Source: Crossiella cryophila (GTDB taxonomy: Bacteria > Actinomycetota > Actinomycetes > Mycobacteriales > Pseudonocardiaceae). Taken from it: DNA of 64,000 nt. Below the pieces are notes generated by a model. That model did no database searches and was not told where the DNA came from. It saw only the letters and a program-made list of their open reading frames with translations. Positions 1 to 64,000 of this stretch are shown here, piece by piece. The stretch spans positions 3,307,001-3,371,000 of the forward strand of contig NZ_JACHMH010000001.1 of assembly GCF_014204915.1 (NCBI RefSeq), in the 5' to 3' direction. Position 1 is the stretch's first letter. Each line of letters begins with the position of its first letter. Both the position numbers and the translations under genes were made by a program.

Positions 1-645
1 GCCGAGGTGCTCGACCGGGTCGGCTCGGCCCGGCTGCGCGAGGCGCTCGGCTCCGGCTGGGGCGCGCTGTTCAAACCCGCCGCCTACCTGGGCCTGCTCT
101 GCCACGGCCCGGCCGAGGGCAACCGGGTCACCTTCACCAGCCCGGTGCACTGGCTGCCCGGCTGGACCGTGCCGGATCCGGAGCAGGCAGGCCCCGACCT
201 GGTCCGCGCCTACCTGCGTGCCTTCGGCCCTGCCGGGCACGACGAGTTCGCGCAGTGGTTGTTCCGCAATGGCAAACCCGGGCTGACCAAGCGCTGGTTC
301 GCCGCGGTCCGGCCCGAGCTGACCGAGGTCAGCGTGGCGGGCAAACCAGGGTTCGTGCTGACCGAGGACCTGGCCGAGCTGCGCGAGACCAAGCCGTCGA
401 AGGCGGTCCGGCTGGTGCCCGCCTTCGACCAGTACGTGGTGGCGGTGTCCAGGGAGCTGATCCCGGAGCAGCACCTGGCCAAGGTCAGCCGGGCCGCCGG
501 CTGGATCTCGCCGGTGGTGCTGCACGGCGGCCGGGTGGCCGGGGTGTGGAGCCGGGACAACGGCGTGATCAGCACCGAACTGTTCGCCGAACTGCCCGCG
601 AGGGCACTGTCCGCGGAGATCGAGCGGGTCGGCGCGCTGTTCTGA
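1..645 (+). CDS. Winged-helix DNA-binding domain protein, 5' end outside window
   Basis: The reading frame is open from base 1, so the N-terminus lies upstream; 214 codons remain before the TGA at 643-645. The visible part fits the C-terminal portion of the HTH_42 / AlkZ-like winged-helix family (DNA-binding and sometimes DNA-glycosylase proteins of about 350-400 residues in actinobacteria): a stretch around the 'TSPVHWLPGW' segment, followed by 'AYLRAFGPAGHDEFAQWLF', is characteristic of these tandem winged-helix proteins. The catalytic motif of AlkZ glycosylases cannot be judged from a fragment. No partner gene is apparent; the next gene begins 46 bp downstream on the same strand. The family assignment is by recalled similarity only. 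Confidence 0.7.
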   Translation, partial: AEVLDRVGSARLREALGSGWGALFKPAAYLGLLCHGPAEGNRVTFTSPVHWLPGWTVPDPEQAGPDLVRAYLRAFGPAGHDEFAQWLFRNGKPGLTKRWFAAVRPELTEVSVAGKPGFVLTEDLAELRETKPSKAVRLVPAFDQYVVAVSRELIPEQHLAKVSRAAGWISPVVLHGGRVAGVWSRDNGVISTELFAELPARALSAEIERVGALF

Positions 646-691
646 CGCGCCCGCCGACCGGAGCCGCCGGGTCCGGGCCTACTGTCGCGGC

Positions 692-1249
692 ATGACGCAG
701 GTTCCGCTCTGGGTGCCGGTGGCCGTGGGGCTGCTCGGCTTCCTCGGTGTGCTCGGCGCGCAGTTCATCGCGGCCTGGCGGGAGGACCGCCGGTGGAACC
801 GGGAGAAAAGCCGCGATGAGGACAACAAACGATTTGACGCGCGGCGGGCCGCCTATGCCGAGGTGATCGGCTCGCTGGAGTCCTGGGACTGGGTGCTGCA
901 CCCGCTCAAGGACAAGGCGCGCGGTAAGGACTTGGAAATCGGCGAACCAGAACTTGTCGATCTGCGCACGGCCTGGATCGAAGCCAAGAATGTGCTCGGA
1001 CCGATCAATCTGGTGGCGACCACGGAGATTCGCGATTTGTTGCGCACCGCAATGATCGCACGCTCCCGGCTCTCCCGTGAACTGACCGCTGATGGACCCG
1101 AGAAGGCGCGGTTGGAACTGGTCGAGAAGCACTGGGCACAGGCCCAGGATGCCTATGCGCGACTACGCAATGTCATGCGACGGGATCTCGGCTTCGAACC
1201 TGTCGATCCCCAGCACCCTCCCGCCCAGCCCCAGCAGGTGGAAAGATGA
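692..1249 (+). CDS. Small membrane-anchored protein of unknown function
   Basis: 185 residues. One hydrophobic segment lies at the very N-terminus (about residues 5-28), followed at once by a charged, helix-forming region rich in Arg, Glu and Asp ('AAWREDRRWNREKSRDED'), and a cytoplasmic helical domain to the C-terminus. This layout is common in an uncharacterised actinobacterial family in which a single N-terminal helix anchors a four-helix-like cytosolic domain. The ATG at 692 follows a short leader. The stop lies just before the strong ribosome-binding site of the DUF3099 gene, suggesting cotranscription. Function is not known. Confidence 0.7.
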   Translation: MTQVPLWVPVAVGLLGFLGVLGAQFIAAWREDRRWNREKSRDEDNKRFDARRAAYAEVIGSLESWDWVLHPLKDKARGKDLEIGEPELVDLRTAWIEAKNVLGPINLVATTEIRDLLRTAMIARSRLSRELTADGPEKARLELVEKHWAQAQDAYARLRNVMRRDLGFEPVDPQHPPAQPQQVER

Positions 1250-1268
1250 AGAAAGGAGGTGGTGTCGG

Positions 1269-1586
1269 ATGACCACACAACGGGACGGCACCCCGGTCCT
1301 GATCACGGAGGCGCGGCAGTCGTACGAGGACCAGCTCGCCGCCCGCAAGCGCAAGTACATGCTGATGATGTCGCTGCGTATCCCATGTCTGGTGGCGGCA
1401 GCCGCCTGCTACCAGATCCCGTGGCTGGCCATCGGACTGGTGCTGTTGTCGGTGCCGCTGCCGTGGATGGCGGTGCTCATCGCCAACGACCGTCCACCAC
1501 GAAAGGCGGAGAAGGTGAACAGGTTCCGCCGGGTGCGTGACGATACCGCCATCGAATCGAAACAACATCCTGTAATCGAGGGCTGA
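1269..1586 (+). CDS. DUF3099 membrane protein
   Basis: 105 residues with the order expected for DUF3099: an N-terminal 'VLITEARQSYEDQLAARKRKY' type region, two adjacent transmembrane helices (about residues 34-52 and 55-76), then a basic cytosolic tail. The ATG at 1269 is chosen because a near-perfect Shine-Dalgarno, AAGGAGGT at 1253-1260, sits 8 bases upstream; an in-frame extension back to 1092 would overlap the preceding gene and has no such signal. DUF3099 is conserved in actinobacteria and its role is unknown. The 19-bp gap to the previous gene suggests one operon. Confidence 0.85.
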   Translation: MTTQRDGTPVLITEARQSYEDQLAARKRKYMLMMSLRIPCLVAAAACYQIPWLAIGLVLLSVPLPWMAVLIANDRPPRKAEKVNRFRRVRDDTAIESKQHPVIEG

Positions 1587-1706
1587 TCTCCACCCGGAGT
1601 GGCGGTATGGTTACGTTCCGCTCAATCACAGGGGGCTCAGGTGGACGGTGCGGAAACTCGCCCAGTAGTTGTCGGTACGGGAACTGGTCAGAGTCCGAGG
1701 TCAGGG

Positions 1707-2270
1707 ATGTACGGAGCGATCCATTGGGACCGGGCCAACGAGCTGGTCGTCGGGAACTTCACCTCGGCCCAGGCCAGTTGGCTACGGCGGCACCTCTCCG
1801 GTTTCGCCTCCCTCGTCCAGTGGCGAATGGACCAGTACCACACGGACTATCCGCTCGGGGCTGAGCTGGGCCTGCCGCTGCCGACCGAGGCGACCGAGGA
1901 CCGCAGGCTGAACGCGATCCTGGACTGGCACTGTTGTGAGGAAGAGTCCGAGGAGGTCCGCCTCTGGCACGAACCGGATCTGTTCGCCGGTCTGTACAAG
2001 GACATCAACCTGGTCTGGGCGACCCTGCCCGAACGCGGCGGCATGGTGGTGCTGCGGGAGGAACGGCAGATCCGCGCCTGGTTCCGGGTGCTGCTGGACT
2101 ACCGGATCACCGCCGCGATCAGCTGGCGGGTGCCGGATGCCATCTACGACCTGCGCCGGGAACAGCCCGAACCCGGCGACGAACTCGGCCGCGCCTTCTA
2201 CCTGACCACCTGGCTGTGGGATGTGGCGCACGAACTGGCCGAGATCAGCAAGATCACCGTTTCGCGCTAG
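1707..2270 (+). CDS. Hypothetical cytosolic protein, DUF2017-like
   Basis: 187 residues, no membrane segment or signal peptide. Faint features recall the actinobacterial DUF2017 family: an N-terminal 'SAQASWLRRHLSGFASLV' helix, a central '(E)ERQIRAWFRVLLDYRIT' helix, and a C-terminal 'YLTTWLWDVAHELAEI' helix. This is a weak resemblance. The ATG at 1707 is preferred because GAGG at 1697-1700 precedes it; the frame also opens at GTG 1599, but the additional 36 residues look like translated leader. It is followed by 139 bp without a gene, then the convergent psuK. Confidence 0.6.
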   Translation: MYGAIHWDRANELVVGNFTSAQASWLRRHLSGFASLVQWRMDQYHTDYPLGAELGLPLPTEATEDRRLNAILDWHCCEEESEEVRLWHEPDLFAGLYKDINLVWATLPERGGMVVLREERQIRAWFRVLLDYRITAAISWRVPDAIYDLRREQPEPGDELGRAFYLTTWLWDVAHELAEISKITVSR

Positions 2271-2409
2271 GCCGACAGCGGATTCTCCGCCCGGGTATCC
2301 GCCGTCGTTGTTCGCAGTACGTGGTTGCACCGCACGACGCGGCCGTGCGCTCGATGCCCCGAGGACACCGAGCGCCGCCGCACCCCTGACTTCCGGCCTT
2401 CTGGGCTGA

Positions 2410-3309
2410 TCAGCCCCGCACGTTGAGCGGACTCGGCGGCTGCGCGCCGACGAGTTGCACCGCCCGTGCCCCCGCGGACACCCCCGCCGCCAGCGCGGCG
2501 CCGATCTCCGCCCCGCCCCGCCAGGCCGCGAGCAGTCCCGCGTTGAAGGCATCGCCCGCCCCGGTGGAGTCCACGCAGTCCACCACCGGCGCGTCCGCGT
2601 TGACCGTCGCGCTGGGGGAGACCCAGTGCGCGCCGCCGTCACCCGAGGTCACCGCCACCGCGCCGACCACCGAGAGCAGTTGCCGGGCCGATTCCGGGTC
2701 GGTGGACCCGGTGAGCACGGCCAGCTCGTCGGAGTTGGGCAGCAGCAGGTCCACCCCGGCCACCAGCTCGAGGAACTCGGTCGTGCCCAGCCGCGCGATC
2801 AGCGTCGCGGCCTGCGGATCCACCGAGGTGGTCAGCCCGGCCGCGCGGGCGGCGGCCAGCGCGGCCACGCCCGCCGGGCGGGAACCCTCGTCCAGCAGCA
2901 CGTAGCCGGACAGGTGCAGGTGGTCCGCGCCGACCAGCGCCTCAGGGGCGATGTCGGCCGGGCAGAGCCGGGCATTGGCGCCCCGGTCCGGCAGCATCGT
3001 GCGCTGGCCCTGGGCGTCCACCAGGACCACCACACAGCATGTGGGAGCGCTCTCGTCCACCACCAGCGCGGCGGTGACCCCCGCCGCGTCCAGCTCCGCG
3101 CTGACCCGGTGCCCGGCGATGTCCCCACCGATCCGGCCGACCAGCACCGCCTCGGCGCCGCAGTGCGCCAGCCAGGCCGCGGTGTTCGCCCCCGCCCCGC
3201 CGACCACCATGCGCACCGCCGAGCGGGTGTCGCCGCCGTGCACCAGGGGCCCGTCGTGCCGGGCCACCACGTCCAGGCCGGCGTCCCCGACCACCACGAT
3301 CCGCGCCAT
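2410..3309 (-). CDS. psuK: PfkB-family sugar kinase, probable pseudouridine kinase
   Basis: 299 residues, the usual length for ribokinase/PfkB kinases. The C-terminal PfkB signature is clear ('VDSTGAGDAFNAG'), with the GAGD anion hole and catalytic Asp, and the N-terminal glycine-rich substrate region ('VVGGAGANTAAWLA') is present. PfkB members phosphorylate many sugars, but this gene starts one base after the stop of psuG on the same strand. In the pseudouridine degradation pathway PsuK makes pseudouridine 5'-phosphate, which PsuG then splits into uracil and ribose 5-phosphate. The kinase call rests on sequence; the substrate rests on the neighbour. Confidence 0.82.
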   Translation of the reverse strand: MARIVVVGDAGLDVVARHDGPLVHGGDTRSAVRMVVGGAGANTAAWLAHCGAEAVLVGRIGGDIAGHRVSAELDAAGVTAALVVDESAPTCCVVVLVDAQGQRTMLPDRGANARLCPADIAPEALVGADHLHLSGYVLLDEGSRPAGVAALAAARAAGLTTSVDPQAATLIARLGTTEFLELVAGVDLLLPNSDELAVLTGSTDPESARQLLSVVGAVAVTSGDGGAHWVSPSATVNADAPVVDCVDSTGAGDAFNAGLLAAWRGGAEIGAALAAGVSAGARAVQLVGAQPPSPLNVRG

Positions 3310-3310
3310 C

Positions 3311-4222
3311 TCAGTTAGCTCCGCTCAGCTCGACCGCCACCCGCGCCGCCAGGTCCGCGTTGGAACGCACCAGCGCCGCGTTCGCGTCCAGACTCACACC
3401 CGCGCTGGCCTGGTGGAAATGGGCCAGAAGCACGGGAGTGACGTCCTTGCCCCGCACTTTCCGCTCGGCGAGCAGCGCCAGCCCCTCGGCCAGCAGCCGA
3501 TCGTGCAGCTCGCGGTCCATCTCCGCCTCGACCGGAATCGGATTGGCCAGCAACACCCCCGCCGACCCCGGCACCTCGCCGCGATGCGCGGCCACCACCG
3601 CGGCCACCTCGGCGGGCGAGTCCACCCGCCACGGCACGGCCTGATCGGATTCCCGCAGGTAGAAGGCGGGGAACCGATCGGTCCGGTACCCCAGCACCGG
3701 CACCGACGAGGTCTCCAGCAGCTCCAGCGTGGCCGGGATGTCCAACACCGACTTCACCCCCGAACACACCACCAGCACCGGCGTCTCGGCCAGCACCGCC
3801 AGATCGGCGGAGACATCCCAGCTCTCCCGGGCCCCCCGATGCACCCCACCCAGCCCCCCGGTGGCGAACACCCCGATCCCCGCGACCTGGGCGAGCGCCG
3901 CCGTACTGGCCACCGTGGTGGCCCCGCTGCGCCCGAGCCCAATGGCCGCACCCAGGTCCCGCCGAGAGAGTTTGACCAGCTCAGAGCTGGGATCACAGAC
4001 CCGCTCAAGCTCGGCGGCGGACAGTCCCGCCACCGCCTCGCCGTCCAGCACCGCGATCGTGGCGGGCACCGCGCCCGCCGCGCGCACGATGTCCTCCAGC
4101 TCCCTGGCCACGGTGAGGTTGCGCCCCGGCGGCAGCCCGTGCGCGAGGATCGTGCTCTCCAGCGCGACCACAGCGCCCCCGTCAGCCAGCGCCGATCGCA
4201 CCTCGTCACTCACCCGCAGCAC
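3311..4222 (-). CDS. psuG: Pseudouridine-5'-phosphate glycosidase
   Basis: 303 residues from the GTG at 4222. The family landmarks are clear: 'VALESTILAHGLPPGRN' near the N-terminus, 'GEAVAGLSAAELERVC', 'VFATGGLGGVHRGA', and 'LLANPIPVEAEM' with conserved Glu and Asp residues. PsuG hydrolyses the C-C bond of pseudouridine 5'-phosphate to uracil and ribose 5-phosphate. GTG 4222 is chosen because AAGGAGG lies 5 bases upstream; ATG codons at 4249 and 4264 are in frame but have no such signal, and 4264 would abut the divergent DUF3039 gene. Followed one base later by psuK, forming a two-gene catabolic operon. Confidence 0.9.
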   Translation of the reverse strand: MLRVSDEVRSALADGGAVVALESTILAHGLPPGRNLTVARELEDIVRAAGAVPATIAVLDGEAVAGLSAAELERVCDPSSELVKLSRRDLGAAIGLGRSGATTVASTAALAQVAGIGVFATGGLGGVHRGARESWDVSADLAVLAETPVLVVCSGVKSVLDIPATLELLETSSVPVLGYRTDRFPAFYLRESDQAVPWRVDSPAEVAAVVAAHRGEVPGSAGVLLANPIPVEAEMDRELHDRLLAEGLALLAERKVRGKDVTPVLLAHFHQASAGVSLDANAALVRSNADLAARVAVELSGAN

Positions 4223-4265
4223 CGCTGCCTCCTTCTCGCTGAAGTCCATCTGTCCGTGAGGCATC

Positions 4266-4523
4266 ATGGTGCACGTGAGCACCCAGACTCTTCCCGAGGT
4301 CGACACCACCCCGGACGCCACGGACAGCACCAGCGACGACGCGCCGAAGATGTTCCACTACGTGCGCAAGGCCAAGATCGCCGAAAGCGCGGTCATGGGC
4401 ACCCACGTGGTGGCGCTCTGCGGCGAGGTCTTCCCGGTCACGAAGTCGGCCAAGCCCGGCTCCCCGGTCTGCCCCGACTGCAAGAAGATCTACGAAAGCC
4501 TGCCCCCCGGCGGCGGTGAGTGA
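4266..4523 (+). CDS. DUF3039 zinc-ribbon-like protein
   Basis: 85 residues. The C-terminal half carries the DUF3039 pattern: 'HYV(R)KAKI', a 'VALCGE' cysteine, and a final 'CPDCKKIYE' CxxC pair, suggesting a small metal-binding fold. It starts at ATG 4266 or, as often annotated in relatives, at GTG 4275 ('STQTLPE' follows); no decisive ribosome-binding site separates them. It is divergent from psuG with only 43 bp between starts, so regulatory elements overlap the coding starts or mRNAs are leaderless. Its TGA overlaps the next gene's GTG (GTGA), implying translational coupling. Function unknown. Confidence 0.85.
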   Translation: MVHVSTQTLPEVDTTPDATDSTSDDAPKMFHYVRKAKIAESAVMGTHVVALCGEVFPVTKSAKPGSPVCPDCKKIYESLPPGGGE

Positions 4524-4825
4524 GCCCAGTACTCGAACACGCTCAACTCGCGGTCCGGCCCAGCGCGGAGGCAGCCTTCCTGGAAGCCTTCGCCCAGGCC
4601 CGACCGCTCATCTCCCAACAGCCCGGCTTCCGCTCGCTACGGCTGTCCCGCTGCCTGGAACGCCCCCACGAGTTCCTCCTACTCGTCGAATGGGACACCC
4701 AGGCCGCCCACGAACAAGGCTTCCGCCACTCACCCCAATACCCCCAGTGGCGAACCCTGCTCCACCACTTCTACACCCCCCACCCCACCGTCTCCCACTA
4801 CCAAGACGCCCTCCCCACAACCTGA
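4520..4825 (+). CDS. Antibiotic biosynthesis monooxygenase (ABM) family protein
   Basis: 101 residues matching the ferredoxin-like ABM fold: 'VLEHAQLAVRPSAEAAFLEAFAQARPLI', 'GFRSLRLSRC', 'FLLLVEWDT', and a 'HRHSPQY'-like helix near the C-terminus ('GFRHSPQYPQW'). Members are cofactor-free oxygenases, haem-degrading enzymes or proteins of unknown activity, so no reaction can be stated. The GTG overlaps the DUF3039 stop by 4 bases. The gene is the last before the 1.16-kb repeat complex; array I begins 20 bp after its stop. Confidence 0.8.
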   Translation: MSPVLEHAQLAVRPSAEAAFLEAFAQARPLISQQPGFRSLRLSRCLERPHEFLLLVEWDTQAAHEQGFRHSPQYPQWRTLLHHFYTPHPTVSHYQDALPTT

Positions 4826-4845
4826 ACCACCCCAACCCCACACGA

Positions 4846-5105
4846 GTGTTGGCCGTTGTGGGACGCCGGGTTGGCCGTTGTGGGACGGGGAGCCGCCGGG
4901 GCGGTGTGACCGGGGCGCCGCTTGGGGCCGTTCGGTGCCGGGTAGGGCCGCTTGAGGCTGACAGTCGAGAACAGTCTGGCCACGTGGCGTACGAGAACGG
5001 CCAAACCGGCGTACGAGAACGGCCAACACTCCGGGAGGGGTGTGGGTTTCAACCTCCGCGCGTGTTGGCCGTTGTCGTACCCAGTGTTGGCCGTTCTTGT
5101 ACGCC
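4846..5105. repeat. 22-bp repeat array I (six units, three pairs)
   Basis: Six copies of a 22-bp unit that reads GTGTTGGCCGTT, then four variable bases, then (G/T)ACG plus two bases. They form three exact 22-bp-spaced pairs: 4846-4867 and 4868-4889 on the plus strand, 4986-5007 and 5008-5029 on the minus strand, and 5062-5083 and 5084-5105 on the plus strand. The minus pair and the last plus pair point away from each other around a GGGTTTCAACC segment. No coding content is credible here. The array forms the left edge of composite element copy 1. Confidence 0.9.
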
Positions 5106-5175
5106 TTGGGCGACTGCGGCCGGGCGAAGCCCGGAGGAACGAGCAGTCGGGGTGGCTTTTCAACACTCCCCGAGC

Positions 5176-5324
5176 GGTTCCCCCATCCCCGTCAGCCTGG
5201 AGAGGACACACCACATCCCGGGTGCGCAGACCGCAACCTGCCGCCGCCCTAGCCTCTCAACCGCAACGGTCTGCGTGCCCGGGATGTGGTTTGGTATCGG
5301 AGGGCTGACGGGGATGGGGGAACC
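5176..5324. repeat. Long hairpin A, copy 1
   Basis: A 149-nt inverted repeat. The basal stem is a perfect 22 bp (5176-5197 with 5303-5324). Above it lies a purine/pyrimidine asymmetric internal loop (CTGGAGAGGACACA on one side, TTTGGTATCGGAGG on the other), an upper stem beginning CACATCCCGGG and ending with ACCG/CGGT, and an apical region containing CCGCCGCCCTAGCC. Copies 2 (22083-22230) and 3 (38050-38197, inverted) keep the loop and apical sequence but change stem bases in pairs. Confidence 0.9.
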
Positions 5325-5390
5325 GTACGAGCACTGCTCTTGCTCTTCGTCTTTGCTCTTGTCTTTGACTTTCCCCCCCATCCTTTGATT

Positions 5391-5503
5391 TCTGCCCGTC
5401 CGGCGAGGACGCTCTTGATCTTGACTTTCGTTCGGGTACCTCAGCAGCAGAGGCCACAAGCGTAAAGATCAAGAGCGGAAAAGATGGCCTCGCCGGCCGG
5501 GCA
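5391..5503. repeat. Long hairpin B, copy 1
   Basis: Inverted repeat with outer arms CTGCCCG (5391-5397) and CGGGCAG (5497-5503), continued by CCGGCGAGG/CCTCGCCGG and by CTCTTGATCTT/AAGATCAAGAG nearer the tip. The inner part has lower G+C than the surroundings. The inverted copy is at 37876-37982; only one arm remains at 22285-22323 and at 51104-51123. Confidence 0.85.
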
Positions 5504-5592
5504 GACCACCGGAGGGGGGAGGGCAAGTCAAACCCCGGGATGAGCAGGTTGCGGGGCTGGGCAGGCTGCCGGGGCCGGTTCCAGCGTGGCTC

Positions 5593-5758
5593 CGAGGGCT
5601 CGCGTGTTCTCCGCACGGCCTTCCGCAAGCCAACCACACCCCGAGGAGCGGCCCCCGTCACCTTGGGCGGGGTCGGCGGCGGATTGTGTTGCAGGGGCCG
5701 CTCCTCGGGGCGCGGTCAGCAAGCTCCAGGCCGTACGGAGAACACACGAGAACCCTCG
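5593..5758. repeat. Long hairpin C, copy 1
   Basis: Inverted repeat with outer arms CGAGGG (5593-5598) and CCCTCG (5753-5758), then GTGTTCTCCG/CGGAGAACAC and, past an internal loop, CCCCGAGGAGCGGCCCC pairing with GGGGCCGCTCCTCGGGG. The apical region holds GTCGGCGGCGG. Its plan (basal stem, asymmetric loop, very stable upper stem, GGC-rich tip) resembles hairpin A. The inverted copy is at 37620-37785. Confidence 0.88.
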
Positions 5759-5772
5759 TCGTGGGGTTTTCA

Positions 5773-5862
5773 CCCCAACCCCAACCCCAACCCCAACCCC
5801 AACCCCAACCCCAACCCCAACCCCAACCCCAACCCCAACCCCAACCCCAACCCCAACCCCAA
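5773..5862 (+). repeat. (CCCCAA)15 telomere-type hexamer tract
   Basis: Fifteen perfect tandem CCCCAA units follow GGGGTTTTCA and precede CCCCCGGCC. The complementary strand, TTGGGG repeated, is the ciliate telomere sequence type and would be expected to form G-quadruplexes. The matching position in the inverted copy near 37580-37605 has only about two units, so the tract has expanded or contracted since the copies diverged. It sits between genes. Confidence 0.95.
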
Positions 5863-5882
5863 CCCCCGGCCTGCGGCCTGCG

Positions 5883-5970
5883 GCCGTACAACAACCGCCA
5901 ACACTCCGTACGACAACGGCCAACACGGCGTACAAGAACGGCCAACACTCCGTACGACAACGGCCAACAC
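5883..5970 (-). repeat. 22-bp repeat array II (four units)
   Basis: Four consecutive units of exactly 22 bp on the minus strand: 5883-5904, 5905-5926, 5927-5948 and 5949-5970. The variable middle part alternates between the GTCG and CTTG types. The array ends 12 bp before the stop codon of the convergent 86-residue membrane gene. It corresponds to array V (37508-37573) in the inverted copy, which has three units. Confidence 0.92.
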
Positions 5971-5982
5971 GCCGGTTTGGGG

Positions 5983-6243
5983 TTAGGTGCGGAGGAGGAT
6001 GCTGGCTGCGGTGCCGGTGGCCAGGAGTACCGCGCCTGCCAGCGTCCACCACTGGCCGCGGGTCGCGTCCGCCAGGGCCGCCGATCCGAACAGCACTGCC
6101 GCCACGCCGCTCATCGCCCCGGCCAGCCCCGCCGCCAGCGGCCCGGTCAGGGTCGCGGTGATCGCCAGTAGCACCCCGAGCGTGACCACCGACCACGCCC
6201 AGGCGCGGGCTGGGCGTCCCGGTGCGCTGATCAGATCGTCCAC
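5983..6243 (-). CDS. Small three-helix membrane protein, unknown function
   Basis: 86 residues, mostly hydrophobic, with three predicted membrane segments at about residues 14-33, 36-56 and 62-83 separated by short loops. The composition and start (ATG 6243, read as 'MDDLISAP') look like genuine coding sequence. No recognised family. The gene is transcribed towards the repeat complex, whose array II begins 12 bp beyond its stop, and is divergent from the beta-helix gene. Confidence 0.6.
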   Translation of the reverse strand: MDDLISAPGRPARAWAWSVVTLGVLLAITATLTGPLAAGLAGAMSGVAAVLFGSAALADATRGQWWTLAGAVLLATGTAASILLRT

Positions 6244-6391
6244 CGGGCCGAAGGTAGTCCTCGAACACGCTGTGGCGTCACCACTTCAGGGATTCCGCAC
6301 GCCTGGCCGGGATCTTTGCCCGATCGGTGACTCAATCGTTTCCCCGCTGGTGCCGATGGTGATCAACATCGGTCTGCGGAAGGAGACGTGG

Positions 6392-7912
6392 ATGCTCGCC
6401 CGTCGTGCTGTGCCCGCCCTGCTCGGTGTCGTGGTGCTGGCCACGTCCCTGCTCGACGCGCCACCAGCGGCCGCGCAGACCCGTGACTTCCACCTGGACT
6501 GCTCGGCGGCCTGGCCGGGTACCGGGTCGGCCGACTCGCCCTGGCAGCGGTTGGACCAGGCCAATGGGTTCACCTTCCTGCCGGGGGATCGGCTGTTGTT
6601 GCGCCGGGGCACCGAGTGCGCGGGGGTGCTCAGCCCGCGCGGGTCGGGTGCGCCGGGGCGGCCGGTTCAGCTCGGGGCGTACGGCGAGGGTGGGAAGCCG
6701 CACATCGCGGGTGGGGGCGCGCGGGCCGCGGTGCATCTGCGCAACGTGCAGTACTGGGAGATCCGGGATATCCGGGTGAGCAACTTCGGGCCGCCGCCGG
6801 GGCCGGAGGAGCGACGCGCCGGGATCTACGTGACGCTGACCGACTTCGGGGTCGGCCACCACTACGTCGTGGCCGATGTCGAGGTGCACGACGTCAACGG
6901 CTCCGACCACAAGGATCCCGACCCCAGTGGCGGCATCCTCTTCGGCGCGCTGGGCGCGCTGCGGCCGACCCGGTTCTCCGACATCGTGATCGAGCGCAAC
7001 CGGGTCTCCCGGGTGGACCGGACCGGGATCGGCACCATCTCGCACTGGGCCCGCCGCGCCGAGCACCCGAACGGGCCCGGCAGCTCCTTCGCGCCGATCC
7101 GGGACCTGGTGGTGCGGGACAACGCGGTCACCGACGTCGGCGGCGACGGCATCGTGCCGCAGAACACCCTGGGCGCCCTGGTGGAGCGCAACCGGGTGCA
7201 CCAGTTCAACATGCGCTCCGCCGGCTGGAACGCCGGGATCTGGCCGTGGAACTCCGATGACACGCTGATCCAGTTCAACGAGGTCTCCGGCGGCTTCGGC
7301 ACCAGGGACAGCATGGCCTTCGACTTCGACGGCGGCTCCAGGAACGTGCTCTACCAGTACAACTACAGCCACGACAACGACGGTGGCGCGCTGCTGGTGT
7401 GCAACGACAAGGACATGGTCAACGACGGCGGCGTGTTCCGGCACAACATCAGCCAGCACGACGGGCACCCGGACGTCGCGGTGATCTCCATCGGCTGCGC
7501 GCGGGCGACCAACGTGCGCATCCACCACAACACCTTCTTCACCGGCCGGGACACCCGGCTGGTGGCCAACTACACCGACACCCAGATCGTGGCCGCCAAC
7601 AACGTCTTCGCCCGCGCCGGCGGCAGTTCGATGATCCAGGACCCGCACGGGCGCTACCTGGCCAACGCCTACTTCAACATGCCGGTGCCGGAGCGGGACG
7701 GCCGCGCGGTCACCGCGGACCCGCTGCTGCTCAACCCCGGCTCGGCCAGCGGACTGCTGGACCTGGGTGGCTACCGGCTGCGCGCCGGCTCACCCGCGTT
7801 GCGCGCCGGGGAGCCGGTGCAGGGTGCGGGCAGCCGGGACTTCTTCGGCAACCCGATGCCCAGCGTGCCCAACATCGGCGCCTACCAGGGACCGGGCGAA
7901 CTCGGCGACTGA
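6392..7912 (+). CDS. Secreted right-handed parallel beta-helix protein
   Basis: 506 residues. A Sec signal peptide (about residues 1-29, ending 'PPAAAQ') precedes a domain built of repeated short strands with 'N.V' turns ('IERNRVSRVDRTGIG', 'VRDNAVTDVGGDGIV', 'VERNRVHQFN', 'IHHNTFFTG'), the signature of pectate-lyase-like beta-helix proteins (Beta_helix / NosD class). Many relatives are polysaccharide lyases or hydrolases, but no catalytic triad can be assigned with certainty. ATG 6392 is chosen because AAGGAGA at 6380-6386 precedes it and the signal peptide begins there; the longer frame upstream runs antisense over the membrane gene. It may act on extracellular polysaccharide together with the downstream secreted glycosidases. 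Confidence 0.82.
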   Translation: MLARRAVPALLGVVVLATSLLDAPPAAAQTRDFHLDCSAAWPGTGSADSPWQRLDQANGFTFLPGDRLLLRRGTECAGVLSPRGSGAPGRPVQLGAYGEGGKPHIAGGGARAAVHLRNVQYWEIRDIRVSNFGPPPGPEERRAGIYVTLTDFGVGHHYVVADVEVHDVNGSDHKDPDPSGGILFGALGALRPTRFSDIVIERNRVSRVDRTGIGTISHWARRAEHPNGPGSSFAPIRDLVVRDNAVTDVGGDGIVPQNTLGALVERNRVHQFNMRSAGWNAGIWPWNSDDTLIQFNEVSGGFGTRDSMAFDFDGGSRNVLYQYNYSHDNDGGALLVCNDKDMVNDGGVFRHNISQHDGHPDVAVISIGCARATNVRIHHNTFFTGRDTRLVANYTDTQIVAANNVFARAGGSSMIQDPHGRYLANAYFNMPVPERDGRAVTADPLLLNPGSASGLLDLGGYRLRAGSPALRAGEPVQGAGSRDFFGNPMPSVPNIGAYQGPGELGD

Positions 7913-7994
7913 GCGGCACTGAGCAGGACCGGGCAGGACTGAGCAGTGGATGAGCAGTGGACCGGTCTGGGAAATGAGCAATCCCCGATCCCAT

Positions 7995-8032
7995 GATTCC
8001 CTCACCCCGGCGAAAGCGCCGGGCCAGGAATC
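7995..8032 (+). promoter_or_regulatory. Leader hairpin upstream of the YvgO-like cluster
   Basis: GATTCC (7995-8000) pairs with GGAATC (8027-8032), and CCCGGCG (8006-8012) with CGCCGGG (8017-8023) around an AAAG loop; a 5/3-nt internal loop separates the stems. The ribosome-binding site AGGGAG follows immediately (8033-8038) and the ATG is at 8045. Its position suggests control of translation, mRNA stability or termination before the secreted-protein cluster. This is inference from sequence only. Confidence 0.5.
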
Positions 8033-8044
8033 AGGGAGATCGAG

Positions 8045-8542
8045 ATGGGTTCCATTCAGAGGAAGCTGACCGCGGCCCTGCTCGGCGCCGCCGCCATCGG
8101 TGGCGCGTTGCTGCCGGTGGCCACCGCGCAGGCCGCCCCGGCCCCGCAGGAATCGGCGGTGGCGGCCGCGCAGGCGGCCGGGTTCAGCATTGACGTGACC
8201 AAGAGCGTCGTGGACATCACCAACCGGCTCTACGACATCATCAGCAATTCCATCGCGCACAACCAGAACCGCTCCGGTTTTGTGAACGGCATCATGGAGG
8301 GCTCCTTCTATGACGCCGGTCAGCGGTACAACGTGATGGTCACCAAGCAGAACCACCCGTACACGGCGAATCTGCACAACATCGTCTACGACGCCATCGT
8401 GCACAGCGGCTACCCCGATTTCCGGGTCATCGTCTTCGAATCCGGCACCTTCACCAATCGCGGCGACGGCGGGCACATCAACTGGGCCTTCCGCGGCTGG
8501 TTCACCCGTGACGGCATGACCGTCAACTTCCGCAAGCCGTGA
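8045..8542 (+). CDS. Small secreted YvgO-like stress/antifungal-family protein (paralogue 1)
   Basis: 165 residues with a Sec signal peptide (about 1-30, cleavage after 'ATAQA'). The mature part ends with the family signature: 'GTFTNRGDGGHINWAFRGWF' followed by 'R.G..V.FRKP'. This C-terminal pattern is that of the YvgO / 'stress protein' family; Bacillus YvgO has been described as an antifungal, salt-induced secreted protein. There are no cysteines in the mature protein. First of four tandem paralogues on one strand with gaps of 19-31 bp, preceded by a leader hairpin. Whether it kills, protects or binds is unknown. Confidence 0.75.
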   Translation: MGSIQRKLTAALLGAAAIGGALLPVATAQAAPAPQESAVAAAQAAGFSIDVTKSVVDITNRLYDIISNSIAHNQNRSGFVNGIMEGSFYDAGQRYNVMVTKQNHPYTANLHNIVYDAIVHSGYPDFRVIVFESGTFTNRGDGGHINWAFRGWFTRDGMTVNFRKP

Positions 8543-8570
8543 TGCCGGGATCGAATCGAAGGGACCAGTC

Positions 8571-9044
8571 GTGAAGCTCAAGGCGATGCTCGCCGCCCTG
8601 CCGTTGACCGCGCTGACCTTGCTCGGTGTGGCCGCCCTCCCCGCCCAGGCCGCCGAGGCCGGGACGATGTCCGTGCAGGGCGCCTCGGGTGCCGGGGTGA
8701 CCATCCACCTGGACAACGGGGCCAACGGTTTCCAGGTGGCCAACGCGATCAGCAACATCAACGAGGACAACCGTGGCAAGTTCGTGGAGAAGGCGGTGGA
8801 CACCGCGTTCGAGGTGAGCGGTGGTCGCTACAACGTCGTCATGATGAATCTCAGCCAGGGCTACAACGAACGGCTGACCGGCAAGAAGTTGTACGCGAAT
8901 GTCCGCTACGGGCACGTGAACTACGGCCTGTGGATCTCCGAGGCCGGACAGTTCACCAACAACGGCGACGGCGGCTGGATCAACTGGGGAATGCGCGGCT
9001 GGTTCGACCGCGATGGCAAGACCGTGAACTTCCGCCGACCCTGA
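8571..9044 (+). CDS. Small secreted YvgO-like protein (paralogue 2)
   Basis: 157 residues, GTG start with AAGGGA 7 bases upstream. Signal peptide about residues 1-27 ('ALPAQA' then 'AEAG'). It is the closest of the four to canonical YvgO proteins: 'RYNVVMMNLSQGYNERLTG' in the centre and the 'GQFTNNGDGGWINWGMRGWF' ending with 'GKTVNFRRP'. No cysteine in the mature part. It shares with paralogue 1 a 'NR(S/G)..V' segment preceding 'YNV'. Cotranscription with its neighbours is likely. Confidence 0.78.
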   Translation: MKLKAMLAALPLTALTLLGVAALPAQAAEAGTMSVQGASGAGVTIHLDNGANGFQVANAISNINEDNRGKFVEKAVDTAFEVSGGRYNVVMMNLSQGYNERLTGKKLYANVRYGHVNYGLWISEAGQFTNNGDGGWINWGMRGWFDRDGKTVNFRRP

Positions 9045-9075
9045 CCTTTCTCTCTGGCGTAAAGGACATCAAGAC

Positions 9076-9474
9076 ATGAGTATTCGGCAGAAAGTGGCCG
9101 GTTATGGCGCCGCGGTGCTGGCCATGGTCGGCGCGCTGAGTGTGGCGGCCCCGCTGGCCGCGCAGGCGGAGATCAATCCGTGCGATCTGGGCGTGAAGCT
9201 CCAGGAACTGCGCGGCTGGGACGCCAATGACCAGTACAACATCGTGGTGTGGAAATCGACCGCGCGGGAATCCAGCCATTTCAACGGGATCGCGCTCCAG
9301 GGGCATGAGACCGCGCAGGAGTGCAAGGGATTCTTCGGCAACACGGTGCACATCTTCTGGATGGTGTTCAAGGACGGCCAGTTCACCCGCAAGGGCGATG
9401 GCGGTTACCGGAACTGGGCGTTCAGCGGCCGGTTCGAGCGCAATGACCGGCACGTCAAGTTCCTGGCCCGCTGA
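9076..9474 (+). CDS. Small secreted YvgO-related protein, cysteine-pair type (paralogue 3)
   Basis: 132 residues; signal peptide about 1-31 ending 'AAQA', then mature 'EINPCDLG'. It keeps the C-terminal signature ('GQFTRKGDGGYRNWAFSGRF', then 'R.DRHVKF') but is shorter than paralogues 1 and 2 and has two cysteines ('NPC' and 'AQEC'), probably one disulphide after export. AAAGGA lies 9 bases before the ATG at 9076. Very similar in plan to paralogue 4, so this pair arose by tandem duplication after the two subtypes diverged. Confidence 0.72.
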   Translation: MSIRQKVAGYGAAVLAMVGALSVAAPLAAQAEINPCDLGVKLQELRGWDANDQYNIVVWKSTARESSHFNGIALQGHETAQECKGFFGNTVHIFWMVFKDGQFTRKGDGGYRNWAFSGRFERNDRHVKFLAR

Positions 9475-9493
9475 GCAGACGAGGACAAGACCC

Positions 9494-9898
9494 ATGAAGA
9501 CCAAGACGATCGCCACCCGCGGGCTGACCATGCTCGCCCTGGCCGGCGCCCTGGCCGTGGCCGCCCCGCAGGCCGCGGTGGCCGCGGAGTTCATCAACCC
9601 GTGCAACCTGTCCGAGAAGATCGACGAGCTGCAGGGCTTCGGCTCGGACAAGTCCAAGAACATCGTGGTCTACAAGGCCACCGCCTGGGGTGGCGGGCAC
9701 TTCAACGACATCGTCACCCAGGGCACCGCCAAGGCCGTGCCGTGTGCGAATGCCTTCCCGCGCAACCACGACTACCACTGGGTGGTGTTCAAGGGCGACG
9801 GCGAGTTCACCCGCAAGGGCGATGGCGGTTTCCGGAACTGGGCCTTCTACGGCAGCTTCGACCGCAACGACAACGTGGTGAAGTTCCACCGCCGATGA
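9494..9898 (+). CDS. Small secreted YvgO-related protein, cysteine-pair type (paralogue 4)
   Basis: 134 residues from ATG 9494 (GAGGA 9 bases upstream). The signal peptide ends near 'AAVA' and the mature protein begins 'EFINPCNLS', matching paralogue 3. The signature 'GEFTRKGDGGFRNWAFYGSF', then 'RNDNVVKF', closes the protein; two mature cysteines ('NPC', 'VPC') are kept. Last gene of the cluster; a strong terminator follows 8 bp after its stop. The frame is open further upstream but only the signal-peptide start makes sense. Confidence 0.72.
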   Translation: MKTKTIATRGLTMLALAGALAVAAPQAAVAAEFINPCNLSEKIDELQGFGSDKSKNIVVYKATAWGGGHFNDIVTQGTAKAVPCANAFPRNHDYHWVVFKGDGEFTRKGDGGFRNWAFYGSFDRNDNVVKFHRR

Positions 9899-9905
9899 CC
9901 ACCCG

Positions 9906-9945
9906 GGATGCGGGGTGGGGCAATGGGTGCCCCCACCCCGCATCC
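9906..9945. terminator. Bidirectional terminator between the YvgO-like cluster and the GH3 gene
   Basis: Perfect 15-bp stem: GGATGCGGGGTGGGG (9906-9920) with CCCCACCCCGCATCC (9931-9945), 10-nt loop. It lies between two convergent genes (stops at 9898 and 9951). Confidence 0.8.
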
Positions 9946-9950
9946 GGCCG

Positions 9951-12008
9951 TCAGCTCCCCGGCAGCCGCACCGAGGTGTGCAGGCGCAGGTCCCGGGAAC
10001 TCGCGCCCACCATGATCTTGTGTTCGCCGGGCGCCACCCGCCAGCGGTGCTGCCCGGTGTCCCAGTAGCTGAACGAGCGGGCGTCCAGGGTCAGCTCGAC
10101 CCGTTTGGCCTGACCCGGCGCCAGTGCCGCCTTGGCGAAGCCCTGGAGCTGGGACGGCGGTTCCGGCGCGGCCGCGGTGCCGGGATCACCGACGTAGAGC
10201 TGCACGGTCTCCACCCCGGCCCGGCTCCCGGTGTTGCGGACCTCGACGCTGACCCGCACCTTGTCCCCGTCCCGCCGGGCGGTCAGGCCGCGGTAGTCGA
10301 AGCTGGTGTAGGACAGGCCGAACCCGAAGGGGAACAACGGGTGCACGCCGTTGGTGTCGTAGTGCCGGTAGCCGACGAAGATCCCCTCCGAGTACCGGGC
10401 GTCCACGCCGATCCCCGGGTAGCGCTCGGGGGTGTTGGCCGGGACGTCGCCCTCGGCGCGCGGGAAGGTGATCGGCAGCCTGCCCTCCGGGTTGGCCGCG
10501 CCGAAGAGCACGTCGGCCACCGCGTTCCCGTCCTCCTGACCCGGGTACCAGGCCTGCAGCACCGCGGGCGTCTCGGCCAGCCAGGGCATCAGCACCGGGC
10601 CGCCGGACTTGACCACCACCACGGTCCGCGGGCTGGCCGCGGCCACCGCCCTGACCAGCGCGTCCTGCTGACCCTCCAGGGACAGGTTCGGCTTGTCCCT
10701 GCCCTCGGTCTGGTTGTCCCCGACCATCACCACCGCCACCTGGGCGGCCTTGGCCGCGGCGGTCGCGGCGGCCAGGTCGGCGCCGTCGTGCAAGGTGACC
10801 GTGGCGTCGGCGGACAGCTTGGCGCGCAACCCGTCCAGGGGCGGCACCGTGTAGAGCGGTTTGACCTTGGAGCTGCCGCCACCGCCGGTCTTGGCCTCGG
10901 TGGCGAACGGCCCGATCAGCGCCACCGAACGCAACCCGTTGGCGGACAACGGGAGCAGCCCGCCCTCGTTGCGCAGCAGCACCATCCCACGGGCGGCCAG
11001 GTCCCTGGCGATCGCGCCGTGCTCACGAGCCGGGATCGGCGTGACGGTGGTGGGCCGGTCGAACAGTCCGGCCCGGATCATGGTGGTGTAGCGGCGGATC
11101 AGCTTGTCGTCGATGGTCGCGGTGGACACCTGACCGGCCTGCACCGCCTTCTTCAGCTCCGCGCCGAAGTACTTGCCGGTGGGCATCTCCACGTCCAGCC
11201 CGGCGTTGGCGGTGGGCACGGTGGAGTGCACCGCGCCGAAGTCGGAGGTGACGAAACCCTGGAATCCCCACTCCTGCTTGAGGATCTTCGTAAGGAACAG
11301 GTGGTTCTCACAGCTGAAGGTGCCATTGATCTTGGGGAAGGCGCACATCACCGAGTCGACCCCGGCCTCCTTGACCGAGGCCTCGAACGCGGGCAGGTAG
11401 ATCTCCCGCAGGGTGCGTTCGTCGATGATGTCGTTGACCTTGAACCGGTTCTGCTCCTGGTTGTTGCCAAGGTAGTGCTTGACGTTGCCCATGATCCCGT
11501 TGCGCTCGATGCCGCGGATGTTGTCCACCGCGAGCCTGCTCACCAGGTACGGGTCCTCGCCGTAGCCCTCGAAGGTGCGCCCGTTCACCGGCACCCTGGC
11601 GATGTTGACCGTGGGCGCCTCCATCAGGTTCCGGCCGACGTGCCTGGTCTCCTTGCCGAGCAGGTCGCCGTAGCGGTGCGCGGCCGCGGTGTCCCAGGTG
11701 GCGGCCAGGGAGATCGGCGCGGGCAGCGCGGTGGCCGAGGGCTGCACCACGTCACCGGGTCCGACCCCGGCCGGTCCGTTGGTCACCAGCAGCGGCGGCA
11801 CCTTCAGCCGGGGCAGGCCGGGCACCACCCGGTACTGGGTCTCGGTGCGGATCCCGTGCAGCTGGGCGATCTTCTCGTCCAGGGTCATCTGCGCCACCAC
11901 CGCCCGCGCCCGCACTTGTGGCGGCACGGCCTCGCCCGCGGCGGCCGGGAGCGCGGCGAGCGCGCCTGCGGACAGGGTGAGCACCAGGGCCAGTCGCAGT
12001 GTTCTCAT
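9951..12008 (-). CDS. Secreted glycoside hydrolase family 3 beta-glucosidase-type enzyme
   Basis: 685 residues with a Sec signal peptide (about 1-24). Domains in order: GH3 N-terminal barrel (about 35-320), GH3 C-terminal domain (about 340-565), fibronectin-III-like domain (about 600-670). The catalytic nucleophile is Asp256 in 'GFVTSDFGAVHS'; 'NVKHYLGNNQEQNR' is the substrate-binding KH region. GH3 enzymes remove terminal beta-linked glucose or related residues from oligosaccharides; the exact sugar cannot be read from sequence. Its ATG overlaps the stop of the GH29 gene by 4 bases (ATGA), so the two are translated together and presumably act on one substrate outside the cell. Confidence 0.88.
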   Translation of the reverse strand: MRTLRLALVLTLSAGALAALPAAAGEAVPPQVRARAVVAQMTLDEKIAQLHGIRTETQYRVVPGLPRLKVPPLLVTNGPAGVGPGDVVQPSATALPAPISLAATWDTAAAHRYGDLLGKETRHVGRNLMEAPTVNIARVPVNGRTFEGYGEDPYLVSRLAVDNIRGIERNGIMGNVKHYLGNNQEQNRFKVNDIIDERTLREIYLPAFEASVKEAGVDSVMCAFPKINGTFSCENHLFLTKILKQEWGFQGFVTSDFGAVHSTVPTANAGLDVEMPTGKYFGAELKKAVQAGQVSTATIDDKLIRRYTTMIRAGLFDRPTTVTPIPAREHGAIARDLAARGMVLLRNEGGLLPLSANGLRSVALIGPFATEAKTGGGGSSKVKPLYTVPPLDGLRAKLSADATVTLHDGADLAAATAAAKAAQVAVVMVGDNQTEGRDKPNLSLEGQQDALVRAVAAASPRTVVVVKSGGPVLMPWLAETPAVLQAWYPGQEDGNAVADVLFGAANPEGRLPITFPRAEGDVPANTPERYPGIGVDARYSEGIFVGYRHYDTNGVHPLFPFGFGLSYTSFDYRGLTARRDGDKVRVSVEVRNTGSRAGVETVQLYVGDPGTAAAPEPPSQLQGFAKAALAPGQAKRVELTLDARSFSYWDTGQHRWRVAPGEHKIMVGASSRDLRLHTSVRLPGS

Positions 12009-13813
12009 CGCGTCGCTCCCGGGGTCGAGGGGTAGAGCTGGCTACGCGGCACGATCTGCTGCGGCTGGTTCGGGCTGGACCACAGCAACTTGGCGAAAGC
12101 CTCGCCGGTCTGCTCCCGGTACTCGATCCGGATCGCGTGCCGCTGCCCGGCCTTCAGCGCGAGGCTGGCCTTGTCGACCCGGGTCTCGTGCGGGTTGTTC
12201 GCGTCGATGACCAGCTTCCCGTCCACCCAGACCCGGATCGCCTCGTCGGAGACCGTGCGCAGGGTGTAGGTCTCGGAGAACCGCGGCTGCAGGAAACCCT
12301 GCCACCGCACCGAGAACCGGTCCCCGGCGAACCGCCAGGCGAAGTTGACCTCCGGGTCGACCCGGCGCAACTCGGGCGGTCCGGCGAGGTCGGGGTTGCC
12401 GAAGTACTCCGCGCTCAGCCCGCTGCCATTCCCCGGCGGGACAGGCGATTGCGGGCGGATCCGCAGCTCGATCACGCTGGCCACGTCGTTGGTGAACTTG
12501 CCGCTGGGCGTGATGTCGAATCCGTCGCCGGACGGCGTGACCCTGACCGGCTGCGGGCTGCCGAGCACCCGGGCGCCGAGCACGGTGAACGGCACGGTCG
12601 CCTTGAGGTGCAAGGACTTCCCTGGCTGCGGCCACTGGTAGACCGAGGCGTGCAGGGTGTCGCCGGTGCGGCTCACCGCGCCCCAGTCCGGATCGGCCAC
12701 CACGCCCGGCTCACCCGCGCCGAGCACGGCCGCGCCCTGTCCAGCGGTGCGCAGCCAGTTCCCCATGGCGCGCAACCGGTCCGCGGCGATCGACGGCACC
12801 ACACCGGTGCGGTCGGGGCCGACGTTGAGCAGGTAGTTGCCGCCGCGACCGGCGATGTCGGTCAGGTTGCGGATGAGCTGGGTGTGGTTCTTCCAGTTGG
12901 TGTCCCAGCGGGCGAAACCCCACTTCGAGGCGATGGTCATGCAGGACTCCCACAGCTGGGCGTCCACCGTGCCGGTCGGGAAGGTCTGTTCCGGGGTGCC
13001 GAAATCCCCGTCGACCACCCGCCGCTCCTTGACCCCGGCAGGCCGGTAGCTGATCCGGTTGTTGATCAGCAGGTTCGGCGATCTCGCCCGCAGGTAGCCC
13101 TCCAGCTCGGCGCCGTCGCGGCGGGTCCAGTGCAGGGTCGGGCCGTCCGCGGCCCAGTCGCCGTCGAACCACAGCACCGCCGGGTCGTAGCGGTCGACCA
13201 GCTCGGTGAGCTGGGCCCGCATCCGCGCCTTGTACTTGTCGTAGCTGGCGAGCTGGGCGGCGTCGGGGTCGTGCCAGTCCCAGATCGAGTAGTACAGCCC
13301 GAACTTGATGCCCTGCCGGTCCGCCTCGGCCTTCAACTCGGCCAGCAGGTCCCGGTTCTTGTCGAACGCGGAGTGCTCGCGCAGGTTCCACCGGTTCACC
13401 GCGGTGGGCCACATCGCGTAGCCGTCGTGGTGCTTGCTGGTGATCACGATGTACTGCTGGCCCGCGGCCTTGGCCAGGCCGACGATCTCCTTGGCGTTGA
13501 ACCGGGCCGGGTTGAACGCCTTGGCCTGGCGCTCGTACTCGGTCACCGGCACCTTGCACTTGCGCATGATCCACTCGGCGTCCTGGCACAGCGAGCCGTC
13601 CGGCCTGCGGTACTCGCCCTCCAGCTGGGAGTACGCGCCGAAGTGGATGAACATGCCGAATCGGGCGTCCCGCCACCACTGGGTGCGGGCCGCGGTGAAC
13701 GGGTCGTCGGCGGCAGCCCCCGGCGGTGGGGCGGGCGGTGCGGCTGAGGTGATCGGGCTGGTGCTCAGCAGCGCCGCCAGGATCACGGCGCACAGTGCGG
13801 CCATCCGGCGCAT
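12005..13813 (-). CDS. Secreted GH29 alpha-L-fucosidase with PA14 domain
   Basis: 602 residues from ATG 13813, which has GAGGAGGA upstream (an extension to 13861 is in frame but has no such site). Signal peptide about 1-24. The GH29 barrel occupies about 35-350 ('ARFGMFIHFGAYS', 'ITSKHHDGYAMW'); the nucleophile is Asp217 in 'VLWFDGDW'. A PA14 carbohydrate-binding module follows (about 465-595), containing 'VRWQGFLQPRFSETYTL' and 'RVWVDGKLVID'. GH29 enzymes release alpha-L-fucose by retention. Cotranscribed and coupled with the GH3 gene; divergent from a secreted subtilisin. Confidence 0.88.
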   Translation of the reverse strand: MRRMAALCAVILAALLSTSPITSAAPPAPPPGAAADDPFTAARTQWWRDARFGMFIHFGAYSQLEGEYRRPDGSLCQDAEWIMRKCKVPVTEYERQAKAFNPARFNAKEIVGLAKAAGQQYIVITSKHHDGYAMWPTAVNRWNLREHSAFDKNRDLLAELKAEADRQGIKFGLYYSIWDWHDPDAAQLASYDKYKARMRAQLTELVDRYDPAVLWFDGDWAADGPTLHWTRRDGAELEGYLRARSPNLLINNRISYRPAGVKERRVVDGDFGTPEQTFPTGTVDAQLWESCMTIASKWGFARWDTNWKNHTQLIRNLTDIAGRGGNYLLNVGPDRTGVVPSIAADRLRAMGNWLRTAGQGAAVLGAGEPGVVADPDWGAVSRTGDTLHASVYQWPQPGKSLHLKATVPFTVLGARVLGSPQPVRVTPSGDGFDITPSGKFTNDVASVIELRIRPQSPVPPGNGSGLSAEYFGNPDLAGPPELRRVDPEVNFAWRFAGDRFSVRWQGFLQPRFSETYTLRTVSDEAIRVWVDGKLVIDANNPHETRVDKASLALKAGQRHAIRIEYREQTGEAFAKLLWSSPNQPQQIVPRSQLYPSTPGATR

Positions 13814-13896
13814 CGCTCCTCCTCGAGCTTGGCTGGCACCGACGCTAGGAGCGGTATACATCGGACGTCAATCGGCCTTCGGTAGGGAAGTTGCCA

Positions 13897-13910
13897 ATGA
13901 AAGCGTTCAT
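13897..13910. promoter_or_regulatory. Operator-like palindrome between the glycosidase operon and the subtilisin gene
   Basis: ATGAA-AGCG-TTCAT, 5-bp arms around AGCG, in the 152-bp divergent intergenic region. The AAGCGTT core resembles LacI-family sites, but the half-site symmetry is not exact and no LacI-type gene is in the window. Low confidence. Confidence 0.3.
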
Positions 13911-13965
13911 CATCCAGTCATAGATCGGATCTATTTCCGGCGGCCGCTGGCCCTATGCTCAGCCC

Positions 13966-15390
13966 GTGCGACTGGGTGGATGGACACGGCGGATCGGGGT
14001 CACCGCGGGTGTGCTCGCGGTGCTGGGCAGCGTTCTCGCGTCACCGGAGGTCTCGGCGGCCGAGGCGGAACCTGGGCAGCCGGTGCTGCCGCACGTGGTG
14101 ATCGGCAAGGCGGGCCCGCTGGGCGCCTGGCAGGCCGAGCGCGCGGTGCGCCAGGCCGGCGGCACCGTGGTCGCCGCCTACCCGAGGATCGGGGTCGTGG
14201 TGGCCTACTCGGCCAGGGACGACTTCGCCGCCACCGTGCGCAAGGCCCGCGGCGTGACCGAGGTCGGCGCCACCCGCACCACCAAGGTGCCGCTCGAATA
14301 CTTCAAGCCGCGCCGCGACCTGACCTACACCGGCCCGGGTTCACCCACCAGCGCCCAGGTCCCGCCGGAGGGCACCGCCTGGGACGTGCCCGCGCTCGGC
14401 CTGGACGAGGCGCACCGGGAGACCACCGGCAGCCGCCACGTCGTGGTCGGCGTGCTGGACACCGGCGTGGACGACACCCACCCGGACCTGCGGCACGCGG
14501 TGGACACCCGCCGCTCGGTCTCCTGCGTCTCCGGCTGGGCCGACCGCAGCCCCGGCGGCTGGCGGCCCACCCTGGACGGCCACGGCACGCACGTGGCGGG
14601 CACCATCGCCGCCGCCCGCAACGGATCCGGCGTCGTGGGCGTCGCGCCGGGCGTGCGGCTGGCCGCGGTGAAACTGGCCGAGAAGGACGACACCGAGACC
14701 GCGGAGAGCATGATCTGCGGCTTCATGTGGGCCGCCGAGCACAACTTCCGCATCACCAACAACAGCTACCGGGCCACCCCCTGGCGCTACCACTGCCCCG
14801 GCCACGTCGACCAGGCCGCGATCCGCACCGCGGTCGGCCGCGCGGTCGCGCACGCCCAGTCCCGCGGTGTGCTGGTGGTCGCCTCCGGCGGCAACGGCGC
14901 GCTCGACCTGCACAACCGCACGGTCGACACCGAAAGCCCGGCCGACGGCACCCCGGCCCGCCGGGAGATCACCAACGACTGCGTCCGGCTGCCGCACGAA
15001 CTGCCCGGCGTGCTCGGCGCTGGCGCGGTGGACGAGAAGCTGGTCAAGGCCCGCTTCTCCAACCACGGCATCGGCCCGATCGGCCTGGCCGCCCCCGGCG
15101 TGCGGGTCTGGTCCACCGTCCCCAACGGCGAGTACGCGGCCTACAGCGGCACCTCGATGGCCGCCCCGCACGTCAGCGGCGTGGCCGCGCTGCTGGCCTC
15201 CCGGCACCCGTTCTGGCGCGGCGACCGGCTGGCCGCCGAACTCCAGGAACGGGCGAAGTCCTTGCCCTGCCCCGAGTTCTACGACCCCAACGGCGACGGC
15301 AAACCCGATGCCACCTGTGTCGCGGGCGAGGACCGCAACAGCTTCTACGGCACCGGCCTGACCCACGCCGGGGCCGCGCTCACCCGCTGA
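13966..15390 (+). CDS. Secreted S8-family subtilisin-like serine peptidase
   Basis: 474 residues. Signal peptide about 1-32, then a short inhibitor-like propeptide (about 40-115), then the catalytic domain with the triad Asp165 ('GVLDTGVDDTHPDL'), His206 ('GHGTHVAGT') and Ser397 ('SGTSMAAPH'). A C-terminal extension (from about residue 425) has a Ca-binding-like 'DPNGDGKPDATC' segment with two cysteines near. GTG 13966 is used as start. Its end overlaps the convergent MerR gene by 11 bases. Probably degrades extracellular protein; no substrate evident. Confidence 0.9.
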   Translation: MRLGGWTRRIGVTAGVLAVLGSVLASPEVSAAEAEPGQPVLPHVVIGKAGPLGAWQAERAVRQAGGTVVAAYPRIGVVVAYSARDDFAATVRKARGVTEVGATRTTKVPLEYFKPRRDLTYTGPGSPTSAQVPPEGTAWDVPALGLDEAHRETTGSRHVVVGVLDTGVDDTHPDLRHAVDTRRSVSCVSGWADRSPGGWRPTLDGHGTHVAGTIAAARNGSGVVGVAPGVRLAAVKLAEKDDTETAESMICGFMWAAEHNFRITNNSYRATPWRYHCPGHVDQAAIRTAVGRAVAHAQSRGVLVVASGGNGALDLHNRTVDTESPADGTPARREITNDCVRLPHELPGVLGAGAVDEKLVKARFSNHGIGPIGLAAPGVRVWSTVPNGEYAAYSGTSMAAPHVSGVAALLASRHPFWRGDRLAAELQERAKSLPCPEFYDPNGDGKPDATCVAGEDRNSFYGTGLTHAGAALTR

Positions 15391-15763
15391 CGCAGTCGAA
15401 GCGCTGCCGCAGATCGGCCATGAACTGGACCAGCTGATCCCGGCTGGTCACCAGGTCGTCGATGCGCGCGTTGATGGTGCTGAGCTGGGTGTCCAGCATC
15501 TTCATCAGCGGCGGGCAGTCCTCGGCCGTCACCGGGTACTCGGGCTGCTCGCCGTGCAGGGCCTGCAACACCGGCGCGACCAGGTGCGAGGGCAGCGCCG
15601 AGGAGATCATGCAGCGGATCTTGCCGACCCGGTCCACATCGGCCTCGGCGTAGACCCGGTACCCGGATTCGGTCCGGTCCGGGCGCAGCAGCCCCTGCTC
15701 CTCGTAGTATCGGAGCATCCGGATGCTCACCCCGGTGCGCTGGCTCAGTTCGCCGATTCGCAT
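15380..15763 (-). CDS. MerR-family transcriptional regulator
   Basis: 127 residues from ATG 15763, preceded by GGAGGT; the frame continues 7 codons upstream but this start gives the canonical 'MRIGELSQRTGVSIRMLRYY' beginning. N-terminal winged HTH (about 1-70), then a dimerising coiled coil, ending with a cysteine. It lacks a long effector domain, as in the SoxR/CueR size class, but has no clear metal-binding cysteine loop. Divergent from the MFS gene, whose promoter has the long spacer typical of MerR-controlled promoters, so it is probably the pump's regulator. Confidence 0.9.
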   Translation of the reverse strand: MRIGELSQRTGVSIRMLRYYEEQGLLRPDRTESGYRVYAEADVDRVGKIRCMISSALPSHLVAPVLQALHGEQPEYPVTAEDCPPLMKMLDTQLSTINARIDDLVTSRDQLVQFMADLRQRFDCVSG

Positions 15764-15817
15764 CTGACCTCCGGTTATTCCCATGGCGGCTGAAGAGAGC
15801 GATGGGTCACCCGCGGC

Positions 15818-15849
15818 TTGACCCTCACACTCATGTCAGACTTTAGCGT
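15818..15849 (+). promoter_or_regulatory. MerR-type promoter with 19-20-bp spacer; leaderless MFS transcript
   Basis: TTGACC (15818-15823) and TTAGCG/TAGCGT (15843-15849) are separated by 19-20 bp, the elongated spacing that MerR proteins need. The spacer holds an imperfect dyad CTCACA..TGTCAG. The predicted start site near 15856 is two bases from the GTG at 15858, so the mRNA would be leaderless; no Shine-Dalgarno is present. Confidence 0.6.
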
Positions 15850-15857
15850 CTTTTCCC

Positions 15858-17048
15858 GTGATCGCTTTCGTCCTGATGTTGTGCGCGTTCGCTGTGGGGA
15901 CCTCCGAGTTCGTCGTTGTCGGCGTGCTGCCGGAGGTCGCGTCCGACCTGGGCGTCCCCCTGTCCGTGGCCGGTTTGCTGGTCACGGGCTATGCCATCGC
16001 CGTCGCTGTCGGTGGCCCCGTGCTGACCGTGTTCACCCGCCGCCTGCCGAGGCGGCCGTTGCTGATCGGAGTCATGGCCCTCGGCGTCGCGGGCAGCCTG
16101 CTCTCCTCCATCGCCGAGAACTACACCGTGCTGATGGGCGCCCGGATGGTGGCCGCGCTGGCCCAGGGCCTGTTCTTCGCGGTCGCCTCCCAGGTGGCCA
16201 CCGCCTCGGTGCCGCCGGAACGCCAGACCGCGGCCATCGCCAAGGTGGTCAACGGCGTCGCACTGTCCACTGTGGCCGGTGTGCCGGTCGGTACCCTGGT
16301 CGGTCAGGCCTACGGCTGGCGGGCCTCTTTCGTGCTGGTGACCGCGCTGGCCGCGATCGGCATGCTCGGCGTGATCCTGGCCTGCCCCAAGGTGGACCAC
16401 GCGCCGGACGCCGGTTTCCGGGCCAGCATGCACGTCTTCGGCCGCCGTTCCATCCTGCTCGGCCTGACCACCACCGTGCTGGCCTTCACCGGCATGATCA
16501 CCACCTTCACCTACGTCACCCCGGCACTGCGGGAGATCACCGGGTTCTCGCCCGGCTGGGCCACTGTGGTGCTGCTGGTCTACGGCCTGGGCACGGTGGT
16601 GGGCAGCAACATCGCCGGCCGGGTCCGGCCCGAGCTGATCCCCAGGGTGCTGCCGTTCACCATCGGCGCGCTCAGCCTGGTGCTGCTGGTGCAGGGAATG
16701 GCCATGCACACCAAGGCGACCAGCGTGCTCGCGTTGTTCCTGCTCGGCGCCTCGGCCTTCGCCACCGGTCCGCTGCTGCACACCTGGCTGATGCGGCAGG
16801 CCGAACCGGCGGGGGGACTGGTGGCCTCGGTGAACATCTCCGCGTTCAACGTGGCCGCCGCGCTCGGCCCGGTGCTCGGCGGTGCGGTGATCACCGGCGG
16901 GTTCGGGCTCGACCTGGTCGGCCCGGTGGCCGCGCTGCCCGCGCTGGCCGGACTCGGGGTGGCCTTCCTGGTGCGGGGCTGGGCCCGGCGGCAGGACCAG
17001 GCCGCGCAGCCGGACGGGGCGGCCCGCCCGCTCCCGGTGGCTGCCTGA
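15858..17048 (+). CDS. MFS drug-efflux-type transporter (DHA1 family)
   Basis: 396 residues with about 12 membrane helices. N-terminal 'LCAFAVGTSEFVVVGVLPEVASDLGV' and 'GARMVAALAQGLFFAVASQVA' are typical of the DHA1 AraJ/YdhP-like proton antiporters, and the loop 2-3 motif 'RRLPRRPLLIG' is present. Probably exports a small hydrophobic compound or drug under control of the adjacent MerR protein. It starts at GTG 15858, apparently without a leader. Confidence 0.88.
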   Translation: MIAFVLMLCAFAVGTSEFVVVGVLPEVASDLGVPLSVAGLLVTGYAIAVAVGGPVLTVFTRRLPRRPLLIGVMALGVAGSLLSSIAENYTVLMGARMVAALAQGLFFAVASQVATASVPPERQTAAIAKVVNGVALSTVAGVPVGTLVGQAYGWRASFVLVTALAAIGMLGVILACPKVDHAPDAGFRASMHVFGRRSILLGLTTTVLAFTGMITTFTYVTPALREITGFSPGWATVVLLVYGLGTVVGSNIAGRVRPELIPRVLPFTIGALSLVLLVQGMAMHTKATSVLALFLLGASAFATGPLLHTWLMRQAEPAGGLVASVNISAFNVAAALGPVLGGAVITGGFGLDLVGPVAALPALAGLGVAFLVRGWARRQDQAAQPDGAARPLPVAA

Positions 17049-17120
17049 TTTGTCCTGATTCTCGCTGGGCGGAAACTCCCGCGTTGACCGTCGGCGTCGC
17101 CGGTGCCCACGATCAGGACC

Positions 17121-17684
17121 ATGCCCAAGGTCCTGATCGTCACCGGCGACGCCGCCGAATCGCTGGAGGTCCTCTACCCGTACCAGCGGCTGCGCGAGGA
17201 GGGCTACGACGTGGACATCGCGGCGCCCTCGGCCAAGCGATTGCAGTTCGTGGTGCACGACTTCGTGGACGGGCACGACACCTACACCGAGAAGCCCGGC
17301 TACACCTGGCCCGCCGACCTGGCCTTCCGCGAGGTGGATCCGGCCGGGTACGTGGCCCTGGTCATCCCGGGTGGCCGGGCGCCGGAGTACCTGCGCAACG
17401 ACGAGCACGTACAGCGGATCGTGACCCACTTCTTCGAGGCCGGGAAACCGGTCGCGCACCTGTGCCACGGCGCGCTCGTCCCGGCTGCTGTGGGCCTGCT
17501 CAAGGACCGGCGCACCGCGGCCTACCCGGAATGCGCGCCGGACGTGCTGGCCGGTGGCGGGGAGTTCGTCGACGACGAGGTGGTCGTGGACGGCCCGATG
17601 ATCACCGCCCGCGCCTGGCCGGACCACCCGGCCTGGATGCGTGAGTTCGTGGCTCTTTTGCGGGCCAGGGCGCCCATCGCGTGA
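17121..17684 (+). CDS. DJ-1/PfpI-family protein
   Basis: 187 residues with the class I amidotransferase-like fold. The nucleophile elbow is 'HLCHGALVP' with Cys115, and 'ALVIPGGRAPEYLR' precedes it, as in PfpI-type glyoxalases/deglycases and proteases. A conserved N-terminal Glu ('GDAAESLEV', about residue 13) fits the DJ-1 superfamily. The ATG at 17121 gives the standard beginning; GTG 17103 is an in-frame alternative. It follows the MFS gene by 72 bp and may be in its operon. Reaction unknown. Confidence 0.85.
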   Translation: MPKVLIVTGDAAESLEVLYPYQRLREEGYDVDIAAPSAKRLQFVVHDFVDGHDTYTEKPGYTWPADLAFREVDPAGYVALVIPGGRAPEYLRNDEHVQRIVTHFFEAGKPVAHLCHGALVPAAVGLLKDRRTAAYPECAPDVLAGGGEFVDDEVVVDGPMITARAWPDHPAWMREFVALLRARAPIA

Positions 17685-17743
17685 CCAGGTAATGCCCGGA
17701 AGGTCCTTGTGCCGGGCCCCGTCGGGCGGCAACCCTGTCGGGC

Positions 17744-18547
17744 ATGCCTGACCCCGAACCGCCGCCACTGCCAGCGCCAGCCGGGCTGCTCGGCTCGGTC
17801 CGCCGCGCCCTGCAGGTACTGGAGGCGGTGGCCGACTTCGGCGACGGCGTCACCGCCAAGGCGGTCGCCAGGCGGCTCGGACTCAACCTGTCCAGCACCT
17901 ACCACCTGCTGAACACGTTGGTGTACGAGGGATATCTGGTCCGGCTCAACCAGCAGCGCGGTTACGGCCTCGGCTACAAACTGACCACTTTGGACAGAGC
18001 GCTGCGGATCCAGCTGGAGGTCTGCCCCGAGGTCTCCGGCCTGCTGCGCGAGGTGCACGAGCTGGCCGGGGTGCCCGCCTACTACACCGTGATGCGGGAC
18101 AACGACATCGTGGTGGCCGAGATCGCCGACTCGGTGGAGGCGCCCAGGGTCGAGCCGCTCGACGTCGGCTTCCACGAGGCGGCGCAGGGCACCGCGTTCG
18201 GCAAGGTGCTGCTGGCCGCGATGAGCCCGCAGCGGCGGCGGGAGTACTTCGCCGGGGCCGGCATGCGGCGGGCCACCGAACGCACGCTGACCGCACTGCC
18301 CGCGCTGGAGGAGCAACTCCTGGAGGTCCGGCACACCGGGGTGGCCGCCGAGATCGAGGAGTTCCGGCCGGAGCTGGCCTGCGTGGCCGCGCCGGTGCGC
18401 GACTGTGCGGGGCGGATCAGCGGGGCACTGGCCTTCTCGGTGCCGCTGGCCGAGTTCGGGCGGCGGCGGACCGAGCTGACCGAACAGGCCAGGGCGGGCG
18501 CGGCCCGGCTAGGGCACCTGCTCGCCCTGCGGGCCACCCTGGGCTGA
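17744..18547 (+). CDS. IclR-family transcriptional regulator
   Basis: 267 residues. The N-terminal winged HTH (about 15-75) includes 'GVTAKAVARRLGLNLSSTYHLLNTL', followed by the IclR effector domain (about 90-260). No target operon can be deduced; the following gene is convergent and overlaps its end by 39 bp. Close upstream is the DJ-1 gene (60 bp). Ligand unknown. Confidence 0.9.
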   Translation: MPDPEPPPLPAPAGLLGSVRRALQVLEAVADFGDGVTAKAVARRLGLNLSSTYHLLNTLVYEGYLVRLNQQRGYGLGYKLTTLDRALRIQLEVCPEVSGLLREVHELAGVPAYYTVMRDNDIVVAEIADSVEAPRVEPLDVGFHEAAQGTAFGKVLLAAMSPQRRREYFAGAGMRRATERTLTALPALEEQLLEVRHTGVAAEIEEFRPELACVAAPVRDCAGRISGALAFSVPLAEFGRRRTELTEQARAGAARLGHLLALRATLG

Positions 18548-19792
18548 CCCACTGCGCGGCACCCGGACGGTCGGATTGGTGTCCGCGGGCGAGCTGACCG
18601 GCGGCAGTTCCACGGTCGGACCCAGTGGCGACACGCCCGGACCCGGGGGCGGACTGGGTGGTTCCGGCGCCGGGGTGATCCCCGCTCCGGCGGCACTGGA
18701 GCGGCCCGGTCCGGCCAGCGTCGCGCCGTCCGCTCCGCGCACGGTGGTGACCGGTCCGTCGTGGTCCGGCTCGTTCTCCTCGGCGACCTGCCGCCACGCC
18801 TCCTGCTCGGCCTGGCTGCGCAGCTTCTCCGCGGTGCGCACCATCTCCAGCCGCCGCCAGCGCCGCCGCTCCCTGCGGGTCATGCTGGCCGGCCACAGCT
18901 CCTGGATGGCCGCGTTGAAGTGCGCGCCGAGCACGATCGCGATGCCGATCACGAAGGCGAACAGCAGGAAGGCGATCGGGGTGGCCAGCGCGCCGTAGGT
19001 GAACCCGGTGCTGGTCACCCAGGAGATGTAGAGCCGCAGCCCGTAGCTGGAGATCAGGAAGAACACCATGGCCAGCGCCGCGCCGGGCAGCCCGCGGTGC
19101 CAGGGCAGTTTGCGCGGCAGCGCGACCTTGTACAGCGTGGCCAGCGCGAGTACCAGCAGCAGGCCGGTGCCCGGGTAGTAGAACCGGTTCACCCACAGGC
19201 TGACCGTGGGTTTCCAGCTCTCCGGGAACACCTCCGGCAGCAGTTCGGGACCCAGTGCCAGCACCGGCAGGCCGATGATCAGCAGCACCAGCGTGACCAG
19301 GTAGAGCAGCAGGGACAGGATCCGCTGCCAGACCAGGTTGCGGGCGCCGTACTGGCCGTGCGCCACGGTGATGGCGTCCACGAAGGAGGCGGTGGCCGAG
19401 GAACCCGCCCACAGCGAGATCAGGAAGCCGATCGAGACGATCTCGCTCTGGCCCTTGGTCAGGATGTTGGTGACGGTGTCGCCGATCACCCCGTCCACCA
19501 CGTTCGGGGTGAAGACCTTCCCGGACAGCTCGATGATCCGGCTGTGCACGATCTGGATGACGTCAGGGCCGATCCAGTCCGCGATGAAGCCCAGCGAGCC
19601 CAGCAGCCCGAGCAGCAGCGGCGGCAGCGACAGCGTCTGCCAGAACGCGGCCTCGGCGGCCTCGCTGAAGATGGAGTCGTCCCACGCCTTTTGCAGGGTG
19701 CGCGCCAACAGCCGCAGCGGCCCGCGTCGAGCACGCTTCGGCTTCGCGGCGCTCGTACCGCGTTCGTCCGGGTCTTCCAGCGGCGAAGTCAT
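18509..19792 (-). CDS. YihY/BrkB-family inner membrane protein
   Basis: 427 residues from ATG 19792 (an extension to 19867 is possible but has weak coding character). Six or so membrane helices lie between residues 45 and 300, with the family's 'SLPPLLLGLLGSLGFIADWIG' first helix and '[20 protein letters not shown]' region. The N-terminus is basic; the C-terminal 110 residues are a charged, then Pro-rich cytosolic tail ending in repeats of Pro and Gly. BrkB proteins were once called ribonuclease BN; their true function is unclear. Its end overlaps the IclR gene by 39 bp. Confidence 0.87.
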   Translation of the reverse strand: MTSPLEDPDERGTSAAKPKRARRGPLRLLARTLQKAWDDSIFSEAAEAAFWQTLSLPPLLLGLLGSLGFIADWIGPDVIQIVHSRIIELSGKVFTPNVVDGVIGDTVTNILTKGQSEIVSIGFLISLWAGSSATASFVDAITVAHGQYGARNLVWQRILSLLLYLVTLVLLIIGLPVLALGPELLPEVFPESWKPTVSLWVNRFYYPGTGLLLVLALATLYKVALPRKLPWHRGLPGAALAMVFFLISSYGLRLYISWVTSTGFTYGALATPIAFLLFAFVIGIAIVLGAHFNAAIQELWPASMTRRERRRWRRLEMVRTAEKLRSQAEQEAWRQVAEENEPDHDGPVTTVRGADGATLAGPGRSSAAGAGITPAPEPPSPPPGPGVSPLGPTVELPPVSSPADTNPTVRVPRSGSAQGGPQGEQVP

Positions 19793-20010
19793 CGCACCGC
19801 CAAGCATGCTGCATGGCCCGCCGTCCTGATGCGGAACCCCGCAAAACGGGTGTGTCGTCACCCTCATCGGTTACCCACCGGCCGGGTCGTGGAACGGAGC
19901 ACCCCCGTCGGCGGGGTAGGCTCGCAGGGCCCTCGGGGACCACTGTCGCGGAGGGCTTTCGCATGTGACCCAATGGGTGTGGATCTTCGAGTGGCGAGGG
20001 GAGCGCGAGA

Positions 20011-21768
20011 GTGACCGAGGCCCTGGAAGCCGACATTGACTCCGACCCGTCGCTGCGCTCGCCACGCACGAAGGTCGCCACCAGGCCACTTCGCGCCTGG
20101 CAACGCCGCGCGCTGACCAAGTACCTGGCGGCGAAACCGCAGGACTTCCTGGCCGTGGCGACCCCCGGCGCGGGCAAGACCACCTTCGGGCTGCGGGTGG
20201 CGCTGGAGCTGCTGGCCGACCGCACGGTCGAGTCGGTCACCATCGTCACGCCGACCGAGCACCTCAAGCACCAGTGGGCGCAGGCGGCCAGCGAGGTCGG
20301 CATCGCCATCGACCCGAACTTCCGCAACACCACCGGCGTCACCTCGCGGGACTACCGCGGCGTCGCGGTCACCTACGCCCAGATCGCCGCGCACCCCACG
20401 CTGCACCGGGTACGCACGGAGAACCGCAAGACCCTGGTCATCCTGGACGAGATCCACCACGGCGGCGACGCCAAGAGCTGGGGCGACGCGGTCCGCGAGG
20501 CGTTCACCCCCGCGGTGCGGCGGCTCTCGCTGACCGGGACGCCCTTCCGCAGCGACGACTCGCAGATCCCGTTCATCACCTACGAGCGCGGCGGCGACGG
20601 CTTCGAGCGCAGCCGGGCCGACCACTCCTACGGCTACGCCGACGCACTGCGTGACGGCGTGGTCCGCCCGGTGATCTTCCTGGCCTACTCGGGCGAGGCG
20701 CACTGGCGGAACAACGCCGGCGAGGAGTTCAGCGCCCGCCTCGGCGAGCCACTGACCCAGGAGCAGACCGCGCGGGCCTGGCGCACCGCGCTGGACCCGG
20801 CAGGCGAGTGGATGCCCGCGGTGCTCAAGGCCGCCGACCGCAGGCTCACCCAGAAGCGCGCCGAGGTCCCCGACGCGGGCGGCCTGGTCATCGCCACCGA
20901 CCACGTCACCGCCAAGGCGTACGCGAACATCCTGCACCAGGTCACCGGCACCGAGCCCACCATCGTGCTCTCCGACGACCCCAAGGCGTCCGGCCGGATC
21001 AGCCAGTTCTCCCAGACCACGGACCGCTGGCTGGTCGCGGTGCGGATGGTCTCCGAGGGCGTGGACGTGCCAAGACTGGCCGTTGGCGTCTACGCCACCA
21101 GCGCCTCCACCCCGCTGTTCTTCGCCCAGGCCATCGGCCGCTTCGTGCGGGCCAGGCGGGCAGGCGAGACCGCGAGCGTCTTCCTGCCCAGCGTGCCGGT
21201 GCTACTGGGCCTGGCCAGCGAGCTGGAAGCGCAGCGCGACCACGTCCTTGGCAAGCCGCACCGGGAGAAGGACGGCTGGGACGACGAACTGCTCCAGCAG
21301 GCCAACCAGCAGCAGGACGAACTGGGCGAGGACGAGAAGGCCTTCACCGCCCTGAGCGCCTCGGCCGAACTCGACCAGGTGATCTACGACGGCTCCTCCT
21401 TCGGCACCGCCGCCCTGGCAGGCACCGAGGAAGAGCAGGAGTACCTGGGCCTACCCGGCCTCCTGGAACCCGACCAGGTCCGCACCCTGCTCCGCCAGCG
21501 CCAGGAACAACAACTGGCCAACGCCACCAAACGCAAAAACACCCAACCGGCCGCCGCCCCGCCACCCCCACGCGCCGTCTCAGTCTCCGAACGCATCCAC
21601 AGCCTGCGCAAAGAACTGAACACCCTGGTAGCGATGATCCACCACCGCACAGGCAAACCCCACGGCGTGATCCACAACGAACTCCGCCGCCAATGCGGCG
21701 GCCCCCCAACCCCCATGGCCAGCATCGAGGAACTAGAAGAACGAATAGTCACCCTCAGAACCTGGTAA
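20011..21768 (+). CDS. Superfamily 2 DEAD/DEAH-type helicase
   Basis: 585 residues. The motor domains are visible: motif I 'ATPGAGKTT' (about 50-58), Ia 'VTPTEHLKHQW', motif II 'ILDEIHHGG', motif III 'LTGTPFR', and in the second lobe 'VSEGVDVPRLAVGVYAT' (V) and 'QAIGRFVRARR' (VI). This is the lone-helicase type (XPB/restriction-helicase-like) common in actinobacteria. A long tail after about residue 440 is Gln-rich and coiled-coil-like and ends in a small helical domain ('MIHHRTGKPHGVIHNELRRQ'). No nuclease or methylase gene adjoins it. It starts at GTG 20011, immediately before the 22-kb repeat complex. Confidence 0.85.
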   Translation: MTEALEADIDSDPSLRSPRTKVATRPLRAWQRRALTKYLAAKPQDFLAVATPGAGKTTFGLRVALELLADRTVESVTIVTPTEHLKHQWAQAASEVGIAIDPNFRNTTGVTSRDYRGVAVTYAQIAAHPTLHRVRTENRKTLVILDEIHHGGDAKSWGDAVREAFTPAVRRLSLTGTPFRSDDSQIPFITYERGGDGFERSRADHSYGYADALRDGVVRPVIFLAYSGEAHWRNNAGEEFSARLGEPLTQEQTARAWRTALDPAGEWMPAVLKAADRRLTQKRAEVPDAGGLVIATDHVTAKAYANILHQVTGTEPTIVLSDDPKASGRISQFSQTTDRWLVAVRMVSEGVDVPRLAVGVYATSASTPLFFAQAIGRFVRARRAGETASVFLPSVPVLLGLASELEAQRDHVLGKPHREKDGWDDELLQQANQQQDELGEDEKAFTALSASAELDQVIYDGSSFGTAALAGTEEEQEYLGLPGLLEPDQVRTLLRQRQEQQLANATKRKNTQPAAAPPPPRAVSVSERIHSLRKELNTLVAMIHHRTGKPHGVIHNELRRQCGGPPTPMASIEELEERIVTLRTW

Positions 21769-21789
21769 CCCAAACCAAGATCATCCCGA

Positions 21790-22559
21790 GTGTTGGCCGT
21801 TGTCGTACGGAGTGTTGGCCGCTTTGGTACGGAGTGTTGGCCGTTGTGGGACGCCGGGCGGGCGAAGCCCGGAGCGGGGAGCGTTGGGGGCAGGCGGGCG
21901 AAGCCCGGAGGCTGGCGGCTGGGCGGTTAGAACTGTTGTGGGCGGGCGGAGCCCGGAGCGGTGAGCGTTGCGGGCAAGCGGGCGAAGCCCGGGAACGCTG
22001 CGGCTAGGCCGTTAACACGCGCCGCGACCGGGCGAAGCCCGCACACAGGCAGCCGGGGTGGCTTTTCAAACCCCACCTGAGCGGTTCCCCATCCCCGTCA
22101 GCCTGGAGAGGACACACCGCATCCTGGGCGCGCGGACCCGCAACCCGCCGCCGCCCTAGCCACCCAACCGCACGGGTCCGCGCGCCCAGGATGTGGTTTG
22201 GTATCGGAAGGCTGACGGGGATGGGGAACCGCACGAGCACTGCTCTCTGCCCTTGACTTTGAACCTCCCCCCATCCTTTGATTCCTGCCCGTCCGGCGAG
22301 GACGCCCTTGATCTTGATCTTCCGCTCGTGAACCAACCCGCCCACACCGGCCAACACCCCGTACAACAACGGCCAACACGCCGTACCAGAACGGCCAACA
22401 CGCCAAGGCTTGAGAACCCCCACCGGAGTGTTGGCCGATCTCGTACACCACGTCGGCAGTTACGGACGAACGACGGACCCCCCAGACACCCCCGAACACC
22501 CACAACGGCCAACCAGGTGTCCCACATCGGCCAACACCCCGTACAACAACGGCTAACAC
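21790..22559 (+). repeat. Composite repeat element, copy 2 (truncated), with arrays IIIa and IIIb
   Basis: Array IIIa has three exact 22-bp units on the plus strand (21790-21811, 21812-21833, 21834-21855). A leader (21856-22060) holds five CGGGC-GAA-GCCCG type hairpins, four exact (21859-21871, 21895-21907, 21979-21991, 22029-22041) and one variant. Hairpin A follows, then one arm of hairpin B (22285-22323). Hairpin C and the hexamer tract are missing. Array IIIb then carries minus units (22358-22379, 22380-22401, 22516-22537, 22538-22559) and one plus unit (22428-22449). The region separates the helicase from the xylF promoter. Confidence 0.85.
22083..22230. repeat. Long hairpin A, copy 2
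   Basis: 148 nt. The basal stem is a perfect 21 bp (22083-22103 with 22210-22230): one C fewer on the left and one G fewer on the right than in copy 1. The upper stem reads CCTGGGCGCGCGGACCC on the left and its exact complement on the right, different from the other copies yet fully paired. The internal loop and the apical CCGCCGCCCTAGCC are the same as in copies 1 and 3. Confidence 0.9.
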
Positions 22560-22743
22560 GCCGACAGATCGACCACCCCAGCACACCCCGGGCGAGTCGC
22601 GCGATTGGCCGAACCCCGTGCTACCTCCGCGAACGCGCTCTCACACGAGTTACGCGCCGGTTATCAGCCCGTGCCACCATCGTGTCTCTTCTGTCCTTCT
22701 GTATGGATTCAGAAGGCTTCCGATTCGTCTATCCGAGGCATAC

Positions 22744-22796
22744 GTTGTGACCCACAACATTTCCGGGTCGTGACGCTCGTCGCGGAGTGTCACGAC
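22744..22796. promoter_or_regulatory. Two operator-like inverted repeats upstream of xylF
   Basis: GTTGTG-ACC-CACAAC (22744-22758) is a perfect 6-bp-arm palindrome, and GTCGTGAC (22767-22774) is repeated inverted as GTCACGAC (22789-22796). They lie 25-77 bp before the xylF start. The ROK protein encoded at the end of the operon is a plausible ligand-responsive repressor for one of them; this is inference. Confidence 0.45.
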
Positions 22797-22820
22797 CACG
22801 GCAGTAGGAGGAACGGGCGG

Positions 22821-23948
22821 ATGCGGAGCAAGACGCTTGGCCTGATCGCCGTCGGCTCGGGGTTGGCCCTGGCCCTGTCGGCGTGCGGAGCGAACAGCAC
22901 CGGTGGTGGCGGTAGCACCACCGGCGCGAGTGGGTCCGAAGGCAGCGGACCCAAGGTGGGTGTGATCCTCCCGGACACCAAGACCTCGGCCCGCTGGGAG
23001 GGCTTCGACAAGCCCCTGCTGGAGAAGGCGCTCAAGGAGGCGGGGGTCACCCCGCTGATCCAGAACGCGGAGAACGACCCCGGCAAGTTCTCCACCATCG
23101 CCGACTCGTTCATCACCCAGGGCGTCAAGGTCCTGATGATCGCGCGCCTGAGCAACGAGGGTGGCGCGGCGGTGCAGAAGAAGGCCAAGGCCGCAGGCAT
23201 CCCGACCATCGACTACGACCGCCTGACCCTTGGCGGTTCGGCGGACTACTACGTCTCCTTCGACAACACCAAGGTCGGCGAGCTGCAGGGGCAGGGGCTG
23301 GTGGACTGCCTCAAGGGCAAGCCCACCCCGAACATCGTGCAGATCAACGGCGGTCCCGAGGACTACAACGCCACGCTGTTCAAGAACGGCGCCGACAAGA
23401 TCCTCAAGCCGCTCTACTCCTCCGGTCAGGCCAAGCTCGGTGGCGACCAGTGGGTGCAGAAGTGGGACAACCAGCTCGGTAACACGATCTTCGAGCAGGA
23501 GCTGACCCGCAACAACGGCAAGGTTGACGGCGTGCTCGCTGCCAACGACGGTCTCGCCTCCGCGGTGATCACCGTGCTGAAGAAGAACGGCCTCAACGGC
23601 AAGGTCCCGGTCACCGGCCAGGACGCCGACCCGGCCGCGCTGGCCAACATCCTGCGTGGCGACCAGTGCATGACCGTGTTCAAGCCGATCGCCGAGGAGG
23701 CCAGCAACGCGGCCAAGATCGCGATCGCGCTGGCCAAGAACGACAAGGCCTCGGCCGACGCGCTGGCCACCGGCATCGAGAAGGACCCGGAGGGCAAGCG
23801 CGACGTGAAGTCGGTGCTGCTGTCCGCGCAGACCATCACCAAGGCCAACGTCAAGGTCGTGGTGGACTCGGGCTTCGTCAAGGCGACCGAGTTCTGCAAG
23901 GACGACCTGGTCGCGAAGTGCAAGGAAGCGGGAATCACCGTCGGTTGA
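22821..23948 (+). CDS. xylF: Xylose-type ABC transporter substrate-binding lipoprotein
   Basis: 375 residues. ATG 22821 follows TAGGAGGA (22805-22812). The lipobox is 'LALSAC' (Cys about residue 21), then a Gly/Ser linker, then a periplasmic-binding-protein-like I domain. It resembles XylF along its length: 'IDYDRLTLGGSADYYVSFDN', 'KVGELQGQGLVDCL', 'VDGVLAANDGLASAVI', 'VPVTGQDADPAALANI'. It would bind a pentose, probably D-xylose, at the cell surface and deliver it to the adjacent permease. First gene of a four-gene operon that ends with a ROK regulator. Confidence 0.88.
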   Translation: MRSKTLGLIAVGSGLALALSACGANSTGGGGSTTGASGSEGSGPKVGVILPDTKTSARWEGFDKPLLEKALKEAGVTPLIQNAENDPGKFSTIADSFITQGVKVLMIARLSNEGGAAVQKKAKAAGIPTIDYDRLTLGGSADYYVSFDNTKVGELQGQGLVDCLKGKPTPNIVQINGGPEDYNATLFKNGADKILKPLYSSGQAKLGGDQWVQKWDNQLGNTIFEQELTRNNGKVDGVLAANDGLASAVITVLKKNGLNGKVPVTGQDADPAALANILRGDQCMTVFKPIAEEASNAAKIAIALAKNDKASADALATGIEKDPEGKRDVKSVLLSAQTITKANVKVVVDSGFVKATEFCKDDLVAKCKEAGITVG

Positions 23949-24072
23949 TCGACGGATGAGACTCAGCCGGGCAGATCCGGCTGGTTGATCGCCACGGCAG
24001 GGCGGCGCCCCCCGACCCGCCCTGCCGTTGGCTCATGCCTGAGCACTTTCTTCTCAACCTGGAGTTCCAGCA

Positions 24073-24843
24073 GTGAGCAACATTCTCGAACTGCGCGGCG
24101 TGAACAAGAGCTTCGGTCCGGTGCACGTGCTGCACGACGTGGACCTGGCGGTCAAGGCCGGTGAGGTCACCGCGCTGGTCGGTGACAACGGCGCGGGCAA
24201 GTCCACGCTGGTCAAGTGCATCGCGGGCATCCACCCGACCGAATCAGGCGAGATCCTGTTCAACGGGCAGCCGGTGGCCATCGGCAGCCCGAGGGACGCG
24301 GCCGCGCTGGGCATCGAGGTCGTGTACCAGGACCTCGCGCTGTGCGACAACCTCGACATCGTGGACAACATGTTCCTCGGCCGGGAGAAGACCAACGGCC
24401 TGACCCTGGACGACGCGGCCATGGAGCAGGCGGCCCGCAAGGTGCTCGCCGACCTGTCCGTGCGCACGGTGAAGTCGGTGCGCACCCCGGTGGCCTCGCT
24501 CTCCGGTGGGCAGCGGCAGACCGTGGCCATCGCCAAGTCGGTGCTGTGGGACAGCAAGGTGGTGCTGCTCGACGAGCCGACCGCCGCGCTGGGCGTGGCC
24601 CAGACCCGCCAGGTCCTCGACCTGGTGCGCAGGCTCGCCGACAACGGGCTCGGCGTGGTGCTGATCAGCCACAACATGAACGACGTGTTCGAGGTCTCCG
24701 ACACCGTGGCCGCGCTCTACCTGGGCCGCCTGGCCGCCCAGGTGCCGACCAAGAGCCTGTCGCACGCCCAGGCGGTCGAGCTGATCACCTCGGGCCGCAC
24801 CGGCGACATCGGCATCGCCAAGCCGGAAGCCGCCACGATCTGA
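24073..24843 (+). CDS. Sugar ABC transporter ATP-binding protein, single-domain XylG/FrcA type
   Basis: 256 residues from GTG 24073. One complete ATPase domain: Walker A 'GDNGAGKST', Q-loop '[13 protein letters not shown]', signature 'SLSGGQRQT', Walker B '[11 protein letters not shown]', switch His 'LISHNM'. Escherichia coli XylG has two fused ATPase domains; this protein has only one, as in the FrcA type, and must act as a homodimer. It lies 124 bp after xylF and 56 bp before the permease gene. Confidence 0.9.
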
Positions 24844-24899
24844 GTCGGCGCAGCCGCCACTGAACCTTCCCGCGCACTTTTTCACCCAAGGAACTCCAG

Positions 24900-26336
24900 A
24901 TGACCGAGACCCAAGCCGACACCGGGGCCGCCAAGCCCGATGGCGGCTCGACCGCCGTCGCCGACTTCGGCATCGACAACACGCAGCGCAGCTTCGGCCA
25001 GGCCGTCGGCGACTACGGCGCCCGGCTGCGCGGCGGCCAGCTCGGCGTGCTGCCCGCCCTTGGCGGACTCGCCGTGCTCTTCCTCTTCTTCGCCAGCCAG
25101 TCCAGTGACTTCCTCACCCTGGGCAACCTGTCCAACCTGCTCGCCCAGGGCGCGGGCACCGTGGTCATCGGCATGGGCCTGGTGTTCGTGCTGCTGCTCG
25201 GCGAGATCGACCTCTCCGCCGGCACCGCCTCCGGCGTCACCGCGGCGATCTTCGCGCTGCACCTGTCCACCGGCGGCAACCTGCTCGGCAAGATGGGCCT
25301 CGCGGTCTTCATCATCACCATCATCGGCCTGCTGGTCGCCGCGGCGATGGCCGTGCTCACCAGGCTCTGGGTGGCCGCCATCCCGGCCGTGCTGGCCGCC
25401 GGGATCATGATCGTCGGCGTGCCGGCCAACCCGTGGGTGGAGATCCTGCTCGCGATCTGCTTCGGCACCGCGATCGGCTGCCTCACCGGCTTCCTGGTCG
25501 CCAGGGTGGGCATCCCGTCCTTCGTGGTGACCCTGGCCCTGTTCCTCGCCTGGCAGGGCGTTGTCCTGCAGTACATCGGCGAGGGCGGCACCCTGGGCGT
25601 CGGCGACGGCGTGCTGTTCGAGGTGGCCAACGGCAACCTGTCCATCGGGCTGAGCTGGCTGCTGCTGGTGCTGGTCGTCGGCGGCTACGCGGTGGCCGTG
25701 CTGACCAGGCACTTCGGCAGGCTGAAGAAGAAGCTGGTGGCCCCGCCGACCTCGCTGGTGCTGGTCAAGGTCGGTGCGGTGGTGGTGCTCGGCGCGATCG
25801 GCACCTACCTGCTCACGCTCAACCGCAGCCTGAACGAGGCGATCACCATCGCCGGCGTGCCCTACGTGGTGCCCATCGTGCTGTTCCTGCTGGTCATCGG
25901 CACCTTCGTGCTCGACCGCACCCGCTACGGCCGGCACGTCTACGCCGTCGGCGGCAACGCCGAGGCGGCCCGCCGGGCGGGCATCGACGTGCGCAAGATC
26001 AGGATGTCGGTGTTCGTGATCGCCTCCACCATCGCCGCGATCGGTGCGATCATCTACTCCTCGAAGGTCGGTTCGGTCGACCCGCAGGCCGGTGGCGGCA
26101 ACACCTTGCTCTTCGCCGTCGGCGCGGCCGTCATCGGCGGCACCTCGCTCTTCGGCGGCAAGGGCCGGGTGCGGGACGCGGTCGTCGGCGGCGCGGTCAT
26201 CGCCACCATCGAGAACGGTCTGCGACTGCTCGGCGAGCCCGCCGCGGTGGTCTCCATCGTCACCGGGCTGGTGCTGCTGCTGGCGGCCAGCGTGGACGCG
26301 CTGTCCCGGCGGCGTGCGCCTGCCGGCGTGCGCTGA
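24900..26336 (+). CDS. xylH: Xylose-type ABC transporter permease
   Basis: 478 residues with a soluble N-terminal segment (about 1-45) and then 12 or so membrane helices. Family landmarks: 'VFVLLLGEIDLSAGTASG' near helix 3, 'ARVGIPSFVVTLALFLAWQGVVL', and the cytosolic coupling segment 'VYAVGGNAEAARRAGID' that contacts the ATPase. Longer than RbsC-type permeases and close to XylH in size. It would form the membrane channel for the sugar bound by the XylF-like lipoprotein. Confidence 0.9.
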   Translation: MTETQADTGAAKPDGGSTAVADFGIDNTQRSFGQAVGDYGARLRGGQLGVLPALGGLAVLFLFFASQSSDFLTLGNLSNLLAQGAGTVVIGMGLVFVLLLGEIDLSAGTASGVTAAIFALHLSTGGNLLGKMGLAVFIITIIGLLVAAAMAVLTRLWVAAIPAVLAAGIMIVGVPANPWVEILLAICFGTAIGCLTGFLVARVGIPSFVVTLALFLAWQGVVLQYIGEGGTLGVGDGVLFEVANGNLSIGLSWLLLVLVVGGYAVAVLTRHFGRLKKKLVAPPTSLVLVKVGAVVVLGAIGTYLLTLNRSLNEAITIAGVPYVVPIVLFLLVIGTFVLDRTRYGRHVYAVGGNAEAARRAGIDVRKIRMSVFVIASTIAAIGAIIYSSKVGSVDPQAGGGNTLLFAVGAAVIGGTSLFGGKGRVRDAVVGGAVIATIENGLRLLGEPAAVVSIVTGLVLLLAASVDALSRRRAPAGVR

Positions 26337-26402
26337 GCTGACGCGGGTCTGACCGGGTTCGGCGGGGGCCGAGGACGTCCCCCGCGTGCGTCGAGCAGGG
26401 GA

Positions 26403-27584
26403 GTGACGTTGAGCAGCGCGCCCACCGCGGGCACCAGACCGGACGAGGTCCGCAGGCACAACCGGGCCGCGCTGCTCCGCAGACTGCATGTGGACGGCCC
26501 GAGCACGCGTGCCGAACTGGCCACCGAACTCGGGCTGAACCGCAGCACGATCAAGGCACTGGTGGACGAGCTGACCGCGCTCGGCCTGGTCACCGAACAG
26601 GTCCCCACGCACCGCCAGGGCGCCGGACGGCCCTCGCTGCTGGTGCTGCCCCAGGCGCGGGCGGTGCCGGTGCTGGCGGTGGACGTTGGCGTCGAACAGG
26701 TGACCGTGGCCGCGGTCGGCATCGGCGGCACCGTGCTCGGCGGCAGGCACTGGGCCCAGGCCAGGGGTGGGGCCGATCCGGAGACGGTGCTGGCCAAGGT
26801 GGCCACCGCCTGCCGGGAACTGGCCACCGAACTGGGCAGGCCGCCGGTGCGCATCGGCGTGTCCGTGCCAGGGGTGGTGCGACGCGCCGACGGACTGGTG
26901 CACGAGGCGCCGAACCTGCACTGGACCGGGGTGCCCTTCGGCCGGATGCTCTCCACCGAGCTACGGCTGCCCGTCCAGGTCGGCAACGACGCCGATCTGG
27001 GTGGGCTGGCCGAGCACATCCGAGGCGCGGCCAGGGACGCCGCGGACATCGTGTTCCTGTCCGCCGAGGTCGGCGTCGGCGGCGGGGTGATCGTCGGCGG
27101 CGCGCCGTTGCGCGGCACCGGCGGCTACGTCGGCGAGCTGGGGCACATGGTGGTCAACCCGCAGGGCCGGTCCTGCTACTGCGGCTGCCGCGGCTGCTGG
27201 GAGACCGAGATCGGCGAGGACGCGCTGTGCCGGGCGCTCAACCTCACCGGGGGCGCCGCACGTGCGGAGATCGTGGCCGAGCTGGCCTCGCTGGCCCTGC
27301 GGCCCGAGGACGCCAGGCACCGGCTCGAGGGGTTCGCCGGGTGGCTGGCCCTTGGTCTGACCAACGTGGTCAACGTGGTCGCGCCCGAACTGGTGGTGCT
27401 GGGAGGACTGCTGGCCGTGCTGCCGCCCGTGGTGGTGACCGAGGTGGCCGAGACGGTGTCCCGGCGCAGTCTGGTCGGGCGGGCCGCGGGCCGGCTGCGG
27501 ATGGTGACGTCCACGCTGGGCGCGGACGCCGCGCTGGTTGGCGCGGCCGAACTGGCGTTCGAGCAGGTGTTCGCCAACGGCTGA
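26403..27584 (+). CDS. ROK-family transcriptional regulator (XylR/NagC type)
   Basis: 393 residues from GTG 26403. N-terminal winged HTH (about 15-80, 'STRAELATELGLNRSTIKALVDEL'), then the ROK sugar-kinase-like domain with the zinc signature 'GHMVVNPQGRSCYCGCRGCWE' and an ATP-site-like 'GVGGGVIVGG'. Family members with an HTH usually repress sugar uptake genes and release DNA on binding the sugar. Position 66 bp after xylH makes it the likely regulator of the operon. Confidence 0.92.
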   Translation: MTLSSAPTAGTRPDEVRRHNRAALLRRLHVDGPSTRAELATELGLNRSTIKALVDELTALGLVTEQVPTHRQGAGRPSLLVLPQARAVPVLAVDVGVEQVTVAAVGIGGTVLGGRHWAQARGGADPETVLAKVATACRELATELGRPPVRIGVSVPGVVRRADGLVHEAPNLHWTGVPFGRMLSTELRLPVQVGNDADLGGLAEHIRGAARDAADIVFLSAEVGVGGGVIVGGAPLRGTGGYVGELGHMVVNPQGRSCYCGCRGCWETEIGEDALCRALNLTGGAARAEIVAELASLALRPEDARHRLEGFAGWLALGLTNVVNVVAPELVVLGGLLAVLPPVVVTEVAETVSRRSLVGRAAGRLRMVTSTLGADAALVGAAELAFEQVFANG

Positions 27585-27723
27585 ATCAGCGACCAGCGCT
27601 GATCCGGTGCCAGTCCAGCGCACCGCCGTCCGTCAACACCTGCTCGTGCAATGGCAACCCTGCTGTCGGCCGCCGTTGGCCCGTTGCGTGTTCGCTGAGA
27701 GCTGAAAAAGATCCGGGATATGT

Positions 27724-27761
27724 CACGGGCGGAGATCCCGGTCAAAGGATCTCCGCCCGTG
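27724..27761. terminator. Terminator between the ROK gene and the DUF7455 gene
   Basis: Perfect 15-bp stem CACGGGCGGAGATCC (27724-27738) with GGATCTCCGCCCGTG (27747-27761) and an 8-nt loop, between two convergent genes. Confidence 0.8.
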
Positions 27762-27791
27762 GGGCTCGTCGGATCAGGGGCTGTGCGCCGA

Positions 27792-27971
27792 TCACCCTTC
27801 CTGGATGTTCGCCGCAAGCTCCTTCAGCTTGGTCTCGTGTTCCCTGGCGTGGTGACCGCAGAACAGGAGCTCGCCCCCGGACTGCAGAACGGCACGAACT
27901 CGAGCAGCGGCCCCGCAACGGTCGCAACGGTCGGCAGCGGTCAGCTCGGGGCGGGTGAGTGTTCCAGGCAT
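27792..27971 (-). CDS. DUF7455 small zinc-binding protein
   Basis: 59 residues from ATG 27971, with GGAGGGAG upstream. It shows the family pattern 'LTAADRCDRCGAAARVRAVLQSGGELLFCGHH', with a CxxC pair and a C..HH pair that probably bind zinc, and an acidic-basic helical end. Such proteins are found near the principal sigma factor gene in Streptomyces and relatives; role unknown. A longer reading frame upstream is spurious. Confidence 0.85.
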   Translation of the reverse strand: MPGTLTRPELTAADRCDRCGAAARVRAVLQSGGELLFCGHHAREHETKLKELAANIQEG

Positions 27972-28444
27972 GTGAATCTCCCTCCGTCCCGGCACCGGCT
28001 TATCCGGTGCCCGTTGTTGCCAGCGAAACTCCGAGGCGGTGTGGCTGCTGCCGCGGTGTCGCGCTGGTTCCACTCTATGCAGACGTCCGGCGGTTCGTCA
28101 GTGTTCCCGACCTCGTGGCGATGCCGGTCACGTCCGAACTACCCGGTTGTCGCAGGGTTGAACACTACGAGTGTGCATGGGCGGTTGTGAAGATCGCCCA
28201 TCGACATCCAGATGCCTTATCAAGTTGCCGCCGTTCGTCCTCAATAACCGTGACATGGCGGCAACTCGTGCCCAGGCTAGGGCTGACCTTGTGAAACTGT
28301 CGTGGAGTCACCGTTGCTGTGGGTAACCGCGCTGGTCAGCGCTGCGGCAACCAGTGGGCTCCGGTTGACCTGATGCGGTTCGAACTCCAGTACGTGTCTG
28401 TTTTGTTGTACTGGTCCGGAGTATGGGATCCCGAATTCTGGGAA
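27972..28444. other. Intergenic region, 473 bp, no gene recognised
   Basis: It lies between the start of the DUF7455 gene (minus strand) and the end of the acetyltransferase-like gene (minus strand). It is less G+C-rich than its surroundings. It contains no convincing coding frame, tRNA or repeat unit. The DUF7455 promoter is presumably within the first 100 bp. Confidence 0.5.
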
Positions 28445-29137
28445 TCAGACCGCGACCGGCTGGCGGGCGATCCCGTTCGGCACCGGCATCATGGCCATCC
28501 GCATCGAGGGCTCCTCGGCCAGCGGCTGGAAGAACGCGTGCAGATCGTTCTGGGTGCGGATGGTCGAGTTGTGCGGCCACAGCGCCGAGTTGAGCCGGAT
28601 GTCCACGCCCGCGGCGCCCACGGTGAAGCCCAGGCCGCGCAGGTGGGTCAGCCAGGCGTCGTTGCCCATCCGGCACTGCCCGAACACCCACTGGAACCCG
28701 GCGCCCCGGTAGTGCTTGGCCATCCCGCTCAGCAACCGGCCGACCAGGCCGTGCTGGAGCGTCTGCGGCAGCACCGCGACCCCGTTGACCGCGATCAGCG
28801 AACGCACCAGCAGCCGGTTGGCCTCCGCGGGCAGCCCGAGCCCGCCGATCAGCGTGCGCGGCACCCCGGCCGCGGCCACCCCGACCAGCTTCTCCTCATG
28901 CCGCCGGTCGGCCGCCACCAGCACCAGCCCGTGCGAGCCGTCGGTGCCGTCGGCCCGATCGGCGTCCACCGAGGCCCGCAGCGCCTTCCCGGTCGCCGGA
29001 TCCGACACCAGAAGCTGCTCGACCTGGCGGCCCTCACCGGGGCGCGCGGGCCGGAGCCACACCGAACTACCGAGGGGGCGGTCACTCCGCCGAGTCTGCG
29101 TCTTCCGTTTCGTCACGCGGAGTACGGTAGCGCTCAC
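28445..29137 (-). CDS. Hypothetical protein with GNAT-like acetyltransferase features
   Basis: 230 residues. The segment 'LQHGLVGRLLSGMAKHYRGAGFQWVFGQCRMGNDAWLTHLRGLGF' has the shape of a GNAT C-terminal half (helix alpha-2 to beta-5), but the classical R/Q-x-x-G-x-G/A acetyl-CoA loop is not clear. The N-terminus is basic. GTG 29137 or GTG 29116 may be the start; neither has a good ribosome-binding site. Conserved-looking but function unassigned. Confidence 0.6.
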   Translation of the reverse strand: MSATVLRVTKRKTQTRRSDRPLGSSVWLRPARPGEGRQVEQLLVSDPATGKALRASVDADRADGTDGSHGLVLVAADRRHEEKLVGVAAAGVPRTLIGGLGLPAEANRLLVRSLIAVNGVAVLPQTLQHGLVGRLLSGMAKHYRGAGFQWVFGQCRMGNDAWLTHLRGLGFTVGAAGVDIRLNSALWPHNSTIRTQNDLHAFFQPLAEEPSMRMAMMPVPNGIARQPVAV

Positions 29138-29295
29138 CGGTCGTGCACCGCCGAGTGGGGGTACGGGTACCGCCGTTCGCCCCGGTCACTCCCTAGGGGA
29201 CGAAATCCGGGACGTCTCAGGTCCCGCCCACCCCCACGTGGCCGCGCCGCTGGGCAGCCTGGAGGGTGAGTCCCGAACCGCCCGAGGAGCGCCCC

Positions 29296-29493
29296 GTGTC
29301 CTGCCGCGACTGCCGCACCTGCACCGACCCCGGCTTCGTCTGGCTGGTGAAGCGGTTGTTCATCGCCGCCGTCTACCTGGCCACTCTCGGCCTGCTGTAC
29401 CTGCTCAAGCACTTCCTGCGCCGGCACTGCCCGCAGTGCGGCCACATCCTGGCCAACCACCGCCGCCGCGCCGACGGCTCGTTCAAGGACTGA
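29296..29493 (+). CDS. Small membrane protein with two CxxC pairs
   Basis: 65 residues from GTG 29296, preceded by GAGGAG (29284-29289). An N-terminal 'CRDCRTC' cluster precedes one membrane helix (about 17-37); a 'CPQCGHILANHRRRADG' zinc-ribbon-like end follows. An extra ten N-terminal residues are possible from GTG 29266. The cysteine pairs on both ends suggest metal binding or redox activity. It converges on sigA across a terminator. Confidence 0.6.
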   Translation: MSCRDCRTCTDPGFVWLVKRLFIAAVYLATLGLLYLLKHFLRRHCPQCGHILANHRRRADGSFKD

Positions 29494-29522
29494 GCACCCG
29501 GGAACTGAGACCGGCACGGCAA

Positions 29523-29558
29523 AGGCCGCCGAACCCTGGAGGGAGGGGTCGGCGGCCT
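29523..29558. terminator. Terminator downstream of sigA
   Basis: Stem AGGCCGCCGA (29523-29532) with TCGGCGGCCT (29549-29558), 16-nt loop, in the 85 bp between the convergent small membrane gene and sigA. Confidence 0.75.
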
Positions 29559-29578
29559 CGTGTTGTTCGGGCCGGAAC

Positions 29579-30889
<1,311 letters not shown>

Positions 30890-31044
30890 GTACGCCCTTT
30901 CGCGGGGATCGTTCACTGGCAGGCCAAGGGCGCGAACCTAGGCCGCCGGAGTGTTCGGGGGAGCGCCCCCGGCGCAGAGTGCCGCGGGCGTCCACCATTG
31001 TAACGACGGGCCTGGCCCGGCCGTTGCGGGCCAGGAAAGGGAAA

Positions 31045-31803
<759 letters not shown>

Positions 31804-31857
31804 CCCCGTGGTCCTTCCTGTTCGATTCAGAAACGTGGTGCGCAGACCATAACGGTC

Positions 31858-32721
31858 ATGTGGTCGTATGGTCCCGTGGGTCTGGCTGATGAGGTACCGA
31901 CGTTGGTGGATCCGGCCCGGTTGCGCACCGTCGCGATCGAGGTCGCGAGCGCGGCAGGCGAGCTGGTCGCGGCCATGAGAGGTGGTCAGCGGCGGTTTTC
32001 CGGCGCGGTGGACACCAAGAGCACCGCGACCGACGTGGTCACCGCGGCCGACCGCGCCGCCGAGGAGCTGATCCGGTCCCGGCTGGCGGAACTGCGTCCC
32101 GCCGACGGCGTGCTCGGCGAGGAAGCCGGTGACGACGCCGCCGGCGCCAGGGTGCGCTGGGTGGTCGACCCGATCGACGGCACGGTGAACTACCTCTACG
32201 GCCTGCCGCAGTACGCGGTCTCGGTGGCCGCCGAGGTGGACGGCATCGCGGTCGCGGCCTGCGTGGTCGAACCCGCGGCGGGCCGGGTGTGGAGCGCGGC
32301 ACGCGGACAGGGCGCCACCCTCGACGGCGAACCGCTGCGCGCCTCGGCCACCGTCGAACTGCCGTTGACGCTGGTCGCGACCGGTTTCGCGTACAAGGTC
32401 GAGCGACGAGGGCGGCAGGCCGACCTGGCCGCCCGGCTGGCCAGGAGCGTGCGCGACCTGCGGCGCAGCGGCTCGGCCGCGATCGACCTGTGCTCGGTGG
32501 CGGCGGGCTGGGTGGACGCCTATTTCGAGCACGGGCTCGGGCACTGGGACTGGGCGGGCGGCGGGCTGATCGCCGAAGAAGCCGGGGCGGTGCTGCGGCG
32601 GCCGAACGCGGACGGTATCGATCCGGACGGGCTGGGCGCGGACCTCACCCTCGCCGTGGCCCCAGGGGTGGCGGCAGAACTGACAGAACTACTGCGCCGC
32701 TCCGGAGCCGCCGAGATCTGA
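31858..32721 (+). CDS. suhB: Inositol-monophosphatase-family protein (SuhB-like)
   Basis: 287 residues. Metal-binding motifs of the Li-sensitive phosphatase superfamily are present: 'GEEAGDD' (Glu), 'VVDPIDGTVNYLYGLP' (DPIDGT), and the C-terminal 'GLGHWDWAGGGLIAEEAG' (WDxAG). It would dephosphorylate inositol monophosphate or a related sugar phosphate. ATG 31858 is used; GTG 31876 is a plausible alternative because a CATAAC -10-like hexamer lies only 5 bp before the ATG. Array IV follows its stop. Confidence 0.9.
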   Translation: MWSYGPVGLADEVPTLVDPARLRTVAIEVASAAGELVAAMRGGQRRFSGAVDTKSTATDVVTAADRAAEELIRSRLAELRPADGVLGEEAGDDAAGARVRWVVDPIDGTVNYLYGLPQYAVSVAAEVDGIAVAACVVEPAAGRVWSAARGQGATLDGEPLRASATVELPLTLVATGFAYKVERRGRQADLAARLARSVRDLRRSGSAAIDLCSVAAGWVDAYFEHGLGHWDWAGGGLIAEEAGAVLRRPNADGIDPDGLGADLTLAVAPGVAAELTELLRRSGAAEI

Positions 32722-32743
32722 AAAAAGCCGCGTCGGCCGACCG

Positions 32744-32809
32744 GGCGTACCGGATCGGCCAACGCGGCGTACGAGTTCAGCCAACGCGGCGTACGAGTTC
32801 GGCCAACAC
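32744..32809 (-). repeat. 22-bp repeat array IV (three units, no hairpins)
   Basis: Three consecutive exact 22-bp units on the minus strand: 32744-32765, 32766-32787, 32788-32809. The middle parts are of the CTCG/CCGG types not common elsewhere. It fills the junction between the convergent suhB-like and Cei-like genes, ending 8 bp before the latter's stop codon. No hairpin A, B or C is present, so arrays occur independently of the composite element. Confidence 0.9.
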
Positions 32810-32816
32810 ACCGTGC

Positions 32817-33494
32817 TCAGCAGTGCACGTTGCGTGCGCTCGCGAGCTGGTCGGCGTCGAGTTGCGGGGGTGGCGGCGCGGCCTGCTGGCCGCCCTTCTC
32901 GGGCTGCTGCTCGGCCCATTCCTTGAGCTTGTCCATCAGCTGGCGGGTGCTCGGCGCGGGCTTGATCCCGTCGAACTTCTTGCCGAGCACCACGTCGATG
33001 GTGGAGTCCTGACGCTCGTCCCGCACCAGCTGCACGCACGGCGCCAGCAGGCTCATCGTGCGGGCCGCACCGGCCCCGTTCGGGCCGTAGCGGAGCTGGC
33101 CGTGGCAGCTGAGCTTGTCCCCGTAGACCGGGTCATCGCCCGGCTCACCGGCCTTGTTGAAGCCGAAACCGATCAGCTCCTCGTTGACCAGTTTCGCCTG
33201 TCCGCGCAGGCCACCGCCATTGAGCACGCGAATCTTCACATCGGCCGCCGGCCACGGATCGGTCTTGTCCAGCGCGTCCCTCGGCTGGCCCTGGCCGTTG
33301 TAGGGGGTCTTGCCGGCCTCCACCGCCGGGGGCCCGTCACAGCGGACCGCGGCCTCCACGTCGTCGACGTTGCGGAAGACCTTGCTCCACACGAACGTCG
33401 CTATCACACCCAGCAAGGCCAGGATGATCAGCGCCGGTAGCGGGCGTCGCCTCCGATAACGTCCGAGGCCCTGCCTCACGCTCCCCGCTGCCAC
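32817..33494 (-). CDS. Envelope integrity protein Cei-like, LytR_C domain
   Basis: 225 residues from GTG 33494. A basic N-terminus, one membrane helix (about 20-40), then an extracellular LytR_C-type domain ('ADVKIRVLNGGGLRGQAKLVNEELIGFGFN'). The C-terminal region is Gln/Pro-rich and ends in cysteine. The position next to suhB and DUF4193 matches Mycobacterium tuberculosis Rv2700 (Cei, cell envelope integrity). It probably supports cell-wall or virulence-lipid attachment; exact role unknown. Confidence 0.85.
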   Translation of the reverse strand: MAAGSVRQGLGRYRRRRPLPALIILALLGVIATFVWSKVFRNVDDVEAAVRCDGPPAVEAGKTPYNGQGQPRDALDKTDPWPAADVKIRVLNGGGLRGQAKLVNEELIGFGFNKAGEPGDDPVYGDKLSCHGQLRYGPNGAGAARTMSLLAPCVQLVRDERQDSTIDVVLGKKFDGIKPAPSTRQLMDKLKEWAEQQPEKGGQQAAPPPPQLDADQLASARNVHC

Positions 33495-33852
33495 GTCCTC
33501 CGCCCTCCCCGGCGTTGTCCGCCATCGCCTGTACCCACGTCGACGATCAGCCTAGGCGGTAACGGCTCGGCATGCGTGACCAGTTTCGTCTTCCTTGTCG
33601 GCCGATGGGGTGCTACTGGCCACATCCACCGCGCTTCCGGGTGACCCAGTGAACGCGACTGGCCGCGATGGGCTACCCTCTCGGCGCTCCGGCCCGCCGG
33701 TAAGCCGATTTACCTGATCGACTTCTCCGGTGGCACCGAGTTCTCGAAGAGAGACGGCCGTCACTGGGGACGGCGGGCACAAAACGGTGCGCTGGAACGT
33801 TAACCAGCGGCACGAACCACCATCTTGAGCAAAACGCAGGGGTGACTACACG
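33495..33852. other. Divergent intergenic region, 358 bp
   Basis: Separates the starts of the Cei-like gene (minus) and the DUF4193 gene (plus). A short open frame on the minus strand has no ribosome-binding site or recognisable product and is rejected. Promoters for both genes must lie here; no operator was identified. Confidence 0.5.
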
Positions 33853-34152
33853 ATGGCGACCGACTACGACGCACCGCGCCGTGGCGAGACCGACGACCTC
33901 GCCGAGGACTCGCTTGAAGAGCTGAAGGCGCGGCGTAACGAGACTCAGTCCGGGGTGGTCGACGTCGACACCGACGCGCCGGACGAGAACTTCGAGCTGC
34001 CCGGCGCCGACCTGTCCGGCGAGGAGCTGACCGTCAAGGTGCTCCCGAAGCAGGACGACGAGTTCACCTGCTCCCGCTGCTTCCTGCTGCACCACCGCAG
34101 CCGGTTGTCCAGGGAGAAGGCCGGGCAGTACATCTGCCGCGACTGCGACTGA
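33853..34152 (+). CDS. DUF4193 protein
   Basis: 99 residues. The N-terminus 'MATDYDAPRRGETDD' and an acidic centre lead to a C-terminal zinc-ribbon-like part, 'DEFTCSRCFLLHHRSRLSREKAGQYICRDCD', with two CxxC pairs. This is the conserved actinobacterial DUF4193 (Rv2699c type). Role unknown, though the metal site suggests nucleic-acid or protein binding. A strong terminator follows. Confidence 0.92.
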   Translation: MATDYDAPRRGETDDLAEDSLEELKARRNETQSGVVDVDTDAPDENFELPGADLSGEELTVKVLPKQDDEFTCSRCFLLHHRSRLSREKAGQYICRDCD

Positions 34153-34159
34153 GCGGGCA

Positions 34160-34190
34160 CGGGCACCAGCCTGGGGATGGCTGGTGCCCG
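34160..34190. terminator. Terminator downstream of DUF4193 gene
   Basis: Perfect 12-bp stem CGGGCACCAGCC (34160-34171) with GGCTGGTGCCCG (34179-34190) and a 7-nt loop, 7 bp after the stop codon. Confidence 0.8.
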
Positions 34191-34235
34191 GACCGACGGT
34201 CGTTCCGGCGGCGTCAACGACGCCGTCCGCGGTAC

Positions 34236-34401
34236 CTAGGGCGTGTCCGCAAAGCCACGCACGCGATAGCCGCGCCGAGGCGGCCCCTGGCGGCACGGCC
34301 GGACCGCCCGAATACGCCCGGTATGAGGGCGGCCCGGCCGCGCCACCAGGAACCACCTCGATCACGACTCTCGCCCACGCGGCTCCGCGGACACGCCCTA
34401 G
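34236..34401. repeat. MITE-like palindromic element with 15-bp terminal inverted repeats
   Basis: CTAGGGCGTGTCCGC (34236-34250) is repeated perfectly inverted as GCGGACACGCCCTAG (34387-34401). Inside, CTGGCGGCACGGCCG pairs imperfectly with CGGCCGCGCCACCAG around a low-complexity tip, so the whole 166 bp can fold back. There is no coding capacity. It lies between convergent genes, and its right end supplies the TAG stop of the DUF3093 gene. Similar GGGCGTGTCCG-ended elements are recalled from other actinomycete genomes; that is memory, not a search. Confidence 0.75.
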
Positions 34402-34898
34402 TGGGCGGACTTCGCCGCCAGTTCGCGCAGCAGTCCGGCCAGCTTCTCCGCCTGCCGGACGCTGAAGATCCAGTACGGGGTGGGGTCGTCCGGGTCGGTC
34501 AACTCGACCAGTACCGCGGGTCCGACCCAGCCCTGGTGCGCCACGAACGCGGCCGGGTCCAGGTCCCGGCCCAGCGCCGGGCGCTTCTCCTCGGCGTTCA
34601 GCGTGCTGACCCTGCCGACGAACTCCAGCGGCAGGTGGGCCTCGCCCACCCACAGCTCACCGCCCTTGACCTGCACCTGCCGCCTGCCCAGCCACAGCAT
34701 GGTCACCACGACCAGTGGCACCAGCAGCAGGTACGGCAGCCAGGAGCGCACCCCCGGGTAACCCATGTGGATCTCCGCGGCCAGCAGCACCGCACCGGCC
34801 AGGGGTAGCGGCCAGCCCCACCACGGGAGGTAGAGCCGCTCACTGAAGAGGACATCCCCGGTCGTATCGACCGCGCGCGCGTTCCTGCTCACGGGCAT
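34398..34898 (-). CDS. DUF3093 membrane protein
   Basis: 166 residues with two adjacent membrane helices (about 24-45 and 50-70; '[21 protein letters not shown]'), then a cytosolic domain ('[37 protein letters not shown]') typical of DUF3093 (Rv2698 type). Divergent from dut with 7 bp between start codons. Its stop codon lies inside the terminal repeat of the MITE-like element, so the natural C-terminus may have been altered by that insertion. Confidence 0.88.
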
Positions 34899-34905
34899 CA
34901 GGGTA

Positions 34906-35421
34906 ATGTCGCCCGCCGTGCCCAGCGTTGAGGTGCTCCTGACCCGGCTTGATCCGGATGTGCCCGTCCCGTCCTACGCCCGTCCCGGCGATGCCGGCGC
35001 CGACCTGGTGACCACCAGCGACCTGGTGCTGCCACCCGGCGAGCGCGCGGTGGTCGGCACCGGGGTGGCGATCGCGCTGCCCATCGGGTTCGCCGCCTTC
35101 GTGCACCCGAGGTCCGGGCTGGCGGCCAGGGCCGGGCTCAGCGTGGTCAACACGCCTGGCACCATCGACGCGGGCTACCGCGGCGAGATCAAGATCTGTC
35201 TGGTCAACCACGACCTGCGCGAACCGATCAAGCTGCTCCGCGGCGACCGGATCGCGCAGCTGGTCATCCAGCGGGTCGAACAGGCCGAGTTCCGCGAGGT
35301 CGCCGAGCTGCCCGAGTCCGTGCGCGGTGCGGGCGGCTACGGGTCGACCGGGGGAGCCGCGGCACTGGCCGGGCAGCGAGCCGGGCAGCACGACGGCTCG
35401 CCTGATGTGACGGAGGTCTGA
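34906..35421 (+). CDS. dut: Deoxyuridine 5'-triphosphate nucleotidohydrolase (dUTPase)
   Basis: 171 residues. The trimeric dUTPase motifs are in order: 'PGDAGADL' (I), '[29 protein letters not shown]' (II and III, with the catalytic Asp), '[11 protein letters not shown]' (IV), and a C-terminal 'GAGGYGSTG' (V). It hydrolyses dUTP to dUMP and keeps uracil out of DNA. ATG 34906 or GTG 34918 may be the start. Followed by the DUF3710 gene 4 bp later. Confidence 0.95.
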
Positions 35422-35425
35422 GGGG

Positions 35426-36058
35426 ATGTTCGGGTTCGGGCGGCGCGGCAAGCGGCGCAAGGCGGCTGGCGAGCAGGCAGGCGGCGGGGAACACCTCGAG
35501 CCGGCCGGCGAGGCCGCCGAGGAGGGTTTCGACGGGCCCTACGACGAGCGTGAGGCGCCCGCGGACCAGGTGTCCCGGCTGGATCTCGGTTCGATCCGGG
35601 TGCCGGTGCCCGACGGCACCCAGCTCCAGGTGGAGGTGGCGCCGGAGGGCGAGGTGCAGGCCGTGCACCTGGTGACCCCGGTGGCCAGGCTCACCGTGAG
35701 TGCTTTCGCCGCCCCCCGATCGGGTGGGCTGTGGCAGGAGGTGCACAAGGAGCTGGCCGAGCAGCTGCGCAACGACGGCGCCCGCGTGGTGCTGGAGGGC
35801 GGGGACTGGGGCACCGAGCTGGTGGCCTCCTCGCCGGAGATGTCGCTGCGCTTCGTCGGCGTGGACGGGCCGCGCTGGATGCTGCGCGCGGTCGCGGCCG
35901 GACCGACCGAGCACTCCGCCGCGGCCGGGGAGGCGCTGCGCGAGATCGTGCGCGGCACCGTGGTCGTGCGCGGGGAATCGCCGCTGCCGGTGCGCACCCC
36001 GCTGCCGCTGGAGCTGCCGGACGCGATCGCCAAGCACCTGGCCCAGGAACAGGGCTAG
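35426..36058 (+). CDS. DUF3710 protein
   Basis: 210 residues. A very basic start ('FGFGRRGKRRKAAGE'), an acidic linker, then the conserved domain from about residue 50 ('RLDLGSIRVPVPDGTQLQVEV', 'LWQEVHKELAEQL'). Corresponds to Rv2696c, next to dut in mycobacteria. Function unknown; no membrane segments. Probably cotranscribed with dut. Confidence 0.92.
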   Translation: MFGFGRRGKRRKAAGEQAGGGEHLEPAGEAAEEGFDGPYDEREAPADQVSRLDLGSIRVPVPDGTQLQVEVAPEGEVQAVHLVTPVARLTVSAFAAPRSGGLWQEVHKELAEQLRNDGARVVLEGGDWGTELVASSPEMSLRFVGVDGPRWMLRAVAAGPTEHSAAAGEALREIVRGTVVVRGESPLPVRTPLPLELPDAIAKHLAQEQG

Positions 36059-36147
36059 AGAAACCGCACCCGGGCCCGGATCGGGGTCCGGGTGTGATCT
36101 GGCCTGCTGTGCCCAAACACACCCCCGCCGAGCAGGGCGAATCAGCC

Positions 36148-36174
36148 GGGAACTTTGTCCCGTTTGTAGGCGTT
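36148..36174 (+). promoter_or_regulatory. ECF sigma-type promoter upstream of the OB-fold gene
   Basis: GGGAAC (36148-36153) and CGTT (36171-36174) are separated by 17 bp. This matches the consensus recalled for the SigE/SigH/SigR stress sigma factors of actinobacteria (GGGAAC/T, 16-18 bp, CGTT). It is 119 bp before the ATG of the OB-fold gene and suggests that this gene and the following DUF3159 gene are stress-induced. Confidence 0.5.
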
Positions 36175-36292
36175 CTAAACGGTGTAACCGCCGGTCAGCC
36201 CGTCTGGAGTAAAAGTAACCCCAGATGGTTACCCTGGCGGAATAACGGGGCCACAACCGAGGGCCCCTTTCGTGTACTGGGAGCGCCGGAAA

Positions 36293-36667
36293 ATGAGTGG
36301 CAGCGGGGGCTACTGGCGGCGGATGGTCCGCAAGCTGACGAGTGACGTCAGTGAGCTGGACGCCGATGACCTGTCCCGAAAAGCCGAGGCACAGGGCGCC
36401 GTGAAGGCGTGCGACTGCCGATCCGGCGAGGAGGTCACCGTGCTGGGCAGGCTGCGCAGCGTGGAGCTGTGCCCGCGCGACGCGGTGGCGACCCTGGAGG
36501 CCGAGTTGTACGACGGCACCGAGGGGGTCACCCTGGTGTGGCTCGGCAGGCGCCGCATCCCCGGTATCGAGCCGGGCCGCACGATCAAGGCGCGGGGGCG
36601 GATCGCGGTGCGGGACGGGCGTAAAGTGCTCTACAACCCGTACTACGAGCTGCAGACCACCTCCTGA
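36293..36667 (+). CDS. OB-fold nucleic-acid-binding domain protein
   Basis: 124 residues from ATG 36293 (an in-frame start at 36272 is possible). The core 'GEEVTVLGRLRSVELCPRDAVATLEAELYDGTEGVTLVWLGRRRIPGIEPGRTIKARGRI' is a single-stranded-nucleic-acid-binding OB fold of the RecG-wedge-like type (Rv2694c type). No nuclease motifs. Possibly cotranscribed with the DUF3159 gene, which starts 11 bp downstream. Confidence 0.88.
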   Translation: MSGSGGYWRRMVRKLTSDVSELDADDLSRKAEAQGAVKACDCRSGEEVTVLGRLRSVELCPRDAVATLEAELYDGTEGVTLVWLGRRRIPGIEPGRTIKARGRIAVRDGRKVLYNPYYELQTTS

Positions 36668-36677
36668 TCGTGAGCGT

Positions 36678-37469
36678 ATGAGCGAACCCACCACTCCGCA
36701 GGCCGGTCCGACCGCCGCCGTGCCGGAGCATCCCGAGTCCCCGGACCCCAGGTCCGCCGATCTCGAACCCGCCAGGAGCGCCACCGAGGACGCTGTCACC
36801 GAGGATGCCGTGGCAGAGCCCGAAGAGCCCCCCATGCCCACCATGTGGGAGCAGATGGGCGGCCTGGTCGGCTTCATCTCGGCCTCCGTGCCCGTCGCGG
36901 TGTTCGTCTTCGTCAACTGGGCCACCAGCATGTGGCCGGCGATCTGGAGCGCCCTCGGCGTGGCCGTGGCGATCGGCCTGTGGCGGCTGATCCGCAAGGA
37001 GAAGCTGATGCCCGCCGTCTCCGGCGTGCTGGGCGTGGGCATCGCCGCGTTCATCGCCTACCGGGTCGGCGAGGCCAAGGGCTTCTTCCTGTACGGCATC
37101 TGGGTCAGCCTGATCTTCGGCGGCCTGTTCCTGGTCTCGCTGCTGGTGCGCTGGCCGTTGGTGGGCGTCATCTGGTCGGGGCTCAACGGGCACGGCTTCG
37201 GCTGGCGCGAACATCCCAAGGCGCGCTTCGGGTACGACCTGGCGACGGTGTTCTGGACGCTGGTGTTCGCGGCCCGGTTCGTGGTGCAGAACTGGCTGTA
37301 CGAGGGCGATCAGACGACGCTGCTGGGAATCACCCGGCTGGCCATGGGATATCCGCTGACGGCGATCGCCCTGCTGGTGACGGTATGGGCGGTCCGGCGC
37401 GCGAAGCAGATCGAGGAGAACCACAACCAGGCCATCACGGCCCAGCCCACCGGCCTCAACTCAGCCTGA
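36678..37469 (+). CDS. DUF3159 membrane protein
   Basis: 263 residues. An acidic, Pro-rich N-terminus (about 1-52), then about five or six membrane helices (from 'MGGLVGFISASVPVAVFVFVN' onward), with the DUF3159 segment 'ARFGYDLATVFWTLVFAARFVVQNWLY'. Conserved in actinobacteria at this position (Rv2693c type). Role unknown. It ends at the 38-kb repeat complex. Confidence 0.9.
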   Translation: MSEPTTPQAGPTAAVPEHPESPDPRSADLEPARSATEDAVTEDAVAEPEEPPMPTMWEQMGGLVGFISASVPVAVFVFVNWATSMWPAIWSALGVAVAIGLWRLIRKEKLMPAVSGVLGVGIAAFIAYRVGEAKGFFLYGIWVSLIFGGLFLVSLLVRWPLVGVIWSGLNGHGFGWREHPKARFGYDLATVFWTLVFAARFVVQNWLYEGDQTTLLGITRLAMGYPLTAIALLVTVWAVRRAKQIEENHNQAITAQPTGLNSA

Positions 37470-37619
37470 CCCCACCCCCACAACGGCCAACACCCGGTTC
37501 AGTCCGCGTGTTGGCCGTTCTTGTACGCCGTGTTGGCCGTTGTCGTACGGAGTGTTGGCCGTTGTTGTACGGCCGCAGGCCGGGGGTTCGGTTTGGGGTT
37601 GGGGGTGAAAACCCCACGA

Positions 37620-37785
37620 CGAGGGTTCTCGCGTGTTCTCCGTACGGCCTGGAGCTTGCTGACCACACCCCGAGGAGCGGCCCCTGCAACACAAACCGCC
37701 GCCGACCCCGCCCAACGTGACGGGGGCCGCTCCTCGGGGTGTGGTTGGCTTGCGGAAGGCCGTGCGGAGAACACGCGAGCCCTCG
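37620..37785. repeat. Long hairpin C, copy 3
   Basis: 166 nt, outer arms CGAGGG (37620-37625) and CCCTCG (37780-37785), upper stem CCCCGAGGAGCGGCCCC with its complement. Same length as copy 1. The ACCACACC/GGTGTGGT closing part pairs better than in copy 1. Confidence 0.88.
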
Positions 37786-37875
37786 GAGCCACGCTGGGTC
37801 CGGCCCCGGCAGCACAATCCCCGCCCCGCAACCTGCTCATGCCGGTTCTTGATCTGCCCTCCCCCCTCCGGTGGT

Positions 37876-37982
37876 CTGCCCGGCCGGCGAGGCCATCTTT
37901 TCCGCTCTTGATCTTTGCGCTTGTGGCCTCTGTTGCTGAGGTACCCGAACAAAGATCAAGATCGTCCTCGCCGGACGGGCAG
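37876..37982. repeat. Long hairpin B, copy 3
   Basis: Outer arms CTGCCCG (37876-37882) and CGGGCAG (37976-37982), inner arms TCTTGATCTTTG and CAAAGATCAAGA. A few bases shorter than copy 1. Confidence 0.85.
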
Positions 37983-38049
37983 AAATCAAAGGATGGGGGG
38001 GAAAATCAAAGACAAGGGCAAAGAAGAAGAGCAAGAGCAGTGCTCGTAC

Positions 38050-38197
38050 GGTTCCCCCATCCCCGTCAGCCTTCCGATACCAAACCACATCCCGGGCAAG
38101 CAGACCGTGCGGTTGGCAGGCTAGGGCGGCGGCAGGTTGCGGTCTGCTTGCCCGGGATGTGGTGTGTCCTCTCCAGGCTGACGGGGATGGGGGAACC
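38050..38197. repeat. Long hairpin A, copy 3
   Basis: Basal stem of a perfect 22 bp (38050-38071 with 38176-38197). Upper stem CCCGGGCAAGCAGACCG with an exact complement at 38138-38155 or thereabouts. Inverted relative to copies 1 and 2, with the conserved asymmetric internal loop and the CTAGGGCGGCGG apex on this strand. Confidence 0.9.
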
Positions 38198-38263
38198 GCT
38201 CGGAGAGTGTTGAAAAGCCACCCCGGCCACCTGTCCGGGCTTCGCCCGGTCGCAGTCGCCTAT

Positions 38264-38407
38264 GGCGTACAAGAACGGCCAACGTGGTGTCCCACATCGG
38301 CCAACACTGGGTACGACAACGGCCAACACGCGCGGAGGGTTGAGGGTTGAAACCCTCGTCGGCGTGTTGGCCGTTCTGGGACGGTGTGTTGGCCGTTCTT
38401 GTACGGC
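38264..38407. repeat. 22-bp repeat array VI (divergent units around a palindrome)
   Basis: Minus units at 38264-38285, 38286-38307 and 38308-38329 and plus units at 38364-38385 and 38386-38407, with a degenerate one continuing to the TrkA stop codon. Between the two groups lies GAGGGTT-GA-AACCCTC (about 38343-38358), a perfect small palindrome. The same palindrome sits at the centre of the 51-kb array. Confidence 0.9.
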
Positions 38408-38424
38408 GTGTTGGCTGTTGTGGG

Positions 38425-39081
38425 TCAGCTCAGCAGGGCTTGCTGGACTTCGTTTTCCACGTCGCTGGTGGCTACGAAGAGGAGTTCGTCGCCTGCCTCG
38501 AGGGTGTCGTCGGGCTGGGGGACGATTACCCGGCCGCCGCGGAGGATGGTGACCAGGGCCGCGTCCCGGGGGAGGCGGAGGGCCTTGACCGCGCGGCCGG
38601 AGAGGGGGGTGTCCTCGGGGAGGGTGACCTCTACCAGGTTGGCGCCGCCCTGGCGGAAGGTCAGCAGGCGGACCAGGTCGCCGACGGTGACGGCTTCCTC
38701 GACCATGGCGGCGAGCATCCTCGGGGTGGAGACGGCCACGTCCACGCCCCAGGCCTCGGTGAACAGCCATTCGTTGCGGGGGTCGTTGACCCTGGCGACC
38801 ACCCGGCGGACCGCGAACTCGGTCTTGGCGAGCAGGGCCACCACCAGGTTGACCTTGTCGTCGCCGGTGGCGGCGATGACCACGTCGCACAGTTCCATCC
38901 CCGCCTCCTCAAGGGAGGAGAGTTCGCAGGCGTCGGCGTGGACCCATTCGGCCTGTTCGACGGCGTGCGGGTCGAAGTGGTTGCGGTCGCGTTCGATCAG
39001 CATGACCTGGTGCTCGGAGTCGAGCAGTTCGCGGGCGATGGACCGGCCGACCGCCCCGGCCCCGGCGATGGCGACGCGCAT
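38425..39081 (-). CDS. TrkA-family potassium channel/transporter NAD-binding protein (CeoC type)
   Basis: 218 residues from ATG 39081. RCK_N Rossmann domain ('VAIAGAGAVGRSIARELL', about 1-120) and RCK_C domain (about 140-215, 'VEVTLPEDTPLSGRAVKAL'). TrkA proteins bind NAD(H) and gate potassium uptake systems. Corresponds to Rv2692 (ceoC). It overlaps the upstream TrkA gene by one base (TGATG), so the two are coexpressed and probably form a hetero-oligomer. Repeat array VI touches its stop codon. Confidence 0.9.
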   Translation of the reverse strand: MRVAIAGAGAVGRSIARELLDSEHQVMLIERDRNHFDPHAVEQAEWVHADACELSSLEEAGMELCDVVIAATGDDKVNLVVALLAKTEFAVRRVVARVNDPRNEWLFTEAWGVDVAVSTPRMLAAMVEEAVTVGDLVRLLTFRQGGANLVEVTLPEDTPLSGRAVKALRLPRDAALVTILRGGRVIVPQPDDTLEAGDELLFVATSDVENEVQQALLS

Positions 39082-39746
39082 CAGTTGTTCTCCTCGGGAG
39101 CCTGGGCAGCGGCCGCGCTGACATCGGTGACGGTGCCGGAGAGGGCGGCGACGTAGACCTGGTCGCCGGACTGCACCACGGTGTCCCGGTCCGGGAGCAC
39201 GCCGGTGCCGAAGCGCATCACGAAGGACACCCTGGCGCCGACAGCTTCCTCGACCTCGCGCACCTCGCGCCCCACCCAGCCCTCGTGCAGCGGCAGCTGG
39301 AAGACCGCCACCGTGCCGGAAGGGTCGCGCCAGGCGGTGGCCACGCCGTCGGGCAGCAGCATCCGCAGGAACCGGTCGGTGGTCCAGGGCACGGTGGCCA
39401 CGGTCGGGATGCCAAGGCGCTCGTAGACCGCGGCCCGCTTGGGGTCGTAGATCCGGGCGACCACGTGCTCCACGCCGAAGGTCTCGCTGGCCACCCTGGC
39501 CGAGATGATGTTGGAGTTGTCGCCGTTGGAGACCGCGGCGAAGGCCCCGGCCCGCTCGATCCCGGCCTCGATGAGCACCTGCCGGTCGAAGCCGATGCCG
39601 ACCACCTGCTGGCCGTGGAAGTCCCCGCCCAGCCTGCGGAAGGACTGCACGTTCTTGTCCACCACCGCGACGGTGTGGCCGAGCCGCTCCAGGCCCTTGG
39701 CCAGCGACGCCCCCACACGGCCGCAGCCCATGATGACCACGTGCAC
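39081..39746 (-). CDS. TrkA-family potassium regulatory protein (CeoB type)
   Basis: 221 residues from GTG 39746, with GGAGGAGGA upstream; the frame runs open for 2 kb further back antisense to the permease gene, which is an artefact of high G+C. RCK_N domain 'HVVIMGCGRVGASLAKGL', then RCK_C with 'VFQLPLHEGWVGREVREVEE'. Corresponds to Rv2691 (ceoB). Divergent from the KimA-type permease gene, 108 bp apart. Confidence 0.9.
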   Translation of the reverse strand: MHVVIMGCGRVGASLAKGLERLGHTVAVVDKNVQSFRRLGGDFHGQQVVGIGFDRQVLIEAGIERAGAFAAVSNGDNSNIISARVASETFGVEHVVARIYDPKRAAVYERLGIPTVATVPWTTDRFLRMLLPDGVATAWRDPSGTVAVFQLPLHEGWVGREVREVEEAVGARVSFVMRFGTGVLPDRDTVVQSGDQVYVAALSGTVTDVSAAAAQAPEENN

Positions 39747-39854
39747 TAAGTTCCTCCTCCAAGCACGGCGGTGCACCATAACCTTCCCCCAGATGGGGGA
39801 TGGCCGCGACCCGTGTTCCGACTTTGCCAACATACCGACGGCTGACCGGGCCCG

Positions 39855-41960
39855 GTGCTGGTGGCCCCGTCTACGCTGCGTCCCGTGTCCAAGTTCGCCA
39901 CCGCGGCCAAACGCCTCCTGGTGGGGCGGCCGTTCCGCAGTGACCGGCTCTCCCACACGCTCCTGCCCAAGCGCATCGCGCTGCCGGTGTTCGCCTCCGA
40001 CGCGCTGTCGTCGGTGGCCTACGCACCGGAGGAGATCTTCCTGGTGCTCTCCATCGCCGGGATCTCCGGTTACGTGTTCGCGCCGTGGATCGGGGTGGCG
40101 GTCGCGGTGGTCATGATGACCGTCGTCTTCAGCTACCGGCAGAACGTGCACGCCTACCCCTCCGGCGGCGGCGACTACGAGATCGCGAACGCGAACCTGG
40201 GCCGCTACGGCGGCCTGACCGTGGGCAGCGCCCTGCTGGTGGACTACATCCTCACCGTGGCCGTGTCGATCTCCTCGGCGATGGCCAACATCGGCTCGCT
40301 GATCCCGTACGTGGCCGAGCACAAGGTGATCTTCGCGGTGGTGGCCATCGTGCTGCTGACCGCGGTCAACCTGCGCGGCATCCGGGAGTCCGGCAGCGCC
40401 TTCGCCATCCCGACCTACGCGTTCATGATCGGCATGATCCTGATGATCCTGTTCGGTCTCTTCCGCGGGTTCGTGCTGGACGAGTCGATGCCCGCCGAGA
40501 GCGCCGGGTTCACCCTGAACGCGGAGAACGACCAGCTCATGGGCCTGGCGCTGGCGATGATCGTGCTGCGCTCGTTCACCCAGGGCTGCGCCGCGCTGAC
40601 CGGGGTCGAGGCGATCAGCAACGGCGTGCCCGCCTTCCGCAAGCCGAAGTCGCGCAACGCGGCCACCACGCTGCTGATGATGGGCCTGATCGCGGTGATC
40701 ATGCTGATGGGCCTGGTGGTGCTGGCCCAGCTGACCGGGGTCAAGATCGCCGAGCACCCGGACACCCAGCTCGGCGGGGCCCCGGCGGACTACCACCAGA
40801 AGACCATGGTGGTGCAGATCGCCAACGCGGTCTTCAACGGCTTCCCGGTGGGCGCGGTGTTCATCGCCGCGGTCACCGCGCTGATCCTGGTGCTGGCCGC
40901 CAACACCGCCTTCAACGGCTTCCCGGTGCTCGGCTCGATCCTGGCCCAGGACCGCTACCTGCCGCGCCAGCTGCACACCCGTGGCGACCGGCTGGCCTTC
41001 TCCAACGGCATCGTCTTCCTCGCCGGGTTCGCCATCCTGCTGGTCATCCTCTACGAGGCCGAGGTCGGCAGGCTGATCCCGCTCTACACCGTCGGCGTGT
41101 TCGTCTCCTTCACCCTCAGCCAGGCCGGCATGGTCCGGCACTGGAACAAGCTGCTGCGCGGCGAGCAGGACATCGCGGTGCTCACCCGGCTCAAGCGGTC
41201 CCGGCTGATCAGCGGTTTCGGCATGATCATGACCGGCGTGGTGCTGATCGTCGTGCTGATCACCAAGTTCACCCTTGGCGCCTGGGTCGCGATCGCGGCG
41301 ATGGCCGCGGTGTTCGCGCTGATGACCGGCATCCGCAAGCACTACGACCACGTGGCCCAGGAGCTGGAAGCGGCCGAGGCGGACCGCTCGCACACCCTGC
41401 CCGCGCGCAACCACGCGGTGGTGCTGGTCTCCAAGCTGCACATGCCGACCCTGCGCGCGATCAGCTACGCCAGGGCCACCCGGCCGGACGTGCTGGAGGC
41501 GGTCACGGTCAACGTGGACGACACCGACACCCGGCGGCTGGTCACCGAGTGGGAGCGGCAGGACATTCCGGTGCCGCTCAAGGTGGTCGAATCGCCCTAT
41601 CGCGAGATCACCAAGCCGGTGCTGGACTACGTCAAGCGGATCCGCACCAGCAACCCGCGGGACGTGGTGACCGTGTTCATCCCGGAGTACGTTGTCGGCC
41701 GCTGGTGGGAGCATGTGCTGCACAACCAGAGCGCGCTGCGCCTGAAGGGCAGGCTGCTGTTCCAGCCCGGCGTGATGGTGGTGTCGGTGCCCTGGCAGCT
41801 GGTCTCCTCCGAACGCCGGGTGGCCGAGGCCCCGGTGGTCGCCCCCGGTGCCATCCGCCGCGGGTTCGACCCGATCCACGCCGCGCAGAAGGCCGCCGAG
41901 GACCGCCGCAAGAAGGCGGCGAGCAAGGCCGCCGCCAAGAAGGAGAGCAGCAAACCGTGA
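39855..41960 (+). CDS. APC-superfamily permease of the KimA (YdaO) potassium uptake type
   Basis: 701 residues. The N-terminal part matches Bacillus subtilis KimA closely in motif order: 'KRLLVGRPF', 'ALPVFASDALSSVAYAPEEI', 'SYRQNVHAYPSGGGDYEIAN', 'GSALLVDYILTVAVSISS'. About 12 membrane helices end near residue 495; a cytosolic domain of about 200 residues follows, ending in a Lys/Ala-rich tail. KimA imports potassium and is inhibited by c-di-AMP. In Mycobacterium tuberculosis the equivalent is Rv2690c. The start may be GTG 39885 rather than 39855. Confidence 0.82.
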   Translation: MLVAPSTLRPVSKFATAAKRLLVGRPFRSDRLSHTLLPKRIALPVFASDALSSVAYAPEEIFLVLSIAGISGYVFAPWIGVAVAVVMMTVVFSYRQNVHAYPSGGGDYEIANANLGRYGGLTVGSALLVDYILTVAVSISSAMANIGSLIPYVAEHKVIFAVVAIVLLTAVNLRGIRESGSAFAIPTYAFMIGMILMILFGLFRGFVLDESMPAESAGFTLNAENDQLMGLALAMIVLRSFTQGCAALTGVEAISNGVPAFRKPKSRNAATTLLMMGLIAVIMLMGLVVLAQLTGVKIAEHPDTQLGGAPADYHQKTMVVQIANAVFNGFPVGAVFIAAVTALILVLAANTAFNGFPVLGSILAQDRYLPRQLHTRGDRLAFSNGIVFLAGFAILLVILYEAEVGRLIPLYTVGVFVSFTLSQAGMVRHWNKLLRGEQDIAVLTRLKRSRLISGFGMIMTGVVLIVVLITKFTLGAWVAIAAMAAVFALMTGIRKHYDHVAQELEAAEADRSHTLPARNHAVVLVSKLHMPTLRAISYARATRPDVLEAVTVNVDDTDTRRLVTEWERQDIPVPLKVVESPYREITKPVLDYVKRIRTSNPRDVVTVFIPEYVVGRWWEHVLHNQSALRLKGRLLFQPGVMVVSVPWQLVSSERRVAEAPVVAPGAIRRGFDPIHAAQKAAEDRRKKAASKAAAKKESSKP

Positions 41961-43165
41961 CGCAGCCCGACCGCCTGGACTGGACCGGCCGCAGCCTGGA
42001 GGTCGAGATCGGCCCGGTGGCGCACGGCGGCCACTGCGTCGCCCGGCACGAGGGCAGGGTGCTCTTCGTCCGGCACGCCCTGCCGGGGGAGAAGGCCCTG
42101 GTCCAGGTCACCGAGGACAACGGCGGCTCGTTCTGCCGGGCCGACGCGATCACCGTGCACACCCCGTCCCCCGACCGGGTCAGCCCGCCCTGCCCGCTGG
42201 CCGCGCCCGGCGAGTGCGGCGGCTGCGACTGGCAGCACGCCAGCCCCGCCGCCCAGCGCGCGCTCAAGGCCACCGTGGTGATGGAGCAGCTCCAGCGGAT
42301 CGCCGGCCTGGACCGCGAGGTCACGGTGGAGGAACTGCCCGGCGGCTCCCTTGACTGGCGCAGCCGGGTCCGCCTGGCCGTGGGCCAGGGCGGCCGCGCG
42401 GGCCTGCGTGCTCACCGCAGCCACCGGGTGATCCCGCTGCGGGACTGCGCCATCGCGCTGCCAGGGGCGCTGGAGCCGGTGCTGAACCGGAGCTGGAAGC
42501 CCGGCACCGAGCTGGAGGTGGCCAAGGACGGCACCGGCCAGGTGCACGTCGCGGAGATCCGCAAGGACCGCCCGCCCCGGATCATGATCGGCGAGGGCCT
42601 GGCCCACGAACACGCCGCCGGCCGCGACTGGCGGCTGGCCTCCGGCGGCTTCTGGCAGGTCCACCCCGCCGCCGCGGACACCTTCGCCCAGGTCGTGGAC
42701 GACTGGGCGCAGGCCCCGGTCGGCGGCACCGCGTGGGACCTCTACGGCGGGGTCGGCCTGTTCGGCTCGGTGCTGGCCCGCCAGGTCGGCCCGACCGGCT
42801 CGGTGCTGGTGATCGAGTCCTCCAAGCGCGCGGTCGTGGACGGCACGGCGAACCTGGCGGACCTGCCGCAGGTGCGGCTGCGGGTCGGGCGGGTGGAGCG
42901 GGTGCTGGGCTCGGCCGAGCTGCGCGCGGAGCGGCCGGATGTGGTGGTGCTGGACCCGCCGCGCAAGGGCGCGGGCAAGGACGTGGTGGCGGCGGTGGCG
43001 GCGGCCGGGCCTGATCGGGTGGTGCACATCGCGTGCGATCCGGCGGCGCTGGCCCGGGATGTCGGACTGTTCGCCACGCACGGTTACCGGCTGGCCGAGC
43101 TGCGTGCGTTCGACGCCTTCCCCAACACTCATCACATGGAGTGCATCGCCTTGCTCACGCGCTGA
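41957..43165 (+). CDS. Class I SAM-dependent RNA (uracil-5) methyltransferase with TRAM domain
   Basis: 402 residues from GTG 41957, overlapping the permease stop by 4 bases (GTGA). TRAM-like N-terminal domain ('GHCVARHEGRVLFVRHALPGEKALVQV'), then a cysteine cluster for an Fe-S centre ('CPLAAPGECGGCDWQ'), then the TrmA/RlmD-type catalytic domain: 'WDLYGGVGLFG' (SAM), 'VVLDPPRKGAG', and the catalytic Cys in 'HIACDPAALARD'. It methylates a uracil in rRNA or tRNA; which one is not known. Rv2689c equivalent. Confidence 0.9.
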   Translation: MTQPDRLDWTGRSLEVEIGPVAHGGHCVARHEGRVLFVRHALPGEKALVQVTEDNGGSFCRADAITVHTPSPDRVSPPCPLAAPGECGGCDWQHASPAAQRALKATVVMEQLQRIAGLDREVTVEELPGGSLDWRSRVRLAVGQGGRAGLRAHRSHRVIPLRDCAIALPGALEPVLNRSWKPGTELEVAKDGTGQVHVAEIRKDRPPRIMIGEGLAHEHAAGRDWRLASGGFWQVHPAAADTFAQVVDDWAQAPVGGTAWDLYGGVGLFGSVLARQVGPTGSVLVIESSKRAVVDGTANLADLPQVRLRVGRVERVLGSAELRAERPDVVVLDPPRKGAGKDVVAAVAAAGPDRVVHIACDPAALARDVGLFATHGYRLAELRAFDAFPNTHHMECIALLTR

Positions 43166-43274
43166 AACCACGGCGTTTCAACGAGATTTGTCCTCCAGGG
43201 CCGAGCATGATGGGATCGCAGTCCGGCGGGGCGCACCCCGTCGATGATCTTGTAGTCCGGGGAGGTCCTGGCCG

Positions 43275-46200
43275 GTGTCTGGCGACTCATTCGTCCACCT
43301 GCATGTGCACACCGAGTACTCCATGCTCGACGGGGCGGCCAAGATCGCACCGTTGTTCGCGGAGGCGGCCCGGTTGGAGATGCCCGCGGTCGGCATGACC
43401 GACCACGGCAACATGTACGGCGGCGACGAGTTCTACCAGCAGGCCAAGAAACACGGCATCAAGCCGATCATCGGCATCGAGGCCTACATCGCCCCCGGCA
43501 GCCGCTTCCACAAGAAGCCGATCTTCTGGGGCGACCCGGGCCAGCGTGGCGACGACATTTCGGGTGCCGGTGCCTACACCCACATGACCATGGTGGCGCG
43601 CAACTCCACCGGCGTGCGCAATCTCTTCAGGCTCTCCAGTCAAGCGTCCATGGAGGGCTACTACTACAAGCCCCGGATGGACCGGGAGATCATCGCGGAG
43701 AACTCCGAGGGGATCATCGCGACCACCGGCTGCCCCTCCGGCGAGGTGCAGACCCGCCTCCGCCTCGGTCACGAGGCCGAGGCGTTGCAGGCCGCGGCGG
43801 ACTACCGCGATATCTTCGGCGCCGACTACTTCTTCCTCGAACTCATGGACCACGGGCTGTCCATCGAGCGGCGGGTGCGGGAGGGGCTGCTGGAGATCGG
43901 GCGCAAGCTCAACATCCCGCCGCTGGCCACCAACGACTCGCACTACGTCACCAAGGACCAGGCCGACGCGCACTCGGCGTTGCTGTGTGTGCAGTCCGGC
44001 AAGATGCTCTCCGACCCCAATCGGTTCAAGTTCGACGGTGACGGCTACTACCTGAAGTCGGCCGCGGAGATGCGCGAGCTGTGGGACGGGCAGGTGCCGG
44101 GCGCCTGCGACTCCTCCCTGGTGATCGCGGAGATGGTCGAGTCCTACGACGACGTGTGGGCGCACCGGGACCGGATGCCGGTCTTCCCGGTGCCCGAGGG
44201 CGAGACCCAGGAGTCCTTCCTCTTCAAGCAGGTCATGGAGGGGCTGCACCGGCGGTTCCCGGAGGGCATCCCGGACGGCTACACCGACCGGGCCGAGTTC
44301 GAGCTGAACGTCATCGCGGGCAAGGGGTTCCCGGCCTACTTCCTGGTCGTCGGCGACCTGGTGGACTACGCCAAGTCCGTGGGCATCCGGGTCGGGCCGG
44401 GCCGGGGTTCGGCCGCGGGCGCGCTGGTCGCCTACGCGCTGGGCATCACCAACATCGACCCGATCCCGCACGGCCTGCTGTTCGAGCGGTTCCTCAACCC
44501 CGAGCGCACCGCCATGCCCGATATCGACATCGACTTCGACGACCGCCGCCGCGGCGAGATGGTCCGCTACGCCACCGAGAAGTGGGGCAGCGACCGGGTC
44601 GCCCAGGTGATCACCTTCGGCACCATTAAGACCAAGGCCGCGATCAAGGACTCGGCGCGCGTGCACTACGGGCAGCCAGGGTTCGCCATCGCGGACAAGA
44701 TCTCCAAGGCGCTGCCGCCGCCGATCATGGCCAAGGACATCCCGCTCTCCGGCATCGTCAACCCCAAGCACGAGCGCTACGGCGAGGCCGCCGAGGTCCG
44801 CACCCTGATCGAGAACGACCAGGACGTGGCCAAGATCTTCGAGACCGCGCGCGGGCTGGAGGGCCTGATCCGCAACGCGGGCGTGCACGCCTGTGCGGTG
44901 ATCATGTCCTCCGAGCCGCTGATCGAGTCCATCCCGCTGTGGCGGCGCGACGACGGTTCGATCATCACCGGCTGGGACTACCCGTCGTGTGAGAACCTCG
45001 GCCTGCTCAAGATGGACTTCCTCGGTCTGCGCAACCTCACCGTCATGGGCGACGCGATCGACAACATCAAGGCCAACCGCGGCCTGGACATCGACCTCGA
45101 CGTGCTCGCCCTGGACGACAAGGCCACCTACGAGCTGCTCTCCCGCGGTGACACCCTCGGCGTGTTCCAGCTCGACGGCGGGCCCATGCGGGACCTGCTG
45201 CGCCGCATGCAGCCCACCGCCTTCGAGGACATCGTCGCGGTCGGCGCGCTGTACCGCCCCGGCCCGATGGGCATGAACGCGCACAACGACTACGCCGACC
45301 GCAAGAACCGGCGGCAAGAGGTCAAGCCGATCCACCCGGACCTCGAGGAACCGCTCAAGGACATCCTGTCCGAGACCTACGGCCTGATCGTCTACCAAGA
45401 GCAGATCATGTTCATCGCGCAGAAGGTCGCGAACTACTCGATGGGCCGCGCGGATGTGCTGCGCAAGGCGATGGGCAAGAAGAAGCAGGAGGTCCTGGAG
45501 AAGGAGTACGAGGGCTTCCGGGACGGCATGCGCAACCACGAACTCCACTTCAAGGACGACGCGGTCAAGGCGCTGTGGGACACGATCCTCCCGTTCGCCG
45601 GGTACGCGTTCAACAAGTCGCACGCGGCCGCCTACGGCCTGGTCTCCTACTGGACCGCCTACCTCAAGGCGAACTTCCGCGCCGAGTACATGGCCGCGCT
45701 GCTCACCTCGGTCGGTGACAACAAGGACAAGTCCGCGGTCTACCTCTCCGAGTGCCGCCGGCTGGGCATCAAGGTGCTGCCGCCGGATGTCAACGAGTCC
45801 GCGCTGCGCTTCGCCGCGGTCGGCACCGACATCCGCTTCGGCCTCGGCGCGATCCGCAACGTCGGCGCCAACGTGGTCGAGTCGATCATCGCCAGCCGGG
45901 AGAAGAAGGGGAAGTACGGCTCCTTCACCGACTTCCTGGACAAGTCCGAACTGGTCTGTTGCAACAAGCGGGTCATCGAATCGCTGATCAAGGCTGGCGC
46001 CTTCGACTCCTTCGAGAGCACCCGGCTCTCCCTCATGCAGGTGCACGAGGAGGCGGTGGACGCCGTCGTCGGGCTCAAGCGCCAGGAGGCGATGGGCCAG
46101 TTCGACCTCTTCGGCGGCGGCGATGACAGCGCGGACGCGGAAAGCTCCTCCCCGCTGGCGCACCTGAAGTTCGGCGCCGAGGAATGGCCGCGCAAGCAGA

Positions 46201-46826
46201 TGCTCGGCTTCGAGCGGGAGATGCTCGGCCTCTACGTCTCCGCGCACCCGCTGGACGGCGCCGAGCGCATCCTGCGCAAGAACGCGCAGAAGACCATCGC
46301 CGAGATGCTCAACGACCCGCCCAAGGAGGGCGAGGTCGTCATCGCCGGGATGATCTCCGGCCTGGAGCGCCGGGTGAACAAGAACGGCGAACCCTGGGCC
46401 ATCGCCACGGTGGAGGACCTGGACGCCTCGATCGAGGTGCTGTTCTTCCCCAAGAGCTACAGCGTGCTCTCGGCCGACCTGGTCGAGGACGCCGCGGTGG
46501 CGATCAAGGGCCGGGTGAACTGGCGCGAGGACAAGATGTCCATCTTCGGCGGCGGGGTGATCCCGCTGGACATCGCCGACGCGGAGAACAACCCGGGCAT
46601 GGACCCGCCGTTCGTGCTGGCCTGCAACCCGGAGAAGCTCAGCGAGGAAGTCCTGCTGGAGCTGAAGCGGACGCTGTCCATGCACAAGGGCGACACCCCG
46701 CTGCACCTCAAGCTGTGCTTCCGCCGGGAGGCCACCCTGATGGCGGTGGACGACTACCCGATCAAGGTCAGCCCGGCCTTCCTCGGCGAGATCAAGGCCC
46801 TGCCGGGGATCGCGGTCGGCGCCTGA
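43275..46826 (+). CDS. dnaE: DNA polymerase III alpha subunit
   Basis: 1183 residues from GTG 43275 (GGGGAGG at 43259-43265). PHP domain at the N-terminus ('[17 protein letters not shown]'), palm with the catalytic aspartates ('[16 protein letters not shown]'), finger domain, helix-hairpin-helix and a C-terminal OB fold ('[39 protein letters not shown]'). This is the DnaE1 type used for chromosome replication. Length and motifs are complete. Confidence 0.97.
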
Positions 46827-46946
46827 TCAGCGCCTGGGCCGAGTTGTCCAGTCAAGACTCGTAATCTGGTAGACGTCCACCCGTTCGAGTGACTGGTGGC
46901 GTCTGCCCTGGGTCTTGAGTGGGAGGCCGGAAGTTTTAGGACCCGG

Positions 46947-46988
46947 CAGGAGTGGTGGCCGGAAGCGATCAGCCCGTGACCACTCCTG
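46947..46988 (+). promoter_or_regulatory. Hairpin in the leader of dxs
   Basis: CAGGAGTGGT (46947-46956) pairs with ACCACTCCTG (46979-46988), 22-nt loop, about 97 bp before the dxs start. It could end dnaE transcription or act in the dxs leader. There is no T-run. Low to moderate confidence. Confidence 0.4.
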
Positions 46989-47084
46989 CGGTCTCCGTAG
47001 ACTGGCCGACAGCCGCCGAACGGGCGGCGTTTCCCGTTGTGGAGCGGGATGACAGGCGAGCTACAGCGTAACGAGGGGTGTGAG

Positions 47085-49073
47085 GTGCAACTACTCGAAT
47101 CCGTGCGTAGCCCGGCGGATCTGAAACGGATGAGCCAGGAGGAGCTGGCCCTGCTGGCCGCGGAGATCCGCGCGTTCCTGGTGGACAAGGTCTCGCGTAC
47201 CGGCGGGCACCTGGGGCCCAACCTGGGCGTGGTCGAGATCACCCTCGCCATCCACCGGGTCTTCGACTCCCCGCACGATGCCGTGCTGTTCGACACCGGG
47301 CACCAGTCCTACGTGCACAAGATGGTCACCGGCCGCCTCGACGGCTTCGACAAGCTGCGCCAGCGCGGCGGGCTCTCCGGCTACCCGAGCCGCTCCGAGA
47401 GCGAACACGACCTGGTCGAGTCCAGTCACGCCTCGACCGCGCTGTCCTACGCCGACGGCCTGGCCACCGCGTTCAAGCTCTCCGGCAAGCGGCGGCACGT
47501 GGTCGCGGTGGTCGGCGACGGCGCGCTCACCGGCGGCATGTGCTGGGAAGCGCTCAACAACATCGCCGGCGACAAGTCCCGGCCACTGGTCATCGTAGTC
47601 AACGACAACGGCCGGTCCTACTCGCCGACCATCGGCGGCCTGGCCGACCACCTCGCCTCCCTGCGGCTGCGGCCCGGGTACGAGCGCGCGCTGGAAAGCG
47701 GCAAGCGGACCCTGCAGAACACCCCGGTCGTCGGCAAGCCGCTCTACGCGGCCCTGCACGCGGCCAAGCGCGGCATCAAGGACGCGCTGAGCCCGCAGGT
47801 CATGTTCGAGGACCTGGGCCTGAAGTACTTCGGCCCGGTGGACGGGCACGACCAGCAGGCGTTCGAGGCCGCGCTGGAGCGGGCCAAGGCCTTCGGCGGC
47901 CCGGTCATCGTGCACGCGGTCACCCAGAAGGGCCGCGGCTACGCCCCCGCGGAGAACCACGTGGCCGACGTCATGCACGCCATCGGCGTGATCGACCCGG
48001 TCACCGGCAAGGCCACCAAGAAGAAGGCGGCCGACTGGACCGGCGTCTTCGCCGAGGAGATCGTCAAGATCGGCGCCGAGCGCGAGGACGTGGTGACGAT
48101 CACCGCCGCGATGCTCGGCCCGACCGGCCTGGCCAAGTTCGCCGAGACCTACCCAGGGCGCTGCCTGGACGTTGGCATCGCCGAGCAGCACGCGATGACC
48201 GCCGCGGCCGGCCTGGCCATGGGCGGCATGAAGCCGGTGTTCGCGGTCTACTCGACCTTCCTCAACCGGGCCTTCGACCAGCTGCTGATGGAGGTCGCGC
48301 TGCACAAGCAGCCGGTGTCCATCGTGCTGGACCGCTCCGGCGTGACCGGCGACGACGGCGCCAGCCACAACGGCATGTGGGACCTGTCCATCCTCGGCAT
48401 CGTGCCGGGCATGCGGGTCGCGGTGCCGAGGGACGCGGTCACCCTGCGTGAGGAACTGCGCGAGTCGGTGGCCATCGACGACGGCCCGTCCGCGATCCGC
48501 TACGGCAAGGGCGCGGTGATCGAGGAGATCCCCGCACTCGAGCGGATCGGCGTGGTCGACGTGCTGCGCCGCCCGGCCGATGGCGAGGGCAAGGACGTGC
48601 TGCTGGTCGCGGTCGGCTGCTTCGCCGAGCTGGCCCTGGAAGCGGCGCAGCGACTGTCCGACCAGGGCGTCGGAGTGACCGTCGTCGACCCGCGGTGGGT
48701 TGTTCCCGTTCCCACCGAACTGGTCGCGATGGCCGCCGAGCACCGCCTCGTGGTCACCGTCGAGGACGCGGGCCGCCACGGTGGCTTCGGCTGGGCGACC
48801 TCGGCCGCACTGCGCGATGCCAACCTGGACGTGCCACTGCGCGACCTGGCCATCCCGCAGCGCTTCCTGGACCACGCCTCGCGCAACCAGGTGCTGGCCG
48901 AGCTGGGGCTCACCGCCCAGGACGTGGCCCGCCGGGTGACCGAGTGGACCGCGGAGTACCTCGGCGAGGACGCCGAGCAGGACACCCCGGCCGAGGCGCC
49001 AGCGCCGCAGGCCAAGGAGTCCACTGTGGACAAGACCCCGGCCAGCAGGTCGCGCAAGCGCCCGCAGAGCTGA
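47085..49073 (+). CDS. dxs: 1-deoxy-D-xylulose-5-phosphate synthase
   Basis: 662 residues from GTG 47085 (GAGGGG 6 bases upstream). Thiamine-diphosphate motif '[19 protein letters not shown]...VNDNG' is intact, with '[11 protein letters not shown]'-like '[15 protein letters not shown]', the '[15 protein letters not shown]' pyrimidine-binding glutamate region, and a C-terminal domain. A Pro/Ala/Lys-rich tail of about 30 residues is typical of actinomycetes. It makes DXP from pyruvate and glyceraldehyde 3-phosphate for isoprenoids, thiamine and pyridoxal. Confidence 0.96.
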
Positions 49074-49090
49074 GAGTCCGCAGACCGCGT

Positions 49091-49129
49091 GCACCGGCCC
49101 GTCCCCGAGTTCTGGGGGCGGGCCGGTGC
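49091..49129. terminator. Terminator downstream of dxs
   Basis: GCACCGGCCCG (49091-49101) pairs with CGGGCCGGTGC (49119-49129); an inner CCCC/GGGG pairing extends it. It begins 17 bp after the dxs stop. Confidence 0.8.
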
Positions 49130-49215
49130 CGTGCTCAGCGGATCCTCAGCTCATCGACAGGGTGTCGACAGCCCTGCTGGTCCACAGTGGTCCGTGGCCG
49201 TGGCATCGTGGTGAG

Positions 49216-49902
49216 GTGCGGATCCTGATTGTGGAGGACGAACAGCCCCTGGCCGACGCCATCGCGCGCGGTCTGCGCCGGGAGGGCATGGCCGTGGACG
49301 TGGCCTACGACGGGGAGTCGGGGCACGAGAAGTCCGCGGTGACCCGGTACGACGTGGTGGTGCTTGACCGGGACCTGCCCGGCATGTCCGGCGACGAGCT
49401 GTGCAGGCAGATCGTCGACTCCGGCGCGCTCACCCGGGTGATCATGCTGACCGCGAGCGGCACCGTGCAGGACCGCGTCTCCGGCCTGTCCCTCGGCGCC
49501 GATGACTACCTGGCCAAGCCCTTCGCCTTCCCCGAGCTGGTGGCCAGGGTGCGGGCACTGGGTCGGCGGGCCACCCCGGCCATGCCGCCGGTGCTCACCG
49601 TGGCCGACGTGGTGCTCAACCCGGCCCGGCGCAGCGTGCAGCGGGCCGGCCAGCCGGTCGAGCTGACCCGCAAGGAGTTCGGCGTGCTGGAGGTGCTGCT
49701 CGCCGCGGGCGGGGCCGTGGTCAGCAGCGAGGAGCTGCTGGAACGGGTGTGGGATGAGAACGCCGACCCGTTCACCACCACCGTGCGGGTGACCGTGATG
49801 ACGCTGCGCAAGAAGCTCGGCGAACCGGGCATCATCGAGACCGTGGTCGGCTCCGGCTACCGGGTGCCGGTCAACGCCGGAGCGGAGCCCGCTGATTCCT
49901 GA
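49216..49902 (+). CDS. OmpR-family two-component response regulator
   Basis: 228 residues from GTG 49216; a longer frame upstream adds residues with no homology. Receiver domain with the acidic pair and phosphoacceptor Asp51 ('VVVLDRDLPGMSG'), Thr and Lys switch residues ('IMLTAS', 'DDYLAKPFAF'), then a winged HTH (about 125-222, 'TVRVTVMTLRKKLG'). Followed by the sensor kinase gene. No ribosome-binding site is clear, so the mRNA may be leaderless. Confidence 0.92.
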   Translation: MRILIVEDEQPLADAIARGLRREGMAVDVAYDGESGHEKSAVTRYDVVVLDRDLPGMSGDELCRQIVDSGALTRVIMLTASGTVQDRVSGLSLGADDYLAKPFAFPELVARVRALGRRATPAMPPVLTVADVVLNPARRSVQRAGQPVELTRKEFGVLEVLLAAGGAVVSSEELLERVWDENADPFTTTVRVTVMTLRKKLGEPGIIETVVGSGYRVPVNAGAEPADS

Positions 49903-49960
49903 CACCCAGCCCGCCGCCGAGGCCGGCGCGCTGCGCCGCCGCCGCGGCCCAGGGCTGCGG

Positions 49961-51058
49961 GTGCGGCTGACCCTGCTGGCGACCTCCCTGGTGGCGGCCG
50001 TCAGTCTGCTGCTGCTCTGGCTGGGCTGGATGCTCGTCGGCGGGGTGGTCGACCAGTACCCGACCTTCCCGCCGAATGCCAAGATCCGGGTACTCGGCCA
50101 GGACCTGCCGCCGTCCCAGGTGCACGAGATCCTCAAGGAGAACGCCCGCGAGGTCGTGCTCAACTCCGGCGCGATCGCCTTCGTCTGCATGGTGCTGGCC
50201 ACCGCGATCCTGGCCTGGGCGCTGACCGGCCGGGTGCTGCGCCCCCTGCACGAGGTCACCCACACCGCGCACCGGCTGTCGGTGGAGTCCATGGACGAGC
50301 GCATCGCGCTGCGCGGCCCCCGCGACGAGGTGGCCGAACTCGCCGACACCTTCGACGCCATGCTGGACCGCCTGCAGGCGGCCTTCGAGTCCCAGCGCCG
50401 CTTCGTGGCCAACGCCAGCCACGAACTCCGCACCCCACTGGCCGTGGTCCGCACCGAACTCGACGTCACCCTGGCCGACCCGGACGCCGACGTCGCCGAA
50501 CTACGCCGGATGGCAGGCGTGGTCCGCACCGCCACCCTGCGCGCCGAACACCTGGTCGAAGCCCTGCTCCTGCTCGCCCGCACGGACGCCGTCGGCGTCT
50601 CCGTCCGCGAACCCGTTGACCTGTCGGCGGTCGTGCACAGCGCCTGGTCGGCGGCTCGGGCCGCTGCCGAGGAACGTGGTCTGCACATCGAGTTCGACAC
50701 GCCGGCCGTGCAGGCTGTGGGGGATCCGGTGTTGCTGGAGCGGCTGGCGGGGAATCTGCTGGAGAACGCGGTGCGGCACAACGTGGACGGCGGGTGGATC
50801 AAGGTCCACACGGCGGCTGACCCGAAGCGGGCGACGTTGCGGGTGACTTCCTCGGGTGGGCGGATCTCGTTGGAGCGGGTGGCGGAGTTGTTCGAGCCGT
50901 TCCGGCGGGGCGGGGCGGAGCGGACCGCGCACCGGGGGGCTGGGTTGGGGTTGTCGATCGTGCGGTCGGTGGTGCAGGCGCATGGGGGTGAGGTGGCGGC
51001 TGATCCGGTGCCGGGCGGGGGGCTGGACGTCACCGTGACCCTGCCGATCGCGCCGTGA
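49961..51058 (+). CDS. Two-component sensor histidine kinase
   Basis: At least 365 residues from GTG 49961; the frame is open to the response regulator stop, so up to about 23 more N-terminal residues may be translated from a non-ATG codon near 49892. Two membrane helices (about 5-30 and 70-89) flank a short extracellular sensor domain, then HAMP, HisKA with 'ANASHELRTPL' (His154), and HATPase_c with 'ENAVRHN' and 'GAGLGLSIV'. The short sensor loop of about 40 residues gives no hint of the stimulus. Confidence 0.9.
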   Translation: MRLTLLATSLVAAVSLLLLWLGWMLVGGVVDQYPTFPPNAKIRVLGQDLPPSQVHEILKENAREVVLNSGAIAFVCMVLATAILAWALTGRVLRPLHEVTHTAHRLSVESMDERIALRGPRDEVAELADTFDAMLDRLQAAFESQRRFVANASHELRTPLAVVRTELDVTLADPDADVAELRRMAGVVRTATLRAEHLVEALLLLARTDAVGVSVREPVDLSAVVHSAWSAARAAAEERGLHIEFDTPAVQAVGDPVLLERLAGNLLENAVRHNVDGGWIKVHTAADPKRATLRVTSSGGRISLERVAELFEPFRRGGAERTAHRGAGLGLSIVRSVVQAHGGEVAADPVPGGGLDVTVTLPIAP

Positions 51059-51065
51059 CTCCCGG

Positions 51066-51537
51066 TGTGTTTGCCGTTGTGGGACAAGGTCAAAAGCTAC
51101 AGGCGTCCTCGCCGGACGGGCAGAAATCAAAGGATGGGGAACCGCTCGGGGGATGTTTGAAAAGCCACCCCGTCTGCTGGTGTTCGGGCTTCGCCCGGTC
51201 GCGGCGCGTCAGAACCGCCTAGCCGCAGCGTTCCCGGGCTTCGCCCGCCTGCCCCCAACGCTCCCCGCTCCGGGCTTCGCCCGCCCGGCGTCCCACAACG
51301 GCCAACGTGGCGTACAAGAACCGCCAACATGGCGTACAAGAACGGCCAACACGCGCGGAGGGTTGAAACCCTCGCCGGCGTGTTGGCCGTTCTTGTACCG
51401 CGTGTTGGCCGTTTTCGTACGGTGTGTTGGCCGTTGTGGGACGCCGTGTTGGCTGTTGTGGGTGGGACGGCTGGGGGTCAGAGCCTCGGCTCGCCTGTGT
51501 CATAACGGCCAACGTGGCGTACGACAACGGCCAACAC
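51066..51537 (-). repeat. Composite element relic, copy 4, with 22-bp array VII
   Basis: A single degenerate unit at 51066-51087 is followed by a relic of one arm of hairpin B (about 51104-51123), the AAAGGATGGGG segment, then directly the box AACCGCTCGG...TTTGAAAAGCCACCCC; hairpin A is missing. A GC-rich leader with CGGGC-TTC-GCCCG hairpins (51185-51197, 51235-51247, 51271-51283) is homologous, inverted, to 21856-22060. Array VII has minus units 51287-51308, 51309-51330, 51331-51352, a central GAGGGTT-GA-AACCCTC palindrome (51357-51372), plus units 51380-51401, 51402-51423, 51424-51445, a degenerate one, and a minus unit at 51516-51537. Confidence 0.85.
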
Positions 51538-51557
51538 TCGGGGTGGGGTGGGGGTGG

Positions 51558-53144
51558 TTAGCGGACTTCGACGAATAGGGGGTTGGTGTAGCACCACAGG
51601 TCTTGCCAGGGGTTTGCGGCGCCGGGGATGTCCTGGATGGGTTCTAGGCCGCCGGGGGTGTGGCGGTTGCCGTCGGTGCCGCGGACTCGGACGTAGAAGG
51701 AGTCGCGGACGTCGCGGAAGGTGTGTTTGAAGGCGACCACCTGGCCGGGGCGGAACCGCGGTTCGTAGGAGCGGGCCACTGTGGTCTCCGGGGCGTGCAC
51801 GGACTGGCGGTTCGTCGACCTGCCGGTGATCGTGCCGCGGATCAGGTCCAGGCGGGCCAGCTTCGGCACCTCGCCGCCGGTGTGCGGGCGGGCGGCCAGG
51901 CGGGCCAGGACCACGACGGTGATGTCGGTGCCGCGGCGGACGCGCAGGCGGCCGCCCAGGCCGACCGGCCAGGAGAGGCGGTCGTTGGCGAAGGCGTGTA
52001 CTTCGAGTTGCTGGGCCAGGCCGCCGTGGGTGACGAAGGTCCGGCCTGCGCGCAGGCCGTCCATGACGCCCCGGTAGCTGCGTTCGGTGGCGCCGACCAC
52101 GGTGCGGCTGAACTCGCCGGGGTAGAAGTCGCAGTACGGCGGCTGGGTCTGGGCCGGGCCGCCGGGGAGGGGGTCCAGGTGTTTGCCGACGCGGTCGTAC
52201 AGGTCGCCGGGTTCGGGCTGGCGGATGATGGTGTCGCGGAAGTTGAAGTGGCTGTCGGAGTTGCTGGTGATCCACCAGCTCCGGCCCTCGGCCAGCAGCG
52301 AGTCCCACAGGCCGCCCAGGGTGGCCGTCACCCAGTCGAAGCCGCCGAAGGTGCGGTAGGTCTCGGGCGGGAAACCGGGCCAGGAGTCGGCGCCGGGGGA
52401 GTTGCCGTAGCCGCCGCGGTGGCCGCCGCTGCCGCCGGGCTTGGGGTGGCCGTCGCACTGGGCGCCGGGCGCGCCCTCCATGCCGATCACCACGTTGGGG
52501 GCGGCGTCGTGCCAGTTGCGGAGTTCGGCGGGGGCGATCCGGCCGTTGCGGGACGGGTGGTTGACCACGACCAGGCCGCCGCGTTTTTCCAGCCAGCGCA
52601 AGGCTTCCAGGGCCTTGGCCTCGTTGGCGGGGGTGCTCGCGCCGGTGTTGGTCAGGCGGGAGTCGAAGGTGCGCTCGAACTCGCGCAGCAACGCGGCCTC
52701 GTCCCGGCTGGGCGGCAGGAACACCGTGGCGTGCTCGGCCGCCGGCATGTTCCACTCCAGGCCCTGCCACAGCAGCAGGCCGGGGTGCCTGCGGCGGGCG
52801 GCCACGATGTCGGCGTGCGCGGGCTCCACCGAGTTCGCCTCGTGTGCGACGTGGCCGTGGTCGGAGAAGACCAGCCAATCCGCGCCGTGCCGCCGCGCGC
52901 CCGCGACCACCTGGTCCACGGTGTACATCGCGTCGTTGGAGTACTGGGTGTGGATGTGGTGATCACCCACCAGCCAGCGGTGCGGGCTGGGCAGCCGGGG
53001 CAGCCCGAGGTCCAGATCAAGATCCAGATCGAGGTCGACGTCCAGGTCGATCCCCGCGTTCGCCGTGCCCGCGCCCAGCAGCGGCGCACCCACCGCGGCC
53101 GCACCCACACCGCGCAGGAACCCGCGGCGACCCACCTGACCCAT
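51558..53144 (-). CDS. Tat-exported PHP-domain metallo-phosphoesterase-like protein
   Basis: 528 residues from ATG 53144 (AGGAGGTCAGG upstream). A twin-arginine signal 'GRRGFLRGVGAAAVGAPLLG' precedes an unusual alternating Asp-Leu stretch (about residues 34-47). The PHP domain follows: 'DHHIHTQYSNDAM', 'SDHGHVAHE', 'VVVNHPSRNG', and a late 'SNSDSHFN', all metal-ligand motifs. The C-terminal 180 residues form a beta-rich domain. PHP enzymes hydrolyse phosphodiesters or phosphomonoesters; the substrate is unknown. Cofactor loading before export would explain Tat use. Confidence 0.82.
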   Translation of the reverse strand: MGQVGRRGFLRGVGAAAVGAPLLGAGTANAGIDLDVDLDLDLDLDLGLPRLPSPHRWLVGDHHIHTQYSNDAMYTVDQVVAGARRHGADWLVFSDHGHVAHEANSVEPAHADIVAARRRHPGLLLWQGLEWNMPAAEHATVFLPPSRDEAALLREFERTFDSRLTNTGASTPANEAKALEALRWLEKRGGLVVVNHPSRNGRIAPAELRNWHDAAPNVVIGMEGAPGAQCDGHPKPGGSGGHRGGYGNSPGADSWPGFPPETYRTFGGFDWVTATLGGLWDSLLAEGRSWWITSNSDSHFNFRDTIIRQPEPGDLYDRVGKHLDPLPGGPAQTQPPYCDFYPGEFSRTVVGATERSYRGVMDGLRAGRTFVTHGGLAQQLEVHAFANDRLSWPVGLGGRLRVRRGTDITVVVLARLAARPHTGGEVPKLARLDLIRGTITGRSTNRQSVHAPETTVARSYEPRFRPGQVVAFKHTFRDVRDSFYVRVRGTDGNRHTPGGLEPIQDIPGAANPWQDLWCYTNPLFVEVR

Positions 53145-53215
53145 CCTGACCTCCTGGTTAGTCCGGGTGACCGTAGACAGCCGAGATGACCGGCAGGTGG
53201 ACTCGGTGGAAACGT

Positions 53216-54148
53216 TTAACCGGCGGCCCGGTGCACGGACGGACTGACCCCACGGGTCCGCTTGAACGCCGAGCTGAAGGCGAACCCGTCCGCGTAGCCG
53301 ACCCGCCTGGCCACCCTGGCCACCGTCTCGTCCGGATCGCGCAGCAGGTCCGCGGCCAGCGCCATCCGCCAGCCGGTCAGGTAGGTCAGCGGCGGCTCGC
53401 CGACCAGTTCGGTGAACCGGCGGGCCAGCGTCGCCCTGGACACCCCGACCTCCGCGGCCAGCGCCGCCACCGTCCAGGTCCTGGCCGGATCGGCGTGCAG
53501 CGCGCGCAGCGCGGCCCCGGCCACCGGATCGCTCAGCGCCAGGTACCAGGCAGGCGGGTTGGCCTCGGGCATGTTGAACCAGCAGCGCATGGACAGCACC
53601 AGCAGCAGGTCCAGCAGCCGGTCCAGCACCAGTTGCTGGCCGGGCTCCTCGCTGTCGATCTCCAGTTCCAGGATGCGCAGCAGCGCGCACGGACCTTGGT
53701 CATCGGGCAGCACCAGCAGTGGCGGCAACGCGCTGAGCAGCCGCTCGCTGATGTCGCCGTGCACCTGGTAGGCCGCGCTGATCAGCACCGCCGGACCGGT
53801 CGGCGCCTCGCCGAAGGTGCGCGGGCCCAGGCACAGCTGCTCGCAGAGGTCGGTGCCGTCCGGGCGCACGCAGCGTTCCGCGTCCAGCACGATCACCCCG
53901 GCCGGGGTGTCCGGGCGGTCGGCGACCTTGTACACCTGCGGGCCGCGCACCAGCGCCACGTCCCCGGCCCGCAGCAGCCGCGGCTCGCCGTGCTCCGGCA
54001 CGATCCACGCCTCGCCGCTGAGCAGGGTGCACAGGGTCAGCCGGGCCGGGTTGCGGAACTCCAGCCCCCACGGCGGACTCATGATCGACCGGCTGAACAG
54101 CGCACCCCGCGCCCGCACGCCCTGCAACAGGTCAGCCAACGCGTCCAT
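53216..54148 (-). CDS. AraC-family transcriptional regulator with cupin domain
   Basis: 310 residues from ATG 54148. N-terminal cupin (about 20-190, 'PPWGLEFRNPARLTLCTLLSGEAWIVPE') of the AraC-binding Cupin_6 type; two C-terminal HTH motifs (about 205-300, 'VAALAAEVGVSRATLARRFTELVGEPPLTYLTGWRMALA'). Divergent from the NmrA-like reductase with an 81-bp gap, so probably its regulator and sensor of a small reactive compound. Confidence 0.9.
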   Translation of the reverse strand: MDALADLLQGVRARGALFSRSIMSPPWGLEFRNPARLTLCTLLSGEAWIVPEHGEPRLLRAGDVALVRGPQVYKVADRPDTPAGVIVLDAERCVRPDGTDLCEQLCLGPRTFGEAPTGPAVLISAAYQVHGDISERLLSALPPLLVLPDDQGPCALLRILELEIDSEEPGQQLVLDRLLDLLLVLSMRCWFNMPEANPPAWYLALSDPVAGAALRALHADPARTWTVAALAAEVGVSRATLARRFTELVGEPPLTYLTGWRMALAADLLRDPDETVARVARRVGYADGFAFSSAFKRTRGVSPSVHRAAG

Positions 54149-54229
54149 GCCCTCACCTTAGACGGATGGACATGCGTTCGAGCTTCCTGGCCATAGATCG
54201 TCTCAGTTTTCGCTGTTTGACTTGCGGAC

Positions 54230-55060
54230 ATGAGCAAACAGACGATCTTGGTGCAGGCAGGGACCGGCAAGACCGGCAAGCGGGTGGCCCGGCTGCTGCG
54301 CGAGCAGGGCCACACCGTGCGGATCGCCTCCCGCTCGGGCGAGCCCCGGTTCGACTGGGCGGAGGAGTCCACCTGGGGACCGGCGCTGGCCGGGGTGGAC
54401 GCGGTGTACGTGGTGCCGCTGGACGCCACCGGCGACGAGCACGAGCAGCTGACCCGGTTCGTGGCCACGGCCACCGCCGCCGGGGTGCGCAGGCTGGTGA
54501 TGCTCTCCGCCCGCGACATCGACACCTTCGCGGCGGTGAACTCCCTGGTCGCCGAGCGCGCGGTGCGGGAGAGCGGGGTGGCCTGGACCATCCTGCGGCC
54601 GGGCTGGTTCAACCAGAACTTTGACGAGGACTACTTCGACGCGGCGGTGCGGGCCGGTGAGGTGCTGCTGGCCACCGGGGACGGCCTGGAGCCGTTCATC
54701 GACGCCGAGGACATCGCCGAGGTCGCGGTGGCCGCGTTCACCCAGGACGGCCACGACGGGCAGATCTACGACCTCTCCGGCGCGGAGCTGCTGAGCTTCC
54801 CGCAGGCGGTGGGGATCATCGCGGCCGAGCTGGGCCGGGAGATCCGGGTGGTCGACCTGGAGCCTGCCGCCTACGCCGGGCAGATGGCCGGGCAGGGCAT
54901 GCCGCTGGAGTTCGCCGAGCTGATCGCCCGGCTGTACCAGCGGATCCGGGAGGGCAAGGAGGCCCACCTCTCCGACGGCGTGCAGCGGGTGCTGGGCCGG
55001 GAGCCGCGCACCTTCGCCGCCTACGTCAAGAACGCGGTCGCGGCCGGCGCCTGGAACTGA
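54230..55060 (+). CDS. NmrA-like NAD(P)-binding oxidoreductase (atypical SDR)
   Basis: 276 residues. N-terminal nucleotide motif 'VQAGTGKTGKRVARLLREQGH' (a GxTGxxG variant), then 'VVPLDATGDEHEQLTRFVATATAAGVRRLVMLSARD' and 'WTILRPGWFNQNF', typical of NmrA/NAD(P)H-binding proteins such as ergot-alkaloid-like reductases. It lacks the catalytic Tyr-x-x-x-Lys of classical SDRs, so it may be a reductase of another type or a redox sensor. Single gene, followed by a strong terminator. Confidence 0.85.
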   Translation: MSKQTILVQAGTGKTGKRVARLLREQGHTVRIASRSGEPRFDWAEESTWGPALAGVDAVYVVPLDATGDEHEQLTRFVATATAAGVRRLVMLSARDIDTFAAVNSLVAERAVRESGVAWTILRPGWFNQNFDEDYFDAAVRAGEVLLATGDGLEPFIDAEDIAEVAVAAFTQDGHDGQIYDLSGAELLSFPQAVGIIAAELGREIRVVDLEPAAYAGQMAGQGMPLEFAELIARLYQRIREGKEAHLSDGVQRVLGREPRTFAAYVKNAVAAGAWN

Positions 55061-55067
55061 GCGCCGA

Positions 55068-55102
55068 AAAGGGGCGCCCCCCGCGATGGGAGGCGCCCCT
55101 TT
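55068..55102. terminator. Bidirectional terminator between the NmrA-like gene and fadB
   Basis: 11-bp stem AAAGGGGCGCC (55068-55078) with GGCGCCCCTTT (55092-55102), 13-nt loop, A-rich on one side and T-rich on the other, between convergent genes. Confidence 0.85.
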
Positions 55103-55131
55103 CGACGTGCTGGGTCAGGCGGTGTCGCTGG

Positions 55132-57246
55132 TCAGGCGGTGGGCACGCTGGCCACGCCGGGGGCAAGGAACCGCTTGCCGGTGACCTTCTCCGAGATGCC
55201 GGTCCGGTCCAGGTACGGGGTGATGCCGCCCAGCCAGAACGGCCAGCCCGCGCCGAGGATCATGCACAGGTCGATGTCCTGCGCCTCGGCCACCACACCC
55301 TCGTCGAGCATGATCCGGATCTCCTGGGCCAGTGCCTCCAGGGCCCGGTTCTTGACCTCGTCGCCGGTCAGCGGCTTGTCGCCGAACTCCCAGAGCGCGG
55401 TGACCTCGGGGTCCACGCTCTGCTTGCCCTGGGCGTCCCACTGCCAGACGGCGGCCTTGCCGGCGGCCACGAACTTCTTCATGTTCGAGCTGACGGTGAA
55501 CCGGTCCGGGAACGCGTGGTGCATGGTCTCCGAGACGTGCAGCGCGACCGCGGAACCCACCAGCTGCAGCAGGATCATCGGGGTCATCGGCAGGCCGAGC
55601 GGGTCGGTGGCCTGGTCGGCGACCTCGAAGGAGGTGCCCTCGTCCACGGAGTTGATGACCTCGCCCATGAACCGGGTGAGCAGCCGGTTGACCACGAACG
55701 CCGGGGCGTCCTTGACCAGCACGCTGGACTTCTTCAGCTCCTTGCCGACCGCGAAGGCGGTGGCCAGGGTGGCGTCGTCGGTCTGCTCGGCGCGCACGAT
55801 CTCCAGCAGCGGCATGACCGCGACCGGGTTGAAGAAGTGGAAGCCGACGACCCGCTCCGGGTGCGCCAGCTTGCTGGCCATGTCGGTGATGGACAGCGAG
55901 GAGGTGTTGGTGGCCAGCACGCACTCGGCGGAGACGTGCTCCTCCACCTCGGCGAAGACCTGCTGCTTGACCGACAGCTCCTCGAAGACGGCCTCGATGA
56001 CGAAGTCGGCGTCGGCGAAGGCGGCCTTGTCCAGCGAGCCGGAGACCAGCGCCTTGAGCCGGTTGGCCTCGTCGGGGGAGACCCGCTTCTTGCCGAGCAG
56101 CTTGTCGATCTCGCCGTGCACGTAGCCGACGCCCTTGTCCACCCGGGCCTGGTCGATGTCGGTGAGCACCACCGGCACCTTGAGCCGACGGGCGAACAGC
56201 AGCGCCATCTGGCTGGCCATCAGGCCGGCGCCGACGATGCCGACCTTGGTCACCGGGCGGGCCAGCTTGCGGTCCGGCGCGCCAGCCGGGCGCTTGGCCC
56301 GCTTCTGCACCAGGTTGAACGAGTACAGCCCGGCCCGCAGCTCATCGCTCATCACGACGTCGGCCAGGGCCTGGGTCTCGGCCGCGTAGCCCTTGGTCAG
56401 GTCGTTCTCGCGGGCCAGTTCCAGCAGCTCAAGGGCCTTGAGCGCACCGGGGGCGGCGCCCTTGGTCTTGCCGTGCACGATGGCCTTGGCCCGAGCAACG
56501 GCCTGGTCCCAGCCCTCGCCGCGGTCGATCTCCTTGCGCGGCGGGGTGATCTCGCCGCCGAGCACCTTGGTCAGCCAGACCAGCGACTGCTCCAGGTAGT
56601 CCGCGGACTCGAAGACCACGTCCACGATGCCCAGTCCGGCGGCCTGCTTGGGCTTGAGCATCCGGTTCTGGTTCAGCGCGTTCTCGAAGATCACGGTGAC
56701 CGCGTCGTTCGCGCCGATCAGGTTCGGCAGCAGCTGGGTGCCGCCCCAGCCGGGGAACAGGCCGAGGAAGACCTCGGGCAGCGCCAGCGCCGCGGTGTTG
56801 CTCGACAGCGTGCGGTAGTGGCAGGACAGTGCCAGTTCCAGGCCGCCGCCCATGACCGCGCCGTTGACGAAGGCGAAGGTGGGGATCGCCGAGTCGGTGA
56901 AGCGGCGGAACACGTCGTGGCCGAGCTGGCCGATCGCCACGGCCTGGTCCCGGGAGGTGGCCTTCTCCACCGCGGACAGGTCGGCGCCGACGGCGAAGAT
57001 GAACGGCTTGCCGGTGACCGCGATGGCCGCGGGCTCGGCCGCGGTGGCCGCGGTGAAGGCGGCGTCCAGGCTGAGCAGGCCCTGCGGGCCGAAGGTGGAC
57101 GGGCGGGTGTGGTCGTGCCCGTTGTCCAGGGTGATCAGCGCGACCGGCTTGTCCAGGCCGGGCACGCGCAGCAGGCGGGTGACCGCGTGGGTCACGACCT
57201 CGTCGGGGAAGAGGGTTTTGGCTTCCTCAAGGGTGAAGGTGCTCAC
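55132..57246 (-). CDS. fadB: Fatty acid oxidation multifunctional protein (enoyl-CoA hydratase / 3-hydroxyacyl-CoA dehydrogenase)
   Basis: 704 residues from GTG 57246, overlapping the fadA stop by 4 bases (GTGA). N-terminal crotonase domain (about 15-200, 'GAVMGGGLELALSCHYR' oxyanion hole, 'FPGWGGTQLLPNLIG'), then 3-hydroxyacyl-CoA dehydrogenase with the NAD site 'VGIVGAGLMASQMALLFA' and 'VVGFHFFNPVAVMPLLEIV'. It hydrates trans-enoyl-CoA and oxidises the product. Forms the beta-oxidation complex with FadA. In Streptomyces the same pair lies near rnd and hemE. Confidence 0.93.
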   Translation of the reverse strand: MSTFTLEEAKTLFPDEVVTHAVTRLLRVPGLDKPVALITLDNGHDHTRPSTFGPQGLLSLDAAFTAATAAEPAAIAVTGKPFIFAVGADLSAVEKATSRDQAVAIGQLGHDVFRRFTDSAIPTFAFVNGAVMGGGLELALSCHYRTLSSNTAALALPEVFLGLFPGWGGTQLLPNLIGANDAVTVIFENALNQNRMLKPKQAAGLGIVDVVFESADYLEQSLVWLTKVLGGEITPPRKEIDRGEGWDQAVARAKAIVHGKTKGAAPGALKALELLELARENDLTKGYAAETQALADVVMSDELRAGLYSFNLVQKRAKRPAGAPDRKLARPVTKVGIVGAGLMASQMALLFARRLKVPVVLTDIDQARVDKGVGYVHGEIDKLLGKKRVSPDEANRLKALVSGSLDKAAFADADFVIEAVFEELSVKQQVFAEVEEHVSAECVLATNTSSLSITDMASKLAHPERVVGFHFFNPVAVMPLLEIVRAEQTDDATLATAFAVGKELKKSSVLVKDAPAFVVNRLLTRFMGEVINSVDEGTSFEVADQATDPLGLPMTPMILLQLVGSAVALHVSETMHHAFPDRFTVSSNMKKFVAAGKAAVWQWDAQGKQSVDPEVTALWEFGDKPLTGDEVKNRALEALAQEIRIMLDEGVVAEAQDIDLCMILGAGWPFWLGGITPYLDRTGISEKVTGKRFLAPGVASVPTA

Positions 57247-58484
57247 TTGCTTTCCCCGTTCCACAGCGGGTTCTCCCAGATCACGGTGCCACCCATGCCG
57301 ATGCCGATGCACATGGTGGTGATGCCGTAGCGCACGTCGGGGCGCTCGGCGAACTGGCGGGACAGCTGGGTCATCAGCCGCACGCCGGAGGAGGCCAGCG
57401 GGTGACCGGTGGCGATCGCGCCGCCCCACTGGTTGACCCGAGGGTCGTCGTCGGCGATGCCGAAGTGGTCCAGGAAGGCCAGCACCTGCACCGCGAACGC
57501 CTCGTTGACCTCGAACAGGCCGATGTCCTCGATGGACAGCCCGGCGATCTTGAGTGCCTTCTCGGTGGCAGGCACCGGTCCGACGCCCATGACCTCGGGC
57601 TCGACCCCGGCGAAGGAGTAGGCGACCAGCCGCATGCCGATGGGCAGGCCCAGCTCGCGCGCGGTCTCCTCCTCGGCCAGGATGCAGCCGGTGGCGCCGT
57701 CGTTGAGACCGGCCGCGTTGCCCGCGGTGATCCGGCCGTGCGGGCGGAACGGGGTCTTCAGCTTGCCGAGGTCCTCGACCGTGGTGCCGGGGCGCGGCGG
57801 CTCGTCGGCGGAGGCCAGGCCCCAGCCGTGCTCGGTGGAGCGGGTGGCGACGGTGACGAACTCGGGCCCGATCTTGCCGGCCTTGACCGCCGCGTCGTAC
57901 CTGGCCTGCGAGGTCGCCGCGAAGGCGTCGGTGCGCGCCTTGGTCAGGTGCGGGAACCGGTCGTGCAGGTTCTCCGCGGTCTGCCCCATGACCAGCGCCG
58001 AGGTGTCGACCAGCCGATCGGCCAGGAATCGCGGGTTCGGGTCAACGCCCTCACCCATGGGGTGGCGGCCCATGTGTTCGACGCCGCCGGCGATGGCGAT
58101 GTCGTAGGCGCCGAAGGCGATGCCACCGGCGACCGTGGTCACCGCGGTCATCGCACCCGCGCACATCCGGTCCACGGCGTACCCGGGCACCGACTTCGGC
58201 AGCCCGGCCAGCAACGCGGCGGTCCGCCCGATGGTCAGCCCCTGGTCGCCGATCTGCGTGGTCGCGGCGATGGCGACCTCGTCGACCCGCTCCGGCGGCA
58301 GTTCGGGATGGCGGCGCAACAGTTCCCGGATGACCTTGACGACGAGATCGTCGGCGCGGGTCTCCGCGTAGATGCCCTTGGCACCGGCCTTGCCGAACGG
58401 CGTGCGAACGCCGTCGACGAAGACCACGTCCCGAACGGCGCGCGCGCTGGCGCTGCCGGGTTTCGCCGGCGCAGGTGCGACCAC
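57243..58484 (-). CDS. fadA: Acetyl-CoA C-acyltransferase (thiolase)
   Basis: 413 residues from GTG 58484. Nucleophile Cys108 in 'VDRMCAGAMTAV' (slightly divergent from the usual CxSG), the 'NGDGATGCILAEE'-like 'LNDGATGC' segment, 'IATGHPLASSGVR' with the base His, and the second Cys in 'TTMCIGIGMGG'. It cleaves 3-ketoacyl-CoA to acetyl-CoA and a shortened acyl-CoA. First gene of the fadA-fadB operon; two operator-like sites lie upstream. Confidence 0.93.
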   Translation of the reverse strand: MVAPAPAKPGSASARAVRDVVFVDGVRTPFGKAGAKGIYAETRADDLVVKVIRELLRRHPELPPERVDEVAIAATTQIGDQGLTIGRTAALLAGLPKSVPGYAVDRMCAGAMTAVTTVAGGIAFGAYDIAIAGGVEHMGRHPMGEGVDPNPRFLADRLVDTSALVMGQTAENLHDRFPHLTKARTDAFAATSQARYDAAVKAGKIGPEFVTVATRSTEHGWGLASADEPPRPGTTVEDLGKLKTPFRPHGRITAGNAAGLNDGATGCILAEEETARELGLPIGMRLVAYSFAGVEPEVMGVGPVPATEKALKIAGLSIEDIGLFEVNEAFAVQVLAFLDHFGIADDDPRVNQWGGAIATGHPLASSGVRLMTQLSRQFAERPDVRYGITTMCIGIGMGGTVIWENPLWNGESK

Positions 58485-58546
58485 GGCGTGCTCCTCACTC
58501 AGTGCTGAACCCCTGACATCGGCCCGCGGCGGCTTCCGCTGCGCTG

Positions 58547-58591
58547 CTACCGGCCGGTAACACCACTCTAGCGCGTATTACTCACTGGTAA
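58547..58591. promoter_or_regulatory. Twin TTAC-N6-GTAA operator-like sites upstream of fadA
   Basis: CTAC-CGGCCG-GTAA (58547-58560; the TACCGGCCGGTA core is a perfect 12-bp palindrome) and TTAC-TCACTG-GTAA (58578-58591). Their starts are 31 bp apart, about three helical turns. This arrangement suits a dimeric TetR-type repressor of fatty-acid genes; no such gene is in the window. Confidence 0.5.
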
Positions 58592-58599
58592 CTACGGGG

Positions 58600-59099
58600 A
58601 TCGCGCTGTCGAGTGGGTCACACCAGTCTTTCGGTGTGGGCGGGTGTTCGCGTGGCCGGGGGCGATGTGGCTGGGGCCAGGTGTGGCCGGGGACTGGGGG
58701 CGAGGTGGGTGATGGCGGGCCGACTGGGCCGTGCCGGGCCGTGCCGTGCCGGGTTGGACCGGGTTGGACCGGGTTGGGCTGGGCCGGCGAGGCGAGGCGA
58801 GGCGGAGAATCGCTGGTTGGTGGCTCGCGAACGCTGTAGGAGGTCGCCTGGGGAATCGATGAGTGGTCGATCACTCACTCAAGATGAGTATGGCCATGGT
58901 GCTGATCGACCGGGTCATTCGCCGCACAGCCATGCGCGAGCGGGACGGCGATCCCAGCCCATCGGCTGACCAGCACTCCCACCTCGCGGCGTTGCGACAC
59001 ACCACCCGGTTCTCGTGCTTCACCGCACGGGGCCGGGTCTTTTTCTGCCCGGACTCAGCCCGAGGTGGAGACAGGCACCCGCCCGCCCCCACCACCGCC
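58600..59099. other. Intergenic region with GC-rich minisatellite
   Basis: About 500 bp between the fadA promoter and the end of rnd (minus strand). At 58731-58805 there are short tandem repeats: CGTGCCGGG-like, then CCGGGTTGGA repeated three times, then GGCGA repeated. No coding frame in it has a convincing start or homology. The rest is unremarkable. Confidence 0.6.
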
Positions 59100-60374
59100 T
59101 CAGTCCTTCTCCGCCGCCTTCTCCGTAGCCTTCGGCTGCGCCAGCAAGGCCGCCGCCAGCAGCTCACCCACCTGCTCCACCTGCCAGTTCCGGGCCCCAC
59201 CAGCCGCCAGCGCCGCCCGCACCGACCCAAGGTCGATCTCGGCAGGCGGCTGCCAGCACAGCCGGCGCACCAGGTCCGGCTGGGCCAGGTTCTCCACCGG
59301 CATCCGGAGTTGCTCGGCCAGCGTCGTCAGCGCGCCGCGCGCCGCCACCAGGCGGGCCGCGGCGGCGGGGTCGCGTTCGGCCCAGCGGTTGGGCGGCGGG
59401 GGGCCGTCGTGCTGGGGCGAGGGGTCCGGGAGGTCGGACTTGGGGAGTTCGCGGGCCTCGAGCAGGGCGCCGGACCAGACGTCGGCCATCCGGCGCTGGG
59501 CCCGGCCGCGGAAGACCGGCAGGGACAGCAACTCGGCGTGGCCGGTGGGGTCGTGCAGGGCGGCCTCGACGATGGCGGAGTCCGGCAGGACGCGGCCGGG
59601 GGCGATGTCGCGTTGCTGGGCGATGGTGTTGCGGGCCTGCCAGAGTGAGCGGACCGCGGCGTACTGGCGCGGGCTGCGCAGGCGGTGGATGCCGGAGGTG
59701 CGGCGCCACGGTTCGGCGCGCGGGGGCGGGGGAGCGGCGGTGCGGACCGCCTCGAACTCCTCCAGGCCCCAGGCCAGTTTGTTCTGGCTGATCAGCTCGG
59801 CCTCCAGGGAGGCGCGCAGCTCCAGCAGCAGTTCGACGTCCAGGGCGGCGTAGGCCAGCCAGTCCGCGGGCAACGGCCTGCGGGACCAGTCGGCGGCGCC
59901 GTGGCCCTTCTCCAGCCGGAAGCCCAGCTGGCGTTCGACCAGGGCGCCGAGAGCCACCCGCTCGAACCCGGCCAGCCGGCCGGCCAGCTCGGTGTCGAAC
60001 AGGGTCTCCGGACCCAGGCCGAGTTCGTGCAGGCACGGCAGGTCCTGACTGGCCGCGTGCAGCACCCACTCAGCGGGGTTGAGCACCTCGGCCAGCGCTT
60101 CCACCCGGCCATTGACCGCGACCGGGTCGATCAGCACCGTGCCGGCGCCCTCGCGGCGGATCTGCACCAGGTAGGCCCGCTGCGAGTACCGGTATCCGGA
60201 AGCACGTTCGGTGTCCACCGCGAATGGCCCCGTACCGGCGGCCAGCATCGCGGCGGCCCGCCTGACACCATCAACAGTGTTGATGACATCAGGAACGCCA
60301 CCGGAGGGGGTGGTGAGCAACGTCAGTTCCGGTTGCTCACCCGAGTCGTTGACAGCGGTTCGGCCTACATCCAC
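59100..60374 (-). CDS. rnd: Ribonuclease D with HRDC domain
   Basis: 424 residues from GTG 60374 (AGGG upstream); a further 36 codons back to TTG 60482 are unlikely. DEDD-type 3'-5' exonuclease domain (about 45-215): 'FAVDTERASGYRY' (D, E), 'WVLHAASQDLPCLHEL' (D), 'DWLAYAALDVELLLEL' (Y, D). HRDC domain about 255-330. It trims tRNA and other RNA 3' ends. In actinobacteria it lies by hemE and DUF3000, as here. Confidence 0.92.
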   Translation of the reverse strand: MDVGRTAVNDSGEQPELTLLTTPSGGVPDVINTVDGVRRAAAMLAAGTGPFAVDTERASGYRYSQRAYLVQIRREGAGTVLIDPVAVNGRVEALAEVLNPAEWVLHAASQDLPCLHELGLGPETLFDTELAGRLAGFERVALGALVERQLGFRLEKGHGAADWSRRPLPADWLAYAALDVELLLELRASLEAELISQNKLAWGLEEFEAVRTAAPPPPRAEPWRRTSGIHRLRSPRQYAAVRSLWQARNTIAQQRDIAPGRVLPDSAIVEAALHDPTGHAELLSLPVFRGRAQRRMADVWSGALLEARELPKSDLPDPSPQHDGPPPPNRWAERDPAAAARLVAARGALTTLAEQLRMPVENLAQPDLVRRLCWQPPAEIDLGSVRAALAAGGARNWQVEQVGELLAAALLAQPKATEKAAEKD

Positions 60375-60610
60375 GGCCGTGACCCTATGCGTCAACGGTG
60401 CGCTCAGACAGTCGAGATCCACTGAAGTAGGCTGACCGGCACGGTGCGCCAACCGGAAACCGCTGGTCAGAGGCTGATCCAACGCTTTCCGATCTTTCCG
60501 TACCGGCCAACCACACCCCGGTCGTCATGGGGTCCGGACTTCGTGTGCCGGGCGTGTCCGCGCTCTGCAACGCACCCGACAGCGAAACTCGAACCCCCTC
60601 GGCTGAGGAG

Positions 60611-61327
60611 TCAGCGGATAACGCCGGCACGCATGGCCAGCGCTACCATCTGAGCCCGGTCCCCGGTTCCCAGCTTGCGCCCTATCCGCGACAGGTGAGA
60701 CTTCACCGTGAGCGCGGACAGGTTCAGTGCTTCGCCGATCTCCTTGTTCGAGCGGCCGTCGGCTACCAGCTGCAGCACTTCGACCTCTCGCGCGGAGAGT
60801 TCCCTCGGCGTGTTGTCCGTACCGGGCACCCTGGTTCCGGCAGCAAGCACCGGAGCCACGCTGGGATCGGCATAGACGCCACCCTCGAGGACCCTGCGCA
60901 CCCCGTCGGTGACCACCATCGGCGAGGCGGACTTCAGCAGGTAGGCCTGAGCGCCTGCCTGGAAGGCCGCACGCACCGCGTACGGGTCATCGGAGGATGC
61001 CAGGACCACGATTCGTGGCCAGCCCTGGGCACGAAGTTCCGTGACCAGGTCAATGCCGCTCCCATCCGGAAGCCCGAGATCCAGTATCGCGAGATCGCAT
61101 GGCCCCGTGGCCAGGGCACGCGCCCTCGCCTCGGCCACCGATGCGGCCTCGTGCACCGTGCCGGCTCCCATCTGCATCAGTCGAGCCGCAATGGCCTCCC
61201 TCAGCAATGGGTGGTCATCGACCACCAGCACCGAAAACAGCTCTTCCCGCGGGTGCGGGACCATGTTCGCCGGCAAAGTGCCGGCTGGCGTGGTTCGAAC
61301 GGCCTGTCCTAAGCCGACGGCAGCCAC
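60611..61327 (-). CDS. Orphan LuxR-type response regulator
   Basis: 238 residues from GTG 61327, with GGGAGGT 7 bases upstream (the frame continues to 61369 without such a site). A short N-terminal tail of about 30 residues precedes the receiver domain (Asp83 in 'LAILDLGLPDGSG', Lys in 'YLLKSAS'), and a GerE/LuxR HTH closes the protein ('LSAREVEVLQLVADGRSNKEIGEALNLSALTVKSHLSRI'). No kinase is adjacent. It is conserved at this place in actinomycete genomes (SCO6029 type). A long inverted repeat lies upstream. Confidence 0.92.
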   Translation of the reverse strand: MAAVGLGQAVRTTPAGTLPANMVPHPREELFSVLVVDDHPLLREAIAARLMQMGAGTVHEAASVAEARARALATGPCDLAILDLGLPDGSGIDLVTELRAQGWPRIVVLASSDDPYAVRAAFQAGAQAYLLKSASPMVVTDGVRRVLEGGVYADPSVAPVLAAGTRVPGTDNTPRELSAREVEVLQLVADGRSNKEIGEALNLSALTVKSHLSRIGRKLGTGDRAQMVALAMRAGVIR

Positions 61328-61373
61328 GTCACTACCTCCCTGGAGTCGGTCGTGCCCCCCGACCGGCACCGGG

Positions 61374-61413
61374 ACTTTCGACCGATCGGCCGCGCCACCG
61401 ATCGACCGAAAGT
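61374..61413. promoter_or_regulatory. 16-bp inverted repeat between the LuxR regulator and dipeptidase genes
   Basis: ACTTTCGACCGATCGG (61374-61389) and CCGATCGACCGAAAGT (61398-61413) match in 14 of 16 pairs. A second, smaller palindrome CCCGATCGGG is at 61477-61486, and CGATCGGG recurs near 61514. All are in the divergent intergenic region, 47 bp and more from the LuxR start. They are candidates for autoregulation by the LuxR protein. Confidence 0.5.
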
Positions 61414-61581
61414 GGTGTCGTCGGGAGGAGCGTAGCCGCCCAAGCGGGTCAGTGGGACGATCAATTGGGTATCTGTCCCGATCGGGTTGTCACTTTGACG
61501 TGGTCTGATCACACGATCGGGCGGTCCCTCGGATGGTGGTTAACGCCGGGCCGTACACAAACGACATGAAGGATTTGCACT

Positions 61582-62625
61582 ATGCCGACCAGCGGGTCGT
61601 TAGGCCGTTCGCAGGAGCTTCTCCGGCGGGTTCCGCTCGTCGACGGGCACAACGATCTGCCGTGGGCGATCCGGGACAAAACGGGCGGGGACCTCACCGC
61701 GATCGAGCTGACCGTCGAGCAACCCGGTCTGCACACCGACCTCGTCCGGCTGCGCCACGGTGGCGTGGGCGCTCAGTTCTGGTCGGTCTACGTGCCGTGC
61801 CGCTTCCTCGAGCATCGCGCCGTGACGGCGGTGCTGGAACAGATCGAGCTGGTTCACGAGCTGGTCGAACGGTACCCCGAACAGCTCCGGCTCGCTCGGT
61901 CCGCGGCCGAGGTGCAGTCCGCCTTCGCCGACGGCCGGATCGCCTCGCTGCTCGGCGCCGAGGGCGGGCACTGCATCGGGGAGTCCCTCGGGGCGCTGCG
62001 CGCGCTGTTTCGCCTGGGTGTGCGCTATATGACGCTCACCCACAACGACAACACGCCGTGGGCGGACTCGGCCACCGACCGGCCGGTCGCGGGCGGTTTG
62101 ACCGATTTCGGCCGCGAGGTCGTGCGTGAGATGAACCGCCTCGGCATGCTGGTCGACCTCTCCCACGTCGCGCCCAGCACCATGCGGCACGCGCTGGAGA
62201 CCAGTGTCGCGCCGGTGATCTTCAGCCACTCCTCGTGCAAGGCGGTCACCGACCACCCGCGCAACGTGCCCGACGACGTGCTGCGCGAGCTGGCCGCCAA
62301 GGGCGGCGTGTGCATGATCACGTTCGTGCCCGCGTTCGTCTCGGCCGACCCGGTGCGCCGGGCCAGGCGGGCCGACGTGGTGGCTCACCTGGAACACGCG
62401 CGCGAGGTCGCGGGCATCGACCACATCGGATTGGGCGGCGACTACGACGGGACCGGCGAACTCCCGGACGGACTGGAGGATGTCTCCAGGTATCCGGAGT
62501 TGTTCGCCGACCTGATGGACCGTGGCTGGTCCGAGCAGGACCTCACCAAGCTGGCGGGCGGCAACGTGCTGCGGGTGCTGGAGCAGGCGGAGAAGGTCGC
62601 CGCCGAACTCCGCAGGCCCGGCTGA
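61582..62625 (+). CDS. M19 membrane dipeptidase family protein
   Basis: 347 residues, ATG 61582 with AAGGA upstream. Zinc ligands of renal-dipeptidase-type enzymes: '[11 protein letters not shown]' (H, D), '[11 protein letters not shown]' (bridging E), '[12 protein letters not shown]' (H), '[10 protein letters not shown]' (H), and '[13 protein letters not shown]' (D). No signal peptide, so cytosolic despite the family name. It hydrolyses dipeptides, some with D-residues. Divergent from the LuxR regulator. Confidence 0.93.
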
Positions 62626-62679
62626 CCAGCCGCCGCACCGCTGCCCGAGTGATCGCGGTTGCCCGAGTGATCGCGGTGC

Positions 62680-63303
62680 TCAGTCGCCCTTGCGCTGGCT
62701 GATCATCGCGATCCCCACCGGCGGCAGCCCGGACGCGCTGGAGAGCAGTTCGCAGAACGCCTCCGCGTGCGCGGCCAGCTCGGTGTCCCGCGCGGTCCAG
62801 GACGCCCGTAGCTCCAGGTCATGGGTGCTGCTGGGCCCGGAGATGTCGCCGAAGCGGGCCGAGGAGGTCTGGGTGACCGTGCCGCCCAGCGCGGTGAAGG
62901 CCGCCCCGGACAACTCCAGCGCCTCGGTCAGCCAGGACCAGCCGACCGCCGGTAGCAACGGGTCAGCGGCCAGCTCGGTGTCCAGCTCCGCCCGGACGTA
63001 GGCCACTAGTCGCAGCACCCCGTCCCAGGCTTCGGCCCCGTCCGGATCGTGCAACAGCACCAACCGGCCCGTGGCCAGCTCCCCGGCCGGTCCGTTGGCC
63101 TCGGCGCTGAGGGCGAAGCTCCATGGGGCGAGACGTTGCGGGGCACGGACTTCGCCCAGCTCGACCTCGGGTCGTGGATGCATCGACCGCAACGCGGCAA
63201 CAGCCTGCCGGAACACCTCGGGTTCGCCCGATATCCCGGTCACGTTGGCGAACTCTAGGCCGCGCGGAGCGGGTGCGGCGGTAGCCACGCCGACGCCGGG
63301 CAA
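62680..63303 (-). CDS. DUF3000 protein
   Basis: 207 residues. The conserved '[41 protein letters not shown]' and '[32 protein letters not shown]' segments identify actinobacterial DUF3000 (Rv2680). Function unknown. Divergent from hemE with 35 bp between starts, a pairing kept across actinobacteria. Confidence 0.92.
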
Positions 63304-63338
63304 GAGCAGTACCGAACCCGTGGGAACATGGGAGGGAG

Positions 63339-64000
63339 ATGACTAACGCTGCCTCGGTCTCGGCGCGTCGAGACCTTCCCGAAGCCCCGTTGCTGGTCGC
63401 CGCGCGTGGCGGCTCGCCGAGCCGGACCCCGGTGTGGTTCATGCGCCAGGCCGGGCGGTCCCTGCCGGAGTACCGCAAGGTCCGCGAGGGCATTCCGATG
63501 TTGCGCTCCTGCTTCATGCCGGAGCTGGTCTGCGAGATCACCATGCAGCCGGTCCGGCGGCACGGGGTCGACGCGGCCATCCTGTTCAGCGACATCGTGG
63601 TGCCGCTGGCCGCCGCCGGCGTCGACCTGGACATCGTGCCCGGCACCGGCCCCGTGGTCGCGAACCCGGTCCGCTCCATCCACGACGTGGAGAAGCTGCC
63701 GGTGCTCGACCCCGAGCAGGTCGCCCCGGTCGCCGAGGCGGTCGGGCTGCTGACCAAGGAGCTGGGCGAGACGCCGCTGATCGGCTTCGCCGGCGCGCCG
63801 TTCACGCTGGCCTCCTATCTGATCGAGGGCGGGCCCAGCCGCAACCACGAGCGCACCAAGGCGCTCATGTACAGCGACCCGGCCGCCTGGCACGCGCTGC
63901 TCGGCCACCTCGCCGACATGGCGCTGACCTTCCTGTCCGTGCAGGTCCAGGCCGGGGTGGACGCGATCCAGCTGTTCGACTCCTGGGCAGGCGCGCTCTC
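63339..64000 (+). CDS. hemE: Uroporphyrinogen decarboxylase, 3' end outside window
   Basis: 220 residues are visible and the frame is open at base 64000. N-terminal signature '[19 protein letters not shown]' (substrate-binding Arg), then '[21 protein letters not shown]', '[17 protein letters not shown]', and '[16 protein letters not shown]'. HemE converts uroporphyrinogen III to coproporphyrinogen III in haem synthesis. ATG 63339 follows GGAGGGAG directly. Confidence 0.95.

Follow-up and report, generated by a model that had tools for sequence, protein, structure and literature searches.

Several gene junctions in a 64,000-nucleotide stretch of the chromosome of the soil bacterium Crossiella cryophila (the window) carry similar foldable sequences, which raises the question of what the repeated unit is and whether it is a mobile element or an RNA structure that serves its host. 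A sequence-only reading had described a three-hairpin composite (hairpins A, B, and C) in two complete inverted copies, one truncated copy, and one relic. All three hairpins were recovered in copy 1 and in the inverted copy 3, which are 92.5% identical over 653 aligned columns (5120-5770 and, inverted, 38249-37608; Table 1). As described, copy 2 (22.0 to 22.3 kb) has A, only the 5' half of hairpin B, and no C; it belongs to a repeated short form and is among 17 copies with a common 3' end. The relic at 51.1 kb keeps a start box and a 5' box, inverted, and lacks C in addition to A, whose absence had been noted; an A-less junction like it is also seen in genome G108 (L044). As proposed, all four copies are intergenic, three of them at convergent junctions and one at a tandem junction; the gene to the right of copy 1 is assigned to the minus strand from a reading frame conserved in a congener (G055), where the GC3 gene caller had placed a plus-strand ORF. 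Pfam scans of 50 chosen ORFs of the window, a few alternative ORFs being left out, likewise found no transposase, integrase, RAYT, or reverse transcriptase. In copy 1, a consensus scan found no promoter, and a terminator scan returned one terminator-like site (shuffle mean, 1.6), which is not the mini-hairpin described below.

Table 1. Element copies, their parts, and adjoining repeats in the window.
Feature	Position	Strand	Remarks
Copy 1, complete long element	5149..5776	+	Inverted module pair GGGGTGGCTTTTC..TTTTCACCCC; 37-copy alignment
Start box of module A	5149..5161	+	GGGGTGGCTTTTC, conserved
Hairpin A, copy 1	5176..5324	+	Lower (22-bp) and hypervariable upper (19-bp) stems separated by a conserved irregular 13x13 middle; apical loop
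3' box of module A	5392..5422	+	Mini-hairpin GTCC-GGCGA-GGAC (5398-5410) and T-rich tail
3' box of inverted module	5483..5504	-	Mini-hairpin GGCC-GGCGA-GGCC; stem covaried, loop unchanged
Hairpin C, inverted homolog of A	5604..5745	-	Pairing better on minus strand
(ACCCCA)15.8 tract	5772..5866	+	Adjoins copy 1, outside core
22-bp repeat array	5883..5974	+	Repeat family of its own, adjoining copy 1
Copy 2, short element, one module	22055..22330	+	Hairpin A 22083-22230, 3' box 22285-22330
Copy 3, complete long element, inverted	37602..38224	-	Between convergent genes 36678-37469(+) and 38425-39762(-)
Relic	51075..51171	-	Start box and 3' box, hairpin A missing; junction CCCCATCC
22-bp repeat arrays	51297..51462	.	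Adjoin relic; separate family

On the 10.06-Mb chromosome, the 640-bp three-hairpin long element is present in at least 37 full-length copies, and a short form with hairpin A and without C occupies 24 further places, the chromosome total being about 100 intergenic modules. These numbers are lower bounds because the own-genome BLAST search scored just 40 of 296 candidates. Chance is excluded, since a 34-nt pattern of the hairpin A arm occurs at 64 genome sites (45 exact) and a 32-nt pattern of the hairpin C arm at 37 (36 exact), versus no match in the control. Fifteen of the 19 inexact A arms carry one single variant, and there are almost no decayed copies among the 64, a scarcity that fits per-copy selection as well as gene conversion. 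The termini of the long element, GGGGTGGCTTTTC and TTTTCACCCC, are conserved across the 37 aligned full-length copies and also in the copies of the congener, where the outer flanks are unrelated. At the 3' side of the short form, 17 of 24 copies share an identical end, one (L322) continues into long-element sequence, and six stop nearby. The elements encode no protein of their own.

The three-hairpin element is thus real; the basic unit, however, is not three hairpins but one polar module of about 280 nt, consisting of the start box, a hairpin of about 150 nt, a mini-hairpin with a GGCGA loop, and a T-rich tail. The large hairpin has a conserved irregular middle and an upper stem that is hypervariable yet self-complementary. 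Modules are found singly or as inverted pairs; reversed hairpin C has its apical loop and middle motifs in common with hairpin A, and in the long form the same module is present twice, in inverted orientation, with the mini-hairpins inside. The 3' box with the GGCC-GGCGA-GGCC stem of the inverted module has 34 sites in the genome. The 22-bp and CCCCAA arrays, which had been counted in, are outside the conserved core, although 22-bp repeats flank most C. cryophila copies. Among the 37 full copies, only copy 1 has a long CCCCAA tract (15 units); the runner-up has 4 units. The 22-bp repeat has 743 genome sites (0 in a reversed control) and is found no more than 150 bp from the left end in 30/37 and from the right end in 28/37 copies; the corresponding values in the congener are 1/13 and 0/13.

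The case that the fold is kept by compensatory changes, in one reading polarity per module, is strong. Covariation was counted in 44 of the 64 distinct A hairpins, chosen to span variants, and in all 36 distinct C hairpins found by regular expression. Hairpin A has 41 pairs, and 99.3% of 1783 cells are paired (12 unpaired, 43 G·U); doubly changed cells number 219 against a shuffled mean of 80.5, and none of 500 shuffles was as high. For hairpin C, taken in module polarity, the values are 105 and 33.0, again with 0/500 shuffles as high. Two further measures for hairpin A gave a null result (further pair types, 28 versus 29.4 shuffled) and a weak one (pairs with a double change, 15 versus 12.8 shuffled; 4/500 shuffles reach 15). 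Read on the top strand, hairpin C has 41/1187 unpaired cells (96.5% paired), versus 6/1188 on the bottom strand (99.5% paired); the mismatches that remain are G·T when each module is read in its own polarity, indicating that it functions as one folded strand of RNA or of single-stranded DNA (ssDNA). In other genera, once Crossiella loci and near-duplicates are removed, the count of 9 G·T against 2 A·C, with 7 other mismatches, is only suggestive of polarity (P = 0.065; 28 G·T against 4 A·C before removal). The T fraction at 169 distinct other-genus sites, which include some matches in unrelated taxa, is 0.49 in the 13 nt past the mini-hairpin versus 0.14 further downstream.

The earlier suggestion of a dispersed non-autonomous element or a structured RNA is therefore borne out by the dozens of copies, the lack of a protein, sites that are empty in a relative, the covariation, and the single-strand polarity. 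As the best explanation we consider, with a probability of roughly 0.55, that the modules form a new family of large, REP/BIME-like, non-autonomous dispersed intergenic elements in the Pseudonocardiaceae, mobilised in trans as a folded strand. The substrate for new copies would be a module in its folded single-stranded form, most likely as the template of the lagging strand or as a transcript, and trans-acting machinery may recognise it by the irregular, conserved mid-section of its hairpin; gene conversion would keep older copies alike, and copies would persist chiefly at convergent junctions, a location that leaves promoters unharmed. More tentatively, they may represent a previously unknown class of mobile element whose sole content is a folded single-strand module (RNA or lagging-strand ssDNA), moved by host or trans machinery other than Y1, PF00078 reverse transcriptase, or IS110, with gene conversion homogenising tens of loci while the stems drift by compensatory change.

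The position of the copies relative to genes bears on the main rival to this mobile-element reading, a selected RNA role at 3' ends. Convergent junctions hold 25/39 long copies and 12/14 short copies with both genes called, versus a background of 229/1060 gene pairs in the congener; flanking genes were taken from the GC3 script, and 9/23 short copies have no call on at least one side. The preference is weaker in other genera (15/40), where 28/41 single modules with a called upstream gene point the same way as that gene, both counts including some matches in unrelated taxa. The convergent placement of the long copies and this co-orientation, together with the G·U polarity, the T-rich stretch, and the near-perfectly conserved arms, are in keeping with an element that serves the host: the giant hairpin on read-through transcripts would shield or process the mRNA end, the mini-hairpin and T-rich tail would end transcription, and the inverted pair would serve two convergent genes. 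Such a role is possible but doubtful, as modules in tandem contexts face with and against the genes about equally (6 versus 5 for long copies, 12 versus 9 in other genera, 2 versus 0 for short copies), the mini-hairpin stem is merely 4 to 5 bp and was not flagged by the terminator scan, 10/13 sites are empty in the congener, and 260/297 family genomes yielded no match to the box pattern.

The empty sites were scored in 1.6 Mb of the congener, where the two flanks of 13 C. cryophila copies could be assigned to a single location; of these copies, 10 correspond to empty and 3 to occupied sites, and an empty site may reflect either gain or loss. L028 was dropped, its flank matches lying 600 kb apart, and copies mapped on one side only (L010, L016, L020, L027, L029, and L036) were not counted; L027 ends beside an element of the congener. 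Five element sites are common to both congeners. No target-site duplication was established at element sites. In a four-gamete test, 2386/2926 site pairs were positive, and the copies recombine with one another.

The element is not confined to this locus. Its 3' box is present in 37/297 Pseudonocardiaceae genomes, the pattern not being found in the other 260, with 0 to 71 copies per genome and a patchy distribution inside genera; it was absent from all 318 genomes of the order outside the family. Long matches to the core, among the 80 listed of 120 stretches, were to Crossiella sp. SN42, while plasmids and phages gave no match to the core and IMG/VR none to the box. A search for a mobile gene shared by the insertions had been suggested; the 828 ORFs examined around 214 loci revealed no autonomous partner, and the largest neighbour-protein clusters (18 proteins at 15 loci and 11 proteins at 11 loci) are both without annotation. 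No insertion sequence with the element ends was met by the two arm patterns in the C. cryophila genome, and A and C are inverted. Known mobilisers, tallied by hand according to box status, were rejected. Y1/RAYT occurs in 5/37 box genomes versus 56/260 others, with no association; the C. cryophila genome has just an 82-position piece with a stop, and G055, G086, G278, G194, and G158 have none. IS110 occurs in 23/37 versus 169/260, its transposase being absent from G055, G086, G145, G158, and G278. Reverse transcriptase (PF00078) occurs in 17/37 versus 114/260 and is absent from the box-rich genomes G278 (55 copies) and G145 (15 copies).

The modules are also oriented relative to replication: 44/64 C. 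cryophila copies are co-directional with the fork (P = 0.004), the bias being weak for short copies alone (15/24), and in the congener the count is 20/24, or 20/25 once a 136-bp piece is included (P = 0.004). This fork-oriented bias would suit a bacterial SINE-like retroposon, in which a trans-acting reverse transcriptase turns the module RNA back into DNA, as would the RNA-like polarity with its T-rich 3' tail and the two intact 589-aa reverse transcriptase frames of the C. cryophila genome; given the distribution of that enzyme across box genomes, however, we consider this improbable. Still less probable is a chromosome-structure or replication site acting as an oriented motif in topology or nucleoid binding: the fork orientation would suit it too, and only 1/40 long copies is less than 1.3 Mb away from the computed terminus, but short copies are not depleted there (5/24), and the box was not found in most sampled family genomes or in any outside, a patchiness not expected of a host-essential site. 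REP/BIME proper, moved by a REP-associated tyrosine (Y1) transposase, shares palindromic, intergenic, high-copy, inverted-pair, and fork-oriented features but is highly improbable, being already contradicted by the Y1 distribution and by a module of about 280 nt instead of 20 to 40.

About 100 modules in one genome, recurring across genera known for antibiotics, have no earlier description that we found in the literature, although one may exist in a subscription paper. They offer a test case for the spread of bacterial non-autonomous repeats without RAYT, and their many stems are a natural experiment on compensatory evolution in one polarity; finding their mobiliser or RNA partner would reveal a new protein activity.

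Comparison with known systems gave no match to a named family. The bacterial structured RNAs of Rfam 15 are alike in their covarying stems and conserved loops, but the window has no match reaching a gathering score, and all nine matches of six loci at E values up to 5 are below it. Pneumococcal BOX elements, like other MITEs, are modular, dispersed, and foldable and have no ORF, and a MITE of a DDE insertion sequence has terminal inverted repeats as in its autonomous partner and a target-site duplication. The present elements share the former traits; unlike MITEs, they have no link that we found to a known insertion sequence, their terminal hairpins are inverted and have an irregular middle, and their 3' tail is T-rich. 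The integron attC site is a folded single-strand unit whose structure and strand asymmetry are kept while the stem sequence is free and the terminal stem variable; the modules behave in the same way, but they lie outside cassette arrays and have a different box and tail. REP/BIME/REPIN units are GTAG- or CGTC-tagged and about 20 to 40 nt long; according to PMC3733652, whose main text contains none of four words for actinobacteria, the CGTC REPs, too, lack a dedicated transposase. Compared with these units, our elements have a two-storey hairpin plus a second mini-hairpin in a far longer module, end in GGGGTGGCTTTTC and a GGCGA box with a T-rich tail rather than in these tags, and sit in an actinobacterial family without Y1 association; like REPs, they are intergenic, palindromic, and present in many copies, with a polar unit that is tagged at one end and forms inverted dimers.

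This repeat family is built from a folded, polar module whose behavior resembles that of a giant REP/BIME; the module consists of a start box, a giant hairpin, and a 3' box in which a mini-hairpin is followed by a T-rich tail. The long element carries two modules and the short form one. The window covers 3307001-3371000 of the single-contig, 10.06-Mb genome. A BLASTN search of this genome with copy 1, the complete long element at 5149..5776 of the window, found much of the element at about 40 places (a lower bound, with 40 of 296 candidates scored), bearing out the dispersal expected by the sequence-only reading. In 37 copies, 590 bp or more of the 651 bp is present; the 36 besides copy 1 are 80 to 94% identical to it. 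Three more are partial (L038 to L040). Genome-wide arm-pattern searches, with controls of 0, located 64 3' arms of hairpin A, 45 of them exact across 34 nt, and 37 of hairpin C, of which 36 match exactly across 32 nt. The A arms outside the 40 long places define 24 short-form places (23 fetched plus the window copy at 22055-22330); 17 share the 3' end CTGCCCGTCCGGCGAGGACG..CTTGAT..CGCTC(G/T)TG and diverge beyond it, six end nearby with other letters, and one (L322) continues into long-element sequence. The window copy, earlier taken for a truncated element, is instead one of the 17.

By sequence comparison, the long element is an inverted pair of modules. Stretch 87-197 of the congener (G055) element, within A, has its counterpart in the C region, read from the opposite strand (e.g., 79% at G055 2289082-2289192), the A motifs CCTGGAG and GTGGTT..CGGAAGG recur in reversed C, and many copies have the apical loop CAACCTGCCGCCGCCCTAGCC in both. 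Each half of what had been called hairpin B is present and is the 3' box of one module. The constant loop GGCGA of the mini-hairpin in each 3' box is closed by a GTCC/GGAC stem at 63 own sites and by a GGCC/GGCC stem at 34 own sites in inverted orientation; searches with three permuted loops yielded 1 to 5 matches across all groups. The T fraction of the tail is 0.41 to 0.62 in four groups, versus 0.07 to 0.18 farther downstream; the spacer upstream of the box of own module A is equally T-rich (0.41), and that of other genera is not (0.17). The element ends GGGGTGGCTTTTC and TTTTCACCCC are found again in congener copies despite unrelated outer flanks. In a second subtype (seven congener copies and one in another family genome, G086), the irregular middle is closely similar and the 28-bp lower stem wholly different. 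TGTCAAG-like strings are common to the upper stems of otherwise different hairpins (L333, L332, L113, L070, and G055 L206-L215), so these hypervariable stems are not random. Boxes in Saccharothrix (L092, L110, L114, L115, L144, and L152) are paired facing outwards, with about 350 to 530 bp between them, the reverse of the dimer seen in the long form of Crossiella.

For 13 own copies, both flanks map to one place within 1.6 Mb of the congener; 10 of these sites are empty, by gain in one genome or loss in the other, and three are occupied. At nine empty sites the matched flanks lie -13 to 207 bp apart, and the tenth (L023) holds 982 element-free bp. Five sites in total are common to the two genomes (L002-L215, L019-L201, L022-L197, L033-L213, and L035-L209); at the orthologous junction L035-L209 the element is inverted between the species. 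The first hairpins of L035 and L209 belong to different subtypes. Shared-site partners are about 75% identical (two alignments covering the element alone), compared with the 80 to 94% of own copies to copy 1. When biallelic sites of the 37 full copies are compared pairwise, all four combinations are present in 2386 of 2926 pairs, a count that recurrent and compensatory change may raise; so large a share indicates that copies recombine with one another, a process that can account for the lack of decay in old ones. We favor mobility with gene conversion, at a probability of roughly 0.55.

Where both neighboring genes were called, 25 of 39 long copies (of 40, partial included) and 12 of 14 short copies (the window's short copy, in tandem context, lying outside the 14) sit between convergent genes, as do modules at 15 of 40 places in other genera, against a baseline of 229/1060 adjacent gene pairs in the congener. 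In tandem contexts the two orientations are close to balanced, the module running with and against the genes at 6 and 5 long copies, 12 and 9 in other genera, and 2 and 0 short copies; when all contexts are pooled, 28 of 41 other-genus modules have an upstream gene in their own orientation. Promoter avoidance accounts for most of the placement pattern. With dnaA at 1.152 Mb, 29/40 long and 15/24 short copies are co-directional with the fork (together, P = 0.004). The congener, its origin placed by synteny, gives 20/24, or 20/25 with a 136-bp piece included (P = 0.004); because of the five common sites, the two tests are not fully independent.

Over 44 distinct A hairpins, pairing holds in 99.3% of 1783 cells, and 219 are doubly changed against 80.5 on average after shuffling (none of 500 shuffles as high), although the hairpins are related copies and the covariation counts are not independent events. 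Slid controls were 35 to 49% paired, the structure being derived from the same sequences, which favors the true register. Pairs with a double change gave a weaker signal (15 versus 12.8; 4/500) and further pair types none (28 versus 29.4). For 36 C hairpins, 41 of 1187 cells are unpaired on the top strand and 6 of 1188 on the bottom; the bottom strand has 105 doubly changed cells versus 33.0 and 25 further pair types versus 19.2 (both 0/500). Hairpin A has 43 G·U and 12 unpaired cells on the top strand. Given the inversion of C, each module tolerates G·U when read in its own polarity, and A·C hardly at all. This polarity cannot be accounted for by a role as double-stranded DNA alone and fits RNA or single-stranded DNA alike. 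In 26 nonredundant hairpins of other genera, 9 G·T versus 2 A·C (P = 0.065) run in the same direction as Crossiella, inconclusively. A selected RNA 3'-end role is possible, if rather unlikely, as the main account; it is compatible with mobility and gene conversion, and both can hold. An RNA-intermediate retroposon, which the same polarity would fit, is improbable.

Mobiliser candidates and the 3' box were compared in the same 297 family (Pseudonocardiaceae) genomes, the split by box status being tallied by hand. Y1/RAYT (5/37 box genomes versus 56/260 others), reverse transcriptase (17/37 versus 114/260), and IS110 (23/37 versus 169/260) were rejected as mobiliser; all three are absent from G278 and G145, family genomes with 55 and 15 boxes. 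The host genome has two equal-scoring 589-aa reverse transcriptase frames (G000:C1 6225418 and 7606826). At three mismatches or fewer, the box occurs in 37/297 genomes and 9/46 genera, with 0 to 71 copies, patchily within genera and with no control match among those listed. A slightly stricter pattern found it in 6/79 family genomes and 0/318 outside the family in an order-wide sample; since neither pattern picks up diverged boxes, a lack of matches does not prove absence. Among the matches listed, box plus upstream hairpin also occurs in Amycolatopsis, Saccharothrix, Pseudonocardia, Prauserella, and Saccharomonospora. Plasmid and phage collections held no match to the element core, and viral contigs none to the 3' box.

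The 22-bp repeat (GTGTTGGCCGTTNTNGTAC..) has 743 genomic sites (reversed control, 0), often in inverted pairs. Its array had been counted as part of the element but lies outside the conserved core; it adjoins most own full copies (left 30/37, right 28/37) but only 1/13 congener copies on the left and 0/13 on the right. Several empty congener sites are inverted 22-bp repeat pairs between convergent stop codons. The 22-bp sites listed for the own genome, which run up to 3.38 Mb, leave the stretch from 0.40 to 1.74 Mb around dnaA free. Two other repeated hairpins were seen in the 1.6 Mb of the congener, one with an arm like GTCGTGCGTTCGTG... (seven copies) and one with arms like CGGTNGATT..TTTGGTTTGGGG (four copies).

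Positions of other repeats
Feature	Sequence	Positions
22-bp repeat	window	5883-5974, 21788-21847, 22344-22404, 32733-32807, 37508-37572, 38267-38424, 51297-51462
~67-bp hairpin family	G055	1.24-2.84 Mb (L225-L304), e.g., 1855964, 1858274, 1871895
~126-138-bp hairpin	G055	1830926, 2583911, 2613893, 2703236

With many copies, no protein of its own, and empty sites in the congener, the element is dispersed and probably non-autonomous, one of the two alternatives first proposed. Directly observed are its anatomy, its covariation and polarity, the number of copies, the vacant congener sites, and reassortment between copies; a mobilising enzyme and a transcript are putative. The module departs from REP in size, tag, and Y1 association and is therefore not classed as REP; like REP/BIME, it is intergenic, dispersed, arranged in inverted pairs, fork-oriented, and without a protein of its own.
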